From contig CAINOB010000084.1 of the NCBI GenBank assembly GCA_903851365.1, positions 1 through 54,635 on the forward strand: 54,635 nucleotides of DNA, read 5' to 3'. Made by a program: the position numbers and the translations under genes. The notes beneath the pieces were generated by a model. It saw only the letters and a list, made by a program, of their open reading frames with translations, was not told where the DNA came from and ran no database searches. Shown one piece after another: positions 1 to 54,635 of this stretch. Within the stretch, counting starts at the first letter, position 1; each line of letters starts with the position of its first letter. Source of the DNA: an uncultured Bacteroidota bacterium. GTDB taxonomy: Bacteria > Bacteroidota > Bacteroidia > Bacteroidales > UBA12481.

Positions 1-225
1 CGGATTGCCGGCCACCTGATGGTGATTAAAAAATCAACCTGGGATAAGATCCTGCCGGTGGTCAGCGTAACCGCCTCCGAAAAACGGATTCTGGGTGTGG
101 ATACGAAGATCTGCAACGCCATATTGAAATCCGGGATGAAAATATTGCTCATGAAGGACATCTACATTCTCCACTATTGCCGGTTGGCTGAAGGATTTGA
201 ATACACCAAACACCTGGAACCATGA
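1..225 (+). CDS. Glycosyltransferase-like protein, C-terminal fragment
   Basis: Frame 1 is open from the window edge to the TGA at 223-225, so only about 74 C-terminal residues are present. The segment G-H-L-M-V-I-K-K-S-T-W-D-K resembles the stretch of family 2 glycosyltransferases where a Gly-rich turn precedes 'm-x-r-k-x-x-w'. The remainder (V-D-T-K-I-C-N..., I-L-H-Y-C-R) also fits the end of such an enzyme. The stop overlaps the next gene's start as ATGA, so the two are translationally coupled. That neighbour is a Stealth-like gene, which supports a role in sugar transfer to a surface polymer. The N-terminal catalytic half is outside the window, so the family call is tentative. Confidence 0.45.
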   Translation, partial: RIAGHLMVIKKSTWDKILPVVSVTASEKRILGVDTKICNAILKSGMKILLMKDIYILHYCRLAEGFEYTKHLEP

Positions 226-1145
226 AAACGCTCGATGTGGTATATGTCCTGGGTACCGGCTCCTCATGGGATAACAACGAAATCCGCTTCTCTGTCCGGT
301 CGGTGCTGAAAAACCTTACCGGTATCGGACGGATATTCATCGTTGGTGAAAAGCCATCAGGATTGAAAGGATTTGTTCATATCGAGCACCCCGATGAATT
401 TCCCTCGACCAATGCCGATGGAAATATCATCCGCAAGATCCTTCGTGCCTGCCAAGACCCACGGTTAACCGATCAGTTCCTGTTCATGAATGACGATCAC
501 ATCATTATGAAACCCATCCGGGCCGAAAAGATTCCGCCATTCCATAAAGGGGATATGAAAACCTTCCCGGAAAATTACTGGGAACTCAACGATTGGCGAA
601 AACGACTACTGAATACTAAACTCGCCCTGGAGGCTCAAAACTTCCCAACCCTGCACTATGATTGCCATGCACCGATCATTTTTGATAAACGAGAGTTCCC
701 GCTGGCCATGGCCCGGTTCGATTATGCCTCTGGAATCGGTCTTACCATGAAGAGCCTGTATGGCAATATCCATTACCCGAAAGCACCATGCCTGGTAGAA
801 CAGAAACGCACCGTATTCAAATATTTTAGCCTGGTCGAACTGGAAGAAAGATTTACCGGTCCGATGCTGCTCTCCTTCAACGATCAGGGCCTGAATGATT
901 CGCTGAAAATATTCCTGTACCAGAAATTCAGGTTGCCATCCGCTTTGGAAACCAAACCGATCGGCGATAAAACAATCGAAATTTATATGGCCTGCCGGGA
1001 ATCAACGGATTACCAGGTAGCACTCGACACCTACCTTAAATATTTCAAGAACCAAAACCTTAAAGACATGTTCCTGGCAGATACCCATCGCCGCTTCAGC
1101 AATAAAATCAAGTTCCTACTCGAACAAAAACTGATCGGGCTATGA
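222..1145 (+). CDS. Stealth-like sugar-phosphotransferase family protein
   Basis: A 307-residue protein with landmarks of the Stealth / capsular polysaccharide phosphotransferase family. Near the N-terminus it has D-V-V-Y-V-L-G-T-G-S followed by N-E-I-R-F-S-V-R-S-V-L-K-N (CR1/CR2-like, compare 'VDG..' and 'ELRYSLRSI'). F-I-V-G-E-K-P follows, and around residues 90-96 F-L-F-M-N-D-D-H matches the family's 'F.NDD' metal-binding motif. A His-rich stretch follows further on (L-H-Y-D-C-H-A-P, around residues 143-150). Family members transfer sugar-1-phosphate to capsule-type polymers. In a phage-like element this suggests modification of the host surface glycan, for example to exclude superinfecting phages. 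It overlaps the upstream gene (ATGA) and its own stop overlaps a short ORF at 1142. The function is inferred from motifs only. Confidence 0.6.
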   Translation: MKTLDVVYVLGTGSSWDNNEIRFSVRSVLKNLTGIGRIFIVGEKPSGLKGFVHIEHPDEFPSTNADGNIIRKILRACQDPRLTDQFLFMNDDHIIMKPIRAEKIPPFHKGDMKTFPENYWELNDWRKRLLNTKLALEAQNFPTLHYDCHAPIIFDKREFPLAMARFDYASGIGLTMKSLYGNIHYPKAPCLVEQKRTVFKYFSLVELEERFTGPMLLSFNDQGLNDSLKIFLYQKFRLPSALETKPIGDKTIEIYMACRESTDYQVALDTYLKYFKNQNLKDMFLADTHRRFSNKIKFLLEQKLIGL

Positions 1146-1210
1146 ACCAAGATTATAGCATTGAAACCTGGCAAAAACCAATGCAAAAAACACAGGAACG
1201 CGAATTTTAA
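1142..1210 (+). pseudogene. Truncated start of a coupled phage gene
   Basis: The stop of the Stealth-like gene reads ctATGAacc, and the overlapping ATG opens a 22-codon frame (M-N-Q-D-Y-S-I-E-T-W-Q-K-P-M-Q-K...) that ends at TAA 1208-1210. Coding-like composition stops at this point and the DNA becomes AT-rich. The ATGA coupling matches the other backbone genes. I infer that this is the 5' end of a phage gene cut off when the downstream defence cargo arrived. It could also be a genuine tiny peptide or chance. Confidence 0.35.
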
Positions 1211-1337
1211 GTTGTGGTGGTTATTCTTAAGGTGTGTTGCTATTCTTATTCCGAGCTCCATCAGAGGGACTTTGCTTTGTTATGAAACAATGCTAACTTC
1301 GTGTGTTTCGTTCAAAGAATCAATACCGTTAGGATCT

Positions 1338-2279
1338 ATGACACGTCCACCACTAGAAACTCTGAGAAAATATAGAGCCGATTATTCCCCCGACACAGAT
1401 TTCTCAGCCTTTGGTCGGTTACTTCAAAGCATTTGGCGTGAGAAGAAACTGCTTCCACTGGCGGATGGAAAATTGGGTAACTTCTTGCCAAATGAATTTG
1501 CCAAAGAAACAAGGGCTAACTATTTAACTGATAATATCAAGACCCTTGTCCAATATGAGGTATTGAAAGCTCGTAATGATGGCAAACTTATTAGTGAGCC
1601 TCGAATTTGGAACAATCTCCTCTCATCACAACCATTATGTTTTAACCTTTTTGGAGAATTCCACTTTGACTTAAAGTTAGCATCGAAATATTTTCATAAG
1701 CTATTCCCAGATAGAGTTAAGGAAGTTACCTCGGTTCAATTTGAGTATTCCCCAGGTAGAGGAAATGAAAATTTTACCGGAGATCATTCAGCTTTTGACG
1801 TTTTTGTTGAATATAAAAATTTGACTGATAAGTTAGGTTTTATAGGAATAGAAGTAAAATATGCAGAAAGCCTTAAAGATGATAAGGAAAAAACTCGACA
1901 TACTTTCAGTAAACGAGGCAAGAGGTATTTGGAAATCGCCAACGAGAGCAAACTTTTTCCGGAATTATCCCTGGAAAAATTAAAGGAAGTACCACTTCAG
2001 CAGATTTGGCGAGACCATCTCCTTGCTTTATCATTAGTCCAATCAAAAACAATGAATTATGAAGAAGGGTTTTTTGTATACCTCTTCCCATCAAAGAATG
2101 ACCAGTGCCAAATAGCAGTTGACACATATATAGAACACCTTGCCACAGTTGATGAAAGCAAGAATATTTTCTACCCTCGACATCTTGATCTATTCATTAA
2201 AACGCTTAGGCAGATGAATTCGGCTGATTGGACATTGGAACTGCAGGAAAGATATCTTGGAGAACAATTAACATATTGA
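1338..2279 (+). CDS. PGN_0703-like PD-(D/E)XK restriction endonuclease
   Basis: A 313-residue protein resembling the PGN_0703-type putative restriction endonucleases. With the start at 1338, the block N-L-L-S-S-Q-P-L-C-F-N-L-F-G lies at about residues 93-106 and F-E-Y-S-P-G-R-G at 135-142. The nuclease core S-A-F-D-V-F-V-E-Y ... G-I-E-V-K-Y places Asp154, Glu172 and Lys174 as the D...ExK catalytic set. An in-frame ATG exists at 1161, but the intervening 59 codons (W-W-L-F-L-R-C...) look noncoding and follow the truncated ORF at 1142. The ATG at 1338 with AGGA six bases upstream is the better start. It is AT-rich compared with the backbone and is followed 39 bp later by a GmrSD-type gene on the same strand, so the two probably form one defence operon. 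The target is unknown. Confidence 0.65.
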   Translation: MTRPPLETLRKYRADYSPDTDFSAFGRLLQSIWREKKLLPLADGKLGNFLPNEFAKETRANYLTDNIKTLVQYEVLKARNDGKLISEPRIWNNLLSSQPLCFNLFGEFHFDLKLASKYFHKLFPDRVKEVTSVQFEYSPGRGNENFTGDHSAFDVFVEYKNLTDKLGFIGIEVKYAESLKDDKEKTRHTFSKRGKRYLEIANESKLFPELSLEKLKEVPLQQIWRDHLLALSLVQSKTMNYEEGFFVYLFPSKNDQCQIAVDTYIEHLATVDESKNIFYPRHLDLFIKTLRQMNSADWTLELQERYLGEQLTY

Positions 2280-2318
2280 CACCCTAAATCATCCAAATCA
2301 CCACAAATAACTATTAAC

Positions 2319-4094
2319 ATGGCTAGCATTAAAGTTAAGGACTTTTTTAACGGGCGTTTCTTTGAAATTCCGAAATACCAGCGTGGGTATGCATGGGAGA
2401 TACAGAATATTCGCGAGCTATTTGATGACATAATCGAATCAATTGAGTCAAATTCAAATCATTATATTGGTACAATTGTGTTGTCGAAGTCCTCTGATGA
2501 TGATGAAAAATTTTATGTCGTTGATGGTCAGCAGAGAATCACCACAATAACCATCATTATAAGTGCCTTAGTTAAAAGCCTTTCTGAAAGAGATTCAGCC
2601 TATTTTGAAAGGTTTTACCTAAAAGAAGATGATAGATATCGTATATCACCATTAAATCGAGATAGACAGTTCTTTACAAATCTTCTGGAATCAGTAATTG
2701 GTGAACCTCAAAATAAAAGTCAAAGATTTCTGAAAGATGCTAATGAAGAAATTTCATTCAAGGTATCCCAGATAGCAGACAAATTGAAATTTCTTAAGTC
2801 TGTTGAAAAGCTGGAAGTCATGGAATTCGTAGAAAATTCCGAAGGAGATGCTATTAGGATTTTCCAAACAGTTAACGACAGAGGAAAGCCATTGTCAAAT
2901 ATGGAAAAGGCAAAAAGTCTTTTGATTTATTTCTCGAATCGGTATCTAAATAAAAAGCTAGATAATACTATTAATGAGTATTTTAGCGATATTTTTGAAA
3001 TATATGACGACATCAAACTTCAGGGAGAAGAACTTAGTATTAACCTGATTAAAAACCGGGACTTTAATGAAGATAATTTAATGCGCTACCATTTTGTTTC
3101 ATATAGTAATGAAAACTATGACCCAACTGCAGCGTATGTTTTACAATTTCTTAAAAATCAATTAACTAAGTTTAGAAACGACGGCAAAACCGATAGTTAT
3201 GCTAAAATCGAGATCTTTATCAATTCCTATATTACCAGTTTAAAAGATTTTTTTACGAACTGTAAGACTGTAATAGAAAAAGCTAAAACGGATTCAAAAT
3301 ATTATAAATTATTTGTCATTCTAAATTTGTCAGCTACCTTATATCCCCTAATTATCAAGCTTGAGAAGCTGGGTTTATTGGATCAAAATTTGGTAGGCGC
3401 AGGAAGGCAGAAATTCACATTCTTTGATCTCGTCGAATTAATAGAAGTTCGGGTTTATAAAACTCGAGGGACAGACCCAAAAGCCGATATATCTAGGTTG
3501 GTTTACAATATTGATAATAAAAAAGCAAAAGACATTGAAGGTTGGCTTATTTGGTTTAATAACCGATGGATGTCTAAAGAAGAATTCCTTTCAAATTTAT
3601 TCGGTGGCATTTATGGCAATCGCGCATTGAACCACATTTTTATCAATTATTGCGAATACATCAGCGGGACAGAATATGATTGCGAGGAACTTAAAGCTAT
3701 AGCAACAAAAAATCCAAACATAGAACATGTTTTGGCTCAGACCCCTACTTTTGCCCCTAGGGCTTTAGGATTCAAGAATAAAGAGGATTTTATTGATTTC
3801 GAACATAATCTAGGAAATTTGACTATCCTTGAGAAGAGCCTAAACTCCAGTGTGCAAAATAAAAACGCAATTGACAAGGTTGATGGTTATGGCAGAAGCG
3901 TTTTTATCATAACCAAGAAGCTTGGTTCTGAAATAGATACGAAGAAAGGATTTACAAAAACCGACCTTCAGCTTAGGACTAAGGAACTTGCCGATTATTG
4001 CGTGGAAAGATGGTGGAGCGATAAATCAATAGACCAACCTGTTGCAGCAGTTTTAAATGAGACTATTGATAGCACAGAAAATGGAAATACGTAG
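2319..4094 (+). CDS. GmrSD-type DUF262/DUF1524 nuclease
   Basis: A 591-residue single-chain GmrSD-like protein. The N-terminal DUF262 domain (ParB/Srx-like fold) shows I-P-K-Y-Q-R-G-Y-A-W at residues 17-26 and the D-G-Q-Q-R motif at 69-73, which binds and hydrolyses nucleotide in the family. The C-terminal DUF1524 domain (His-Me/HNH nuclease) has N-I-E-H-V-L-A-Q with His470, then H-N-L-G-N-L-T-I-L about 35 residues later. The best-studied relative, E. coli CTP-ose GmrSD, is a type IV restriction enzyme that cuts glucosylated hydroxymethylcytosine DNA; other relatives (BrxU, SspE) act on different DNA. It follows the PD-(D/E)XK gene and ends 57 bp before a terminator. AT-rich composition and position at an operon boundary mark it as cargo. 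The exact DNA modification it senses cannot be read from the sequence. Confidence 0.85.
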   Translation: MASIKVKDFFNGRFFEIPKYQRGYAWEIQNIRELFDDIIESIESNSNHYIGTIVLSKSSDDDEKFYVVDGQQRITTITIIISALVKSLSERDSAYFERFYLKEDDRYRISPLNRDRQFFTNLLESVIGEPQNKSQRFLKDANEEISFKVSQIADKLKFLKSVEKLEVMEFVENSEGDAIRIFQTVNDRGKPLSNMEKAKSLLIYFSNRYLNKKLDNTINEYFSDIFEIYDDIKLQGEELSINLIKNRDFNEDNLMRYHFVSYSNENYDPTAAYVLQFLKNQLTKFRNDGKTDSYAKIEIFINSYITSLKDFFTNCKTVIEKAKTDSKYYKLFVILNLSATLYPLIIKLEKLGLLDQNLVGAGRQKFTFFDLVELIEVRVYKTRGTDPKADISRLVYNIDNKKAKDIEGWLIWFNNRWMSKEEFLSNLFGGIYGNRALNHIFINYCEYISGTEYDCEELKAIATKNPNIEHVLAQTPTFAPRALGFKNKEDFIDFEHNLGNLTILEKSLNSSVQNKNAIDKVDGYGRSVFIITKKLGSEIDTKKGFTKTDLQLRTKELADYCVERWWSDKSIDQPVAAVLNETIDSTENGNT

Positions 4095-4151
4095 TCGACT
4101 ACATTTATAAATTCCAATGCCTATTAATAGGAACACTTCACTTATTAATTT

Positions 4152-4188
4152 AAGGCTTCTTTGGTAACACTGAGAAGCCTTTTCATTT
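4152..4188 (+). terminator. Rho-independent terminator after defence operon
   Basis: Stem AAGGCTTCT (4152-4160) pairs with AGAAGCCTT (4173-4181) and is followed by TTTTCATTTT. It ends the GmrSD transcript and abuts the late promoter at 4189. Confidence 0.8.
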
Positions 4189-4223
4189 TGTCCTTTTTCG
4201 CCTTTTCGCCAATCCATACTTTG
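4189..4223 (+). promoter_or_regulatory. Phage late promoter, copy A
   Basis: TGTCCTTTTT at 4189-4198 and TACTTTG at 4217-4223. The TA lies exactly 28 nt after the start of TGTCC, as in the three other copies at 26111, 36351 and 37766. TACTTTG resembles the Bacteroidota -7 element (TAnnTTTG). The following ATG is at 4263, a longer leader than for the other copies. Confidence 0.65.
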
Positions 4224-4262
4224 TGGAGTAATGGGAAAATTAACCAAAGCGAAAATTGACAA

Positions 4263-5039
4263 ATGACACAATCCGATATCGATACCATTAAAGCCTGGCT
4301 GATTTCCGGACGGGATTACAACAACGGGGTTGCGATCTATGAAAAATATTCGCGCAACAGTTCGCTTAAACGCATTTTCCCCGGCAAAGAAACCCGGTTC
4401 GCTTTCAAACTCGCATACGAGCTTAAAAAACTCATCCCATCGGATATCAAACCAGAACCGCTAAAATCGGTGGCTCCCAAGCCATCAGGACTCAAACCGG
4501 TGATAACAGGATCGGTATACCTCGATGCGATCAGTAATGATGACCCAAACCTACCGAAGGTCATCCGGCAGATCATCTCGGAATACAGCACCGTTTATAA
4601 CCAGCGGTCCATCGCGCACCATTCTTTGAAGAAAATCGCTCCGGATAACCGCACCGACAATGTTGAATCCCGCAGAATCATTGTCGAACAGATTTCCGAA
4701 CTATCTGACCGGATGGAAGAACTATACCAGGCACATCAAATCTGGCTGAACGATAAAATCCTACCCGAAGAGATCCGGCTGTTTCCTCCGGATGAGCCCA
4801 TCCTTGCCGATGTGGAAAAAGAAACTGCCGGAGAATTAGCCAGGAAACGGTTGAACCTCATGAAGACCCTTAGCAAGGATTATAACTTGCTCAACTTCTG
4901 TTCTATAGCAAAACAACCGGTTATGAATGAAATGCGCGACGGGCCGAAGCGTATAGCTCTGGAGAAAAGGATCCTCACCAAATCGAACAAAATCAAAGAA
5001 CTTACAGCCAAGATAAATGGTCTTAATAAAGTCAACTGA
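4263..5039 (+). CDS. Phage protein of packaging operon, unknown function
   Basis: A 258-residue protein I do not recognise. The N-terminus (about 1-55) is a compact helical region (T-I-K-A-W-L, G-R-D-Y-N-N-G-V-A-I-Y-E-K-Y, L-K-R-I-F-P). A Pro-rich linker follows around residues 60-75, then a long helical, probably coiled-coil region. It is the first gene of the packaging operon after promoter A, and its 3' end overlaps the PLD-like gene by 23 bp. The position upstream of the terminase suggests a role in DNA packaging or early head assembly, but nothing in the sequence proves it. Confidence 0.7.
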   Translation: MTQSDIDTIKAWLISGRDYNNGVAIYEKYSRNSSLKRIFPGKETRFAFKLAYELKKLIPSDIKPEPLKSVAPKPSGLKPVITGSVYLDAISNDDPNLPKVIRQIISEYSTVYNQRSIAHHSLKKIAPDNRTDNVESRRIIVEQISELSDRMEELYQAHQIWLNDKILPEEIRLFPPDEPILADVEKETAGELARKRLNLMKTLSKDYNLLNFCSIAKQPVMNEMRDGPKRIALEKRILTKSNKIKELTAKINGLNKVN

Positions 5040-5616
5040 CATTAAAACTCCCGTTCAGGAGGCCGCAAAGAATCAACAGGTTATGATTCCGCTGGCCATC
5101 ATGGAATCGGATGCTGATCAGAATCCGGATCTGGTGGTATTTGAAACCGGTGCCCTGACAAAGAGCATCGGGTTAATATTACCCGGCCGGCAAAAGCATT
5201 ACTATTCGGATGGAAATTTCAACCTGCTCCGGCTGATATTCCACATCCTCAAACAAACCGGTCCCGCACATATCCTGATGGCCACCTATTCGATCTCGCA
5301 GGACTCGCTCGAGAAGGTCCGGAACCGGATCAACCATGGCGAAATTCTCTCCATCCGGTTCCTGATCGATAACCGGGTAAAAGTCATGAGTCCCCTGCCC
5401 TTCCAAATGCTGAAGGAAGGATTCACCTACCGGTGCATCTCCCTGCATGCTAAAGTGGCTCTGATCTATAACGACGATTGGAAAATCTCAATCGTAACAT
5501 CCCAGAACGCGACCGATAACCCCAAGCTGGAACGCGGGGTGATCTTCACAGATGATCAGATCTTTAACTTCGATAAACAACAAATGGAAAATGCTTTTAA
5601 CCGAGGAACAGATTAG
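5017..5616 (+). CDS. Phospholipase D-like domain phage protein
   Basis: A 199-residue protein whose C-terminal half carries a PLD-type signature. L-H-A-K-V-A-L-I-Y-N-D-D-W is followed by T-S-Q-N-A-T-D-N-P-K-L-E-R-G, i.e. an H-x-K with the downstream Asn/Glu-Arg-Gly features of PLD-superfamily nucleases. The canonical Asp of HKD is replaced by Ile/Tyr around that spacing, and there is only one motif, so an active enzyme would have to be a dimer. A conserved middle (H-I-L-M-A-T-Y-S-I-S) fits the alternating strands of the fold. It lies inside the packaging operon, overlapping both neighbours. A nuclease or DNA-binding role in packaging is possible but is inference. Confidence 0.55.
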   Translation: MVLIKSTDIKTPVQEAAKNQQVMIPLAIMESDADQNPDLVVFETGALTKSIGLILPGRQKHYYSDGNFNLLRLIFHILKQTGPAHILMATYSISQDSLEKVRNRINHGEILSIRFLIDNRVKVMSPLPFQMLKEGFTYRCISLHAKVALIYNDDWKISIVTSQNATDNPKLERGVIFTDDQIFNFDKQQMENAFNRGTD

Positions 5617-5869
5617 CGAAATCGAATCGATGGCGGAGCTCTTTTTCGATATCGCCGATATTGCAGTCAATATCGAAGTCAATCCCATGGATCTCCGGGA
5701 TGAGATAAACTCTGGGCAGGGAGTTGCTTTCGCTGCGTATAACCGGGGCTGGTTCAAAGGCGAAATCCCGCTCCGCAAATCAATCGCCCAGGCGGCAGCC
5801 AATGGCTCCAATCCAGCTCAAAACATGCTTCTTGACCTCCGGACAAAAGCACAAATCTCAAATCTATGA
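5591..5869 (+). CDS. Small phage protein, possible small terminase component
   Basis: A 92-residue helical protein. The ATG at 5591 is preferred over an upstream ATG at 5552 because it gives an overlap typical of this operon. The pattern 'D-I-A-V-N-I-E-V-N-P-M-D-L-R' followed by 'A-A-Y-N-R-G-W' and 'A-Q-A-A-A-N-G-S-N-P-A-Q-N-M-L' is the layout of phage packaging helix-turn-helix proteins, where a DNA-binding helix precedes an 'A-Y-x-x-G' segment and a final helix. It lies two genes upstream of the large terminase and overlaps the following start (ATGA at 5866). It may recognise the packaging site together with the next gene product. Confidence 0.5.
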   Translation: MLLTEEQISEIESMAELFFDIADIAVNIEVNPMDLRDEINSGQGVAFAAYNRGWFKGEIPLRKSIAQAAANGSNPAQNMLLDLRTKAQISNL

Positions 5870-6450
5870 GCAAAGAGTTTCTATCACTCGACAATATCCC
5901 CTGGCAAATCATTAAAAATCATTTGTCAGATCCTGACCATATCCAATTGTCGGAGGAACACCGGAACATGCTCGACCGCGTGTTTTCCATGCAAAGGATC
6001 CTGCAACGATACCCCCAGCCCAGGACTGCCCTGGCATTGCATCAGTCAAAATTTCCTGACATATCCAGGCGAACCGCGTACAACGACCTGAATTACGCCC
6101 GGGAACTGGATAACACCTACCACAGTTTTGACTATGAGTTTTATAACAACTGGCTGATCTCAGATATCTTCGATCAGATACAGGCTGCCAAAGCCAAAGG
6201 AGACATGAAAGCCTGGGCAGCCGGTCATGCCAATCTCAAAAAAGCCATCGGTGAAAGGCCGATGGCAGAAACGGATCCGAAGCTTTTGGAAAAACACACC
6301 TTCCTGATTCAGATCAATAACATGGCCGGCGGAATCCAGATGAACATCGACGAGATGGAGAAACTCCCCGCCAAAATCCGGCAGGAAATTGCCGATGCCG
6401 TGTTCGAAGAAATCACGGATGAACAGGCCGAGCAAATGATCAATTCCTGA
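5866..6450 (+). CDS. Putative terminase small subunit-like protein
   Basis: A 194-residue protein directly upstream of the large terminase, sharing one base with its ATG (tgATGg). Around residues 45-85 the segment with T-A-L-A-L-H-Q-S-K-F-P-D-I-S-R-R-T-A-Y-N-D-L-N-Y-A looks like a DNA-binding helix-turn-helix unit ('S-x-x-T-A-Y-N-D'). The C-terminus is acidic and helical (E-E-I-T-D-E-Q-A-E-Q). Position, size and HTH pattern fit the small terminase subunit that selects phage DNA for packaging. No characterised homologue is recognised with certainty. Confidence 0.55.
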   Translation: MSKEFLSLDNIPWQIIKNHLSDPDHIQLSEEHRNMLDRVFSMQRILQRYPQPRTALALHQSKFPDISRRTAYNDLNYARELDNTYHSFDYEFYNNWLISDIFDQIQAAKAKGDMKAWAAGHANLKKAIGERPMAETDPKLLEKHTFLIQINNMAGGIQMNIDEMEKLPAKIRQEIADAVFEEITDEQAEQMINS

Positions 6451-8144
6451 TGGAGCCCGTAAATCTGAACAGACCACAGTACAACTCGCTGCTTCACGGC
6501 GCAAAATCCCGGGTTGATGTTTGGAGCCGGGGAACCGGAAAATCATACCTGGTTGGATGGGATATTCATACCGTAAACCGCAAAATGCCCGGTGCCCTGA
6601 TCTCAGTCACCGGCCAAACATACGGCCAGCTACTCACCAGGACGCTGCCATCGACGTTCAAGTTCCTGGAAAATCTCGGGTACCTGAAAGACAAAAACTA
6701 TGTGGTCGGTCGCCGGCCGCCACTTTCCTTCCACTCGCCATTGGAAAAGATCATGAAGTTCGATAATGTCATTTCCTTTTCGAACGGGAATGCCATCCTC
6801 ATGCTCTCCCAGGATCGCATAGGATCGGCCAGGGGGCCCAATGTTGATTATGAAATTCTGGACGAAGCCCTGACCATTGATAAGGAACGTTACGATCAGG
6901 AAACTTCGCCCACAAACCGGGGAAACGAAACACTCTGGGGAACTAGATCCCCGGATCCGATTCCATTTCATCATGGATATCACTATGTTTCATCCATGCC
7001 ATATACTCAGACTCAGAAGTGGCTCCTATCATTCGCCAATTATTACCAGGAGGAAACCGGGGTCCAGCTCTTTTCGATCTGGAACCGCCTGGTGAAACTT
7101 CAGATGGAACTGATCCCAGCCTACTATGCCAAGGACTCAAAACTGTACCGGGAAATCTGGAACGAAACCATCCGGCTCCGGAAACAGATCCTGCCGTTCG
7201 TATCCAAGACCGGACTGCTTTTCACACTCGCCAATGCTTTCGATAACATTGATAATGTGGGCATGTCCTATATTGTCAGGGAGTATGAAAAGCAAAACCT
7301 GCTGACCTTCCTGATCGAGATCATGAACCTCATGCTGGATACCGTGGAAGATTGCTACTACCACATTAACGAGGCAAAGCATGTTTATTTCAATGCCACA
7401 AACGATAGTTTTATCCGGGATCTTGCAGAGAACACCAACTTCAATTTTCAGAAACTGGCCACTCATGATTCCCGCTTCGATGCGGATTGCAACCCCAATG
7501 CCCCCCTGGAATTATCCCCGGATTGGGGCTCCAACATCAGCCTCCTGTCAGTCGGCCAGGAAGGCTCGTTTGATTTCGTGATTAAGCAGCCGGCATCGAC
7601 TGACAACTTCATCAATGAGTTCTTTGTCAAGCCTGATCAGTCAAACGATGTAATGATCAATTCGCTTGTAGATCAGTTTACTGATTACTACAAGCATCAT
7701 ATTGACAAGACTATTATATACTTCCGTGACCGGTACGGGGACAGCAAGAACCCCAACGTAAACAAATCAAGCAGTTACAATGAACAGGCAATCGCCAGGC
7801 TCGAGCGTAACCACTGGACTGTGATCCAGGAAGTGCACAAAGGCATGGAGCCGCCGCAGCATGACAAGTATCTGCTATGGGGCAACATCCTAAGAGGAAG
7901 TGATCCTTCCTTCCCTGCCGTCCGGTTCAATGGCAGCAAATGCAAGTACACCCTGATCTCCATGAACAATACCCAGGTGATTCAAAAGGAAGGGAAGTTC
8001 ACCAAGAACAAAGCATCAGAGAGATCCAAAACCATTTTACCTGAAGAGGCCACCCACTTCAGCGATGCGGTGGATAAACTCATCTGGACCAAATACGGTC
8101 ATCTCCTATCGGCCAGTCACTCATTCGTACCGGCACGCACCTGA
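6450..8144 (+). CDS. Phage terminase large subunit
   Basis: A 564-residue packaging motor. ATPase motifs are Walker A S-R-G-T-G-K-S (residues 26-32) and Walker B E-I-L-D-E-A ending at residue 140, with the catalytic Glu in D-E-A. The C-terminal RNase H-like nuclease has L-S-P-D-W-G-S with Asp358, D-R-Y-G-D ending at Asp431, and H-F-S-D-A-V-D with Asp539. Together these make the acidic set that coordinates two metal ions. Family members pump DNA into the procapsid and cut concatemers. It is the last gene of the packaging operon. The portal gene that normally follows is 18 kb further on, at 26441, because cargo has been placed between them. Confidence 0.92.
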   Translation: MEPVNLNRPQYNSLLHGAKSRVDVWSRGTGKSYLVGWDIHTVNRKMPGALISVTGQTYGQLLTRTLPSTFKFLENLGYLKDKNYVVGRRPPLSFHSPLEKIMKFDNVISFSNGNAILMLSQDRIGSARGPNVDYEILDEALTIDKERYDQETSPTNRGNETLWGTRSPDPIPFHHGYHYVSSMPYTQTQKWLLSFANYYQEETGVQLFSIWNRLVKLQMELIPAYYAKDSKLYREIWNETIRLRKQILPFVSKTGLLFTLANAFDNIDNVGMSYIVREYEKQNLLTFLIEIMNLMLDTVEDCYYHINEAKHVYFNATNDSFIRDLAENTNFNFQKLATHDSRFDADCNPNAPLELSPDWGSNISLLSVGQEGSFDFVIKQPASTDNFINEFFVKPDQSNDVMINSLVDQFTDYYKHHIDKTIIYFRDRYGDSKNPNVNKSSSYNEQAIARLERNHWTVIQEVHKGMEPPQHDKYLLWGNILRGSDPSFPAVRFNGSKCKYTLISMNNTQVIQKEGKFTKNKASERSKTILPEEATHFSDAVDKLIWTKYGHLLSASHSFVPART

Positions 8145-8698
8145 AAAAGGCGAAAATGGCGAATTTGGTATGAGATCAGGACCCGGCAAGCCGGGCCTGA
8201 ACTCATGGCATAGGACTCATATTTCCTGAAAATCGAGCCTTTGCCTTCGCCATTCGCCATAGGGCGGGGTCGGCTCACAGAGGTAAAAACGGTTTACCGT
8301 TTTATCATTTTCGCCGCAAACTTTTTGAAATAGACCTGATTACAGATCCAAAGTTTGCACCTCAATCCCGGACTACTTTTTGCTTTGGCGAATCAAAGAA
8401 AAAGTAGGCAAAAAGAAAATTCGCCCTCGCCGGGCAGGCGTCTTTCCAGACGGGAGAGCTTTTTTCACCGGAGCTTGAAAAAAGAACAAAAAAAGGAGCA
8501 GGTATTTGCTGAATTTAGATTTCCTTAACCATTATCACGACCAAAAGTCGTCTGAGTGAGAAGTAAAACCGATGAATTCCAGTTATTTGTCTGTCAAATA
8601 TTGAAATAAATAGAATAATTTTACCAGAGTATTTCCAAGCTTTAATTTTAGCAATTGAATGCCTATAAGATCATATCACAGTTGTTGATCCATAGCAA
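8145..8698. other. Noncoding stretch with stacked inverted repeats
   Basis: No convincing gene in 554 bp. Several hairpins are visible: 8170-8206 (ATGAG, TCAGG and CCCGGC arms around AA, with no T-run); ATGGCGAAT at 8156 against ATTCGCCAT at 8252; AAAACGGT/ACCGTTTT at 8286-8303, followed by T-rich sequence; and CTACTTTTTGCTTTG paired with CAAAGAAAAAGTAG at 8373-8407 with one bulge. The first hairpins probably end the terminase transcript. The last 200 bp are AT-rich and lead into the restriction cassette. Confidence 0.5.
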
Positions 8699-9109
8699 AT
8701 GGATAGATTAACTAGCGAACAACGAAGTCATAATATGAGAGCCGTAAAACCTTATGGCTCAAAGATTGAAATTATGCTGGCCAAAGCAATATTTGCACGA
8801 GGCTTTAGATATCGAAAAAACGACCGAACCGTTTATGGCAACCCAGATCTGACCTTTAAAAAGAAAAAGGTTGCTATATTTGTTGACAGCGAATTTTGGC
8901 ATGGTCGATATTGGCCCGAAGCAAAACTCACTTTCAAATCGAATCAAGCTTTTTGGATTTCTAAAATTGAGCGAAACATAGAGAGAGATAGGATTGTAAA
9001 TCAAATGCTAACCGATCAGGGATGGACCGTGATCAGGTTCTGGGGTAAGGAAATAATTTGCAATTTGAAAAATTGCGTTTCAATAGTTATCGACCGCTTA
9101 AATCAATAG
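8699..9109 (+). CDS. vsr: Very short patch repair (Vsr)-like endonuclease
   Basis: A 136-residue Vsr-family nicking endonuclease. Its N-terminus R-L-T-S-E-Q-R-S-H-N-M is typical. The nuclease core has N-P-D-L-T-F with Asp50 and F-V-D-S-E-F-W-H-G with His68, followed by I-E-R-N-I-E-R-D. E. coli Vsr cuts 5' of the T in T:G mismatches left by deamination of 5-methylcytosine. The cysteines that hold the structural zinc in E. coli Vsr are absent here (Glu65 in S-E-F-W, then R-Y-W-P), as in many Bacteroidota members. It lies six bases before a type II endonuclease gene and opposite a C5-cytosine methyltransferase, so it probably repairs that enzyme's target sites. Confidence 0.88.
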   Translation: MDRLTSEQRSHNMRAVKPYGSKIEIMLAKAIFARGFRYRKNDRTVYGNPDLTFKKKKVAIFVDSEFWHGRYWPEAKLTFKSNQAFWISKIERNIERDRIVNQMLTDQGWTVIRFWGKEIICNLKNCVSIVIDRLNQ

Positions 9110-9115
9110 AATATC

Positions 9116-9958
9116 ATGGCATTGCTAAGAATTTTATGGGATGGTAAACCACAAGTCATTAAAAACGAAGCATTCTGCGAATTGCTAAATAGTGCCTTAC
9201 CTTCTTCAAATCAGTCAATTCAGGAGTTACTCAACTGGATGGATGAACAAATAAGGGTTCAGAATAATGAGGTTACCAGAGAGGCCCTTAGTAACGTTCA
9301 TGGTGATTGGTATGAATGGTTGTTATCGATTACGGCTTGGAACAATTTTGTAACACAACCATCATCCAAATTGGCAATATCACTTCCAAACGTCAGCCAG
9401 TTTGTTGTAGCAAAACTATATACGGAAGAACTATCGAATCTTATTGAAGATCTAAAGCAAAAGGTTCTTGATGCTTCCTCAGTTCAACTGATAACCTCAA
9501 ATCCTGACTACGTAATCATCGATGGTACATTGGCCAGAGAAGTGATTACAGATCTTTCAGAAATTTCCATCGTGGATGTTGGTTCCCTTTCCTTTTTGGA
9601 TAATCTTTATCGCCAGTTCATCGGACGATGCAGTTTCAACCAAATTGTTGGATACATATCAGTTAAAACATCCTTGAGGCCAGACCGAAGATTACAGCTG
9701 GCTCATGAGGGAAGTTTGATGAAAGCCATTTATACTCATCTTCAAACAAGGCAATGGATCATCAACCCGCCGGGTCTCAAATACTATGGAATGTCCACAC
9801 GAGTTGGAGCTTCAGATAGAGAAGCGCTTAAAACGGTTGCAACCCATTCAATAACTACTGTTTATAGTTTACCTCAAGCCGCGGTGGATGAGGTTTATCA
9901 AGTGAATTCGGTTCAGGAAGCTCAGGAAGCTTTTGGTCAGATTTTGAATGCTTTGTAG
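9116..9958 (+). CDS. Type II restriction endonuclease, Cfr10I/Bse634I family
   Basis: A 280-residue protein with the permuted catalytic arrangement of Cfr10I/Bse634I. S-N-P-D gives Asp131, I-S-V-K-T-S-L-R-P-D-R-R gives Lys184 and A-H-E-G-S gives Glu198. The Asp-to-Lys distance of 53 and Lys-to-Glu distance of 14 match that family (PD...K...E instead of PD...ExK). K-T-S-L-R-P-D-R-R is the family's hallmark stretch. Cfr10I and Bse634I cut R^CCGGY, while the fold relatives NgoMIV and SgrAI recognise related CCGG-core sites, so a CCGG-centred target is likely but its exact form is inference. The gene is convergent with the methyltransferase, and their 3' ends overlap by 104 bp. Confidence 0.85.
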   Translation: MALLRILWDGKPQVIKNEAFCELLNSALPSSNQSIQELLNWMDEQIRVQNNEVTREALSNVHGDWYEWLLSITAWNNFVTQPSSKLAISLPNVSQFVVAKLYTEELSNLIEDLKQKVLDASSVQLITSNPDYVIIDGTLAREVITDLSEISIVDVGSLSFLDNLYRQFIGRCSFNQIVGYISVKTSLRPDRRLQLAHEGSLMKAIYTHLQTRQWIINPPGLKYYGMSTRVGASDREALKTVATHSITTVYSLPQAAVDEVYQVNSVQEAQEAFGQILNAL

Positions 9959-11165
9959 CTATCTGTATTCTTATAGCATTGCCAAGAGCTTGTGCCAATA
10001 GTGGTGGAACAGCATTTCCAATTTGCTTCCCCCCACTGACTAAAGTCATTTTTTCGCTCTTTCTATTCTTAAAAACCCAAGCATCTGGAAAGGATTGAAG
10101 TGCTGCCATTTCGATCGTGCTTAAACCTCGATCTTCGAAAGGATGTATATACATTCCTTTTGCCGGATTATAAGCCGCGGTTCGAATTGTAATTGACGGC
10201 AAATCTGCAATCAATCGACCGAAAGTATCATTACCCAAGTGTTTTCCGCTTTTCCAACAATTCGGAAGCAATTCTGGCGGAAGGACTTTGAAATTCTTGC
10301 CTTGTTCTATAAAAGTCATGCGGTGTTTCACTTTTTCCGAAATATTCATAATTGCATAATCGGTTCTCTTCTCAGAATTAATCGGAATTTTACCAAAGGC
10401 ATCCTTAACCGACATCCACTTTTTGTATCCGTTAACTGGTATTCGGTTCAGTTCCTTGATAAATGATTGATATTGTTTTTCATCTTTGAAATGGGTTGGA
10501 TAAGGGAACGCCGGATTTTCAACCCCTTTTATTCCGATCAGAAAGAATCTTTCTCGCCTTTGTGGAACACCATAATTTGCCGCATTTAAGACTGTGAAGG
10601 ATATCCCATAACCAAGTCCTTTTAACTTATCCACCATATAACTTATCACATCTGAGTGCTTTTCTTGCGTTATCCCAACAACGTTCTCAAAAATAAATGC
10701 TTCTGGAGAAACACCTTTTACAATCCGGACAAATTCAAGAAACAGGTCTCCATTCTTTTCATCTTGTCTCCCAAGCTTTTTCCCAATATTACTGAACGGC
10801 TGACACGGGGCACCACCCACAACCAAGGAAGCCTCTCCTTTTTTCAATCCTGACAACGCTAAAAGCTCATCAACGCCAATATCTCTAATATCCCCGGGTA
10901 TTCGTTTTGTTAACTTCCCGTCCGCTATCTTTATACCCTCTTCGAAAAGTTTCCAGCCCGGGCGGTTGTGTCGAAGGGTCTCCCTGCAATCATCATCATA
11001 TTCGACGCAAACCGAAGTGTTAAAACCTGCATTTTCTAAACCTATATCTAATCCACCAGCGCCAGTGAAAAGACTTACGATGGGGAGTTCCTTTTCGTTC
11101 TTCATACCTGTTAAGTCCGAGCTAATAATGTACCGAACGTCTGTTTTCTTGTTATGGTAAATCAT
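9855..11165 (-). CDS. DNA (cytosine-5-)-methyltransferase
   Basis: A 436-residue C5-cytosine methyltransferase with its motifs in order: I L-F-T-G-A-G-G (32-38, SAM binding); IV G-G-A-P-C-Q-P-F with catalytic Cys121; VI F-E-N-V (159-162); VIII Q-R-R-E-R (202-206); then a target-recognition region, motif IX around the S-I-T-I-R-T-A segment, and motif X Q-I-G-N-A-V-P-P. It methylates the site cut by the neighbouring Cfr10I-like enzyme, which is needed because the element's own DNA is full of RCCGGY (e.g. positions 7 and 318). The start could also be Met21 (at 11105), just before the conserved core. Its last ~35 codons are antisense to the endonuclease gene. It is cotranscribed with the DUF6471-like gene 4 bp upstream. 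Confidence 0.92.
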   Translation of the reverse strand: MIYHNKKTDVRYIISSDLTGMKNEKELPIVSLFTGAGGLDIGLENAGFNTSVCVEYDDDCRETLRHNRPGWKLFEEGIKIADGKLTKRIPGDIRDIGVDELLALSGLKKGEASLVVGGAPCQPFSNIGKKLGRQDEKNGDLFLEFVRIVKGVSPEAFIFENVVGITQEKHSDVISYMVDKLKGLGYGISFTVLNAANYGVPQRRERFFLIGIKGVENPAFPYPTHFKDEKQYQSFIKELNRIPVNGYKKWMSVKDAFGKIPINSEKRTDYAIMNISEKVKHRMTFIEQGKNFKVLPPELLPNCWKSGKHLGNDTFGRLIADLPSITIRTAAYNPAKGMYIHPFEDRGLSTIEMAALQSFPDAWVFKNRKSEKMTLVSGGKQIGNAVPPLLAQALGNAIRIQIATKHSKSDQKLPELPEPNSLDKPHPPRLEVNYKQ

Positions 11166-11169
11166 AATA

Positions 11170-11484
11170 CTATTTCTTTTCTAAAGTCTTATTAATTAAA
11201 TATTTAGATGTTGGTTCAGAGACCAACTCATATTGCAGAATCATTGGATCTAAGTTTTTGCAACCGATGACGTTCAGACATTGAAGAAAGAATGCCGCGC
11301 TAAAAGAACCACGACTGATTTTACTATCAATGCTCGCTTTCGTTTCTTCAATGCCGATATTTTCGAGAAGTCTAACCAAATCCTCATTGGTTATTCCTCG
11401 TCGAACAAGCTCAGCTTTTAAAAGCCTCTTCGCTTGTTCATTCCAATCCAATTCTTGCATATGAGTAATATTAAGTTTTTGCAA
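11170..11484 (-). CDS. DUF6471-like helix-turn-helix protein
   Basis: A 104-residue protein. Its core W-N-E-Q-A-K-R-L-L-K-A-E-L-V-R-R-G and I-S-R-G-S-F-S-A-A-F-F-L-Q-C-L matches the DUF6471 pattern, a predicted lambda-repressor-like DNA-binding fold. The first Met is at 11484; Met9 (11460), immediately before E-L-D-W-N-E-Q, is an alternative. It is the first gene of a leftward operon with the methyltransferase and is divergent from radC. By analogy with controller proteins of restriction-modification systems it may time methyltransferase or endonuclease expression. That role is inferred from position alone. Confidence 0.7.
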   Translation of the reverse strand: MQKLNITHMQELDWNEQAKRLLKAELVRRGITNEDLVRLLENIGIEETKASIDSKISRGSFSAAFFLQCLNVIGCKNLDPMILQYELVSEPTSKYLINKTLEKK

Positions 11485-11884
11485 ATATGTAAAATTATTA
11501 TGTATATATGCCGGTTATTATCACTTTTTTAGCTTTAGACAAAAAGACGAAGGTAGTATCCCCATTTATTACTGCCCAAAATGGTTAAAATATGACAACG
11601 TTATGATTATCAAATCTCAATCGCAATTCAATTCGCTTAGAACCATTATCCGGTGAAGTCATTGCTCTTTAAAATATGCTTTCAAAAATAGTATAGATGC
11701 TGGATTAAGGTGGAAATGGAAAAATCTTCTCACTTTTTTTTTCATAAACCCAAGCTCAAAATTTTCCGACCATCAGGGTCAGGAACTAGAGACAATTAAC
11801 GATCTCCTTTAGCTGTCAGAAACGTTAGCCCGAAAATCAGCAAAGGTGGTTCAATCCAGCAATCGTCTATTATATAACAATGTA
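11485..11884. other. AT-rich noncoding region
   Basis: About 400 bp between the divergent DUF6471 and radC transcription units. It should contain the leftward promoter of the methyltransferase operon, but I see no box that clearly matches the consensus. No ORF or repeat of note. Confidence 0.5.
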
Positions 11885-12069
11885 GCACAAAGGTATTCGC
11901 AGCCCCGGAACGGTAAAGGGATTCCGGGCTAACTCCTTAAATACACTGCTGTCATCGCCCTTCATTGCTTCGCACTCGGTCAGTTTGCGAGTACACAAAC
12001 AGACATTCGCCCTTGACCTGATCCGGTTCTTGCTCAAGATGAGGTGCTTCATTTTTAAATCTTAATCAA
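11885..12069 (+). repeat. Repeated leader R, copy 1 (upstream of radC)
   Basis: First of three related noncoding blocks (others at 16430 and 18562). Shared elements in order: GCACAAAGGTATTCGCAG; a hairpin with arms CCCGGA and TCCGGG; CATTGCTTCGCACTCGGTCA; GTACAC; GACATTCGCCCTTGACC; ATCCGG. This copy lacks the GCAAAGAA direct repeats of the other two. It ends just before the radC ATG, as copy 3 does before the Gp88-like gene, so R looks like a shared promoter/leader. Confidence 0.75.
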
Positions 12070-12750
12070 ATGAAGTACGACAAAATGCTCTTGACTCCCT
12101 GGCAGGTAAACGATTCCGCTGCTGCCAAAATGGTTCAGATCGGGGGATCTGCTTTAACCAATTCGGAACTCTTTTCAGTTGCAGTCGGAATAACTCCCGA
12201 TCAAGCGAAACAGTTACTGAACCTGGCAGGTAATGATCTTCATGCGCTTGCCAAAATGACTTTTACGGAATTGTCTTCTGTATTTGGCATTTCGGCTGAT
12301 AAAGCAGTTCGCGTATCTGCAATCTTTGAAATTGGCCGGCGCAGAAGCTCAACTCCCAGTGTAGTGCCTGCCAAAATCAAGTGCAGCGCTGATGCTTTTA
12401 ATCTTGTAGGGCCAATCCTCGCGGATCTTTCTTATGAAGAATTCTGGATCATCCTATGCTCAAGGTCCAACACCGTTATCAGTACCGTAAAGATCAGTCA
12501 GGGAGGAATTTCCGGAACGGTTACTGATGTAAGATTGATTTTAAATGCAGCCGTTGAAAAATTGGCATCGGGCATAATACTGGCCCATAACCACCCTTCT
12601 GGAAACCTTTCTCCAAGCGATGCCGATCTGAAAATCACCAAGAAGATCAAGGAAGCTGCTCAGCTGCTTGATATATCTGTCCTGGATCATCTGATTGTTT
12701 CCAGTCAGGGATACCTATCAATGGCTGATGATAATCTGATGCCATGCTAA
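12070..12750 (+). CDS. radC: RadC family JAB-domain protein
   Basis: A 226-residue RadC/YicR-type protein. The N-terminus has a helix-hairpin-helix-like region, and the C-terminal MPN/JAB domain carries the JAMM metal motif H-N-H-P-S-G-N-L-S-P-S-D-A-D (about residues 176-189). RadC homologues are common in mobile elements and anti-restriction regions. The historic link to DNA repair is disputed and the biochemical role is unsettled. The start fits the leader R boundary and the N-terminus K-Y-D-K-M-L-L-T-P-W. It is followed by its own terminator at 12768, so it is a single-gene transcription unit. Confidence 0.9.
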   Translation: MKYDKMLLTPWQVNDSAAAKMVQIGGSALTNSELFSVAVGITPDQAKQLLNLAGNDLHALAKMTFTELSSVFGISADKAVRVSAIFEIGRRRSSTPSVVPAKIKCSADAFNLVGPILADLSYEEFWIILCSRSNTVISTVKISQGGISGTVTDVRLILNAAVEKLASGIILAHNHPSGNLSPSDADLKITKKIKEAAQLLDISVLDHLIVSSQGYLSMADDNLMPC

Positions 12751-12767
12751 TCATTCAAATATTCATG

Positions 12768-12800
12768 AAAAGAGAGGGCAAATACCCTCTCTTTTCTTTT
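12768..12800 (+). terminator. Rho-independent terminator after radC
   Basis: Arms AAAGAGAGGG and CCCTCTCTTT around CAAATA, followed by TCTTTT. Confidence 0.85.
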
Positions 12801-12837
12801 AATCCTTTTATTCTTAATCTCTTAATACCTATTCACC

Positions 12838-13275
12838 ATGAGTAAATCAATCCGGAAACCCTGGACAAACATCACCAGGTGTTTCGTTGCTATGTTGATT
12901 AAACAAGGATCTCACGTAACAGACGATCAACTTTATGAGAAACTGGCCGGCGAAGCTGGTTTATACGGCGTTGCTTTCTTCGGCCATAAAGGGAAACCTG
13001 GCGATAAGAAGCTTTTGAACTACCTCTGGAAGGTCGCCCGTAAAATCGCAACCGAAACTTCCAATTCATTCGACCTCAACACATCTTGGCTACATGGCAA
13101 ATATGATTGCGGTGTGATTGATACTTGGCTGGGCACTGTTGAGGTTTTTTCTCAGGATTATTTCGCCCAGGGTGATGATGGTAACAGGGCAATCGATGAA
13201 ATCCACCAGATCTGGCTCGATCTCGACTTATCGGTTGAATCTTCTTTCGAAATATGGATCAGACGTAATTTTTGA
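12838..13275 (+). CDS. Hypothetical protein
   Basis: A 145-residue protein of unknown family. It has a helical N-terminus (W-T-N-I-T-R-C-F-V-A-M-L-I-K-Q-G) and a Gly/Lys-rich loop F-F-G-H-K-G-K-P-G-D-K-K around residues 48-59. The C-terminus is acidic, with repeated Trp residues (W-L-D-L, F-E-I-W-I-R). There is no signal peptide or membrane segment. It stands between the radC terminator and a leftward secreted-protein operon, with which it is convergent (52 bp between stops). The ATG at 12838 follows an AT-rich leader ending 'attcacc'. Confidence 0.6.
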   Translation: MSKSIRKPWTNITRCFVAMLIKQGSHVTDDQLYEKLAGEAGLYGVAFFGHKGKPGDKKLLNYLWKVARKIATETSNSFDLNTSWLHGKYDCGVIDTWLGTVEVFSQDYFAQGDDGNRAIDEIHQIWLDLDLSVESSFEIWIRRNF

Positions 13276-13327
13276 TAATCAACCGGATGTGCTTGATACC
13301 CATAGTATCCATGGCAATAATGTATTT

Positions 13328-14116
13328 CTACCAATCATCTTTAGTTTGTGTACCTGCATTGTTTTTCATTGCAGTTTTTAAATCGGCAATCAAGGCTGGG
13401 ATTTCTGCTTTGATTGTTTTTATACACTCAGGGTAACCAAGATTATAAATAGTTGAAATGAGAAAAAAAGGCTTCTCTTCGTAATTCATAAAGCTCTCAC
13501 AGGGGCCAAAATCCTCATAGAAGCCATAACGCGGGTTACCACGATGACTAAAATCAGTTATTACATACCTAAACCTTCCGGTTTTTAAATATACCGAAAT
13601 TGAGTAATCGATATAACCATACGTACCATCTTTAACCAGAAGTAAGGCTCTGCCTACAAGGGTTCCTGATTCTTTATCCTCCATTTGAATAACTGATTTT
13701 GAAGATTTGTACGTTTTAGCAAACCATTCACGAGCACGGGTATACAATTGATCCTTTGTTGTGATTGTGTCAATTTTGATGATTCCCGTATAAGTGATCT
13801 TGCCTGTAAGTTGGTCGATAGGCAAGCCACCTGAAGCATTAGCTGGATATTTGGGGACAACAGAGTCAATGGGAATACAGTATTTTCTAAAATCATCTGG
13901 CATATATCGTACTTTCTCTTTAAAATTAACTTGCCAGAAGTCCCCTGTTTTCGTTCCTAAATCTATGGAACTACCAGTAACAACAGCAGTTTGAATCCCA
14001 AATGCCTTATTAGGTTTGCTATAAATTGTTATATCGTTGGTCGTCTTCATTTTAGTCTGCCCGGTGGCAAGGTTTACTGACAATGCTGCCAGTAAAATCA
14101 TTATGATTGTTTTCAT
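13328..14116 (-). CDS. Secreted protein with SH3-like N-terminal domain
   Basis: A 262-residue exported protein. It has a signal peptide (K-T-I-I-M-I-L-L-A-A-L-S-V-N-L-A-T-G-Q, cleavage near residue 19) and then a ~65-residue domain (V-T-G-S-S-I-D-L-G-T-K-T-G-D-F-W-Q-V-N-F ... R-Y-M) found in three other secreted proteins here, at 14571-15500, 22553-23521 and 23540-24223. The pattern 'G-x-I-x-L-G-x-K-x-G-x-F-x-x-V-x-Y' suggests a bacterial SH3-type domain. The C-terminal ~130 residues are unlike the others and not recognised. It is the third gene of a leftward operon after a FISUMP protein and a small membrane protein. A cell-envelope function is likely; the ligand is unknown. Confidence 0.65.
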   Translation of the reverse strand: MKTIIMILLAALSVNLATGQTKMKTTNDITIYSKPNKAFGIQTAVVTGSSIDLGTKTGDFWQVNFKEKVRYMPDDFRKYCIPIDSVVPKYPANASGGLPIDQLTGKITYTGIIKIDTITTKDQLYTRAREWFAKTYKSSKSVIQMEDKESGTLVGRALLLVKDGTYGYIDYSISVYLKTGRFRYVITDFSHRGNPRYGFYEDFGPCESFMNYEEKPFFLISTIYNLGYPECIKTIKAEIPALIADLKTAMKNNAGTQTKDDW

Positions 14117-14132
14117 GAATCGGTGTTATTAA

Positions 14133-14549
14133 TTACTTGTTTAAATTTATTGTCATTCCGACACCTGCCGAAGTCGGTCCAAAGTAGAATCTTTCACCTG
14201 CCTTCATCAATTTCGTATATCCCACAATCTGTAGGACAAGTGCAGCGATACCGGTACTACCAAGGATAGCCCATGCCGGCAGTAGACTCCAAATTCCAGA
14301 TTGGAGTTTATAATATGGCGCAGTTGTTCTATAATAAAATAGCGATCCACCACCAATTGCCACACAAGTACTTATTATTAATAATTTACCTGCTGAGTGA
14401 AGTTCATCTCCAGCAGATTGAGGTCGAATCGATTTTGTAAAAAGATCATGTTCTGCAGGATAGACTGGTTTGACATCAGTAGCTGTATTTTGCCCCATGG
14501 CCATTGTTGCGCACATTATCGGAAGTAAAATCATCAAAATTTTTTTCAT
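14133..14549 (-). CDS. Small exported membrane protein, paralogue of the 23540 C-terminus
   Basis: A 138-residue protein with a signal peptide (ending A-T-M-A-M-G-Q) and two hydrophobic segments (about residues 53-75 and 84-110). Its second half aligns with the end of the protein at 23540-24223: both have E-L-H-S-A-G-(K/N)-L, G-G-G, I-V-G-Y-T-K-L, (E/K)-A-G, F-G-(P/T)-T-S-(A/S)-G and end in N-L-N-K. At 23540 the same module is fused to an SH3-like domain, while here it stands alone. It is the second gene of the leftward secreted-protein operon. Function unknown; the topology suggests an inner-membrane protein. Confidence 0.65.
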   Translation of the reverse strand: MKKILMILLPIMCATMAMGQNTATDVKPVYPAEHDLFTKSIRPQSAGDELHSAGKLLIISTCVAIGGGSLFYYRTTAPYYKLQSGIWSLLPAWAILGSTGIAALVLQIVGYTKLMKAGERFYFGPTSAGVGMTINLNK

Positions 14550-14570
14550 GTTGTTATGGTTTTAGAAGTT

Positions 14571-15500
14571 CTATTGATCTTTTAAGCAACGAACTGATAC
14601 GCCAAAGTCCTTCCCATAGGTTACCCTAATCGGTTTAACACTACAATAAGTCAAACCCCATAAGCCTGAATTGTCGAAATCATCCTCAGTTGCAGACCAG
14701 AATTCAGCATTGCTATGTAAGTAAGTGAAAGTATTATTTGGCTTCCTATAACCAGCAGGAATTGCTGCAAATCCACTACTATTATTGTTCTCTTGTTCAT
14801 TACCAACCTCTCCTTTGTTTGTGCTTGAATACCAACCAGATATAGATGCAATTGATTTGCCTATCCCATTGCCACTCCCTTCAAATCCATATCCATTATC
14901 TTGGAGGTATTTCACTAATGATGTCCAATCATTATCATTAGGTAAGTGCCAACCCATTGGACAAGCCTTTACTGCTGCTACCCAGTTATATAGAACTCCA
15001 TAAGATTGAAAGGCTTCAGTTGTTTTTGCAACATTTGGATCGGTAGCTTCATAGTCAAAAACATAATAATGACTAGTGATTTGAGAACCCATTGAAGATG
15101 GACTAACCTTGGGTAAATATGAGAGGTTATCAGCCGTCCATGTCTGATTGCCAATTTTAATTGTTTTATACGTATGCCCATCTCGTATGTCTTGAATTGA
15201 ATCATAAAAAACAGGCGGAAGAATTGTAGTTGGTTTAACTTTTATCGCCGGCTTGAGAGGCACAATCATTTCAAAGTCAGAAGATGTCATATATCGCAAC
15301 TTCCCTTCAAAGGTGACTTCGTAGTATTCTCCTGTTTTTTTACCTAATGCTATTATCGAACCGGCTTCTACAAAGTAATGCAATAATGTCCTCTTTGGCT
15401 GACCTTGAAGTTCAATCTGTTTTGTAACCCTATACTTTTCCTGCCCTAAGGCCAAGGTTGCGAACAAGATTGCAATCGAAATCATAAATATTTTTTTCAT
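14571..15500 (-). CDS. Secreted SH3-like/FISUMP domain protein
   Basis: A 309-residue exported protein. It has a signal peptide ending A-L-G-Q (about residue 20), an SH3-like domain (G-S-I-I-A-L-G-K-K-T-G-E-Y-Y-E-V) to about residue 85, and then a C-terminal Fibrobacter succinogenes major paralogous (FISUMP) domain. The FISUMP marks are I-R-D-G-H-T-Y-K-T-I-K-I-G-N-Q-T-W, Y-G-V-L-Y-N-W, C-P-M-G-W-H-L-P, S-S-G-F-A-A-I-P-A-G and the terminal V-S-V-R-C-L-K-D. FISUMP domains are common in surface or secreted proteins of Bacteroidota and Fibrobacteres, and no enzymatic activity is established. It leads the leftward operon 15500-13328 and closely resembles 22553-23521 in domain order. Confidence 0.85.
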   Translation of the reverse strand: MKKIFMISIAILFATLALGQEKYRVTKQIELQGQPKRTLLHYFVEAGSIIALGKKTGEYYEVTFEGKLRYMTSSDFEMIVPLKPAIKVKPTTILPPVFYDSIQDIRDGHTYKTIKIGNQTWTADNLSYLPKVSPSSMGSQITSHYYVFDYEATDPNVAKTTEAFQSYGVLYNWVAAVKACPMGWHLPNDNDWTSLVKYLQDNGYGFEGSGNGIGKSIASISGWYSSTNKGEVGNEQENNNSSGFAAIPAGYRKPNNTFTYLHSNAEFWSATEDDFDNSGLWGLTYCSVKPIRVTYGKDFGVSVRCLKDQ

Positions 15501-15578
15501 GTTGTTGTGGTTTTAGAGGTTACGTAATTTACGATAATTTTAACGTTTTATGAAACCCTTGCTTTCATAATGAAATTT

Positions 15579-15857
15579 TTAGAATGAATTTCGAGGCGAC
15601 CCCGTAACTAATTTATTTTCTCCGGCACCTGCTTCCGGAGTACCACCCCGTCCACTTTGCTGACAAATAATAAAAGATTGTCCTCTGCCGATTATCGGCA
15701 TTCCTGCAACTCCAAAGGTCACATAATCGGTACCAGTAAGTAATTGTACGGCATGGCCTATAGAAAAAACCAACTCACAGGTTACCCGCGATGTCTGAGG
15801 TTGTCAACTTTCTTTGCAATACCCTTTCCTGATGGCGATTTCCCCAAACGCCTTCAC
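15579..15857 (-). pseudogene. Inverted, decayed copy of the 96-residue gene
   Basis: Read on the minus strand, this region aligns along its length with the genes at 16057 and 18194: GTG at 15857 in place of ATG, then GCGTTTGGGGAAATC, AAAGGGTATTGCAAAG, a GTAACCTGT block and GGTACCGATTATGTGACCTT. The frame is broken early (TGA after 17 codons, plus indels). The second half stays open and still reads T-D-Y-V-T-F and a G-R-G stretch, but loses the Lys-rich tail. It faces away from the intact copy at 16057. Confidence 0.75.
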
Positions 15858-15882
15858 GACAGTAATAGTTTTTTATACCAGA

Positions 15883-16056
15883 AATTATCCGCGAAGATAC
15901 CTCTGAAGAATAACCCTTCCGTTACACTGCATTGTACCATGGATTTTCTCGGCATATCCTCACTCCTGGGGTCGTTCCGGTATTCCAATTCCTCCATGGC
16001 AGTTACTCTTCTCACCGGTAGTTATTAATCGTATAATTTTTTAAATAAAAAACGTC
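15883..16056 (+). repeat. Repeated leader L, copy 1
   Basis: First of three related leaders (others at 18044 and 25207). The conserved core 15942-15995 contains GATTTTCTCGGCATATCCTC and, after a variable gap, TTCCGGTATTCCAATTCCTCC. Upstream lie ATTATCCGC and a small GAAG/CTTC stem-loop. The last 30 bases before the ATG are virtually identical to copy 2. The 174 bp hold no gene. It may be an untranslated leader or a promoter with protein-binding sites. Confidence 0.75.
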
Positions 16057-16347
16057 ATGAAAACATTTGAGAAAATCTACATCGGAAAAGGGAAAAAAGT
16101 TGAAAACCTCGACATCGTAAAAGTAACCTGCAAGCTGGAAGACCTCCAGGCAATTGCGTACAACTACGATGGTACCGATTATGTGACCTTCGAAGTCGCA
16201 AGAATGAAAACCGCCGATAACTACGGCAGAAGCCACTCAGTTTATTACAACAAAATGGACGAGGTGGCAGACGCTCCGGCCAAGAACGGTAAGAAGCCAA
16301 GAAAATTAAAAAAACTGGCAGAAGTCAACGAACCACTTCCCTTCTGA
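16057..16347 (+). CDS. 96-residue protein with SSB-like C-terminal tail, copy 1
   Basis: A 96-residue protein nearly identical to that at 18194. The N-terminus is M-K-T-F-E-K-I-Y-I-G-K-G-K-K, the middle Y-V-T-F-E-V-A-R-M-K-T-A-D, and the Lys-rich stretch K-N-G-K-K-P-R-K-L-K-K precedes the end V-N-E-P-L-P-F. The last residues resemble the C-terminal interaction tip of single-stranded DNA-binding proteins (acidic-Leu-Pro-Phe). Whether it binds SSB partners or DNA is not known, and I do not recognise a named family. It has its own leader (L copy 1) and terminator (16360). It is the first gene of a duplicated unit whose downstream genes were deleted in this copy. Confidence 0.8.
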   Translation: MKTFEKIYIGKGKKVENLDIVKVTCKLEDLQAIAYNYDGTDYVTFEVARMKTADNYGRSHSVYYNKMDEVADAPAKNGKKPRKLKKLAEVNEPLPF

Positions 16348-16359
16348 TGATCAGGAGGC

Positions 16360-16385
16360 AAAGCCCCGGAAACGGGGCTTTTTTT
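16360..16385 (+). terminator. Rho-independent terminator after 96-residue gene, copy 1
   Basis: Arms AAAGCCCCG and CGGGGCTTT around GAAA, followed by a run of T. Duplicated at 18497. Confidence 0.9.
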
Positions 16386-16429
16386 ATGGTCGCTCTTAAC
16401 CCTGGCATTCAAGAAAAACAGGAATCGTC

Positions 16430-16632
16430 TCAAAATCATATATGTGTATTAAAGTATGCACAAAGGTATTCGCAGTCACGGATAGGTAAAGGGATTCCGG
16501 GTTTCTATTCCTGCAAAGAAGATGCAAAGAAAACCTGCAAAGAAGATCCCACCCTCCATTGCTAAAGCACTCGGTCAGATAGCAGGTACACAAACATTGA
16601 ACCTGAACTCATTTATCAGTTAGACGAGCCAA
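16430..16632 (+). repeat. Repeated leader R, copy 2, fused to a gene-end scar
   Basis: Copy 2 of leader R. It includes the direct repeats GCAAAGAAGAT, GCAAAGAAAAC, GCAAAGAAGAT at about 16514-16545 that are shared with copy 3. The CCCGGA arm has become CACGGA, weakening the hairpin. After GGTACACAAAC the sequence switches to a version of the end of the gene at 19341-19589 (N-I-E-P-E-L-I-Y-Q-L-D-E), so the Gp88-like gene and most of its partner have been lost by deletion between R and this tail. No gene remains in 16386-16685. Confidence 0.75.
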
Positions 16633-16685
16633 CTTTTTAGAATTTTATTTGGATCTCACAATCTTGGATCAATTGATATTATAGT

Positions 16686-16711
16686 AAAAGAGCCCTTCAA
16701 CGGGCTCTTTT
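16686..16711. terminator. Bidirectional hairpin terminator
   Basis: AAAAGAGCCC and GGGCTCTTTT arms around TTCAAC. Symmetrical A/T flanks let it serve the rightward duplicated unit and the leftward gene ending at 16815. Confidence 0.8.
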
Positions 16712-16814
16712 ACTGTTATTTAATATTAAAAACATTAAACAAATCTGTGTTTTTCCTTTTCATATTCTTTTCTGTCAGTCCAAGTCAGTTCAAGTTGTGC
16801 GAGCCTAATTTGAA

Positions 16815-17252
16815 TTAGTTCTCCTCTCGCCTTTTAGTTGCTTCTTTAGTAAGACGATCTAAAAAAGTGGTCATACTCTTTTCACTTAGACCATTAATGG
16901 AGAATTCAATAGAATTGTACCTTCCTGATAATTTTAAAATCTTCTTTTTAAGCTGAAAAAACAAAGCGACAAACAATATCGTCGCTAGAAACGGTACAAT
17001 TTGTTTTAAGCCAAATTGTGAATGTCCCTGAGCTGCATTGGACATCATGCTTAAGATAAATAAAGCAAGACTAATTAATGAAACCCATAAGAACCTGTAT
17101 TCCATTTTATTAACTATCTCATATCCAGCGAACTCTTTAAGTAGGATTTCTTTACTCGATTCCTTGGTCTTAAGAACAATTCTCTGACTTGTTAAAGTAA
17201 TAGAGTTGTCATCGGACGTGAATAAGACGCTTTCATTGACATTTGTTTCCAT
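16815..17252 (-). CDS. Small membrane protein with PH-like layout
   Basis: A 145-residue protein. The polar N-terminus (about 1-50: S-V-L-F-T-S-D-D-N-S-I-T-L-T-S-Q-R-I-V-L) looks like the first strands of a bacterial PH-type domain. Two transmembrane segments follow (about 55-70 and 87-102), then a cytoplasmic tail with K-K-K-I-L-K-L-S-G-R and a helical end. No enzymatic motif. It is leftward, on the opposite strand to the duplicated small-gene units that flank it, with a secreted-protein gene 53 bp upstream in the same direction. Function unknown. Confidence 0.6.
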   Translation of the reverse strand: METNVNESVLFTSDDNSITLTSQRIVLKTKESSKEILLKEFAGYEIVNKMEYRFLWVSLISLALFILSMMSNAAQGHSQFGLKQIVPFLATILFVALFFQLKKKILKLSGRYNSIEFSINGLSEKSMTTFLDRLTKEATKRREEN

Positions 17253-17305
17253 GGTTGTTTAATTGTTTAGTTGGTGTTGGTTTAGGTCTAACCAAGTTAA
17301 CCCTG

Positions 17306-17914
17306 TTATTTTAACTCTTTGAGTAAACATATTGCATCTTTCTTGATAGTGTTGCTAACATCCTTACTAGCTTCTTTATCATAAACACCGTTTTGAGGAA
17401 AGTATTCAAATATAACTCGGTACTTTGAAAGGTTGGTAGAGGAAAATTTTATCAGGAGTTCTTTTGGTAAGCTAAAAATGGAGAATTCATAACGATAGGC
17501 TCCACCTTCTGCTTCGCTAGAATACAGTTTGTTTGCAATCGTGAAAACGGAATCATCTTTAAATTTGAAAATCATTGAACTAACAGCACTAGCTACTGAT
17601 TGGCTTGCATGTTTCAAAGTTAGACGTAATGTATCATTAACCAGCCTAAATTGCATTGATAAGTCCCAAGGGTCTAGCCCATATGCAAGCGGGAATACGC
17701 TAATAAGTTTTACCATGCTCCCCTCAATAACAACCCTTTTGGAAAATTCGTCGACATCCTTTTTTAAATTACATTGAGCAATTGAATTTTGGCTCAACGT
17801 GATAAACAAGAGTAAAATAAACGAACTGATTTTTACTAACCGGCGAAGGATGCGAGTGGAATAGTTTTTTGGTTCCATAATAGTAGAGATTTTTGATTGG
17901 TAAATAGAATCCAT
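17306..17914 (-). CDS. Exported hypothetical protein
   Basis: A 202-residue protein. A hydrophobic segment at about residues 30-46 ending S-I-A-Q-C reads as a signal peptide. The true start may be Met13 (17878), which would give a more ordinary signal length. The mature part is beta-rich with a periodic pattern (M-Q-F-R-L-V-N-D-T-L-R-L-T-L, I-F-K-F-K-D-D-S-V-F-T-I) and no recognised motif. It is probably cotranscribed with the membrane protein downstream at 16815-17252. The pair is inserted between the two copies of the duplicated unit. Confidence 0.55.
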   Translation of the reverse strand: MDSIYQSKISTIMEPKNYSTRILRRLVKISSFILLLFITLSQNSIAQCNLKKDVDEFSKRVVIEGSMVKLISVFPLAYGLDPWDLSMQFRLVNDTLRLTLKHASQSVASAVSSMIFKFKDDSVFTIANKLYSSEAEGGAYRYEFSIFSLPKELLIKFSSTNLSKYRVIFEYFPQNGVYDKEASKDVSNTIKKDAICLLKELK

Positions 17915-18043
17915 GTTTTTAGAAGGTTCCGAATTTCCATAAAGTTAACTCGAACTTTGATATTAACAATCTGCTTATTAAATTTTTCCAATTATTGATC
18001 TCATTTTTCGTGGTGTTTAGCTGTCAACGGTTTTGACTTTTAA

Positions 18044-18193
18044 ATTATTCTGCTAAGGAATAACCTCATTCCTTGGCTCTGCAATGATTTTCTAGGCATA
18101 TCCTCAGTGCCTTCCGGTATTCCAATTCCTCCATTGTAGCTACCCTTCTTGCCGATAGTTTTTAATCGTATAATTTTTTAAATAAAAAACGTC
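18044..18193 (+). repeat. Repeated leader L, copy 2
   Basis: Second copy of leader L: ATTATTCTGCTAAGGAATAACC with a GGAAT/ATTCC stem-loop, CTGCAATGATTTTCTAGGC, ATATCCTC and GGTATTCCAATTCCTCC (core 18086-18132). The terminal A/T-rich block before the ATG matches copy 1. No gene in the 150 bp. Confidence 0.75.
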
Positions 18194-18484
18194 ATGAAAA
18201 CTTTTGAGAAAATTTACATCGGAAAAGGGAAAAAAGTAGCTAACCTCGACATCGTTAAGGTAACCTGCAAACTGGAAGAACTTCAGGCCATTGCTTACGA
18301 GTTTGAAGGCATCGAATATGTGACCTTCGAAGTCGCCAGGATGAAAACAGCCGACGATTACGGCAGAACTCACTCGGTTTACTATAACAAAATGAACGAG
18401 GTGGCAGATGCTCCGGCCAAGAACGGCAAGAAGCCAAGAAAATTGAAGAAACTGGCAGAAGTTAACGAACCACTTCCCTTCTGA
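18194..18484 (+). CDS. 96-residue protein with SSB-like C-terminal tail, copy 2
   Basis: Paralogue of 16057-16347 with about ten substitutions (e.g. E-F-E-G-I-E-Y for N-Y-D-G-T-D-Y). It keeps the I-Y-I-G-K-G-K-K start, the V-T-F-E-V-A-R-M-K-T-A-D middle, the Lys-rich stretch and the E-P-L-P-F end. Most differences are conservative, so both copies look maintained by selection. It is followed by terminator 18497, leader R copy 3 and the Gp88-like gene; this is the intact version of the duplicated unit. Unknown function; a link to single-stranded DNA metabolism is suggested only by the C-terminal tip. Confidence 0.8.
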   Translation: MKTFEKIYIGKGKKVANLDIVKVTCKLEELQAIAYEFEGIEYVTFEVARMKTADDYGRTHSVYYNKMNEVADAPAKNGKKPRKLKKLAEVNEPLPF

Positions 18485-18496
18485 TGATCAGGAGGT

Positions 18497-18522
18497 AAAG
18501 CCCCGGAAACGGGGCTTTTTTT
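18497..18522 (+). terminator. Rho-independent terminator after 96-residue gene, copy 2
   Basis: Same hairpin as at 16360: AAAGCCCCG, GAAA loop, CGGGGCTTT, then T-run. Confidence 0.9.
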
Positions 18523-18561
18523 ATGGTCGTTTAACACTGGCCCAAGAGTAACAGGGGTCAT

Positions 18562-18794
18562 CTCAAAATCACAAATGTGTATTAAAGTATGCACAAAGGT
18601 ATTCGCAGTCCCGGATAGGTAAAGGGATTCCGGGTACCAAATCCTGCAAAGAAGATGCAAAGAAAACCTGCAAAGAAGATCCTTCCCTCCATTGCTTCGC
18701 ACTCGGTCATCTGGCGGGTACACCAGCTGACATTCGCCCTTGACCGAATCCGGATCCTGCTCAGGACATGGCGCAAACTTTAAAATTATCAGCC
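18562..18794 (+). repeat. Repeated leader R, copy 3 (upstream of Gp88-like gene)
   Basis: Intact copy of leader R: GCACAAAGGTATTCGCAG, a CCCGGA/TCCGGG hairpin, three GCAAAGAA-type direct repeats (18647-18678), the CACTCGGTCA box, GGTACACC and GACATTCGCCCTTGACC. Alignment with the radC leader puts the gene start at the ATG at 18795, after TTAAAATTATCAGCC. Confidence 0.75.
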
Positions 18795-19337
18795 ATGTTA
18801 CAATTATTCTCATTCGGCAATCTCAAGCAGGATGGCGGTACTGCGATCTTCAACTTCTGCTCTTCCGCCAATTGCCCTTCTGAAAAGCTCGGGCTCTGTA
18901 AACTCCCCGGAAAGTGTTATGCTAAAAAAGCGGAACGGATATTCCCGGGAGTTACCAAACACCGGAACCATCAGGCAGCATTCTGGCAGATGTGTACTCC
19001 GGAACTATTCATCTATGAGCTTCGGAAATTCCAATTCAATAAACTTCGCCTGAGTGAGTCCGGGGATTTCATCTCTCAGGCAGATATTTCCAAAGCTTCC
19101 AGAATTGCTGAATTATTGGATGTTCCGGTTTGGACCTATACCGCTCGCCGGGATCTGGACTTCTCAAATCTGCCGGCAAATTTCACGGTGACCGGATCAG
19201 GTTTCATGCTGGATAATCTGTTCAACGTGGTACCTGATCCTACCGGTCTGCCTGGTGTGATCTGCAAAGCAAATTGCCGGATCTGTTCATTCTGCACTGA
19301 AAAAGCTTACCGTATTATCAACTGCAAAATTCATTAA
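18795..19337 (+). CDS. Gp88-like cysteine-rich protein
   Basis: A 180-residue protein of the family named after mycobacteriophage gene product 88. Typical features: a Cys-rich N-terminal stretch C-P-S-E-K-L-G-L-C followed by C-Y-A-K-K-A-E-R; then L-R-L-S-E-S-G-D-F-I-S-Q ('SGDF'); T-Y-T-A-R in the middle; and a C-terminal C-K-A-N-C-R-I-C-S-F-C cluster. The cysteines suggest bound metal, possibly an iron-sulfur centre. The family's function is not established. An ATG at 18768 is in frame, but comparison of the R leaders supports 18795. It is followed 3 bp later by an 82-residue gene, and the pair was deleted from the other copy of the duplicated unit. Confidence 0.75.
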   Translation: MLQLFSFGNLKQDGGTAIFNFCSSANCPSEKLGLCKLPGKCYAKKAERIFPGVTKHRNHQAAFWQMCTPELFIYELRKFQFNKLRLSESGDFISQADISKASRIAELLDVPVWTYTARRDLDFSNLPANFTVTGSGFMLDNLFNVVPDPTGLPGVICKANCRICSFCTEKAYRIINCKIH

Positions 19338-19340
19338 GCC

Positions 19341-19589
19341 ATGCAAAATCAAGTCTATTTCTGTACCAGTCAGCACTTTCACCCAACCCGTGATCCTTAC
19401 AAACCGCTTTGCCTGGTTTGGGTTGCCGTGAAAGGTCATTACGACAAAGTCCGTTCAAAGGTTTACAAATCGCATGATTTCGTTCAAATGATGAACCTTG
19501 CTAGGGAACTGGCTACGGAGAAACAAATCGGATTGACTGTTCTCTCGACAAATATTGAACCGGAGGTAATTTATCAGCTGAATGAATGA
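19341..19589 (+). CDS. Small hypothetical protein paired with Gp88-like gene
   Basis: An 82-residue soluble protein starting 3 bp after the Gp88-like gene, so cotranslated with it. The N-terminus has F-C-T-S-Q-H-F-H-P-T-R-D and a beta-rich centre (L-C-L-V-W-V-A-V-K-G-H-Y-D-K-V-R). The end, L-S-T-N-I-E-P-E-V-I-Y-Q-L-N-E, is preserved as a scar at about 16598-16632, which shows that this gene once existed in the first copy of the unit as well. No family recognised. Confidence 0.65.
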   Translation: MQNQVYFCTSQHFHPTRDPYKPLCLVWVAVKGHYDKVRSKVYKSHDFVQMMNLARELATEKQIGLTVLSTNIEPEVIYQLNE

Positions 19590-19690
19590 TTTGGCGCAAT
19601 CATCCAATTATTCAAAATTCCTTGCAGTAGAAAACCGCTTTTTAATACCACTAATAGTTCGTAAATTTATAAACTACCAAAACCAATCAC

Positions 19691-20206
19691 ATGAAGATGA
19701 AATATAAAGCATTGAAATCCAATGCACATTTAGTCATTTTGCCAATAATTCTTTTATTTCTTATCGGTTGTATGCCAATGGATACACTTACAGCAACCGG
19801 GACCACTATTCCCAGCCAAGCTAATGTTGCTATCATTCCATTTGAAGGAACCAAGCAGGAAGCCTATGCAAAAGTTGGTGCTTTCATTCTTCAACAAGGT
19901 TACTCTATTATCTATTCTTCCCCAGATTTCTTCACATTACAGACAGATTATAAGGATGCCATAAATCGTGAGGGGCTTTTAACGGTCGGTGTAAAAGCCA
20001 AACTTACAGTAACAGTAATTGAATCAACTGGCAAAGTAACAATAGAAATAAGAGGCAAGTCAAAACCGATTAATGACTTGTCTGGTACACTTGAAAGTGA
20101 AATCTGTTTTTGTGGGCAAGAACGATCACCTATGAGATTAGGTTGGGATGAATTATATCGGGTGACTCGGGGATTGACCAGTAGCCCAAAATTTGTTTTA
20201 AGATAG
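19691..20206 (+). CDS. Putative lipoprotein
   Basis: A 171-residue protein. A hydrophobic segment ending F-L-I-G-C (Cys27) forms a lipobox, so it is probably acylated and anchored in the envelope. The mature part has strand patterns such as A-N-V-A-I-I-P-F-E-G-T and K-L-T-V-T-V-I-E-S-T-G-K-V-T-I-E-I-R-G. No named domain is recognised. It is the first gene of a rightward run of six envelope-protein genes (19691-24223), 23 bp before the first FISUMP lipoprotein. Confidence 0.6.
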   Translation: MKMKYKALKSNAHLVILPIILLFLIGCMPMDTLTATGTTIPSQANVAIIPFEGTKQEAYAKVGAFILQQGYSIIYSSPDFFTLQTDYKDAINREGLLTVGVKAKLTVTVIESTGKVTIEIRGKSKPINDLSGTLESEICFCGQERSPMRLGWDELYRVTRGLTSSPKFVLR

Positions 20207-20229
20207 CAACATATAAAACCACCAACAGT

Positions 20230-20907
20230 GTGAAAACTCTACCATTTGTTTTACTTCTATTGTTGATCGGATGTAAGAAAGAGCCCCTTTATACAAACGC
20301 CGGCAATTTTGTTGATTCACGGGATAGCCATGTTTACAAATCCATAAAGATTGGTGCGCAGACATGGATGGCAGAAAACCTTGCCTATCTACCTATGGTT
20401 TCCCCTCCTACAGTGGGTTCGGAAGCATCCAGTATTCCATATTTGGGAAACACACCTCATTACTATGTATATGAATATGAGGGTAACAATATTCAAGAAG
20501 CGTCACAAACAGCTAATTATTCCACCTATGGGGTGCTTTACAATTGGAATGCGTTGGGAAAGGCATGCCCTCAAGGGTGGCATTTGCCCACAGATCCCGA
20601 ATGGAAAGAACTAGAAGATTACTTAGGAACATTTGAAAAATCTAGTAAGGTAGGTAAAATGCTTAGATCGGAATCTGGCTGGAGGGAAAATAGCGGAAAT
20701 AATAGAAGTGGATTCTCGGCATTACCAGCTGGAGCGCGCAGTCCTTCATCTTCCAAAGGTATATTTTCTGGCCTTGGTGATGAAACCGCCTATTCGACAA
20801 TCCAATCATTTTGGGGCTTAGCAGCGTATTTCGACGGAATATTCCAATCCACATTGACTTGGGATAGACGCCATTTCGGATACTCGGTCCGATGCATCAA
20901 AGATTAA
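20230..20907 (+). CDS. FISUMP-domain lipoprotein
   Basis: A 225-residue lipoprotein starting with GTG (agtGTGaaaactc). The signal peptide ends L-L-I-G-C, with Cys15 as the lipid anchor. Almost the whole mature protein is one FISUMP domain: D-S-R-D-S-H-V-Y-K-S-I-K-I-G-A-Q-T-W-M-A-E-N-L, Y-G-V-L-Y-N-W, C-P-Q-G-W-H-L-P, N-R-S-G-F-S-A-L-P-A-G-A-R and the terminal Y-S-V-R-C-I-K-D. It lacks the Fn3-like or SH3-like N-terminal domain of its neighbours. Surface exposure is likely, with an unknown ligand. It is 13 bp before the next FISUMP gene; both begin with nearly the same signal peptide, which indicates tandem duplication. Confidence 0.85.
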   Translation: MKTLPFVLLLLLIGCKKEPLYTNAGNFVDSRDSHVYKSIKIGAQTWMAENLAYLPMVSPPTVGSEASSIPYLGNTPHYYVYEYEGNNIQEASQTANYSTYGVLYNWNALGKACPQGWHLPTDPEWKELEDYLGTFEKSSKVGKMLRSESGWRENSGNNRSGFSALPAGARSPSSSKGIFSGLGDETAYSTIQSFWGLAAYFDGIFQSTLTWDRRHFGYSVRCIKD

Positions 20908-20920
20908 ACCACCAAACGTT

Positions 20921-21907
20921 ATGAAAACTTTACCATTTCTTTTACTCCTATTATTAGTCGGATGCAAGAAAGAGGCCTTTAAACCCACAGTGACCACTTC
21001 TGAAGCAGTGCAGATTACTGCCAATTCTGCTATTGTTGGTGGCGAAGTTACTTCAATCGGTAGCTCTGATTTAACGGATCGTGGAATATATTGGGGAACT
21101 TCTAAAAATCCGTTAGACAATGGAGAGAAGTTGTCAATTGGGATAGGGGCAGGAATTTTTTTGACAACTTTAGACGGGTTAGTTGATCAAACCCCATATT
21201 ATTATCTTGCTTATGCAACAAACATGCAAGAAACAGGTTTCGGTGAGATTGTTTCTTTTACCACCAAAGCAATGGGGGGCACTTTCATGGATTCCAGAGA
21301 TAGCCATATTTACAAATGGCTTGATATTGGAGATCAGACGTGGATGGCCGAAAACCTAGCTTATTTACCATCAGTGGGCTCATCTCCGACCGGATCAAAT
21401 ACAATTCCTTACTACTACGTCTATGATTATGATGGCACGAACGTAGATTCAGCGAAGGCCGTTTCAAACTATTCCACCTATGGAGTATTATACAACTGGC
21501 CGGCAGCATTGACCGCTTGTCCATCGGGCTGGCATTTACCGTTCGATATAGAATGGCGCGGTTTGACTTATTACCTGACAAACAACGGTTATGGTTATGG
21601 TGGAAGCGGTGAAGACATTGCAAAAGCTATGGCGGCAACGTCGGGCTGGAAATCCTATTCAACAGCGGGTGCAATAGGCAACAACCAGGAAAGTAACAAT
21701 AGCAGCGGTTTTGCGGCTCTTCCAGGCGGCGGCCGCTACGAAAATGGGGGCTTCGGCAATCTTGGCAACTACGCCTACTTCTGGTCGGCTTCTGGGATTT
21801 CGACGTTGGCCGCCCTGCTCCGGTACATGTTTTACGACGGTGACGGAGTGAACAGGACCTCCTTCTACCGCAACGAAGGTTTGTCAGTCCGGTGCATCAA
21901 GGATTAA
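20921..21907 (+). CDS. Fn3-like/FISUMP-domain lipoprotein with GC-rich C-terminus
   Basis: A 328-residue lipoprotein. The lipobox L-L-V-G-C is followed by a Fn3-like domain (about residues 22-115: I-T-A-N-S-A-I-V-G-G-E-V, D-R-G-I-Y-W-G-T, Y-Y-Y-L-A-Y-A-T-N) and a FISUMP domain (D-S-R-D-S-H-I-Y-K-W, W-M-A-E-N-L-A-Y-L, Y-G-V-L-Y-N-W, C-P-S-G-W-H-L-P, S-S-G-F-A-A-L-P-G-G-G-R). The last ~60 codons (from about 21720) are clearly GC-richer than the rest of the gene. They are dominated by NNC codons for Tyr, Phe, Gly, Asp, Ser and Ala, before L-S-V-R-C-I-K-D. That resembles the variable region of diversity-generating retroelement targets, but no template or reverse transcriptase is present here. Confidence 0.85.
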   Translation: MKTLPFLLLLLLVGCKKEAFKPTVTTSEAVQITANSAIVGGEVTSIGSSDLTDRGIYWGTSKNPLDNGEKLSIGIGAGIFLTTLDGLVDQTPYYYLAYATNMQETGFGEIVSFTTKAMGGTFMDSRDSHIYKWLDIGDQTWMAENLAYLPSVGSSPTGSNTIPYYYVYDYDGTNVDSAKAVSNYSTYGVLYNWPAALTACPSGWHLPFDIEWRGLTYYLTNNGYGYGGSGEDIAKAMAATSGWKSYSTAGAIGNNQESNNSSGFAALPGGGRYENGGFGNLGNYAYFWSASGISTLAALLRYMFYDGDGVNRTSFYRNEGLSVRCIKD

Positions 21908-21919
21908 ACCACCATCAAA

Positions 21920-22516
21920 ATGAAAATACGATTATCAACGCTTACTATTCTGTGCTGCATATTAAGTTGTACTAACTCCACAAAACCAAAAGATTCCAAA
22001 TCGATAAGAAATGATTCAGAAGGGATTAAGTCCGATGTAAGAAATATTACATGGGGTGATTCCCCTAAAGAAGTGAAAGTTAAAGAAACATGGGAATTCA
22101 ATTCTGAGGCTAAAGGAACACTTCTTTATAATGGTTCAGTATTTAACCTTCCTTGCCAATTAATTTATGAATTCAATGATTCCGAGAAATTGAGTAATTG
22201 TGCTTACATTTTCAGTCATGACCATACAATTGCCGGGGATTATTTAACGGATTTTCAGGAGATAAAAAAGCTGTTGATAGAGAAGTATGGTAAACCTACA
22301 AATGATACAATTATTAGAAAGGATCATACCCCACTAATTTATATTGACATGGATTTACGTTCGGGCCGATTAACTTACATTACAACATGGCTCAATGAGA
22401 GAACAATTATTTCCCTTTTGTTAAATGGTGGAGAATCAAAAGTCACATTAAGTATATCCTACCATTCCAAGGAATATTACGAATCACCACAAAAAAAGGC
22501 TCTTAAGGACTTATAG
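21920..22516 (+). CDS. Putative lipoprotein
   Basis: A 198-residue protein with a signal peptide ending C-C-I-L-S-C (lipobox, Cys17) and a polar linker rich in Lys/Asp/Ser. The mature domain contains I-T-W-G-D-S-P-K-E-V-K, a pattern seen in small Bacteroidota lipoproteins where it opens an alpha/beta repeat ('x-W-G-x-S-x-x-E-V'), then L-L-I-E-K-Y-G-K-P ('K-Y-G-K-P' end of the same unit). The function of that domain is unknown. It follows the Fn3/FISUMP gene after 12 bp and is probably in the same transcript. Confidence 0.6.
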   Translation: MKIRLSTLTILCCILSCTNSTKPKDSKSIRNDSEGIKSDVRNITWGDSPKEVKVKETWEFNSEAKGTLLYNGSVFNLPCQLIYEFNDSEKLSNCAYIFSHDHTIAGDYLTDFQEIKKLLIEKYGKPTNDTIIRKDHTPLIYIDMDLRSGRLTYITTWLNERTIISLLLNGGESKVTLSISYHSKEYYESPQKKALKDL

Positions 22517-22552
22517 GTAATCAGTTCAATAATTGAATAATACTTGAACAAT

Positions 22553-23521
22553 ATGAAAAAATCAATGATGATTCTCATTGCAATCATGTTTGCAATGACG
22601 GCCTTTGGGCAAACGAAGATGATGGTTTTAGAAAACATGGTCCTTTACCCAAGGCCAAGTATGGATGCATTGAATCCCAGACTTGTGAAAGCTGGGACAA
22701 TCCTAATATTAGGTGAGAAAATTGATTTTGGCAGCTCTGCAAGTGCATTTTACAAAGTCACCTATAACGACAGAATTTACTATCTGGTTGATGTATTACT
22801 TGGCAAGTGCCGAATAATTGAAGATAATAAAGCTAATAGTTCAGATCTCAATAAAACTCCAATTGTTTACGACTCTTTGTTAGATATACGAGATAACAAG
22901 GTTTATAAGACAGTTAAAATGGGCGATCAATTTTGGATGGCTGAAAACCTTGCCTATCTTCCGATGGTTAACTCTTCAGAAAAAGGTTCAGAAATCAACA
23001 GCCATTTTTATGTTTATGATTATGACGGTACTGACGTATCCTTCGCAAGGAGCCTTGAATCTTATTCAATGTACGGTGTTTTGTATAATTGGTCCGCTGC
23101 AATAAAATCTTGTCCGTCAGGATGGCATCTTCCAAGCGATGATGAATGGCAGAAACTGGAGACTTTTCTTGGGATGAGTCCGTCGGAAGTTGGTCAATAT
23201 GGTGTACATATTACAGGGTTTGTAAGTAAAAAAATGAAATCGACAAAGGGATGGAAAGATGGCACAAATGGTGATAATTCAAGTGGGTTTAATGCTCTTG
23301 CTGCAGGCAATCGGTATAATGGCCAAGGCATAGCCTTTGCCAACTACAAAGCTGATGGTGGTTTTAAAGGTTTGCATGAACTTGCTTGTTTCCGTACTGC
23401 CACTTCTCGATCAGATGGGGAAACCGCCGTATACAGAACCCTTTCGAGTGATCACAGCGGCGTTCGCTGGGAGACGTTTAGCCCAGCCTATGGCTGCTCA
23501 GTCCGCTGCGTCAAAGACTAG
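22553..23521 (+). CDS. Secreted SH3-like/FISUMP domain protein
   Basis: A 322-residue exported protein. The start at 22553 is preferred over 22544 because it gives a clean signal peptide (M-K-K-S-M-M-I-L-I-A, ending A-F-G-Q). The SH3-like domain (K-A-G-T-I-L-I-L-G-E-K, F-Y-K-V-T-Y-N-D-R-I-Y-Y-L) runs to about residue 95. The FISUMP domain follows: I-R-D-N-K-V-Y-K-T-V-K-M-G-D-Q-F-W, Y-G-V-L-Y-N-W, C-P-S-G-W-H-L-P and terminal C-S-V-R-C-V-K-D. It has the same domain order as 14571-15500, suggesting duplication and inversion of a secreted-protein operon. The last ~30 codons are GC-richer than the rest. Confidence 0.85.
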   Translation: MKKSMMILIAIMFAMTAFGQTKMMVLENMVLYPRPSMDALNPRLVKAGTILILGEKIDFGSSASAFYKVTYNDRIYYLVDVLLGKCRIIEDNKANSSDLNKTPIVYDSLLDIRDNKVYKTVKMGDQFWMAENLAYLPMVNSSEKGSEINSHFYVYDYDGTDVSFARSLESYSMYGVLYNWSAAIKSCPSGWHLPSDDEWQKLETFLGMSPSEVGQYGVHITGFVSKKMKSTKGWKDGTNGDNSSGFNALAAGNRYNGQGIAFANYKADGGFKGLHELACFRTATSRSDGETAVYRTLSSDHSGVRWETFSPAYGCSVRCVKD

Positions 23522-23539
23522 CTAAAATCTTAAGAAACA

Positions 23540-24223
23540 ATGAAAAAGACAGTATTGATTCTGTTTGCGATTTTGTGCGCAACAATGACCTTCGGACAAG
23601 GCAAATACAAAACAGGAATTCTCATCAAACTCTATAATGGGCCAAGTTTTAATGGTCCTCAAATCATTGTTAACACAGGTCGAATCATTGAGATAAAGGC
23701 ATTAACAGGAAACTTTTTGCCTGTCACGTACAATGAGAAAGAGTTGTTTATGCCTTATGGAAATCTGAAAGATTGTATCAAGGTTGACGAAAATGGTAAT
23801 GCCATATATCAAAAGCCAATCACTGATACTGTTCTGAAATCAATAAATGCGCTGGTTTACGAACAGCAAAAAGTTGCAGAACCCATTAAAGTTGCAGAAC
23901 CGCCTAAAGCGCCTGACTACGGCGCAGATATAAGGGCAATTAAAGCCAAATTGTATCGAATTTCCGATGGTGGAACTGAACTTCATTCAGCTGGAAACCT
24001 CATGCTAACAGGAACCTTTATTGGATTAGGAGGTGGCGTGGCTACTTATCTTTTGACAAGGAATGGGAATACCACGTTTGGTGCGGCTGTAGGAATCGGC
24101 TCCGGAGTTACCTGCCTTATTATTACAATAGTAGGTTACACTAAGCTAAAGGAGGCCGGAAAATTAATCAGTTTTGGAACGACTTCTTCGGGTATCGGTT
24201 TGTCTTTCAATCTGAATAAATGA
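23540..24223 (+). CDS. Exported SH3-like protein with C-terminal membrane module
   Basis: A 227-residue protein. It has a signal peptide ending T-F-G-Q and an SH3-like domain (N-T-G-R-I-I-E-I-K-A-L-T-G-N-F-L-P-V-T-Y). A linker with the duplicated motif K-V-A-E-P follows around residues 112-122. The C-terminal module has two hydrophobic segments and ends in N-L-N-K, homologous to the separate gene 14133-14549. Compared with the leftward operon, the SH3-like and membrane modules are fused here. Downstream of a FISUMP gene, it mirrors the order FISUMP then membrane protein seen at 15500-14133. Function unknown; envelope location. Confidence 0.65.
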   Translation: MKKTVLILFAILCATMTFGQGKYKTGILIKLYNGPSFNGPQIIVNTGRIIEIKALTGNFLPVTYNEKELFMPYGNLKDCIKVDENGNAIYQKPITDTVLKSINALVYEQQKVAEPIKVAEPPKAPDYGADIRAIKAKLYRISDGGTELHSAGNLMLTGTFIGLGGGVATYLLTRNGNTTFGAAVGIGSGVTCLIITIVGYTKLKEAGKLISFGTTSSGIGLSFNLNK

Positions 24224-24255
24224 AATGCAATTCTTATATCCTTAAAACCAACATA

Positions 24256-24924
24256 ATGAAACAAGACGATATAGAATATTTTGTTAAAGAGTATTACGCT
24301 AATTGTAATTCTAAAAGCCGTTACGTATCATTTGACTATTGCTATAACTACTTCCGAACTTGCGCTGATTTGACTGATGATATGGAAAGGAGTTGCTTGA
24401 CATTGGGCTTCTTTTTGGCCAGTTGGGGAATGTTTAGAGGCAAATCTCTTTTAGAAAAAAGCATCAAACACTATGAAGAAACTATAGAATATATCGCAGA
24501 AATCCCGAAAGATTTTTGGTCAATTGATGTTCGAGAATATGACACAACGATTGATATAATTTTAGAGATATATAATGAGATAAGACAAAAGATGGTTCCA
24601 GATAACAGGGACTTAGTTGTGGTTTCAAAGGTGATGTTAGGAGTATTCGGTTTTGTCCCAGCATTTGACGATTATTTCTGTTCCACTTTCAGATATCTAT
24701 CGAACAATGAATATGGATTTCGTCGAATGAATTACAAATCACTTGATTACCTTTTTCGGTTCTACTTGGCCAACAAGGAGGTAGTCGATAGATTATCCAG
24801 CGAGATGTTTACTACAGATTTTAGGACCGGGGAAAAGACTAGTATAAATTATCCTAGAGCCAAGATTATCGATATGTTTGGCTGGCAACAATTCAAGTTT
24901 TTAAAAGATAGCCAACTGTTATAA
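24256..24924 (+). CDS. Hypothetical protein with ASWGM motif
   Basis: A 222-residue cytoplasmic protein. An upstream ATG at 24220 overlaps the previous stop, but the ATG at 24256 follows the usual 'aaaaccaacata' leader and begins the conserved region. The marker is A-S-W-G-M-F-R-G-K-S around residues 56-65, with Y-C-Y-N-Y-F-R before it and a Phe/Tyr-rich C-terminal half. I have seen this motif in uncharacterised proteins of many bacteria, often in genomic islands, but no function is known to me. It has no signal peptide, unlike the genes before it. Confidence 0.65.
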   Translation: MKQDDIEYFVKEYYANCNSKSRYVSFDYCYNYFRTCADLTDDMERSCLTLGFFLASWGMFRGKSLLEKSIKHYEETIEYIAEIPKDFWSIDVREYDTTIDIILEIYNEIRQKMVPDNRDLVVVSKVMLGVFGFVPAFDDYFCSTFRYLSNNEYGFRRMNYKSLDYLFRFYLANKEVVDRLSSEMFTTDFRTGEKTSINYPRAKIIDMFGWQQFKFLKDSQLL

Positions 24925-25206
24925 TGACGATGATTATTGGAAAATGAGGATTTCGAAACCTAACCTACCATCCACCAACTTATTGTAGTATTTCCAATAC
25001 CACCTTTCCTAGCTTACCTTCAATTTCTCTGACCTCCCGCGCAATCTTTCTAATACCTTAAATTTCAGTTCAGTCCGAATCAGCTGAAGTGTTGAGATTT
25101 CCTATATGCAAATTCCCGCATTTGGCCTTTAAGGAATCCAAACTCTTTCGAAAATCTAAATCGGTGTGCCCGCCGACTGGTCCATAAAACCGGCCGTGTG
25201 TTCGAA
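24925..25206. other. Noncoding region
   Basis: 282 bp with no credible gene, repeat or strong terminator visible. It leads directly into leader L copy 3. Confidence 0.5.
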
Positions 25207-25351
25207 ATTATTCCGCTAAGAAACAACCTTCACTTGTGATTCTGCAAGGATTTTCTCGGCATATCCTCGCTGTGTTCTGGTATTCCAATTCCTCTTTGAC
25301 AGATCAGTCTTTCGGTTGAATGGGAGCAGAAAATTTTAAAAACAAACGACC
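25207..25351 (+). repeat. Repeated leader L, copy 3
   Basis: Third, most divergent copy of leader L: ATTATTCCGCTAAGAAACAACC, TCTGCAAGGATTTTCTCGGC, ATATCCTC and CTGGTATTCCAATTCCTC (core 25249-25294). The sequence after the core differs from copies 1 and 2, so the conserved part is the core and not the gene-proximal end. Confidence 0.75.
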
Positions 25352-25540
25352 ATGGAACATTCAACTAGCACACTGATTGATTTTCAGAAAGATTTTGAAG
25401 ACCACATGAGAGAACTCGCTTCAGAAATTTCAGGCCTTCACATGAGTACCGCACTGGATTTCAAGGACGACTACGCTATAATTCAGAGATTCTGCTTAGG
25501 AACGGAGGAAGCTGATGATTTCTACAGCCAGCCGATATAA
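25352..25540 (+). CDS. 62-residue acidic protein
   Basis: A 62-residue acidic, mostly helical protein (F-Q-K-D-F-E-D-H-M-R-E-L-A-S-E-I; D-F-K-D-D-Y-A-I-I-Q-R-F). No family recognised and unrelated to the 96-residue proteins, although it uses the same leader family (L) and likewise carries its own terminator. The size, acidity and stand-alone unit would fit a phage or mobile-element inhibitor protein, but that is speculation. Confidence 0.6.
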   Translation: MEHSTSTLIDFQKDFEDHMRELASEISGLHMSTALDFKDDYAIIQRFCLGTEEADDFYSQPI

Positions 25541-25545
25541 CATAC

Positions 25546-25569
25546 AAGGGGCCAAAACCCCTTTTTTTT
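25546..25569 (+). terminator. Rho-independent terminator after 62-residue gene
   Basis: AAGGGG and CCCCTT arms around CCAAAA, then a run of eight T. Confidence 0.88.
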
Positions 25570-25624
25570 GGTCGATGTTCAACAATTTACGTTATTTTGA
25601 AACTTGAAAATTTCGCCAGCGACT

Positions 25625-26029
25625 ATGAAAAAGATCAAGGTTTGTTCACAATGCGGATCACAAGAAATTACCGGTCACAGTTTAGCTGGCTATAATTGGT
25701 TTTCCGAAAGATGGGAATCTTACCACCAGGTCGATCATGTTACCTGCGATTGTTGCAATATGGAAGTCACAACAAAAGATATCCTCGCTGAATACACTAC
25801 CAGTGACCTATGGTTCTATTTCAATCTGATCAGCGCTTACCCGGCAGCCAAGGAGCTGAGAAAAATGCTGGATAAGCCGAATTACGCAAAAAAGGTTGAT
25901 TTTAAACCGGAATTAACCTCCAAAAAACTAGCCGACCTCCTTCTGACTGCATTCATCTGGACGAAAACCAACAAGGATAAAAGCTTTTGGCAGGAGTTAT
26001 TGGACAGACTCCAAAGATCTGGTTTGTAA
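25625..26029 (+). CDS. Zinc-ribbon hypothetical protein
   Basis: A 134-residue protein. The ATG at 25625 is chosen over a TTG at 25604 since it leads directly into the conserved start K-K-I-K-V-C-S-Q-C-G. Two Cys pairs (C-S-Q-C and C-D-C-C, about 35 residues apart) make a zinc ribbon in the N-terminal third. The remainder is helical (A-K-E-L-R-K-M-L-D, W-Q-E-L-L-D-R-L). It is the last cargo gene before the phage portal operon and is followed by a terminator. Function unknown; zinc ribbons often bind nucleic acid. Confidence 0.6.
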   Translation: MKKIKVCSQCGSQEITGHSLAGYNWFSERWESYHQVDHVTCDCCNMEVTTKDILAEYTTSDLWFYFNLISAYPAAKELRKMLDKPNYAKKVDFKPELTSKKLADLLLTAFIWTKTNKDKSFWQELLDRLQRSGL

Positions 26030-26059
26030 TCCAAGACAAGGTTAAGAGCCTTTTGATCT

Positions 26060-26088
26060 AAAACCCCGCTTCTCAAGGCGGTTTTTTT
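26060..26088 (+). terminator. Rho-independent terminator before portal operon
   Basis: AAAACC..CGC and GCG..GTTTT arms around a TTCTCAAG-type loop, followed by T-run. It isolates the structural operon from the cargo. Confidence 0.8.
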
Positions 26089-26110
26089 ATGTATCCTTTG
26101 TACATCTAAC

Positions 26111-26145
26111 TGTCCTTTTTTATCAGTTACCCCGCCAATATCTTG
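26111..26145 (+). promoter_or_regulatory. Phage late promoter, copy B
   Basis: TGTCCTTTTT at 26111-26120 and TATCTTG at 26139-26145, with TGTCC-to-TA distance 28 nt as in copies A, C and D. The ATG at 26163 is 24 nt after the TA, implying a very short untranslated leader. Confidence 0.7.
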
Positions 26146-26162
26146 GCCTGAAATCAAATGAA

Positions 26163-26441
26163 ATGGCCACAAAAATCAGACGGAACAAGGTGCTGAAATA
26201 CCTCGACATCAAGGAAACACCATCCGGTGAGCAAATCTCCTTTAGCATCGTATTCATTAAAAAGAATGGCGAAAGAGTGTTCCTGCCGAGGGCAGTGGCC
26301 ACCGGCCTTCCTTTTTCATTGAAAACAAACCGGATGCGTGGAGTAGTGCCGATTGACTCCGACGGTGAAAAAACCGGACACGTTTATCCGGTCAACATCG
26401 ACAACATACTGGAATATAATTCGATGGAGGTATTACTGTAA
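26163..26441 (+). CDS. Small phage protein before the portal
   Basis: A 92-residue, beta-rich basic protein (K-Y-L-D-I-K-E-T-P-S-G-E-Q-I-S-F-S-I-V-F; G-E-R-V-F-L-P-R-A). First gene after promoter B; its last base is shared with the portal start (taATGg). No named family recognised. Coupling to the portal suggests a role in head or neck formation or its regulation. Confidence 0.65.
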   Translation: MATKIRRNKVLKYLDIKETPSGEQISFSIVFIKKNGERVFLPRAVATGLPFSLKTNRMRGVVPIDSDGEKTGHVYPVNIDNILEYNSMEVLL

Positions 26442-27781
26442 TGGCGAAAATACTCTGGAATAACGAAGGCACACCCCTGATGGCCTACGGGGAAAAGGCT
26501 TTTATTTCCACCGTCGGATCACTGCCAGTGGTTAAGCCAGCCAAAACCATCGAAGAATTGGACCAGAATGAATCCTTCGATGATTATAAGATAAGCCCCT
26601 GGGGCCCGGCCAACGATTTTCCGGTTACTGCCCTGGACATAATCGGACGAACCGGAGTACTCAATACCGGATTGAAGTTCATCCGGAATTTCACCCTTGG
26701 CCAGGGGATATTCCCTGTCCGGATAATCGGCTACGATGATCAGGGCAATGAAAAAATGGAAATAATCAATGATCCCAAACTCACCCGGTTCCTTGAAGGA
26801 AGACTCGTTCGCCGGTATATGGCCAACGCCCTTCGTGATTACTTTAAACTGGGAATCGCATTTCCCCAACTGATTCTCAATACCGATGGCAGTGAGATTG
26901 TTGGGATCAATACCATCAATGCCCAGCATTGCCGTTTAACGGAAGCAAAAAACGGGATTATTGAAAATTGCATCATCCATGGTGCATGGCCGGATCAACC
27001 GGTGGCAAAGGCTGAAGTCATTCCATTACTCGATACTTATGATCCATTAGCTGACCTGATTAATAAAAAGATAGCCAAGAAGGCAACCGCTAAATCCTAT
27101 ATCTATCCCATCCGGGATGAGTGGGGCAATGAAGACTATTACCCCCTCCCGATATGGTATTCCGCCTATCGCGCCGGCTGGATCGATATCGCGAACCAGG
27201 TACCAGCATTCCTGAAAAAAGCGTACGCCAATCAGATTACCTGGCTCTGGCATGTGAAAATCCCTTATGCCTATTGGGATAAACGGTTCCCTAAGAGCCA
27301 GTATAAAGACGATAAGGTTCGCATGCAACTCATACAGGCTGAGATGGATTCAATCGAACAATCCTTGACCGGCACCGCCAATGCCAATAAAGCATTGTTC
27401 TCACATTATGCGTCAAATTCCCAGGGGAAACCCGAAGAGCAATGGTTCATCGAATCTTTGGATAACAAGTACAAAGAGGGTGATAAACTCATCACCTCGG
27501 CTGCAGCCAACTCGGAGATTCTTTTCGCACTCATGATCAATCCCAACGTGATGGGCGCCGGGATGCCAGGTGGCATCTATGCCGGTAACCAGGGAGGATC
27601 AAATATCCGCGAAGCTTTCCTGGTCAATATTGCCGGCGCGTGGCTCGACCGTCAAAACATTCTGGATCCCATTGAGGCGATGCTTGAGTTCAATGGAGTT
27701 GCCGACGTTCAGCTCCGATTCCGTAATACCATATTAACCACCCTGGATACCGGAGCCGGTACCCAGAAAATGCTCAGCTGA
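26441..27781 (+). CDS. Phage portal protein (putative)
   Basis: A 446-residue protein with a portal-like layout. The N-terminal arm contains P-W-G-P-A-N-D-F-P. D-I-I-G-R-T-G-V-L-N-T-G-L-K-F opens the core. The central region is alpha/beta with D-Y-F-K-L-G-I-A-F-P-Q-L, the 'lead into wing' segment where portals read G-N-A-Y/F. The C-terminal crown carries I-R-E-A-F-L-V-N and L-D-P-I-E-A-M-L. It forms the ring through which DNA enters the capsid and to which the terminase docks. In related Bacteroidota prophages this gene follows the large terminase, whereas here 18 kb of cargo separates them. The call rests on layout and context, not on a signature motif. Confidence 0.65.
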   Translation: MAKILWNNEGTPLMAYGEKAFISTVGSLPVVKPAKTIEELDQNESFDDYKISPWGPANDFPVTALDIIGRTGVLNTGLKFIRNFTLGQGIFPVRIIGYDDQGNEKMEIINDPKLTRFLEGRLVRRYMANALRDYFKLGIAFPQLILNTDGSEIVGINTINAQHCRLTEAKNGIIENCIIHGAWPDQPVAKAEVIPLLDTYDPLADLINKKIAKKATAKSYIYPIRDEWGNEDYYPLPIWYSAYRAGWIDIANQVPAFLKKAYANQITWLWHVKIPYAYWDKRFPKSQYKDDKVRMQLIQAEMDSIEQSLTGTANANKALFSHYASNSQGKPEEQWFIESLDNKYKEGDKLITSAAANSEILFALMINPNVMGAGMPGGIYAGNQGGSNIREAFLVNIAGAWLDRQNILDPIEAMLEFNGVADVQLRFRNTILTTLDTGAGTQKMLS

Positions 27782-27782
27782 T

Positions 27783-28790
27783 ATGTTTTTCAAATCCACA
27801 CTCAACGCCAAGCTCGAGGAAGTCAGGAAATACCTGCCGGTCAGCCTTGCAACCACGTTCTCGAATATTAGTCCATTCATTCAATCGGCAGAGGTCAATT
27901 ATATCCTACCGCTTCTCGGGCAGCAGTTATATGACCTGGTCCAAAAGTTTTATGACTCGCCTACTCCACTACCGGCTGGCATCACCGTAGAATCTTCGCC
28001 TAAATACACCATCCTGATCGAGCATATTCAACGCTCGCTGATCAACCTGACCTATTGGGCATCGTTCGATTTCATGAATATTTTGATGAACGATTCCGGA
28101 TTCCACCGTCAGGAGTCAGATCATGAAAAATCCCTGTTCAAATATCAGGAAGACAGTCTGAAAGCCGGATTCAAAAACAATGGGTTTGATGGCCTGGATA
28201 CGATGCTGGAATTCATTGAGGCCAATATGCCAGCGTTCCCACTGTTTTCGGAGAGTGCAAACTATACCGAGCGCAAAAGCTCCATCATCCCCAATACGGC
28301 TGGGTTTAATAAAATCTTCAACATCAATAACTCCCGGCTGGTTTTCCTCAAAATCAGCCGTTACATTACGCAGGTTGAAGATTTCGAAATTCAGGCTTTG
28401 CTGGGTGCAAACCTTTTCGCAAGAGTGAAAGAGGAAATTGCCAAAACCTTGCCGGATGATAAAATCATCAAGCTGATTCCATACATCCAGAAACCATTGG
28501 TCCATCTCTCGATTGCCCGGGCAGGATTCCATCTGGGGATTAACATCACGGATAAAGGCCTATTTTTCGAATCTCAAAACGCAACCCAGCAAAACTCACA
28601 CGTAACAACCCCTTTATCTGATCAGCAATACTTTGCGCTGGCCCGATCATCGGAAAATGTAGGTTTGGCCTATATGGACAGGCTGACCGGTTTTCTATCT
28701 GCCAACGCTATGGATTACCCGGAATATGTGATCCCCGGTGGATCGCCGTTAATCCGAACCAACACAGGCAAAACAACATTCTGGGTATGA
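27783..28790 (+). CDS. DUF6712-like phage structural protein
   Basis: A 335-residue protein beginning one base after the portal stop. The N-terminal region L-E-E-V-R-K-Y-L-P-V-S-L ... I-Q-S-A-E-V-N-Y-I-L-P-L-L-G-Q-Q-L-Y resembles DUF6712, a family of Bacteroidota phage proteins next to portals. A similar unit recurs in the second half (I-T-Q-V-E-D-F-E-I-Q-A-L-L-G-A-N-L-F), so the protein looks like an internal duplication of one helical domain. The position fits a head-tail connector. Since no other capsid candidate is present between portal and tape measure, a capsid role cannot be excluded, but the helical make-up argues against an HK97 fold. Confidence 0.55.
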   Translation: MFFKSTLNAKLEEVRKYLPVSLATTFSNISPFIQSAEVNYILPLLGQQLYDLVQKFYDSPTPLPAGITVESSPKYTILIEHIQRSLINLTYWASFDFMNILMNDSGFHRQESDHEKSLFKYQEDSLKAGFKNNGFDGLDTMLEFIEANMPAFPLFSESANYTERKSSIIPNTAGFNKIFNINNSRLVFLKISRYITQVEDFEIQALLGANLFARVKEEIAKTLPDDKIIKLIPYIQKPLVHLSIARAGFHLGINITDKGLFFESQNATQQNSHVTTPLSDQQYFALARSSENVGLAYMDRLTGFLSANAMDYPEYVIPGGSPLIRTNTGKTTFWV

Positions 28791-29506
28791 CAACCATCGA
28801 AATACAATACCGGCCCTTTAGGTGGCTGAATTATACCTGCAAGATAAAGACCACCCATCCGGATTCCTGGGAAGAGCTGACTCCCGCTCAGTTTATCTCC
28901 GCAGCTTGCGTGTTCAAGGAAACCATAACGGATGATAAACTGATCGCCTCGATGCTGGGGCTCCGGAAAAGGTTGATCCGGAAACTCTCCCCTTATCAGA
29001 AGTTCAGCCTGATTGAACTCCTGAAATTCCTGGAAACGTACAAGCCCTATTACGAGTTCATCATCCCCCGGATTGCAGGGTTCAAAGCGCCATACCCCCG
29101 GCTGAAAGATGAGACTTTCGGCTGTTTCATATTTGCCGAAACTTACTTTGAACGCTACTCTTCCACCCATGAACCGGAGTACCTATCCAAGTTTATCGCG
29201 TGCTTTTACCGGCCCTCAGCGTTCAAAGAATCCGATATTAATGTCCGGGCGGGTACCATCGCCAAACAACCCTTGCTAACTCAGGAAGCCATATTCATTA
29301 ACTATTTTCTGATCAGGGAGTGGTACACCCAGGAGTACCCTCTGGTATTCAAGCCGGCAGCGAATCAATCCAAAAAGGAAAAATCAACCTGGTTGGACGT
29401 TTACGATGCCGTGGTTGGTGATGATATCGTAAAGCAGGAAGAATATGCCAATCTCCCGATATCAACCGTCCTCCGGTATCTGAACAAACGCATACAAAAA
29501 CACTGA
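28787..29506 (+). CDS. Phage head/tail operon protein, unknown function
   Basis: A 239-residue, mainly helical protein overlapping the previous stop (ATGA). Notable segments are S-W-E-E-L-T-P-A-Q-F-I-S-A-A near residues 28-41, a Phe/Tyr-rich middle and a Lys-rich C-terminus. Its position three genes before the tape measure and its helical nature would suit a tail assembly chaperone, but no sequence signature supports this. I see no slippery-site extension at its end. Confidence 0.55.
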   Translation: MTTIEIQYRPFRWLNYTCKIKTTHPDSWEELTPAQFISAACVFKETITDDKLIASMLGLRKRLIRKLSPYQKFSLIELLKFLETYKPYYEFIIPRIAGFKAPYPRLKDETFGCFIFAETYFERYSSTHEPEYLSKFIACFYRPSAFKESDINVRAGTIAKQPLLTQEAIFINYFLIREWYTQEYPLVFKPAANQSKKEKSTWLDVYDAVVGDDIVKQEEYANLPISTVLRYLNKRIQKH

Positions 29507-29507
29507 C

Positions 29508-30014
29508 ATGAAAGCCAAATTCGCTGAGTTCGTCTCCTATCTTGAAAACCTGGCGACTACTCACTCGCTCATCCGGCACCGTGTTGGCGAAAAGCACTTC
29601 TTTCGTTTCGAACTGGAAGAAATGCTAACCGGTATGAGGTCCGATATCAACTACCCGGCACTTATCCTGGAAGGGTACGATTTCAATTTTATCGATCTGG
29701 ATTCCGATAATGTGCACAAACACCTGAACTGCGGGTTTATGCTGATCGGTAAAATCTCAGACAAAGGCGATTATGATGCCATTCATACCCTTTGGGATCA
29801 TCTGGAAGAGATTGGCGATGAAATTATTATCAGGATACTCAGTGATAAACGGGAAAAGAAAACCGGATGCCTGGCCTATTTTCATGTCCGCAATGTAACC
29901 GGCACGCCGCTGACGGATATCAATCTCATTCATTACGGATTCCGATATGAGTTTCAGTTATCCTGGCCCATCTCAAACGAAATAGACAGGGAGGTATGGG
30001 ACGATGCAGGATAA
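29508..30014 (+). CDS. Phage tail/neck protein, unknown function
   Basis: A 168-residue protein with alternating strands and helices (F-M-L-I-G-K-I-S-D-K-G-D-Y-D-A-I, I-I-I-R-I-L-S-D-K, H-Y-G-F-R-Y-E-F-Q-L-S-W). The closing pattern of an Asn/Thr-rich strand followed by 'Y-E-F-Q-L' resembles tail terminator or tail tube subunits, which end in similar beta hairpins. This is structural guesswork. It overlaps the next gene by 11 bases. Confidence 0.5.
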   Translation: MKAKFAEFVSYLENLATTHSLIRHRVGEKHFFRFELEEMLTGMRSDINYPALILEGYDFNFIDLDSDNVHKHLNCGFMLIGKISDKGDYDAIHTLWDHLEEIGDEIIIRILSDKREKKTGCLAYFHVRNVTGTPLTDINLIHYGFRYEFQLSWPISNEIDREVWDDAG

Positions 30015-30465
30015 CTTGGAGATCGAAGAATACAATAAAGTTGTCATTCAGTGGGGATTCCGGACACGGAGCCTGCTGAAAACCAGCATCGCTTCCCTTT
30101 CGATGAAAGGCAAAGGTGATCTGATGCGCCAGCTTCAGATGAAAACCAAAAAAGATTACGGGGAAATTGACCGGGTCATATTCAACTTCCCCCGGCACGG
30201 CGCTTTTTTTCATAAAGGCGTTGGCCGTGGATACATCATTATATCCGGACGGGTCATTCGCGGGAGGAGAAATCAACCTTCAAAACATGGCAGCAATACC
30301 CTCGAAAACACCATCCAGCATGTGAACACTGAACCCATAAGAAGATTTCCGAAAGCCTGGTTCACCCCGGTTTTCGAACGCGAAATTCCCAGACTGGCAG
30401 ATGTAATCACCCGACTGAAAGCAGATGCGATACTCGATTCAAACACCTTTAAACTCCGCACGTAA
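30004..30465 (+). CDS. Putative neck/tail completion protein
   Basis: A 153-residue basic protein. It has a helical N-terminus and a middle with N-F-P-R-H-G-A-F-F-H-K-G-V-G-R-G, then P-K-A-W-F-T-P-V-F-E-R and a helical C-terminus. The order 'basic loop, then helical end with F-x-P-x-F/I-x-x-x-I-P-x-L-A-D' recalls HK97 gp10-type neck proteins that bind inside the head-tail joint. It lies immediately before the tape measure, with which it shares one base (taATGt). Confidence 0.5.
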   Translation: MQDNLEIEEYNKVVIQWGFRTRSLLKTSIASLSMKGKGDLMRQLQMKTKKDYGEIDRVIFNFPRHGAFFHKGVGRGYIIISGRVIRGRRNQPSKHGSNTLENTIQHVNTEPIRRFPKAWFTPVFEREIPRLADVITRLKADAILDSNTFKLRT

Positions 30466-33400
30466 TGTCACGAGAATACACACGGGAGATTTATCTGTAT
30501 ATCAATGGTAAGCAGATCAATAACGACATCAAAAGCATTCGTGCCGAAATGAACCTGCTGGTTAACCAACAGGCCAGAATGACAATCGGATCACAGGAGT
30601 ATGTGGAAGCAACCAAAAAGATCAAAGCCTTAAAGGCCATACTCGCTGAGCATGCTGCCTCTTTAAAGGAGGTCGATAAATCATTCGGAGGAATGCTGAA
30701 CAAACTTGGTGATGTGACCAACCGGTTCCAAACCGTCCTGATGGCCGGCGCTGCAATGGCAATCGGTCTGGTTACCGGTTTTATGAAAACTGCCGATGCA
30801 GCCAACCTATTTGAAGAACGATTATCCAATCTTTCGGCACTTACCGGATTGAATGGCAGGGAATTACAATGGCTTGGCGAAAAAGCAAAAGAAACCTCCA
30901 TTTCAGTAACAGAATCCGGAGTCCGGATCAAGCAATGCGCAACCGACATTGTCGATGCCTATACCAAAGTTGGATCGCAAAGGCCAGAACTGCTCAAGGA
31001 TAAAGAAGCCCTGGCAGCCGTTACCGAAGCAGCTATTGTTTTATCGGAAGCCGGCAAGATGGAACTGGCACCGGCAACGGCGGCACTGACCACCACAATG
31101 AACCAGTTTAACCTCGAAGCCAGAGATGCTAACCGGATCATAAACAGTATTGCAGCCGGATCCTTGGTAGGTGCCGGGGAAATTCCTTACCTCACGGAAT
31201 GTATTGAGAAAGCAGGTACCACGGCAAACCTGATGGGAATATCGGTAGAACAGATGGTTGGTACCATCGAGGCCGTTGCGCCAAAATTTGCACAGGCTGA
31301 AGTTGCCGGTACCTCTCTGGATCGCGTGCTCCTTAAAATGCGTGAAAAAGGCATCGGTGTAAAAGATGGGGTATTCGATCTGAACCGCGCAGTTGATGAA
31401 CTCCGGATCGAGTTCAACTCCGGACAGTCTGCCGTGGATATATTCGGGGTCCATCAGGCTAAAATGGCTGAAATACTGGTCATGAACCAGGCAGATATGA
31501 ACAAATACTCTGCCGCAGTCACCGATACCTCTATCGCTTTTGAGCAAGCCGGGAAGAACACCAATAACATGGCGGCCAAACTTCAACAGGCCAGGAACAA
31601 GGTTACCCTGATGTATATCGAAATCGGAACCAAACTGGCCCCGGCGGTAATCGTTTCAACGAACGCATTTAACTATTTCCTGAAAGCCATCATGGCATTG
31701 CCGGGGTTTGTCAAAGAAAACCAACAGCTGTTGATTGCGCTGGCCGGAGCGCTCCTCGCCTATAACGGCGTATTAATCAAAAGTATCGGCCTTTCAATCA
31801 TTAATACTGGTGTGCGGATCAAGGATGCTGTTGTGCTGAAAGCTTTGATTATCCAGGAGGAAATCCAGATCGCCATGACAGCGGCGCAGGCAACGCAAAC
31901 CACTGCCTTGACATTCGCGCAAAAAATTGCAGTGGTAACCCAGCTGGCCCTCAATACCGCCATGATGCAAAACCCGGTAGGATGGGCGATTGCCGGGATT
32001 ACTGCCCTGGTCCTGGCATTGAACTATTTCAATAAAAACTCCAAAGAAAATATCGCCCTGGAAGGTGAGAAAAAATCACTCACCCAAGACCTGACCGCGG
32101 CCAATCAGGCATTGAAGGAAACCTATACTGAAATCAGCGGGCAGGTGGGCAAGCTCAATGAACTCAGTGTTCAGGAGAAGATTGATCTTGATGACAAGAT
32201 CACCAAAACGTTGGCCCTGGCAGAAGCCGAATTGGAAGTTTTGCAGGGAAGACGCGGCGATATTAAAGCTTCAAGCACCAAAATCACCGCTTTTCAATTC
32301 GTCACAACGATGTTCAATCCGGATAAACGTCTGGCTAAAGCCCGGGAGAATGCTCTGGAAGCAGTCGCTCCGCAAGATGCCCTGATTGAATTGCAGAAGG
32401 ATCGGATCAAATCCCTCAAAGAACAAAAAACCGAGCTGGATAACCTGATGAACGCCGAGAGCCTGGCCGACCGGATAGGAACCGGTTCGGTATCAGAGAT
32501 GGAAGCCAAGCTTCAAAAATATACCCTTGCACTTAAAGGTGTATTGAAAGGCGGTGCAGACTATATCCGGATACAGCAAAAGATTGTCAAGGTCGAAGCC
32601 GACCTGGCCCGGGAACGGGGAGTCAATGAAGCAGCCGGGGAAAAATTCAATCGCGAAAAGGCCTTGGCCGACCTGGTGAAATTCCATGAGGAAAAAGTCC
32701 TGCTGATCAAGACAGAATACGCCAAAGGCATTGGCGACAAAGAAACTTACAACAACGATCTGGAACAGGAAGATATCCGATTCCAGATGGCATCGGCTGA
32801 AAGGCTGGCAAAAGCCGGTCAGTCCACGGTGGCAGAACAGCAAAAGGTTCAGGATATCCTGATCAAAATGCGGGAGGATTGCGAAAAAGAGGCCGAGGAA
32901 TCTGCTAAAAAGCAGAAGAAATCCATAGAAATGTGGGATGAGGAGTATAAGAAATTCCTGGAAGACACTCAGGATAACCCGGATTTTACAGCCGAACAAA
33001 AGCAAAACGTACAGGATTACATATACTGGTTCAACAACACAGCTGAAGGTCAGCGGGAAATGGCTCAGTTGGAGTTAGATAATGATCTGATCTCCAAAAA
33101 AGCATATTACCGCAAAATAAAGGAACTCGATAAAGATGCTGCCGAAAAGAAACTCGCAAACCTCGAGCAATGGGCAGGAGCAGCCACCAGCCTGGCTGAA
33201 ACAGTCGGCAAGTTTATGGAGGCTCAGAAAAATAAAGAACTTGCTCAAGCCGGAACGGATGACAAAAAGAAAGCAGCCATCGAAAAAAAATATGCCAAAC
33301 GCCAGCAAGATATTGCGGTTGTTCAGGCAGTTATCGAGGGAGCATTGGAAATAGCCAGGATCAACTCAAACTCAGGCGTTAATGCTGATCTGACGCAAAC

Positions 33401-33890
33401 CCTCCGGCTGATCTTAACCGGATTGGCCGTAGCCCGCACCGCCGGTACCATTGCAGTGATCAAATCGCAGCAATTCGCCGAAGGCAGGTACCCCGTCATG
33501 GGTGCCAATGATGGCCAGATCTATCAGGCCTCGCTCCTTGGAAAAGTCCGCACCGGGATCTATAGCAAGCCTACCCTTGGGCTATTCGCAGAAAAAGATC
33601 CTGAAATTGTTATCGATGGACCAACCACCCGGAATATCCGCGCAAACTTCCCGGAGATTCTCGAAACCATTCAATCGGCGAGGGTTACGCAGTATGCAAG
33701 TGGAATGTACCCCGACCTCGGAGGAACCAGCCAGCAGTCGGCCATGCAGATAACTGCACTCCTTCAAGCAAACATGCAGATGATGAGGCAGGTGATCCTT
33801 GCACATGAGAAGCCGGGGACGGTGAGTTTCAAATCCATCAGGGATACACAGGACGATTATGACTTCATTAAATCCAAAACAACGATTTAG
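30465..33890 (+). CDS. Phage tail tape measure protein
   Basis: A 1141-residue protein, the largest in the element. Residues 1-90 form a helical start (I-N-N-D-I-K-S-I-R-A-E-M-N). A TP901-type tape-measure core follows at about 90-400 (M-A-A-K-L-Q-Q-A-R-N-K-V-T-L-M-Y-I-E-I-G-T-K-L-A-P). Next come hydrophobic segments at about 420-530 (L-L-I-A-L-A-G-A-L-L-A-Y-N-G-V; G-W-A-I-A-G-I-T-A-L-V-L-A-L) and then long coiled coils to about 960. It sets tail length and is ejected into the cell envelope. About 1100 residues at 1.5 angstrom per residue would mean a tail near 150-170 nm, a siphovirus-like size (inference). A fragment of a further frame (33872-34003) follows directly. Confidence 0.92.
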   Translation: MSREYTREIYLYINGKQINNDIKSIRAEMNLLVNQQARMTIGSQEYVEATKKIKALKAILAEHAASLKEVDKSFGGMLNKLGDVTNRFQTVLMAGAAMAIGLVTGFMKTADAANLFEERLSNLSALTGLNGRELQWLGEKAKETSISVTESGVRIKQCATDIVDAYTKVGSQRPELLKDKEALAAVTEAAIVLSEAGKMELAPATAALTTTMNQFNLEARDANRIINSIAAGSLVGAGEIPYLTECIEKAGTTANLMGISVEQMVGTIEAVAPKFAQAEVAGTSLDRVLLKMREKGIGVKDGVFDLNRAVDELRIEFNSGQSAVDIFGVHQAKMAEILVMNQADMNKYSAAVTDTSIAFEQAGKNTNNMAAKLQQARNKVTLMYIEIGTKLAPAVIVSTNAFNYFLKAIMALPGFVKENQQLLIALAGALLAYNGVLIKSIGLSIINTGVRIKDAVVLKALIIQEEIQIAMTAAQATQTTALTFAQKIAVVTQLALNTAMMQNPVGWAIAGITALVLALNYFNKNSKENIALEGEKKSLTQDLTAANQALKETYTEISGQVGKLNELSVQEKIDLDDKITKTLALAEAELEVLQGRRGDIKASSTKITAFQFVTTMFNPDKRLAKARENALEAVAPQDALIELQKDRIKSLKEQKTELDNLMNAESLADRIGTGSVSEMEAKLQKYTLALKGVLKGGADYIRIQQKIVKVEADLARERGVNEAAGEKFNREKALADLVKFHEEKVLLIKTEYAKGIGDKETYNNDLEQEDIRFQMASAERLAKAGQSTVAEQQKVQDILIKMREDCEKEAEESAKKQKKSIEMWDEEYKKFLEDTQDNPDFTAEQKQNVQDYIYWFNNTAEGQREMAQLELDNDLISKKAYYRKIKELDKDAAEKKLANLEQWAGAATSLAETVGKFMEAQKNKELAQAGTDDKKKAAIEKKYAKRQQDIAVVQAVIEGALEIARINSNSGVNADLTQTLRLILTGLAVARTAGTIAVIKSQQFAEGRYPVMGANDGQIYQASLLGKVRTGIYSKPTLGLFAEKDPEIVIDGPTTRNIRANFPEILETIQSARVTQYASGMYPDLGGTSQQSAMQITALLQANMQMMRQVILAHEKPGTVSFKSIRDTQDDYDFIKSKTTI

Positions 33891-34003
33891 AAATACAGGC
33901 GGTGATCCGCAACCGTCAGGAGAATGAAAACTGGAAGATGGCGAGGGTATTCATCGAAACACTTCCAAATGAAAAACAGGCTATGACTGTTACCAGTCTT
34001 TAA
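33872..34003 (+). pseudogene. Possible remnant of the gene after the tape measure
   Basis: In the frame shifted by two from the tape measure, a coding-like stretch runs to TAA at 34001-34003 (D-L-E-I-Q-A-V-I-R-N-R-Q-E-N-E-N-W-K, M-A-R-V-F-I-E-T-L-P). It has no ATG at its beginning (only GTG at 33902), keeps backbone composition and overlaps the end of the leftward cargo gene at 33990. It may be the 3' scrap of a phage gene whose body was lost when cargo entered, or a frameshifted extension of the tape measure. Confidence 0.3.
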
Positions 34004-35000
34004 AATTCAGTTTTCGCGTAAAGCGTCCGCGCATTAAAGAATCCATGGTAATAGGACCCATAAAGATATTTGTGACTTTCCTGTAATATTTTAATGCGAA
34101 TACCCCCAATCCCCCGGTAATATTGGTAACAACTTTGCCACCAAAATCATCTGATATTTTGTTAAGGTCAACATAGTCATAAAAAGCTGGTGAACCTGTA
34201 TAAAGGTACACCTCAAGTTCACCAGGCAGCCGGTAGGCAACGTTGGGATCATCTTTGACATCTTGTCTGATTTGAGCAAGTAATTCATCTCCGGCAACAT
34301 AAATAGAGATGTTTTTGTGCTCACCAATGAAGTGACCGTTTTGCGTATTTCTGATAAATGATTTGTCTACCAGTTGATTAACTGTATCTCCATTTTTCAT
34401 GACTGCCATGAAATGAAAAACAATATGTGCCTCATATCGTGCAAAGCCGACCAGATCTTCAAAGCCAATCTCAAATGGAAGTGCATAAAATTCCAATAAT
34501 GAGTTTAATCCCTGCCTGGGTGCGAAAATCTTCGGAGGTGTAAGAAAATCAACTGAAGCTGATACCAATCGACTTTGACCAATGGAAATGTTTAGTACTA
34601 AATGAGTTCCCTTAATAAACAGGGAAGATATATCGGATTGACATTGATATAGTTGCAGACCCTGATTGGTAAAATATCCTTCCTCCCTGACTGAATTTTG
34701 TACCGGAAAAAACTTCAATTCATGGTATTTCCAACCGGATTCGGTGTAGAATTCAATCTTTGGAGTTAACGTATCGTAGCATATCGAATCAGGATTACTG
34801 GCTGAGGTGGATGCGGACTTACTGCCTTTAAATGTATGACTGATCCGGATGTAATGGATGGTATCGGCAGGATTGATAGTTGCATAAATAACCGGCAATG
34901 ATTCTGCATTATCTGAAATTCGGATGTCTTGTTCGCAGGAAGCAAATAGCCAGACTGTTAGGGCTACCATCAGACAGGTATTTATTCTGTTAACTATCAT
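33990..35000 (-). CDS. DUF4249-like lipoprotein
   Basis: A 336-residue lipoprotein. The start at 35000 is chosen because it overlaps the upstream stop (ATGA) and gives a standard signal peptide ending F-A-S-C; an ATG five codons earlier exists. The mature start 'D-I-R-I-S-D..., L-P-V-I-Y-A-T-I-N-P-A-D-T-I-H-Y-I-R-I-S-H-T-F' has the layout of DUF4249, a Bacteroidota outer-membrane-associated lipoprotein family usually found beside TonB-dependent receptors. Beta-rich throughout. It is cotranscribed with a FISUMP lipoprotein and opposed to all surrounding phage genes, so it is probably expressed in the lysogen. Confidence 0.6.
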   Translation of the reverse strand: MIVNRINTCLMVALTVWLFASCEQDIRISDNAESLPVIYATINPADTIHYIRISHTFKGSKSASTSASNPDSICYDTLTPKIEFYTESGWKYHELKFFPVQNSVREEGYFTNQGLQLYQCQSDISSLFIKGTHLVLNISIGQSRLVSASVDFLTPPKIFAPRQGLNSLLEFYALPFEIGFEDLVGFARYEAHIVFHFMAVMKNGDTVNQLVDKSFIRNTQNGHFIGEHKNISIYVAGDELLAQIRQDVKDDPNVAYRLPGELEVYLYTGSPAFYDYVDLNKISDDFGGKVVTNITGGLGVFALKYYRKVTNIFMGPITMDSLMRGRFTRKLNFKDW

Positions 35001-36118
35001 TTGTCTTTTGTGCAACGTACAGAAAATGCGTATCTGGCATTAGTCGGCTGACCAGGGCCATATATGTCATAAGCAACGGGGTTCCCACGAAGGTGGATTC
35101 TGTCACCGTCCGGAATCAATCCGAAATTGTCGTAACTATAGGTCCTGGTATTATCATTCAATACATTGTTAATCCCATAACTGAGGTTTATCCTCTGAAA
35201 GGCTGTATTTGTGCCGCTGAAGTCCTGCCATTTTTCCTCCTTATAAGAGGAAGTCCAATAACGGCCACCGAATTTCTGATCGCTAAAATAGCGTTCATAT
35301 TTCTCGCCTTGCCTTGCCTCCCAGATGAACGTGTAGTAGCCGGCGTATTTTAAATTCAGACCGCCAGGTCCGCCTGGTCCATAATAATAATCAAGGAATA
35401 GATAGGGCAAATTCAATGGTGCGATGATATTCCATTCATTAAAAGAAGGAACGTGCCAGCCGGGTGGACAAATGCCCTGACCCTTTTCGGTTTCATCATA
35501 TTGCATGGCTTCATACCAGGAATACAATCCACCGTATACTGCTATATTCTGAATATCATTGTCATAGGCATAAGTTTCTACAATACCATTGTCTTTTTGA
35601 AGTGAATCAGAAGGTATAACCGTCCCATATCTTAAGCTTTCAGCCATCCACCAATTTCCTTCCAGATAAACGGTCTCATAAATCTGAGCGTCCCTGGGAT
35701 CTGTCATTGAACCTTTAACCGGGATTGGAAAGACTCGTACGCTATCAGTTAAAATCATGGTAAGTCCTCCGGAATCAGATAATTCCATCCTGATATAGTT
35801 CATTCCTTTGGTTGAAAACCGGTATAAGGCTTTAAGTTCCGATTGAAAACCGGTATCCCAGATCCCATCATTATTCCAATCCCATCGTACGGTAAGCTTT
35901 TCCTTCACGTCTTCAGCGTCTTTGGATTTAGAAGCATCGAAAGTAAAAATGGTGGTGGTATCCCCGGCATAAGGAAAGGCATTCAGGACGGCTGATGGCG
36001 GGGTGTTTATCTTTTCATCATTACATGAAAATGCTAAAACAGTCAGACCAATAAGCCAGACCAGTTTTAAATTTGTGGGATGATTTTGTGTTGCCCTCAG
36101 GCATTTGTCTCGATTCAT
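34997..36118 (-). CDS. PKD-like/FISUMP-domain lipoprotein
   Basis: A 373-residue lipoprotein. It has a signal peptide with lipobox L-A-F-S-C (about residue 32) and a PKD-like domain at about 40-130 (F-D-A-S-K-S-K-D-A-E, W-D-W-N-N-D-G-I-W-D-T). A FISUMP domain follows (D-P-R-D-A-Q-I-Y-E-T-V, W-W-M-A-E-S-L-R-Y-G, Y-G-G-L-Y-S-W-Y-E-A, C-P-P-G-W-H-V-P, terminal F-S-V-R-C-T-K-D-K). It is the most divergent of the FISUMP proteins here and the only one with a PKD-like domain. Leftward pair with the DUF4249-like gene, with its own promoter at 36174-36181. It would be displayed on the host envelope. Confidence 0.85.
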   Translation of the reverse strand: MNRDKCLRATQNHPTNLKLVWLIGLTVLAFSCNDEKINTPPSAVLNAFPYAGDTTTIFTFDASKSKDAEDVKEKLTVRWDWNNDGIWDTGFQSELKALYRFSTKGMNYIRMELSDSGGLTMILTDSVRVFPIPVKGSMTDPRDAQIYETVYLEGNWWMAESLRYGTVIPSDSLQKDNGIVETYAYDNDIQNIAVYGGLYSWYEAMQYDETEKGQGICPPGWHVPSFNEWNIIAPLNLPYLFLDYYYGPGGPGGLNLKYAGYYTFIWEARQGEKYERYFSDQKFGGRYWTSSYKEEKWQDFSGTNTAFQRINLSYGINNVLNDNTRTYSYDNFGLIPDGDRIHLRGNPVAYDIYGPGQPTNARYAFSVRCTKDK

Positions 36119-36173
36119 AAATGTAATTACTTATAATAAAGAATTATAGTAACATTATGGTGGGGAACACAAT

Positions 36174-36181
36174 CAAAAGTA
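36174..36181 (-). promoter_or_regulatory. Promoter -7 box for leftward lipoprotein pair
   Basis: On the minus strand TACTTTTG is an exact match to the Bacteroidota -7 consensus TAnnTTTG, 56 nt before the start codon at 36118. The -33 element is weak (a T-rich GATTG/TTTTTG stretch upstream). Confidence 0.5.
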
Positions 36182-36223
36182 CAAAAACCGAATCAATCTG
36201 GCGCCAACCTGGTATAAAAGAAA

Positions 36224-36255
36224 AAACACTTACCCGTTTGATGAGGTAAGTGTTT
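36224..36255 (-). terminator. Hairpin before the lysis operon
   Basis: Arms AAACACTTACC (36224-36234) and GGTAAGTGTTT (36245-36255) with a 10-nt loop. The T-run TTTTTTCTTTT lies on the minus-strand side, so it would stop leftward transcription best. On the plus strand only three T follow. Confidence 0.6.
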
Positions 36256-36350
36256 CAAGGGTCATCGATCACTTCCAACTAAAAAACGCATACCTGAACT
36301 ATTCGGAGATTAGCAAGTTAAAATCCAGCTGGACAATAGTCTTATAAATC

Positions 36351-36385
36351 TGTCCTTTTTCATGAGTTCCCCGGCTCCTACTTTC
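36351..36385 (+). promoter_or_regulatory. Phage late promoter, copy C
   Basis: TGTCCTTTTT at 36351-36360 and TACTTTC at 36379-36385, TGTCC-to-TA distance 28 nt. The ATG of the lysis operon is 26 nt after the TA. Confidence 0.68.
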
Positions 36386-36404
36386 AGCCAATAAACCGGA
36401 ACTC

Positions 36405-36707
36405 ATGATTGACGCTGGACAATTACACTTGATCGAACTCCTCCTTTCTATAGCCGGATTCCTCATTCTGTTCCTGCTTGGAATAATTGGTTTCTGGATT
36501 CAAAAGTGGATCCGGGCAACAGATGCCCTCACCGAGGTGATCCAAAAACTCGAAGTGCATTTCGCATCCACGCAAACAACGGTTGAGGATATCAAGAAGC
36601 AATGCGATTCCCGCTGTGCCTTGTATGACAAACGGTTAAACGGCCATTCCGAGGTTATCCATGCGCACTCAACAGACATTGCGGTTCTTAAACAACACCA
36701 CAAATAG
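36405..36707 (+). CDS. Membrane-anchored phage lysis protein (holin/spanin-like)
   Basis: A 100-residue protein with one N-terminal transmembrane helix (about residues 8-31: L-L-L-S-I-A-G-F-L-I-L-F-L-L-G-I-I-G). The charged helical tail (about 33-100) has a C-D-S-R-C pair near residue 65. It directly precedes the endolysin. One transmembrane segment plus a coiled-coil tail resembles DUF7365/XhlA-type lysis accessory proteins, or an i-spanin, more than a classical holin. The lysis role comes mainly from context. Confidence 0.6.
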   Translation: MIDAGQLHLIELLLSIAGFLILFLLGIIGFWIQKWIRATDALTEVIQKLEVHFASTQTTVEDIKKQCDSRCALYDKRLNGHSEVIHAHSTDIAVLKQHHK

Positions 36708-36709
36708 TC

Positions 36710-37135
36710 ATGAAAGTAAGTAAAGACTTCTCCCTGGGGGAATTCGTACCGCCCAGCATTTATGAGCATTTCGTCGACAAATCGATCTGGTTCATCGATC
36801 CGAAAATTGTGCAAATGGCCCAGTTTATCCGGGATCGCTTTGGAAAGCCAATCACAATCAATAACTACCTCACAGGAGGATCCTACCAATACTCCGCATT
36901 CCGGGACAGCGCCTGCACTATTGGAGCCACCAACTCCCAGCACCGCCATGGCCGGGCCATCGACTTTCGCATCCAGGGAATGTCACCGTTGGAGATCCGG
37001 GCAGACATCATCAAGAATTTTGACCTGTACCGTCCATCCGGCCTGACCACCATTGAAGGGGGAACCCCAACCTGGACGCATATCGACTGCCGGTTCACCA
37101 ATATGGATTCAATATTAATTGTACCATTTAAATAA
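36710..37135 (+). CDS. M15 family peptidase (endolysin)
   Basis: A 141-residue peptidase of the M15 (D-Ala-D-Ala carboxypeptidase / L-Ala-D-Glu endopeptidase) group. S-Q-H-R-H-G-R-A-I-D supplies zinc ligands His78 and Asp85, and T-H-I-D-C-R supplies His124. A nearby Glu/Asp (D126) completes the set. It would cut peptidoglycan stem peptides at the end of the lytic cycle. No signal peptide, so release depends on the neighbouring membrane protein. It starts 2 bp after that gene. Confidence 0.85.
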   Translation: MKVSKDFSLGEFVPPSIYEHFVDKSIWFIDPKIVQMAQFIRDRFGKPITINNYLTGGSYQYSAFRDSACTIGATNSQHRHGRAIDFRIQGMSPLEIRADIIKNFDLYRPSGLTTIEGGTPTWTHIDCRFTNMDSILIVPFK

Positions 37136-37144
37136 TTCAACATC

Positions 37145-37495
37145 ATGAAAGGCACTTTAAACATCAAAATCATTCTGGCATTCGTGCTGGACTTTGTAGC
37201 CGATGCTCAGAAAGCAATGGCAGACGGAAAGTTTCAAATCACCGATTCATTCCTATTCATCGATAACGTGATCCAGGTTCCAAAAGCCATCGGAGCAGCA
37301 AAACAGTTTTATGCTGAATTCGAGGATATGGATGCAACAGAGGAAGCGGATATCCTGGCCTACGTTTCAGAAAGGCTTCAGGTCAATAGCGTTAAGGCTA
37401 AAGCGATTGTCCTGCAATCATTTAAAACCGCTATCACCATATCAGAATTGGTAGGTGATGGAATTGAATTGGCTGCAATCATTAAAGCAGCTTAA
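37145..37495 (+). CDS. Helical phage protein of lysis operon
   Basis: A 116-residue all-helical protein (I-I-L-A-F-V-L-D-F-V-A-D-A-Q-K-A; E-E-A-D-I-L-A-Y-V-S-E-R-L; E-L-V-G-D-G-I-E-L-A-A-I-I). Similar small proteins follow the endolysin in other Bacteroidota prophages, but I know no function. It could be a virion-associated or lysis-control protein. It is followed 2 bp later by another small gene. Confidence 0.6.
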   Translation: MKGTLNIKIILAFVLDFVADAQKAMADGKFQITDSFLFIDNVIQVPKAIGAAKQFYAEFEDMDATEEADILAYVSERLQVNSVKAKAIVLQSFKTAITISELVGDGIELAAIIKAA

Positions 37496-37497
37496 CC

Positions 37498-37686
37498 ATG
37501 TGGAAGCTGCTGAAATACTTACCGATTTTCCTGAAGTACCTCATTAATGTTGGTCCGCTGATTTACGAGACCGCCAAATGGGGTTTTAAAATCGTTCGGG
37601 AATTCAAAACCAAAAAGGAAGTAAAACCCCCGATAGAACTGCGACCCGAGGATCCGGTAACCAAGCCGGACCTTGACCCTGGCTAA
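37498..37686 (+). CDS. Small phage protein with hydrophobic N-terminus
   Basis: A 62-residue protein with an amphipathic or membrane-dipping helix (about residues 4-28: L-K-Y-L-P-I-F-L-K-Y-L-I-N-V-G-P-L-I-Y) and a basic then Pro-rich tail. It could be the holin-like partner of the M15 endolysin or a lysis accessory. It ends the lysis operon and is followed by a palindrome and a terminator. Confidence 0.5.
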   Translation: MWKLLKYLPIFLKYLINVGPLIYETAKWGFKIVREFKTKKEVKPPIELRPEDPVTKPDLDPG

Positions 37687-37690
37687 GTAA

Positions 37691-37708
37691 AGACGGATAT
37701 ATCCGTCT
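37691..37708. repeat. 18-bp perfect palindrome
   Basis: AGACGGATATATCCGTCT is self-complementary over 18 bp and is followed by CTACTC. Palindromes of the form GTAGAGACG...CGTCTCTAC are dispersed in many Bacteroidota genomes; this looks like a partial member. Confidence 0.6.
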
Positions 37709-37724
37709 CTACTCAAGGTTACCC

Positions 37725-37762
37725 AAGAGCCGTGACCAACCAAAACGGGTTACGGCCCTTTT
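37725..37762 (+). terminator. Rho-independent terminator of lysis operon
   Basis: Arms AGAGCCGTGACC and GGTTACGGCCCT (one mismatch, one G-T pair) with a loop of about 10 nt, then TTTT. It abuts late promoter D. Confidence 0.75.
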
Positions 37763-37765
37763 AAC

Positions 37766-37801
37766 TGTCCTTTTATCCTGATCGCTTCTGACCTAGAATT
37801 G
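37766..37801 (+). promoter_or_regulatory. Phage late promoter, copy D
   Basis: TGTCCTTTT at 37766-37774 and TAGAATTG at 37794-37801, TGTCC-to-TA distance 28 nt. The TAnnTTG shape is kept although the spacer differs. The ATG at 37819 is 25 nt after the TA. Confidence 0.65.
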
Positions 37802-37818
37802 TCATATAAAACACACTG

Positions 37819-39408
37819 ATGCTGACTGTTCTCAAATCACCTCCTTTAGTTGCGCTGACCGGAAATCCGGTCCGGTTTACTTTTCATTCAGATAATACCA
37901 CTGAATCAGAAGCAGTCCAGAGCCGGGTCAATATCTATTTTTCAAGCATCGGTTTCGAGGACATGACGATCAAATTATCCTGGGGCGTTTTAAAACTCAC
38001 ATTCACCTGCAAACCCTATCCGGATAATTCCGGTACTCAAATCCCGGATGCAACAGTAGAGGCTGATTTAAACGATTGGGTGCAATTGGTCTCGGTATAC
38101 TTGCTCCGGAATTATTATATCAGTCGGGATTGGACCATTATCGTTAGCGGTGCAGCCCTATTGATGTATGGAAAATCAACGAACATAGGAACACCAACAG
38201 TTACTTTCGATTGGCATGCTGAAATGGAACCAACATCGTCAACCGTTGCCGGCGAATTGCAGAAACCACGGATATTCTTTAAGGTGGGTTTACGAGTCCT
38301 GATTCATGTTGATGAAGATTGGGTGCAGATTGGAGAAGACATACTTCCGGTAAACAATTCCTCGATAGTGGAATTTGACATTCATACCCTCTTTGCCGAT
38401 TATGTGTTCCCGGAATTCCTTTGGCCCGAAATATCGGACGACCTGATGCCTCTTCGTCCGAATTCCACAGCTGAATACAGGGTTGAATATTACGAGCAGT
38501 ATGGCAACCCCATTGTTCCGGGTATTATAACCCGTTCCGATTCATTCTATGCCCTGTATGGCGGGATATCTAAATCCCAGGAGGCCGTATATAATCAGAA
38601 TGCCTCAAGCTTTTGGCACAAACTTACCTACAACCTGTATTTTCTGACCTGGCAGCCAAAATACAAAACAGTCACATTCCATCAGGTAGAAAAACTCTAT
38701 TTCCTATGCCAGACAGAAATGACCAGGATTTCACTCCGGTTCAGTTACTATTTGCTGGACGGCACCAGTCATCTCTCACAGGCCTTGTCCTCCATTGACT
38801 TGCCCCCTGATAAAGGAGTGGTTGAATTGACTATTTCGCCCTGGCAAGTGTTTTATAACGAGGACTATGCCGATACATTGGATTATTTTGAAGTATGGAT
38901 CGAATACCGTGCGGAAAGAATCAGTGAATTGCGAACATTCAAAATCGATCGCACCTATTATGAAAACGAACGATATTTTCTCTTTCTCAATTCATTGGGC
39001 GGGTATGATACTATTCGTGTAACCGGAGATCAGGAAGATGCCCTGGAATATGATAGGACTGATATTGACAAGACGCTGCCAGCGGGATTCAAATATATGG
39101 ATCATGAGAGTGCGACTGGCTTTGTCAAGGAAACGGTGACCTATAAAGCCAATACCGGATGGATCAACCGTGATCAGCTTTCATGGCTCCGGGAACTATT
39201 CCTGTCCAAACAGGTATTTCAAATCAAGGGCGATAAATTGATGCCGGTCGTGGTTTCCTCAACCAAGGTCGCCCAACGCATTGACAAGGAATATATGTAT
39301 TCCCTCGATTTCGAATATCGCAGATCCCTTGAATCAGAATTCTATTCCCGCGAGATTACCTATCAGAGTTTTGCCGATGACTTCGCAAATGACTTTCCAA
39401 ATGAATAA
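37819..39408 (+). CDS. Phage tail-tip/baseplate protein (putative)
   Basis: A 529-residue, strongly beta-rich protein with no signal peptide, first of the tail-tip operon after promoter D. Segments such as N-P-V-R-F-T-F-H-S-D near the start, and S-L-D-F-E-Y-R-R-S-L-E-S-E-F-Y near the end, resemble distal tail or tail-associated beta proteins of Bacteroidota phages. There is also a Tyr-rich centre. Its location after the lysis genes and before the fibre genes suggests a baseplate hub. No enzymatic motif. Confidence 0.55.
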   Translation: MLTVLKSPPLVALTGNPVRFTFHSDNTTESEAVQSRVNIYFSSIGFEDMTIKLSWGVLKLTFTCKPYPDNSGTQIPDATVEADLNDWVQLVSVYLLRNYYISRDWTIIVSGAALLMYGKSTNIGTPTVTFDWHAEMEPTSSTVAGELQKPRIFFKVGLRVLIHVDEDWVQIGEDILPVNNSSIVEFDIHTLFADYVFPEFLWPEISDDLMPLRPNSTAEYRVEYYEQYGNPIVPGIITRSDSFYALYGGISKSQEAVYNQNASSFWHKLTYNLYFLTWQPKYKTVTFHQVEKLYFLCQTEMTRISLRFSYYLLDGTSHLSQALSSIDLPPDKGVVELTISPWQVFYNEDYADTLDYFEVWIEYRAERISELRTFKIDRTYYENERYFLFLNSLGGYDTIRVTGDQEDALEYDRTDIDKTLPAGFKYMDHESATGFVKETVTYKANTGWINRDQLSWLRELFLSKQVFQIKGDKLMPVVVSSTKVAQRIDKEYMYSLDFEYRRSLESEFYSREITYQSFADDFANDFPNE

Positions 39409-39411
39409 CCT

Positions 39412-39795
39412 ATGACCTGGTACCCCCTTCAAACGCTCAAAAACATGATCACCGACCGGATTCATGATAATCATTCCCGGTCAATCGATGGTATGGACAT
39501 GCAGGAATTCCTGCATGATATTATTGATTCCCTGGCCGGTATCGATGGCGAATTGGTTACCTCCGGTTTTATCCGGTCTGACACCGTTACGGTTCCTGCA
39601 GGATTGCAAGTGATTACGTTCAATACACCCTTTCCTTTGGGTATCGCTTATACGCTTGCCCCGCTTCCCGGATATACTGATGATGATGATTTTATTTGGA
39701 AACGGGAGGTCGAGGGTTCCAAAACCATTAATGGATTTTCTGTGAATTTTGATAAGGCCGTGACCTTTACCTATGTAGCAACTATCGTAACATGA
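39412..39795 (+). CDS. Small tail operon protein
   Basis: A 127-residue protein. The N-terminal helical part (L-K-N-M-I-T-D-R-I-H-D-N-H-S-R-S-I-D-G-M-D) is followed by a beta domain (V-P-A-G-L-Q-V-I-T-F-N-T-P-F; V-N-F-D-K-A-V-T-F-T-Y-V-A). The layout, a short anchor and then a beta sandwich, resembles fibre adaptor proteins. It starts 3 bp after the previous gene and overlaps the next by 4 (ATGA). Confidence 0.55.
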   Translation: MTWYPLQTLKNMITDRIHDNHSRSIDGMDMQEFLHDIIDSLAGIDGELVTSGFIRSDTVTVPAGLQVITFNTPFPLGIAYTLAPLPGYTDDDDFIWKREVEGSKTINGFSVNFDKAVTFTYVATIVT

Positions 39796-40214
39796 GAAAA
39801 ATATTTTTCACCACCCTTTTGAGCCTGCTGTTAACCAGCTGTTATTCTCAGCAGAATCTCCGGGGTAACCGGATTTCTGCCGATACCATAAAACACAGCT
39901 CAGTTAACGAAATTCCGTCTTGGCCGGCCACCGGCTTGAAGGAATTCTATCACCGGGATACGCTCAAAGCCATTGACAGCCTGGGAGTGATCCACTACCT
40001 GACCAAGGCAGACAAAACATTCAGTTATGAAATCACTACCAACGGGGAAACCAATATTGCGACAACCATCAAGCTAAATGCAAATTGCAAGGTGTATTAT
40101 AACGGTTCGCTGATTCCCGGATCCGAGTGGACAGGGATCGATACTTATCGGATCAGCTTTCCATTTCCCACGTATCAATACGATTTTTTTACCATTAACA
40201 GAGGATCAAAATGA
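39792..40214 (+). CDS. Tail-fibre-region protein with lipoprotein-type signal
   Basis: A 140-residue protein that begins with a signal sequence and lipobox (R-K-I-F-F-T-T-L-L-S-L-L-L-T-S-C, Cys17), unexpected for a gene inside a tail operon. The mature part repeats short phage-fibre phrases (D-T-L-K-A-I-D-S-L-G-V-I-H-Y-L-T) and ends in a beta domain with K-V-Y-Y-N-G-S-L-I-P-G-S-E-W, a pattern common in tail fibre modules. It overlaps both neighbours by four bases. Either it is exported and lipidated, or the hydrophobic start serves another purpose in the virion. Confidence 0.55.
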   Translation: MRKIFFTTLLSLLLTSCYSQQNLRGNRISADTIKHSSVNEIPSWPATGLKEFYHRDTLKAIDSLGVIHYLTKADKTFSYEITTNGETNIATTIKLNANCKVYYNGSLIPGSEWTGIDTYRISFPFPTYQYDFFTINRGSK

Positions 40215-41866
40215 AACGAGTCATTCTGCTTTTATCAATAATCCTCACTTTCACCCTCGCCGGGGATTGCCAGGTAACCCCCTTGAAATACCTCCGTGTC
40301 GATTACCGGGTAACCGTATTCGGGCACAATCTCCCTATTGGCAGCATGATTTACTGCCAATCCGATAGTACGTTTTGGGTCGCTAAACTCCCGACACTTG
40401 GAACTAAATCAATCACAACGGCACTCACAGGGGTAGCTACCATCATGCAGCTGAATTCCTCAGGACTGGTCGAAGAAACCGACCCCATCGTGAGAGCCAT
40501 CGAGGGGATCGTCAAAGCAGACGGTGATACTATTACCGCAGCTATACCGGTAACGGACTATTTGCTCCCGTATACCTTATTCTCAAAGCCAGCCTGGGAA
40601 ACTTCAACCGTTTATAATGTCGGCGATATCGTTACCGTGGCCGGCGAGGGAGATCAACTAGGCTCTAACTTTTGGTTCATGTGCCGGTTGGCTCACACAT
40701 CCAGTGGTGGATACCTGATCGAAAACATAACCGACCTTGGATATTGGAATTGCATAGAGTACCAGGCCGTCGGTGGATCCGGCGCAACCTATACCATGTC
40801 AGCGATGTTGTCACCAACTGGGGCATGGTTGAAAATTAACGGCAGTGATGGCTCCAAAGACAGCATCCTTTTGAAAGAATCCGGTTCCATCCGGATTAAC
40901 CGGAACGCCGGTGATACTATAACTTTTTACTCTTACGGCGTACAGCCTGACACCATATCCGATACCAGCACAAATACTTCTGATTCTCTCAAACATACTC
41001 ACCTATTCAGACCGATAAACTTGAAATTGTATCACGGTGGCGGTGAGATTTCGACAGATGATCCTGCCGACAGTATCCTGATCAAAACCGCTGACCGGAT
41101 CCCGGAGGGTCCAGCTGAATCTTCCCCCATAAGAATCACCACCGGCGCAGCCCCCGGAATATCAGGTAATATTTATCTGTACTCAGGACTCGCCGGTGTA
41201 AAAGGAAAAGGGTATCTAGGCTTTTCATCGGAGAGTCCGGATGATTATGTGAATGATTTTTTCGCCAAAACACAGCTGGTTACAGATAGTACCAGGAAAT
41301 TGGCAACCACAGAATATGTCAAAATGGTTTTGGCCGACTTGCCACCCGCCGAAGGAGGTGGAGCCACCTACTCCATGATGGCACATACCGGCACCGGCGG
41401 GGCATACTTGAAAATCCTTGGTTCTGACGGATCGATGGATAGTGTCAAGCTTGCTGCCGGAACCAACATAACCAGCATTGTTCGCACCAATGACAGCGTG
41501 ATAACCATAAATGCTGCCAACCAAGGAGCCGTGGGATTGGTTGATGATCTCAATTTTGAATTTGGGGATATTCTTTATGGAGTTTCACAAACCTATACCC
41601 TGGATATTAAAGCCAGTTATGGTTATACAATAAATTCGGCAAGTTTAGAAACGGATGCCGGAACACTTACTGGTATTGCGGTAAAGATAAATACTACGGC
41701 GGTAACCAGTCTTTCCAGTGTTACTGCCGATGCGACAGTCGATGAAACCAATTCCAGCGGAGCCAATACCGTAGTTGCCGGGGATCGGGTTTATATTATA
41801 ACCAGCACCGGATATACCGGAGCGCCTACTGTTTTACGCGGAAAACTCAAAATAACCCGAACATAA
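40211..41866 (+). CDS. Tail fibre protein with N-terminal signal peptide
   Basis: A 551-residue protein. It starts with a signal-peptide-like segment (K-R-V-I-L-L-L-S-I-I-L-T-F-T-L-A-G-D-C-Q) and then a Thr/Ser-rich fibre body. T-D-S-T-R-K-L-A-T-T-E-Y-V around residue 365 is the classic 'ATTxYV' phrase that ends collar segments in phage fibres. Two similar blocks occur at about 200-220 and 395-415 (G-A-T-Y-(T/S)-M-(S/M)-A-M/H ... L-K-I-(N/L)-G-S-D-G-S). A C-terminal beta domain follows. It probably forms trimeric fibres. The signal peptide is odd and is shared with the preceding gene product. Confidence 0.65.
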   Translation: MKRVILLLSIILTFTLAGDCQVTPLKYLRVDYRVTVFGHNLPIGSMIYCQSDSTFWVAKLPTLGTKSITTALTGVATIMQLNSSGLVEETDPIVRAIEGIVKADGDTITAAIPVTDYLLPYTLFSKPAWETSTVYNVGDIVTVAGEGDQLGSNFWFMCRLAHTSSGGYLIENITDLGYWNCIEYQAVGGSGATYTMSAMLSPTGAWLKINGSDGSKDSILLKESGSIRINRNAGDTITFYSYGVQPDTISDTSTNTSDSLKHTHLFRPINLKLYHGGGEISTDDPADSILIKTADRIPEGPAESSPIRITTGAAPGISGNIYLYSGLAGVKGKGYLGFSSESPDDYVNDFFAKTQLVTDSTRKLATTEYVKMVLADLPPAEGGGATYSMMAHTGTGGAYLKILGSDGSMDSVKLAAGTNITSIVRTNDSVITINAANQGAVGLVDDLNFEFGDILYGVSQTYTLDIKASYGYTINSASLETDAGTLTGIAVKINTTAVTSLSSVTADATVDETNSSGANTVVAGDRVYIITSTGYTGAPTVLRGKLKITRT

Positions 41867-44130
41867 TGGGAAGGAATATTTATATCGCCGCAAAAAATAA
41901 GCCATTTATCACCGAATGGACTGTTTTGGGGGATGCAACCGCCCGGACTATTACGCTTCCTTTAGTAAATACAAGAACTGAAGGATCACTACTTTATAAT
42001 TGCAATGTTGATTGGGGTGACGGATCAGCTATTTCTTATGTCGCCGCTTACAACGATGCAAATAGAATTCATACCTATGCTTCTAACGGAACCTACCGAG
42101 TCACTATCACCGGGGTTTGCGAGGGATGGGGAAATTGGATAACGGCTGATAGGTTGAAATTCACGGATATTATTTCATGGGGCGGAGGAACCCGATTTCA
42201 AGGATTTAGATATTTAACCAGTGCATTCTCTAGCTGTACGAATTTAAAATCATTTGGTCCTGCAAATAGTATGATCCCGGCAAGAGGTACTGGAATTTTA
42301 AAGGATGGCTTTGCAAGTACCTTTGCTTCATGTTCGAAACCAACTTCCATCCCTGCAAATTTATTTAAACTACATACTGGAGTTACCACCGGGGCATTCA
42401 CTTACACTTTTGGGGGTTGCACTGCACTTACGGCTATTCCGGAAGGGTTATTTGCTTTCAATACACTGGCTTCAACTTCGGCATTCAGAATGACATTCAC
42501 TTCTTGTACAAATATTGCCGGGGCAATTCCTACGGGATTATTTACTTATAATACGTCAGTTTCATCCAGCGGATTTGAACGATGTTTTGAGATGTGTACG
42601 AAAATCACCAGCATTCCGGCCGGGTTATTTTCTACGAATACGGCAGTTACCACTCAAGGGTTTTATCAAACCTTTAACTATTGTTCGGGGATTACCAACC
42701 TACCTGATGATTTATTCGTTAACAGTACACTGGTTTCGTCGGGCGGATTTTGGGAAACTTTCCGGGGATGCACCGGAATGATTAGTGTGGTTCACGCCGG
42801 ATTCTTTGATACACATACGGCTCTTACTTCAAGTGGATTTCAAGGAACCTTTAAGGAATGTTCAAAATTAACTTCGATTCCGGCAAACCTATTTAACACA
42901 AATACAAATGTATCGTCATCCGGATTCATGGAAACTTTCATGGGATGTTCCTCGCTGGATTGTGTTATTCCTACCAATTTCTTTATAAATAATACGAAGG
43001 TCTCCACTTTGGGGTTTCAAAACACTTTTTCCGGTTGTCTGAAATTAACTTATATCCCGGCAAATCTCTTTGATACAAATACTCTCGTATCAACCTATGG
43101 ATTCTCTGGAACATTTAATGGATGTGCTAAGATAAATTGTGCGATCCCGACAAACCTGTTTATTAATAATACAAAGGTTTCAACAAACGGGTTTTCGACG
43201 ACTTTTAAGGGATGCAACTTGATAACTTCTATTCCGGATCACCTTTTTGATACAAATACACTGCTCTCCGGTAATGGCTTTAATGAAACCTTTAGTGGCT
43301 GTCCTGGAATAGTACAAGCGGTGAATACTGATCTATTCAAGTTTAATCCATCAAATTCGAGTTTTTATGGAGTTTTCAATTCGGATACGGGTTTGACTTC
43401 TTTTCCCGACAATTTATTCGATGCTGCGACTGGGTGTGGAAGTAACTCTTTCAGGTTCACCTTTAATAATTGTTCAGGATTAAACCAGGCCATTCCCGCC
43501 GGGTTATTTGATAATAATCCCCTTGTTGGGGCGCAAGGATTTTATGCAACTTTTGCTGGTTGCTCGAAATTAACCTCTGCACCGGATGGTTTATTCAGGG
43601 TTCATACTTCCGCAGCAGCAGAAACGTTTTTTGCTACTTTCCAAAAGGCAAGCAATTTGACAATGAGTAAATGGATATTCTATAATGCCGGGGAAGAAGG
43701 AACCCGATTCCTTAATAAATCTGTCGGTTTCGGTTCGTTCTTTGATTTGTTTGGTTTTACGGGAATTGCCGGGCAGGCTCCGGAATTATGGAAATGTAAT
43801 TTCGGAACGGGTACACCGATATTGGGTGCATATATATTTCATTCATTATTGTCATTAACCAACTATTATGATATTCCAATTACCATGGTATTAGATGTAG
43901 CTCCGGCAACGGATTGGGCGGTAGGTGATATCGTAACCGGACAAACAAGCGGAAAAACTTGTTTAGTAGTAAAGAAAATAACTGCCACTCAGTATTGGGT
44001 AAATCATGAAGATAATGGAGCCTGGACTTTGGGCGAGATCGTTGGAGTTACAGAAGTGAGCGGAAAACTTGCCGATCAAGGAGGAACAAGGCCTATATGG
44101 GCGGGAGATTTCGGAAGAGCAAAAACTTAA
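41866..44130 (+). CDS. Repeat-rich tail fibre/adhesin with PKD-like domain
   Basis: A 754-residue protein. The N-terminus (about 25-85) is PKD-like (N-V-D-W-G-D-G-S ... H-T-Y-A-S-N-G-T-Y-R-V-T-I-T-G). About 16 tandem units of ~28-30 residues follow, roughly residues 145-600. The consensus F-x-x-T-F-x-G-C-x-x-L-T-S-I-P-A-N-L-F-x-T-N-T-x-V-S-S-x-G is related to BspA/DUF285-type leucine-rich repeats. Each unit carries one Cys and one I-P. A distinct C-terminal domain (A-T-D-W-A-V-G-D-I-V-T-G-Q-T) ends the protein. Position after a fibre gene suggests a receptor-binding protein. The gene is less GC-rich than its neighbours, so it may have been acquired separately. Confidence 0.7.
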   Translation: MGRNIYIAAKNKPFITEWTVLGDATARTITLPLVNTRTEGSLLYNCNVDWGDGSAISYVAAYNDANRIHTYASNGTYRVTITGVCEGWGNWITADRLKFTDIISWGGGTRFQGFRYLTSAFSSCTNLKSFGPANSMIPARGTGILKDGFASTFASCSKPTSIPANLFKLHTGVTTGAFTYTFGGCTALTAIPEGLFAFNTLASTSAFRMTFTSCTNIAGAIPTGLFTYNTSVSSSGFERCFEMCTKITSIPAGLFSTNTAVTTQGFYQTFNYCSGITNLPDDLFVNSTLVSSGGFWETFRGCTGMISVVHAGFFDTHTALTSSGFQGTFKECSKLTSIPANLFNTNTNVSSSGFMETFMGCSSLDCVIPTNFFINNTKVSTLGFQNTFSGCLKLTYIPANLFDTNTLVSTYGFSGTFNGCAKINCAIPTNLFINNTKVSTNGFSTTFKGCNLITSIPDHLFDTNTLLSGNGFNETFSGCPGIVQAVNTDLFKFNPSNSSFYGVFNSDTGLTSFPDNLFDAATGCGSNSFRFTFNNCSGLNQAIPAGLFDNNPLVGAQGFYATFAGCSKLTSAPDGLFRVHTSAAAETFFATFQKASNLTMSKWIFYNAGEEGTRFLNKSVGFGSFFDLFGFTGIAGQAPELWKCNFGTGTPILGAYIFHSLLSLTNYYDIPITMVLDVAPATDWAVGDIVTGQTSGKTCLVVKKITATQYWVNHEDNGAWTLGEIVGVTEVSGKLADQGGTRPIWAGDFGRAKT

Positions 44131-44149
44131 TAAATAACCAATTAATACC

Positions 44150-44485
44150 ATGAGTTACAAAGTTGAAACATTAATCAAAAAGGTTGATTCCAACGAGGAC
44201 GAAAGAGTTTTCGTTTCAATGGCAATCGCAGATGATCTGGGCCGGTACAATTATGGCATTTGGATGCACCCGGACGATTTCGATAATCTTAAAGCAGAAA
44301 TGACCCCTTCTGATTGGGCAGCATGGTCTAGGTATGCGGAATTTCGCTTTCTTAACGCAAATAGTCCAGCATTGACGGCCTTTTGCGAAGAAATCCTGCC
44401 TGCAGCAAGAATCCATCAAGAGAACCAAATTATTGAACAAAAAATCGATCAGGCCAAAAGGCTGAGGGAAGCACAAGGGCTGTAG
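44150..44485 (+). CDS. Small phage protein after the fibre gene
   Basis: A 111-residue protein. N-terminal strands (V-F-V-S-M-A-I-A-D-D-L-G-R-Y-N-Y-G-I-W) are followed by a helical region (W-A-A-W-S-R-Y-A-E-F) and a Glu/Gln/Lys-rich terminal helix. It sits between two tail genes. It might be a fibre assembly chaperone, which many phages encode right after the fibre gene; this is inference from position and from the helical end. Confidence 0.55.
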   Translation: MSYKVETLIKKVDSNEDERVFVSMAIADDLGRYNYGIWMHPDDFDNLKAEMTPSDWAAWSRYAEFRFLNANSPALTAFCEEILPAARIHQENQIIEQKIDQAKRLREAQGL

Positions 44486-44488
44486 AGT

Positions 44489-46237
44489 ATGTTTCAACTA
44501 TTAATCAATGGTGAAGCTGTGGATTTATCCCCCAATTCCTCAATATCAATTGATGAAGAATCCCCTATTTTCAATCAGGATGATATACCCGGAGGGTTCT
44601 CATTCCCGTTTGAGCTACCAACAACCCCCAAGAACAACAGGATTTTAGGTTTTGCCGGCAGGGTGCAGTCACGCTCGCAGGGCGGGAAAGATTCACCGTT
44701 TCAATTGTTTAATAATGGCCGTTACATCGGATCGGGAACCGCCACCGTGCAAAAGGCGACAGACCTCGCTTACAGCGCATTTTTGCAGGTATCCACCGGC
44801 AGCTTTGCCGGGAAAATAACCGGTAAAAAAATGTCTGACCTTAACCTAGGAGGGGTGAGGGAATGGATATTCAAACCCGAATTCGTTTACCCTAAGGATG
44901 ATTTCGCACTATTCCCGATCTATAATACTGACTTTTTAAAGGGAACCGAATTCGATGGATCATTCGTTTTTCGTCATTACCCATTGAATCATTGGATTGA
45001 TGGAGATTGGTATCAGGAGGAAGGAATTATTTTTGCCGTTACACCATTCCCGTATCTTGCCTATGTGATCCAGCGGGTGTTCGAAAATTTCAACATCCAG
45101 CTCGAGGAAAATATTCTCGCCACCGATCCTGATTTCAAGGGACTTTGCATCTACAACAACCACGACAGCGCCAAACTCACTTATGTAACAACCCCCGTTA
45201 CCAAATTTGGCTATGATAATACCACCGGCACCTGGCACACTTTTACGGTAAATACGCGAACCATCAGCCGGGGATTGGATACCTTTAACCTGGTTGATCA
45301 CCTCCCGGATATGCTGATTTCGGATTTTATATTGTCGATCAGGAATATGTTCAACCTCGCATTCGTGGTAACACCCAGGGGAACCGTCCGGATCAAGAAA
45401 CGCCAGGACCTGATCGCTGTCGGATCACCGGTATCACTTGCCGATAAATACATTGGCCGGCCATTGGTGACCGTATCCACGGATGTAAAAGGTGTTTATC
45501 TCCGCTGGACACACGAAGGTAACGACCTGCTATTTTCCGAAGGGTTCAAGGACATTTTCGACCATTCCGACCTCATCTTTCCATCGGTGCCTAATATCGC
45601 AGCTTTACATGCACTTGTCCCAACAGCAAACGAGATCCGATTAGTGGAAAATTGGCATCAGTATTTTCAATTTGCCCCGGAAACCGTCGATGGTGTTACA
45701 ACTTATTCATGGATACTGTACTCAAATGATTTTCAGGACATGAAAATTGGTACGGATCCGGAGGAATTTACTACCCAGGCATCCACCCTGCCAATGATCC
45801 ACTATCAACGAATCCCCGAAGGGTGTTATATCCGCTGCCCGCAGGCTCAACAGCAATCCAGCTCGATCATTCGGACAGACTCATTGCCTTGCACACTTCG
45901 CCTCTTGTTTTATCGTGGAATGACCGAAGATTCCAACGGCGATTTGTATCCTTATGGTTCGTCCGATGCTTTTGATCCTGATGGTAACCTTTGGCCCGGA
46001 GCTTCGCTCAGTTTGAAATGGCAAGGGGAAACCGGCCTGTATGAGCAACTTTGGAAAGGCTATTTGGAATGGTGGAAAACTCGCAAATCAGTGACCTGGA
46101 CAATCCTTGATCCTTCTATCCTTGATTTTATGACGATTTATGAGATCGAATCCAATCACTATATCCTCAAACGCCGGACACTGACTATTGAAAGCCAGGG
46201 ACCGGTGCCCGGAGATTGTGAATTTTACCTGGTTTAA
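44489..46237 (+). CDS. Phage tail/baseplate structural protein (putative)
   Basis: A 582-residue beta-rich protein, last gene of the tail operon. Its start F-Q-L-L-I-N-G-E-A-V-D-L-S-P-N-S-S-I-S-I-D-E-E-S-P-I-F and P-F-E-L-P-T-T-P-K-N-N-R are typical of a large protein found near the ends of Bacteroidota prophage tail modules. The middle contains a Tyr/Asp-rich region, and the end has V-T-W-T-I-L-D-P-S-I-L-D-F. No catalytic motif seen. It is convergent with the integrase; their 3' ends overlap by four bases (46234-46237). Confidence 0.6.
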   Translation: MFQLLINGEAVDLSPNSSISIDEESPIFNQDDIPGGFSFPFELPTTPKNNRILGFAGRVQSRSQGGKDSPFQLFNNGRYIGSGTATVQKATDLAYSAFLQVSTGSFAGKITGKKMSDLNLGGVREWIFKPEFVYPKDDFALFPIYNTDFLKGTEFDGSFVFRHYPLNHWIDGDWYQEEGIIFAVTPFPYLAYVIQRVFENFNIQLEENILATDPDFKGLCIYNNHDSAKLTYVTTPVTKFGYDNTTGTWHTFTVNTRTISRGLDTFNLVDHLPDMLISDFILSIRNMFNLAFVVTPRGTVRIKKRQDLIAVGSPVSLADKYIGRPLVTVSTDVKGVYLRWTHEGNDLLFSEGFKDIFDHSDLIFPSVPNIAALHALVPTANEIRLVENWHQYFQFAPETVDGVTTYSWILYSNDFQDMKIGTDPEEFTTQASTLPMIHYQRIPEGCYIRCPQAQQQSSSIIRTDSLPCTLRLLFYRGMTEDSNGDLYPYGSSDAFDPDGNLWPGASLSLKWQGETGLYEQLWKGYLEWWKTRKSVTWTILDPSILDFMTIYEIESNHYILKRRTLTIESQGPVPGDCEFYLV

Positions 46238-47427
46238 TAATTGTTCTGAAAATCCATCGCAGCTTCGACATCCTCAGTCATGATATGGGTGTACTTCATG
46301 GTATCACGAATGTTTGCATGGCCCAGTAACTTCTGCAAGGCAAGCAAGTTGTTGGTGTTCCGAAGAAATATAGTGGCAAAAGTATGACGCGAGGAATGCC
46401 AATTCACGTTTTTTGTAATATCCAAGCTTTTTGCTACGGTCTTAATATAGTCGCGCATCTTCTGTTCCGAAATGCAATTAAAAATCTTATTGTCAATATG
46501 ATATTCGCCCTCGTCAGCGATTAGCTGCTTTGCGAAATCCTTCAAAGGAACTTTGACAATTTTCCCGGTACTGTTGGTGGTTTTTATCATCACAAAAACC
46601 AGCAGGTCCTTCATTATATTCTCCATCGTAATGGCTCGTAAGTCAGATATTCTGAGTCCGGTACTGCAACAAAATAAATACCAGCGCAATACTGACTGCA
46701 AACAGCCAGAAAGCGTTCCTTTACGATATAGATCAATCATTAATCTCAATTCATCATCCGTGAGAAAAGTGACTTCTCCGTCTTGCTCTTTGACTGGATT
46801 TTTCGGCAATGGTGTACTTTGGAGCAAGCCTTTTTTGACAGCCTTGTCAATATAAACTCGAATAGTTTTGAAGTTGCCATGCCTGGTGTTAACTCCATTA
46901 TCTATTTTGTTTTTCAGGTACTTATTATAGTCATCCCAGAATTCCTTGGTCATAAAATCGGATCGGATAAAGGATTTGTATTCCTTTAGTTTGGACAGGA
47001 TGGCTTTATGCTGCCTTATCGTGGAATCTGCGATTAACCCTTTTCTTGCATCAATCGACTTATCCATGAACTCGATGAAATCAAAAACGTATTCCGGTTT
47101 ATCATAACTTGCTTTCAATTTCTCAATATCAAGACCTTGGCCCGATAGTTTCGCATTAACCAGCAGTTCTGTCAGTTTCGATTTTTGATTATCAATCATC
47201 AGGTTATCGTTGGCATAACCTTTTTTACATTTCTTGACTTTCTTATTTACATCATCCCAATCCTGGGGAAGTACCTCTATCCCGGTCAGAAACCGATGCC
47301 TGACTTGATGATGATATAATAGAATATAGACTGATTTGGTGCCATTATTCTTTAACCTACCGGATCCATAGTTTATGACCAGATGCGGCATTGAAAATTT
47401 GGCGGTGTTTTGGCGGTGTTTGATCAT
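46234..47427 (-). CDS. Tyrosine recombinase / phage integrase
   Basis: A 397-residue tyrosine recombinase. The first residues form an arm-type DNA-binding domain (Y-I-L-L-Y-H-H-Q-V-R-H-R-F-L-T-G), followed by a SAM-like core-binding domain. Catalytic motifs are C-S-T-G-L-R-I-S-D-L (Arg), W-H-S-S-R-H-T-F-A-T (His-x-x-Arg), L-G-H-A-N-I-R-D-T (His) and M-K-Y-T-H-I (Tyr). The reading frame stays open upstream to 47550, inside the tRNA gene, but those residues are tRNA sequence read as protein; the ATG at 47427 is the likely start. It reads away from the tRNA-Lys 3' end, the usual arrangement for integration into a tRNA gene. It is Bacteroidota-type and distinct from lambda Int. Confidence 0.92.
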   Translation of the reverse strand: MIKHRQNTAKFSMPHLVINYGSGRLKNNGTKSVYILLYHHQVRHRFLTGIEVLPQDWDDVNKKVKKCKKGYANDNLMIDNQKSKLTELLVNAKLSGQGLDIEKLKASYDKPEYVFDFIEFMDKSIDARKGLIADSTIRQHKAILSKLKEYKSFIRSDFMTKEFWDDYNKYLKNKIDNGVNTRHGNFKTIRVYIDKAVKKGLLQSTPLPKNPVKEQDGEVTFLTDDELRLMIDLYRKGTLSGCLQSVLRWYLFCCSTGLRISDLRAITMENIMKDLLVFVMIKTTNSTGKIVKVPLKDFAKQLIADEGEYHIDNKIFNCISEQKMRDYIKTVAKSLDITKNVNWHSSRHTFATIFLRNTNNLLALQKLLGHANIRDTMKYTHIMTEDVEAAMDFQNNY

Positions 47428-47517
47428 TTTAATACCTAAATCTCCCGGAACTTCATTTTCTAACTGATTGATTTCCGGGAGATTGGTATTTTGCGGATCA
47501 CGGTTTTGATAACCTTG

Positions 47518-47590
47518 TGATCCAGCTGGGGCTCGAACCCAGGACCCCATCCTTAAAAGGGATGTGCTCTACCTACTGAGCTACTGAATC
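47518..47590 (-). tRNA. tRNA-Lys (anticodon UUU), integration site
   Basis: The minus strand folds as a full cloverleaf: acceptor GATTCAG/CTGGATC plus A73; D-arm GCTCAGTAGGTAGAGC; anticodon stem CATCC/GGATG with loop CTTTTAA (anticodon TTT); T-arm CTGGG-TTCGAGC-CCCAG. CCA is not encoded. Its 3' end faces the integrase start 91 bp away, so the attachment core is probably in the T-arm/acceptor part. The matching left copy should lie upstream of the window. Confidence 0.93.
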
Positions 47591-47746
47591 AATACCTTAA
47601 AAAAACGTGCGGCAAAGATATAGCTTTGAATCCAAACTTCCAAAAGTTTTCCTGTGATTTCTTTTTGCCAGACTTAGGTCACATTACTTATCCCCTTAGC
47701 CTTTCCTTTTGCCTTTTTGCCCATTGCCTAATGCCCTATACAAAAG

Positions 47747-47774
47747 GTCAGGCCCTCTTTGGGGAGGGCCTGAC
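47747..47774 (-). terminator. Hairpin terminator downstream of clpC
   Basis: Perfect 11-bp arms GTCAGGCCCTC / GAGGGCCTGAC with a 6-nt loop. On the minus strand it is followed by CTTTTG, so it fits the end of the leftward clpC transcript, 163 bp after the clpC stop. Confidence 0.65.
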
Positions 47775-47800
47775 TGAAACCTAAACCTAAAACTAAACCT

Positions 47801-47836
47801 ATGAAAAAGTACCTCAGACAATTGGGAATTGTCTGA
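47801..47836 (+). other. 12-codon ORF overlapping a perfect hairpin
   Basis: ATG-AAA-AAG-TAC-CTC... to TGA (M-K-K-Y-L-R-Q-L-G-I-V). Its second half coincides with a hairpin: arms CAGACAATT (47815-47823) and AATTGTCTG (47827-47835) around GGG. It might be a leader peptide with attenuator, but no rightward gene follows before clpC (leftward). No function assigned. Confidence 0.3.
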
Positions 47837-47936
47837 ACAACGATCTATGAAGATTCGTTGCTTATCAAACGTGCAAAACCTGTGCCATGTTGCCCGTTTA
47901 GTAAAAATAATTTATGATTAACAGATAATTAACAAA

Positions 47937-50438
47937 CTATGGCTCCAGATGGGTGTGTTTAATTGAAATCTCATCTTTCTTTTTATCAAAGCCAATAATA
48001 AATACATCGCCCTCCCTGGTTTTGGAATCAATGATTTTCTCAGCCAGCGGATCTTCAAGATACTTTTGAATCGATCTTTTCAGCGGCCGTGCACCAAATT
48101 TCAGGTCGTAACCTTTTTCTGCCAGAAAGTCTTTGGCAGCAGGCGATATCTTACATTGGAGTCCGAGCCTTTTCATCCGATCAAATAAGCCGAGCAATTC
48201 GATATCAATGATCTTATAAAGGTCATTTTTTGTCAGACTATTGAATATGACCACATCATCGATCCTGTTAAGGAATTCAGGTGCGAAAGCCTTATTCAGA
48301 GCCTTCTGGATAACATCCTTCTGATAATCGCCTGTTCCTTCTTCCTGCGGTCTTATATTGAAACCCAGACTCTGTCCAAAGTCTTTTAATTGCCGGGTAC
48401 CAATATTTGAGGTCATGATGATAATGGTATTCTTGAAATCAACCTTACGGCCAAGGCTGTCGGTTAACTGACCATCATCGAGAACCTGCAGTAGTATATT
48501 GAAAATATCCGGATGCGCCTTTTCTATTTCATCTAAAAGAACCACAGAATACGGGCGTCTCCTCACTTTTTCGGTAAGCTGGCCGCCTTCCTCATAACCA
48601 ACATATCCGGGAGGAGCTCCAACCAATCTTGATACAGAGAATTTCTCCATGTATTCACTCATATCCACCCTGATAAGCGCATCAGTTGAATCGAATAGGG
48701 TAGAGGCCAGTACTTTAGCGAGCTGGGTTTTCCCAACACCTGTAGGTCCCAGGAAAACAAAACTTCCGATCGGTTTGTTGGGATCTTTTAATCCGGCACG
48801 ATTTCTCTGGATTGATTTTACAATTTTATGGATCGCCTCATTCTGACCAATCACTTTATGCTCGAGTTCGAGCTGAAGGTTCATTAAACGAGCACCCTCA
48901 GCCTGAGCAATTCGTTGAACCGGAACACCGGTCATCATGGCGACTACCTCTTCAACATTTGATTCATCAACGGTCTGTCGGTTCTCCATCAATTGCTTCT
49001 CCCAGAGGTCCTTTTCCCGTTCAAGTTCAACAATCAACTGCTTTTCACGATCACGATGCCTGGCAGCCTTTTCAAAGTCTTGATTTTTAACAGCTTCAAT
49101 TTTCGTTTTTCGGGTTTCCTCAATCTCACCTTCCAACTTGAGCACCCTTTCCGGTACTGATATATTAGATATATGTACCCTTGAACCGGTTTCATCGAGG
49201 GCATCAATGGCCTTGTCTGGCAGATGGCGGTCGCTGATATATCGCTGTGTCAGATAGACACAAGCTTTCAGTGCCTTGTCGGTGTAGGTTACATGATGAT
49301 GCTCTTCATACCGGTCCTTAATGTTATGCAGAATCTGCAATGTTTCCTCCGGTGAAGTTGCTTCAACCAGAACCTTTTGAAATCGTCTTTCCAGTGCACC
49401 ATCTTTTTCAATATGCTGGCGATATTCATCAAGGGTAGTCGCCCCGATGCATTGAATCTCTCCGCGAGCCAGAGCAGGTTTGAGCATGTTGGCAGCATCA
49501 AGTGATCCGGTAGCTCCACCTGCACCTACGATGGTATGAATTTCGTCGATGAAAAGTATCACATTGCTGGTTTTAGCCAATTCGTTAAGAATAGCTTTCA
49601 TCCTCTCTTCAAATTGACCACGATATTTAGTTCCGGCAACTATGGATGCCATATCTAACGCAACAACCCTCTTGCCAAAAAGTACCCGGGAAACTTTTCT
49701 TTCAACAATTCTTAATGCCAGACCTTCTGCGATGGCCGATTTACCAACTCCAGGTTCACCGATCAGTACAGGATTGTTCTTTTTACGGCGACTCAGTATC
49801 TGGGCAATTCGCTGAATTTCATTTTCGCGACCGACTATTGGGTCCAATCGGTTTTCCTCGGCAGCGCGGGTAATATCAATTCCAAAATTGTCGAGAACAG
49901 GGGTGTCAGAAGCTGGCTTCGACGATTTTGACTGACCCTTTGCTGGCTCAGAAGGACCTTCTGATTCATCATCATCTTCATGATAATCAGCCTTTGGTGA
50001 GGTGAGATCGCTTTGCAACTGCTGTTTTACACTATTATAATTTATACTCATATCTTCAAGAATCTGAGTCACCATGCAAGCATCATCCTTCAAAATTGCA
50101 AGTAACAGATGTACCGTGCTCACTTTTTGAGGCTGTATATCACGAGCCTCGAAATAGGCCAGCTTTAAAATTCGCTCGGCTGGTTTTAAGAGTGGTAATT
50201 CCTTCTGATTTAGATTCTTATCAGGATTATCAACCCTGATTCTCTGTTCGATCATCCGTTTTACTTTAGGCAGATCAGCACCGAGGTTTACCATTACGTC
50301 GATAGCTTCGCTCTCGCCTTCTCGCAAAATACCTAAAAAGAAATGTTCGGGCCCGATCTGATCGTTCCCCAAACGTATAGCTTCCTCCTGGCTGAATACC
50401 AGGACGTCGTGAATCTGTTTCGGAAAATTTGAATCCAT
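47937..50438 (-). CDS. clpC: ATP-dependent Clp protease ATP-binding subunit ClpC
   Basis: An 833-residue AAA+ unfoldase (844 if the upstream ATG at 50471 is used; the start at 50438, M-D-S-N-F-P-K, matches the family N-terminus). It has an N-terminal Clp repeat domain (S-Q-E-E-A-I-R-L-G-N-D ... G-P-E-H-F-F-L-G-I-L). The first AAA+ domain has Walker A G-E-P-G-V-G-K-S. A UVR/middle domain includes N-Q-D-F-E-K-A-A-R-H-R-D-R-E. The second AAA+ domain has G-P-T-G-V-G-K-T and the D2-small region G-A-R-P-L-K-R. It unfolds proteins for ClpP or refolds aggregates. Divergent from gyrA, the arrangement I know from Bacteroides chromosomes. Chromosomal, not part of the phage. Confidence 0.93.
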   Translation of the reverse strand: MDSNFPKQIHDVLVFSQEEAIRLGNDQIGPEHFFLGILREGESEAIDVMVNLGADLPKVKRMIEQRIRVDNPDKNLNQKELPLLKPAERILKLAYFEARDIQPQKVSTVHLLLAILKDDACMVTQILEDMSINYNSVKQQLQSDLTSPKADYHEDDDESEGPSEPAKGQSKSSKPASDTPVLDNFGIDITRAAEENRLDPIVGRENEIQRIAQILSRRKKNNPVLIGEPGVGKSAIAEGLALRIVERKVSRVLFGKRVVALDMASIVAGTKYRGQFEERMKAILNELAKTSNVILFIDEIHTIVGAGGATGSLDAANMLKPALARGEIQCIGATTLDEYRQHIEKDGALERRFQKVLVEATSPEETLQILHNIKDRYEEHHHVTYTDKALKACVYLTQRYISDRHLPDKAIDALDETGSRVHISNISVPERVLKLEGEIEETRKTKIEAVKNQDFEKAARHRDREKQLIVELEREKDLWEKQLMENRQTVDESNVEEVVAMMTGVPVQRIAQAEGARLMNLQLELEHKVIGQNEAIHKIVKSIQRNRAGLKDPNKPIGSFVFLGPTGVGKTQLAKVLASTLFDSTDALIRVDMSEYMEKFSVSRLVGAPPGYVGYEEGGQLTEKVRRRPYSVVLLDEIEKAHPDIFNILLQVLDDGQLTDSLGRKVDFKNTIIIMTSNIGTRQLKDFGQSLGFNIRPQEEGTGDYQKDVIQKALNKAFAPEFLNRIDDVVIFNSLTKNDLYKIIDIELLGLFDRMKRLGLQCKISPAAKDFLAEKGYDLKFGARPLKRSIQKYLEDPLAEKIIDSKTREGDVFIIGFDKKKDEISIKHTHLEP

Positions 50439-50683
50439 AAAATAACTGTTTAGCCGTTGTGAACCTGCCATAATAACTCTGTCATTCTGTCAAACCACTG
50501 TTTAATGGATGATAGGGTATTTCGCTTAATCATTTATATTCAGGCAGTTTAATAAAAAAATAAATCTACTAAATAATCCATCTTAAGGAAAACAAATAGT
50601 GCGCCAATTATCAACAGGTCGGGCATAGAAATATATGATAATTGTGTGTTCCGGAGAAGAAAAAAGTGGTATTTTTGTCCTTC

Positions 50684-50714
50684 TTTGATAATTTGACAAG
50701 AATTCTGTATATTG
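50684..50714 (+). promoter_or_regulatory. Promoter of gyrA
   Basis: TTTG at 50684-50687, a 20-nt spacer, then TATATTG at 50708-50714. This fits the Bacteroidota sigma-ABfr consensus (TTTG, 19-21 nt, TAnnTTTG), 18 nt before the gyrA ATG. The rest of the clpC-gyrA gap shows no other clear element. Confidence 0.65.
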
Positions 50715-50731
50715 TTTATTCTAAGTAATTT

Positions 50732-53263
50732 ATGTTAACAGGCGAGAGAATTGTCCGGATCAATATCGATGAGGAGATGAGGTCTTCATACATCGATTAT
50801 TCGATGTCGGTTATTGTAGCCAGAGCATTGCCCGATGTTCGTGACGGTTTAAAGCCCGTCCATCGCAGGGTGCTCTTTGGCATGAATGAGTTGGGAATGA
50901 GTTCCAACCGCGCGTATAAGAAGTCCGCCCGTATCGTCGGGGAGGTCCTCGGTAAGTTCCATCCGCATGGCGATAGCAGCGTTTATATGGCTATGGTCCG
51001 GATGGCTCAGGAATGGTCAATGCGCTATCCCCTGATCGATGGACAGGGAAACTTCGGATCAGTCGACGGTGACAGTCCGGCTGCCATGAGGTATACCGAA
51101 GCCAGACTGCAGAAGATCGCAGAGGAAACTATGGCTGACCTGGAGAAGAATACAGTTGATTTTCAACTGAACTTCGACGATACTCTGGAAGAACCAACCG
51201 TAATGCCAACCAGGATTCCAAATCTTTTGGTCAACGGATCATCAGGTATTGCCGTGGGTATGGCAACAAATATGCCACCTCATAATCTTACTGAAGCTGT
51301 AAATGCTATAATTGCCGTAATAGAAAATTCCGAGATCACCATCGAGGGATTGATGAAGTATATTAAAGCTCCGGATTTTCCTACCGGAGGAATTATCTAT
51401 GGTTACCAGGGAGTTAAAGATGCCTTTGAAACAGGCAGAGGCCGGATTGTAGTCAGGGGCAAAGCTCTGATTGAAACCCTGCCAAATGGCCGCGAAAGGA
51501 TCGTTATCACAGAGATCCCTTACATGGTTAATAAGGCCGAAATGATCATGAAAACGGCCGAATTGATTAACGATAAAAAGATTGAAGGCATTTCCAACGT
51601 TAATGACGAGTCGGACCGGAATGGGATGCGCATAGTTTATGATCTTAAGAAAGAGGCACTTGCAAATGTGGTCCTGAATAATTTGTATAAACTCACTCCG
51701 CTTCAAACTTCTTTCTCGGTAAATAATATTGCCCTCGTTCATGGACGGCCCCGCATGCTTAATCTTCGGGATATCATTGATAATTTTATCAGTCATCGTC
51801 ATGAGGTAGTCATCCGGAGAACAAAATTCGATCTCGATCAGGCAGAGAAGAAAGCGCATATACTTGAAGGATTACTGATTGCATTGGATCATCTTGATGC
51901 AGTAATTTCATTGATTCGTAATTCAAAAAATCCGGACGAGGCAAAAACCGGCCTGATGGAAAACTTTGCATTGTCAGAGATACAGGCAAAAGCGATTCTC
52001 GAACTGAGATTACAAAGATTGACAGGTCTGGAAAGAGATAAAATTCATCTGGAATACGACGAGTTAATGACTCTGATAACCTATCTGAAAAAAGTATTGG
52101 AGGACGATGCCCTTCAGATGGAAATCATCAAGACTGAATTGCTTGAAATCAGGGAGAAATATGGGGATGAGCGCCGCACTGAAATAGTTTATGCCTCTGA
52201 AGATTTCAATCCTGAAGATTTCTATGCCGATGAAGATATGGTTTTGACTATCAGTCATATGGGATATATTAAGCGTACTCCTCTTACTGAATTCAGAACG
52301 CAAACCAGAGGTGGGGTGGGAGCCAAAGGAAGCAATACCCGCGATGAGGATTTCATTGAGCATCTTTACATTGCCTCAATGCACAATACATTAGTCTTGT
52401 TTACTGAATCCGGCAGGTGTTTCTGGCAAAAAGTTTATGAAATTCCAGAAGGAACCCGGACCTCCAAGGGCAGGGCAATTCAGAATTTGCTAAATATTGA
52501 GCAAGAGGATAAGGTTAAAGCTTATCTGAGGGTGAAAGACCTTAGTGATCAGGAGTATATTAATAACAACTATATTATCCTCTGTACTAAAAAAGGTGTC
52601 ATTAAAAAGACTCTGCTGGAAGCTTATTCACGACCGCGACAAAATGGAGTCAACGCGATCACTGTAAAGGATGGAGATCAGCTTCTTGAAGCCCGTCTGA
52701 CTAATGGTAACCATGAAATTCTGATGGCAATTAAATCAGGAAAAGCAATACGCTTCCACGAAAGTACTGTCAGACCTGTTGGACGAACAGCTTCAGGTGT
52801 CAGGGGAATATCCCTTGCTGGTCCTGCTGATGAGGTAATCGGTATGATTTGTGTTGCCAAAGAAGAAGAAGATATCCTTGTAGTATCTGAAAACGGATAT
52901 GGAAAACGTTCGAGCATTCAGGATTACAGGATAACAAACCGTGGCGGAAAAGGAGTCAAAACAATTAATGTGACCGAGAAAACCGGCAGTTTGATTGCAT
53001 TGCTTTCTGTTACTGATGAGGACGACCTGATGATCATTAACCGTTCTGGAATCACAATCAGGATGGAAGTTTCACAATTAAGAATTATGGGTCGTGCGAC
53101 TCAGGGAGTAAGACTGATCAACCTGAAAGATAGCGATACGATTGCTTCAGTTGCCAAGGTTGACACTGAAGGACCAGTTGTGGATGCCGAGATTGTTTCG
53201 GATATTGATCCCGAAAACGATCAGCCGGAAATTAGCAGTTTGGATCCAAATGACTCTGAATAA
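50732..53263 (+). CDS. gyrA: DNA gyrase subunit A
   Basis: An 843-residue type IIA topoisomerase A subunit. The breakage-reunion domain starts [17 protein letters not shown]. The winged-helix has H-P-H-G-D-S-S-V-Y with Ser82, the residue mutated in quinolone resistance; the position matching E. coli Asp87 is Met86. The catalytic Tyr121 is in M-R-Y-T-E-A-R-L. The C-terminal beta-pinwheel carries the GyrA-box variant N-R-G-G-K-G-V, which marks gyrase as against topoisomerase IV. It works with GyrB to introduce negative supercoils. Chromosomal gene, divergent from clpC and followed by a TPR gene. The acidic C-terminal tail (D-P-E-N-D-Q-P-E) is usual. Confidence 0.95.
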
Positions 53264-53360
53264 GGGGTTTTAATTTACAATTGTGGTATTTAATTTGATA
53301 ATGTGCTTTTAAAACTGTTTGATTTATAATATTTTTAAAAAACTGAAAACAAGATCTGAC

Positions 53361-54569
53361 ATGAAAAAAGTTATTTTCCTTCTTGCATGTGTGTTTAGCT
53401 TGGGAACTGCGTTTGGGCAGAGCAACAAGGTGCAAACAGCCATAAACTGGATAAAACCGGAATATAATGAGCTGGACAAAGCCAAAGAAGCTATTGATGA
53501 GGCATCTGTGCATCCTAAAACCAGCGCTGAGGCCAAAACTTGGTTTATTCGCGGGCAGGTTTATTATAAGATCTATCAAACGAAGGATGAACGCTATAAG
53601 GGGTTGGATAAGAATCCTTTAAAAGAAGCTTATAACTCCTTTGTGAAAGCGAAGCAACTCGATGAAGGCAAGCGATTTGAAGATCAGTTGTTATTCCATC
53701 TTACCCAGATCAGAGCCGACTTTTTCAATAAGGGTGGGGCAGAGTATGAAGCAAAGAAATTTGCTCAATCCATGGAATCCTTTGAGACTGTGATCGCTAT
53801 TGGTAAACTTCCGTATATCAATAATCTGGATACAGGTTCATTTTACAACACCGCTCTTGCAGCTGAAGGTGCTGCCACAGCTAGTACAAACAAGGATACT
53901 ATCAATAAGTACTTCGCAAAAGCGATTGATTATTATAAAAAATCGATCGACCTCAATTGGGGTGGACCTGACGTATTTCATTATCTGGCAACGATTTACC
54001 TGAAGCAGGGCGATTCAACTGCAGCATTAAAGTCATACCAGGCCGGAATTGCAAAATATCCAAAGCAAACAGCTGCCCTTTACATCGCAATGGTTAATTT
54101 CTATTTGGCTAAGAAAGATTTAACCACCGGCTTCGAATATATGGAGAAGGCTCTTGAGTTGGATTCCACGAATACAAGTCTATGGCTGGTCTATGGTAAT
54201 GCTTTGGAAAAGAGAAACGACAGGGATAAAGCTATTGGAGCTTTCAAGAAAATGGTTTCAATTGACTCGACAAATTTCATGGGATATTATAGCGTAGGTT
54301 CAGTCTATTACAATATGGGTGTTGAGGAGAACGATAAGGCTAATGCTGTGCCATTTCCTTATAAAAATCCGGATGATGAAAACAAGTTTAACGGTTTTTT
54401 GAAATCTGCTGATGAGAAATTCAAGCAAGCTTTGCCATATTTCGAAAAAGCTTACGTAATCAAAAAGGATGACAGTGACCTGCTGATTGCTCTGAAACAG
54501 GTTTATTATCGTTTTAAAATGAATGATAAACTTGCTGATGTACAGAAGCAAATAGATAAACTGAAATAA
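53361..54569 (+). CDS. Secreted tetratricopeptide-repeat protein
   Basis: A 402-residue exported TPR protein. Met at 53361 is chosen over the ATG at 53319 because it starts a proper signal peptide (K-K-V-I-F-L-L-A-C-V-F-S-L-G-T-A-F-G-Q, cut after Gln20 region). Several TPR units follow: A-K-T-W-F-I-R-G-Q-V-Y-Y-K, F-H-Y-L-A-T-I-Y-L-K-Q-G-D-S-T-A-A-L, A-L-Y-I-A-M-V-N-F-Y-L-A-K-K and S-L-W-L-V-Y-G-N-A-L-E-K. A probable periplasmic scaffold; partner unknown. A TPR gene after gyrA is a recurrent Bacteroidales neighbour, supporting the chromosomal assignment. Confidence 0.85.
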   Translation: MKKVIFLLACVFSLGTAFGQSNKVQTAINWIKPEYNELDKAKEAIDEASVHPKTSAEAKTWFIRGQVYYKIYQTKDERYKGLDKNPLKEAYNSFVKAKQLDEGKRFEDQLLFHLTQIRADFFNKGGAEYEAKKFAQSMESFETVIAIGKLPYINNLDTGSFYNTALAAEGAATASTNKDTINKYFAKAIDYYKKSIDLNWGGPDVFHYLATIYLKQGDSTAALKSYQAGIAKYPKQTAALYIAMVNFYLAKKDLTTGFEYMEKALELDSTNTSLWLVYGNALEKRNDRDKAIGAFKKMVSIDSTNFMGYYSVGSVYYNMGVEENDKANAVPFPYKNPDDENKFNGFLKSADEKFKQALPYFEKAYVIKKDDSDLLIALKQVYYRFKMNDKLADVQKQIDKLK

Positions 54570-54576
54570 CAAAGTG

Positions 54577-54605
54577 AAGGGACCTGAACAGTCCCTTTCT
54601 TCTTA
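54577..54605 (+). terminator. Rho-independent terminator after TPR gene
   Basis: AAGGGAC and GTCCCTT arms around CTGAACA, followed by TCTTCTT. Confidence 0.8.
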
Positions 54606-54635
54606 TATATGGAATTTAACATAATATTAATTGAC

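Follow-up and report, generated by a model that had tools for sequence, protein, structure and literature searches.

Organization of the prophage and its promoter-like sites

The 54,635-nt stretch analysed here (the window) carries a prophage whose packaging, portal-tail, lysis and tail-tip genes lie in four plus-strand operons, each preceded by a putative late promoter (Table 1). The window portal shares 30% identity over 89% with that of phage Leef_1 (E = 6e-38), and the first gene of the tail-tip operon has homologues in related phages. The terminator scan called a hairpin immediately before promoter 2 and none immediately before promoters 3 and 4; ahead of promoter 1, at about 4152-4181, a similar stem enclosing a loop of 12 nt was seen by eye and uncalled by the scan. 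The contig starts within the prophage, and the gene family f36, discussed below, is not in the window.

Table 1. Features of the prophage in the window
Feature	Position	Strand	Remarks
Putative late promoter 1	4189..4224	+	box TGTCCTTT 4189-4196, 20-nt spacer, -7 slot TACTTTGT 4217-4224; precedes packaging operon
Packaging operon	4263..8144	+	258-aa gene first
Endonuclease	5017-5616	+	packaging operon
Likely terminase small subunit	5866-6450	+	provisional name, no family match
Likely terminase large subunit	6450-8144	+	SRGTGKS Walker-like motif; provisional name, no family match
Terminator-like hairpin and T-run	26066..26088	+	terminator scan; immediately 5' of promoter 2
Putative late promoter 2	26111..26146	+	TGTCCTTT, N20, TATCTTGG at 26139-26146; precedes portal-tail operon
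Portal-tail operon	26163..33890	+	92-aa gene first
Portal	26441-27781	+	named via homologous annotated portal of Leef_1
DUF6712 gene	27783-28790	+	portal-tail operon
Tape measure	30465-33890	+	
Putative late promoter 3	36351..36386	+	TGTCCTTT, N20, TACTTTCA at 36379-36386; precedes lysis operon
Lysis operon	36405..37686	+	also two small genes
Spanin-like gene	36405-36707	+	lysis operon
Endolysin	36710-37135	+	lysis operon
Putative late promoter 4	37766..37801	+	TGTCCTTT, N20, TAGAATTG at 37794-37801; precedes tail-tip operon
Tail-tip/fibre operon	37819..46237	+	provisional name, from position; no functional family match
Integrase	46234..47550	-	right end of prophage; adjoins tRNA-Lys 47517-47590

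Exact copies of TGTCCTTTT occurred four times in the window, all on the plus strand (4189, 26111, 36351 and 37766), and all four were followed by N19-TA with the TA 28 nt past the first T, as the first-pass annotation had claimed; its statements that the spacer sequences differ between copies and that the ATG follows the TA by 24-26 nt in three of the four were likewise borne out (TA-to-ATG distances of 46, 24, 26 and 25 nt). The distance from the box to the first gene of the late operon was 52-74 nt in every case. In the proposed TAnnTTTG-like slot, TA was present in 4/4 copies and the exact TAnnTTTG in 0/4. Under a first-order model, 0.34 copies of TGTCCTTTT and 0.02 of TGTCCTTTT-N19-TA were expected per strand by chance, giving P(≥4) of about 7e-9, a value that is optimistic because the pattern was picked after it had been sighted. 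An unguided count of 8-mers 35-80 nt before plus-strand ORFs of the window ranked TGTCCTTT top, tied with the overlapping GTCCTTTT, and all four window occurrences of TGTCCTTT lay in that interval. Copies of TGTCCTTTT with one mismatch were at chance level in the window (23 vs 21.7 expected), and the signal therefore resides in exact copies only; the N19-TA pattern with two mismatches was also at chance level there (20 vs 25.5 expected).

A rigid unit conserved across phages

The comparison set comprised 30 records of phages or prophages, one of them the window; 14 had been picked for having a site. The window's portal family was present in all 30, 15 of them chosen via the portal. Across these records the true unit is TGTCCTTT-N20-TAnnTT(T)(G), so that the box first described, exact as TGTCCTTTT in its four copies, is conserved among phages in the form TGTCCTTT. 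On the portal strand, 110 sites had a spacer of 20, and any other length in the range 10-31 yielded 0-3; the other strand yielded no site with a spacer of 20. Identity across 23 distinct sites was 0.989 in the box and 0.732 in the -7 slot, compared with 0.362 in the spacer and 0.365/0.379 in the flanks. In total, TGTCCTTT-N20-TA was found 119 times versus 14 for the reversed control; 28 of the 119 sites fell within mechanically called ORFs of at least 80 aa, 32 were without a start within 150 nt, and sites often stood immediately behind a T-run. The bare box was also biased towards the late strand (155 vs 22), but the reversed word was likewise strand-biased (33 and 90), and the bare word is therefore weaker evidence than the word with its spacing. 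Among 109 sites of relatives selected for TAnnT, T occupied the sixth position of the -7 slot in all 109 and the seventh in 83, and G occupied the eighth in 92. At the -33 slot, a G followed TTT in only 3 of these 109 sites and in 0 of 4 window sites; TTTT is thus not a normal -33 box, the reading considered in the first-pass annotation.

Counterparts of promoter 1 stand upstream of orthologues of the 258-aa gene on two other contigs of the same genome (C7 and C31) and in IMG/VR L001; for this gene family, 14 distinct upstream regions were compared and 4 contained the full pattern. For the 92-aa gene behind promoter 2, 79 distinct upstream regions were compared, that of the window among them; 58 contained TGTCCTTT, and 52 the full TGTCCTTT-N20-TA. 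The full pattern was present in 5/6 distinct upstream regions for promoter 3 and 4/7 for promoter 4 (window included in both), and a site matching promoter 4 precedes an 81% identical orthologue on contig C41.

IMG/VR pattern scans returned at least 120 hits, at 80 or more loci, for the real and as many for the reversed pattern and are unusable as counts, but among the matches listed, two matches per stretch occurred in 8/80 real and 0/80 control cases. Among long contigs then chosen by hand, at least two sites were found in 19 of 26 real-pattern contigs (on a single strand in 18 of the 19) versus 1 of 20 control-pattern contigs; 6 of the 26 came from the eight double-match stretches, and after their removal 13/20 still had at least two sites. 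Fourteen of the 26 were fetched, all with at least two sites, and all 14 encode the window's portal family. The family thus has many more than four members and is not private to this prophage, since further copies occur in the 30 records and among the 12 sites of its own genome. These comparisons indicate that the unit is a putative promoter code common to many phages of Bacteroidota bacteria, within a large phage lineage.

Placement before late genes and genomic background

Within 160 nt upstream, TGTCCTTT was found for 10/19 copies of the 92-aa gene, 15/29 tape measure genes, 12/25 tail-tip genes, and 6/15 and 4/16 head protease genes, compared with 0/30 integrase, 0/15 and 0/14 primase and 0/14 LuxR genes; it was also missing within 200 nt upstream of f36 (0/25). 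A common site before several late operons that is missing from early genes is what activator-dependent phage late promoters would show. The sites are very probably promoters turning on virus-particle genes.

In the genome that harbours the prophage, the strict pattern occurred 12 times versus 6 for the reversed control, and all 12 sites lay among phage genes, which is at odds with the equal density at random chromosomal positions that had been named as counter-evidence. The looser pattern first proposed showed no such excess as a raw count (13 vs 16), although 11 of the 13 lay among phage genes. When 118 genomes from the phylum were scanned, TGTCCTTT with the full TAnnTTTG was not in excess in their chromosomes (9 vs 17 for the reversed control), a scan that finds 0 sites in the own genome, where the 12 sites have TAnnTT rather than the full box. 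Conservation confined to box, spacing and -7 slot rather than flanks, the late-gene placement and the lack of a chromosomal excess support the earlier proposal of an undescribed late promoter form with an extra upstream element, served by a putative phage activator. No description of these promoters was found in the open-licence papers searched, and as far as searched there, late-gene activation in Bacteroidota phages is undescribed.

Candidate activator f36 and the cultured phages

Gene families present in most of the 30 records were structural, packaging and integrase genes together with f36, a basic protein, usually 155-210 aa long, whose C-terminal helical segment is conserved and whose gene immediately precedes that of the head protease (gp39 in Leef_1, gp042 in laban6-1). 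It was present in 25/30 records, and the other 5 were without a capsid gene in the available stretch. Its median pI is 9.27, and two further conserved structural families are likewise basic. The first f36 profile matched just 7/26 motif-picked records and left 11 of the 14 fetched without f36; comparing profiles joined a diverged group, f123, to f36 (probability 94.1, E = 1.3e-7), and the Ingeline_1 member is a weak match (E = 1.2e-4). Two predicted structures, one fair (pLDDT 82.8) and one good (92.5), matched no PDB fold at E ≤ 0.001 (best E 2.2 and 2.3), the best profile hit to PDB sequences (E = 0.072) was taken as chance, and the members tried against Pfam and PHROG gave no convincing match. 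We regard f36 as the best candidate for the late activator, although as a constant neighbour of head genes it could alternatively be a structural or assembly protein.

Two cultured phages have TGTCCTTT ahead of late genes: Leef_1, where TA occupies the slot at 2/6 sites, and Ingeline_1. A third, laban6-1, carries TGTCACAA at the corresponding place, with all five late-strand copies preceding late genes and none on the other strand. In L508, whose f36 is the nearest relative of that of laban6-1, the word is TGTCACAC, before ORFs in 3/3 cases. TA occupied the slot at 2/5 laban6-1 and 1/3 L508 sites. In these laban-type phages, two records in all, the altered box goes with a diverged f36.

Two other genes were dropped as regulators: a zinc-ribbon protein before promoter 2 (25604-26029, ribbon judged by eye), with matches in 3/133 sequences, window included; and the 258-aa gene (f1/f24), because TGTCCTTT lies upstream of 7/29 members of its own family.

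Proposed mechanism and its relation to known systems

With moderate confidence, we read the four sites as late promoters of a temperate siphophage in which the -7 box is host-like, the -33 TTTG of the host is missing and a phage activator, most likely f36, is needed; promoter activity, activator dependence and the role of f36 are what we infer from sequence comparison. Host RNA polymerase would still read the TAnnTTTG-like -7 box, and TGTCCTTT, at its rigid distance, would stand in for the missing -33 TTTG. A phage-made activator, probably f36, would be produced earlier from ordinary promoters, bind TGTCCTTT and bring or hold polymerase at the late promoter, and once present it would open the head, packaging, portal-tail, lysis and tail-tip operons jointly. 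More tentatively, f36 may represent a new family of phage transcription activators, perhaps of novel fold, whose own box takes the place of -33 recognition and so converts the Bacteroidota primary sigma holoenzyme to late promoters, box and protein co-evolving (TGTCCTTT mostly, TGTCACA in laban-type phages).

Bacteroidota sigma-ABfr promoters have TAnnTTTG at -7 and TTTG near -33. The phage -7 slot lies at the expected place and is often near TAnnTTTG, with the exact box in none of the four window sites. The sites differ in lacking the -33 TTTG, in their invariant 20-nt spacer rather than one of variable length, in the TGTCC added immediately upstream and in serving late phage genes only. Mu C, P2 Ogr and the ArpU/RinA types are activators that each serve several late promoters of their phage. 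The present system would resemble them in having a small regulator, expressed ahead of the late genes, and one site repeated at several late promoters; it would differ in the sequence and position of that site, and the f36 members tried gave no convincing Pfam or PHROG match. In T4 middle promoters, as described in PMC6755090, a MotA box replaces the -35 element while the -10 is kept (MotA/AsiA sigma appropriation). Relative to that account the outline is alike, with a -10-type element kept, a box in the -35-type place and fixed spacing, the box presumably being an activator site; phylum, sigma factor and box differ, the genes are late rather than middle, and the f36 models and profile gave no convincing fold or sequence match to a MotA-like activator in PDB.

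Bacteroidota hold a prominent place both in the gut and in marine settings. Such a rigid, easily recognised code would make late operons mappable in unannotated phages and points to one testable protein family, and the cultured phage-host pairs (Leef_1 on Polaribacter sp. AHE13PA, Ingeline_1 on Cellulophaga sp. HaHaR_3_176 and laban6-1 on Flavobacterium sp. LMO6) allow a direct test. Should f36 prove to be the activator, it would reveal the way in which the unusual sigma-ABfr polymerase is redirected by a phage, and Bacteroidota genetics would gain an orthogonal pair of promoter and activator.

Alternative explanations

The same promoters might answer to another phage protein, either diverged and sigma-like or small and DNA-binding, that escaped clustering. 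Small regulators diverge fast and our clustering was limited to mechanically called ORFs and simple cut-offs, but the most widespread families in the 30 records are structural, packaging, integrase and f36, and we consider this unlikely. It is also unlikely that the activator is instead an early-region regulator of LuxR/GerE type (phrog_10300): this protein has a GerE domain, occurs in 15/30 records, is annotated in 3/3 cultured phages inspected and has no box upstream of its gene (0/14), but it is missing, even by HTH alone, from the other 15 records, every one of which carries sites. A number of them are incomplete, yet integrase, capsid and terminase genes are present in G023, G015, G009, G034, G035, G041, G046, G038 and G048. 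LuxR-type proteins also usually bind palindromes, which TGTCCTTT is not.

A reading without any phage factor, in which the host, through its sigma-ABfr holoenzyme or some regulator, takes TGTCCTTT as an alternative -33 and the lysogen is repressed by other means, would fit the TAnnTTTG resemblance of the -7 slot and the near-normal distance of the TTT of the box from TA. We judge it improbable given the rarity of host TTTG at the -33 spot (G in 3/109), the lack of excess in the 118 phylum genomes (9 vs 17), the change of box to TGTCACA in laban-type phages and the rigid spacing, which is unlike the variable host spacer described in PMC7366714. That the box is some other element near operon starts, such as a repressor operator or a packaging or replication signal with no part in a promoter, is very improbable; the promoter reading is drawn from sequence, but this alternative does not account for the fixed distance to a -7-like slot, the single strand, the late operons and the frequent position behind a T-run. 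The loose patterns do occur at chance level in the window, but neither chance nor artefactual duplication of a single segment is a credible explanation, as the exact unit recurs across different flanks, spacers, genes and phages.

Four promoter-like sites in the window

The first-pass annotation had reported one promoter-like sequence upstream of four prophage operons, and the four copies of TGTCCTTTT that it listed were borne out, with no further exact copy on either strand of the window; the downstream TA that it had claimed was likewise found, as N19-TA after each copy. The distance from these sites to the ATG of the operon's first gene was 52-74 nt. For a TGTCCTTTT-N19-TA-type pattern, which was chosen after sight of the sequence, a first-order model gives a chance expectation of 0.02 per strand. 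When 8-mers lying 35-80 nt before plus-strand ORFs of the window were counted without guidance, TGTCCTTT (hereafter the box) came out on top, equal with the overlapping GTCCTTTT. The hairpin scan found a terminator-like hairpin immediately before promoter 2 and called none before promoters 1, 3 and 4. Endolysin, spanin-like and tape-measure genes were named from PHROG matches, DUF6712 from a domain match and the portal by homology to its annotated counterpart in Polaribacter phage Leef_1; the terminase was named solely from a Walker-like SRGTGKS motif and the tail tip by its place.

Putative promoters of the window, the -7 slots 28 nt past their first T, and the first ATG downstream
Putative promoter	Operon	Site	-7 slot	First ATG
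1	Packaging	4189	TACTTTGT	4263
2	Portal-tail	26111	TATCTTGG	26163
3	Lysis	36351	TACTTTCA	36405
4	Tail-tip	37766	TAGAATTG	37819

Related prophages in the same genome and host chromosomes

The window is all of contig C84 (54,635 bases) within a 5.23 Mb assembly, and as head genes were not detected on C84, the contig seems to start within the prophage. The closest portal relatives belong to Bacteroidetes and Porphyromonadaceae MAGs (98 and 92% identity), and the genome itself holds several related prophages, assembled as broken contigs (C7, C19, C31, C72, C74, C124 and C129). Four contigs (C84, C31, C7 and C74) carry full terminase relatives and C129 a partial fragment, and portal relatives lie on C84, C124 and C28, with a distant one on C26. 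When the pattern of the first-pass annotation was counted across this genome, a raw excess was not upheld (13 matches against 16 for the reversed control), and what did stand was a location in phage DNA, with 11 of the 13 among phage genes. Several of these 11 precede orthologues of the window operons (packaging on C7 and C31, portal on C124, tail tip on C41), and on C19 and C72 the pattern precedes the head protease gene; the remaining two, on C59 and C86, fall within host ORFs. The stricter TGTCCTTT-N20-TANNTT gave 12 matches against 6 in the control, all 12 among phage genes. At C19:13267 and C72:10468 (L007 2268 and L011 1969), and at position 16282 of the compared record L504 (MT836146.1), an inverted repeat with a T-run covers the -7 slot, and promoter and terminator-like hairpin thus overlap there. 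Across a sample of 118 genomes of the phylum, 9 occurrences of the full pattern were counted, a figure that may include prophage copies, against 17 for the reversed control.

Strand, spacing and lineage across phage records

The search for TGTCCTTT-N20-TANNTT yielded 55 matches in 15 IMG/VR records (15 of 24 handles searched), on a single strand within each record, against none for the control; in nine whole genomes, the same search gave 65 against 49. The phage record G016 had none, its box copies carrying TT where TA is expected. Across 30 phage and prophage records (the window, 12 of the 15 IMG/VR records, three chromosomal contigs and 14 records picked for having a site), TGTCCTTT-N20-TA was present 119 times, compared with 14 for its reversed form; 66 of the 119 sites stood 46-80 nt before an ORF start and 28 lay inside mechanically called ORFs of at least 80 aa. 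The spacer distribution on the portal strand of these records was one spike, with 110 sites at 20 nt, 2 at 21 and 0-3 at each other value from 10 to 31, and the strand opposite the portal had no site at spacer 20. When all 8-mers standing 20 nt before TAnnTTTG on the portal strand were counted, TGTCCTTT occurred 72 times and the runner-up 3 times.

For a portal-independent test, long contigs were chosen from the matches listed by IMG/VR scans with the pattern (26 real) and with its reversed form (20 control). At least two sites were present in 19 of the 26 real contigs, 18 of them with all sites on one strand and one (G051) with a site on each strand, and in 1 of the 20 control contigs scored for their own reversed pattern; six real contigs were already known with two matches, and without these six the count was 13 of 20. 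Fourteen of the 26, every one multi-site, were taken whole, and all 14 coded for the same portal family; starting from the DNA pattern thus recovers the same phage lineage.

Conservation upstream of homologous genes

Portal homologues were gathered from genomes and IMG/VR, one collection being the best 80 of 136. The first gene of the portal-tail operon codes for 92 aa, and among 101 loci that extend 100 nt or more upstream of it (duplicates included), TGTCC occurred within 250 nt in 80 and TGTCC-N23-TA in 69. Removal of identical upstream regions left 79 distinct ones, the window's included, in which TGTCC was found within 160 nt in 60, TGTCCTTT in 58 and TGTCCTTT-N20-TA in 52; loci lacking the pattern mostly had a coding end immediately 5' of the gene, as judged by eye from printed upstream sequences. 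Box and full pattern preceded the tape measure gene in 32 and 22 of 45 regions, and both were present before spanin (5/6), tail tip (4/7) and a 258-aa gene (4/14); neither occurred before the endonuclease gene, internal to the packaging operon (0/8). When 23 distinct portal sites were compared in pairs, identity averaged 0.989 in the box, a value partly given by selection of the sites by their box, 0.732 in the -7 slot, 0.362 in the spacer and 0.365/0.379 in the flanks. The architecture is conserved, its spacing rigid and its placement specific to strand and gene, with no excess in host chromosomes.

Cultured phages

Polaribacter phage Leef_1 (Helgolandviridae) has six copies of TGTCCTTT, all on the plus strand and 40-70 nt before annotated gene starts, including those of the head protease gp41 and of gp05 and gp13, which precede the portal and tape measure genes, respectively; the -7 slots of this phage are degenerate, and TA stands in 2 of the 6. 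Cellulophaga phage Ingeline_1 (Duneviridae) carries the box seven times on the late strand and once on the other, and five of the seven late-strand copies have TA in the 28-nt slot, the other two lying within an early gene and at the end of the f36 gene (see below). Flavobacterium phage laban6-1 (Duneviridae) has one late-strand TGTCCTTT, not preceding a late gene. Its top-ranked 8-mer is TGTCACAA, which shares that rank with the overlapping ATGTCACA. All five copies of TGTCACAA lie on the late strand, ahead of the tape measure gene, the portal operon, gp034, and the head protease and holin genes; their slots, at the same 28 nt, read TACTTTCG, AAACTTTG, AATCTTTG, TAAACTTG and GAATTTTG. The sole other laban-like f36 found in IMG/VR, on L508 (57% identical), is accompanied by TGTCACAC, which precedes ORFs in 3 of 3 cases (slots TAAGTTTG, CATTTTCG and CATTTTTA).

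Proposed mechanism and candidate activator

The Bacteroidota host promoter consensus, as given in PMC7366714, combines a -7 TAnnTTTG with a TTTG near -33, and the spacer between the two varies in length. At the phage sites a G follows the TTT of the box in just 3 of 109 cases, and the host TTTG is thus absent there. We regard the conserved unit as a highly probable promoter, and a phage-made factor is very probably needed at these putative promoters, as the missing -33 element would make them dependent on a phage activator. Mechanistically, the closest parallel is the T4 middle promoter, in which, as described in PMC6755090, the MotA box takes the place of the -35 element and the -10 element is retained; the sites differ from that class in their candidate activator and are not placed in it. 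The best-ranked matches in open-licence literature, as far as their accessible text goes, held no description of these promoters (including PMC7366714, PMC8776804, PMC11267871 and PMC6755090).

To seek a candidate activator, gene families were clustered over the phage and prophage records. Family f36 is coded upstream of the head genes, and the arrangement there runs f36, f33a, the box in certain phages, head protease and capsid. Its two groups (17 and 8 records, 25 of 30 in total) were linked by comparing their profiles (probability 94.1, E 1.3e-7). On balance, f36 would be the activator, a reading we hold to be slightly more probable than its contrary. The main rival is a LuxR/GerE-type gene acting in its place, and such a gene is present in 15 of the 30 records. 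In the five records lacking f36 (G017, G022, G026, G031 and the window), the available stretch lacks the capsid gene and, in four cases, also the terminase; in the window's own genome f36 lies on C74, C72, C19 and C7, adjoining head genes on each. The family is basic (median pI 9.27, against 5.67 for portal and 5.22 for capsid), as are two further conserved families (8.75 and 9.97).

The box was absent within 200 nt upstream of f36 in 25 of 25 records, TAnnTTTG was present there in 13 and TTTG-N18-22-TAnnTTTG in 4 (counts without a control), for which reasons f36 is probably read by the host polymerase ahead of the late genes; the G016 copy has one TGTCC-N23-TA upstream. Comparison of three members with Pfam and PHROG gave nothing noteworthy. 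Structure predictions (pLDDT 82.8 and 92.5) gave short strands, a long helix and two more C-terminal helices, and the C-terminal part of the alignment has a nearly invariant K with an invariant R four residues later. The predicted structures had no significant match in PDB and one in BFVD, a 157-aa Leef_1 protein (E 1.5e-5), taken from its length and annotation to be gp39, which is located immediately before gp40 and the head protease gp41. A profile including gp39 also matched laban6-1 gp042 (E 2.9e-10) and Ingeline_1 gp41 (E 1.2e-4). The copy at C7:53584-54201 (L216 1501-1884, L217 1501-1677) has two profile matches in one 261-aa open frame and looks as if it bears an insertion.

Other genes

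A Cfr10I/Bse634I-type restriction endonuclease adjoins a DNA methyltransferase on the opposite strand (window 9116-9958 and 9855-11165), probably a prophage-borne type II restriction-modification pair. A PD-(D/E)XK nuclease (1161-2279; PDDEXK_13, E 1.6e-82) adjoins a protein with a ParB-like match (2319-4094). Family f7 has several window genes (14571-15500, matching Fib_succ_major; 20230-20907; 20921-21907; 22544-23521; 34997-36118), mostly between the packaging and portal operons, and a local duplication is seen in two very similar 96-aa ORFs (16057-16347 and 18194-18484), separated by about 2.1 kb. In the compared record G023 (L139), the proteins coded at 4501-5499 and 2756-4288 presumably resemble a diversity-generating retroelement reverse transcriptase and its variable targets; of 16 records, six have family f52 and five have family f46. 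The contig that carries one portal relative (L029, 61% identity) is 3.2 kb long, bears the label Candidatus Falkowbacteria and is possibly mis-binned.
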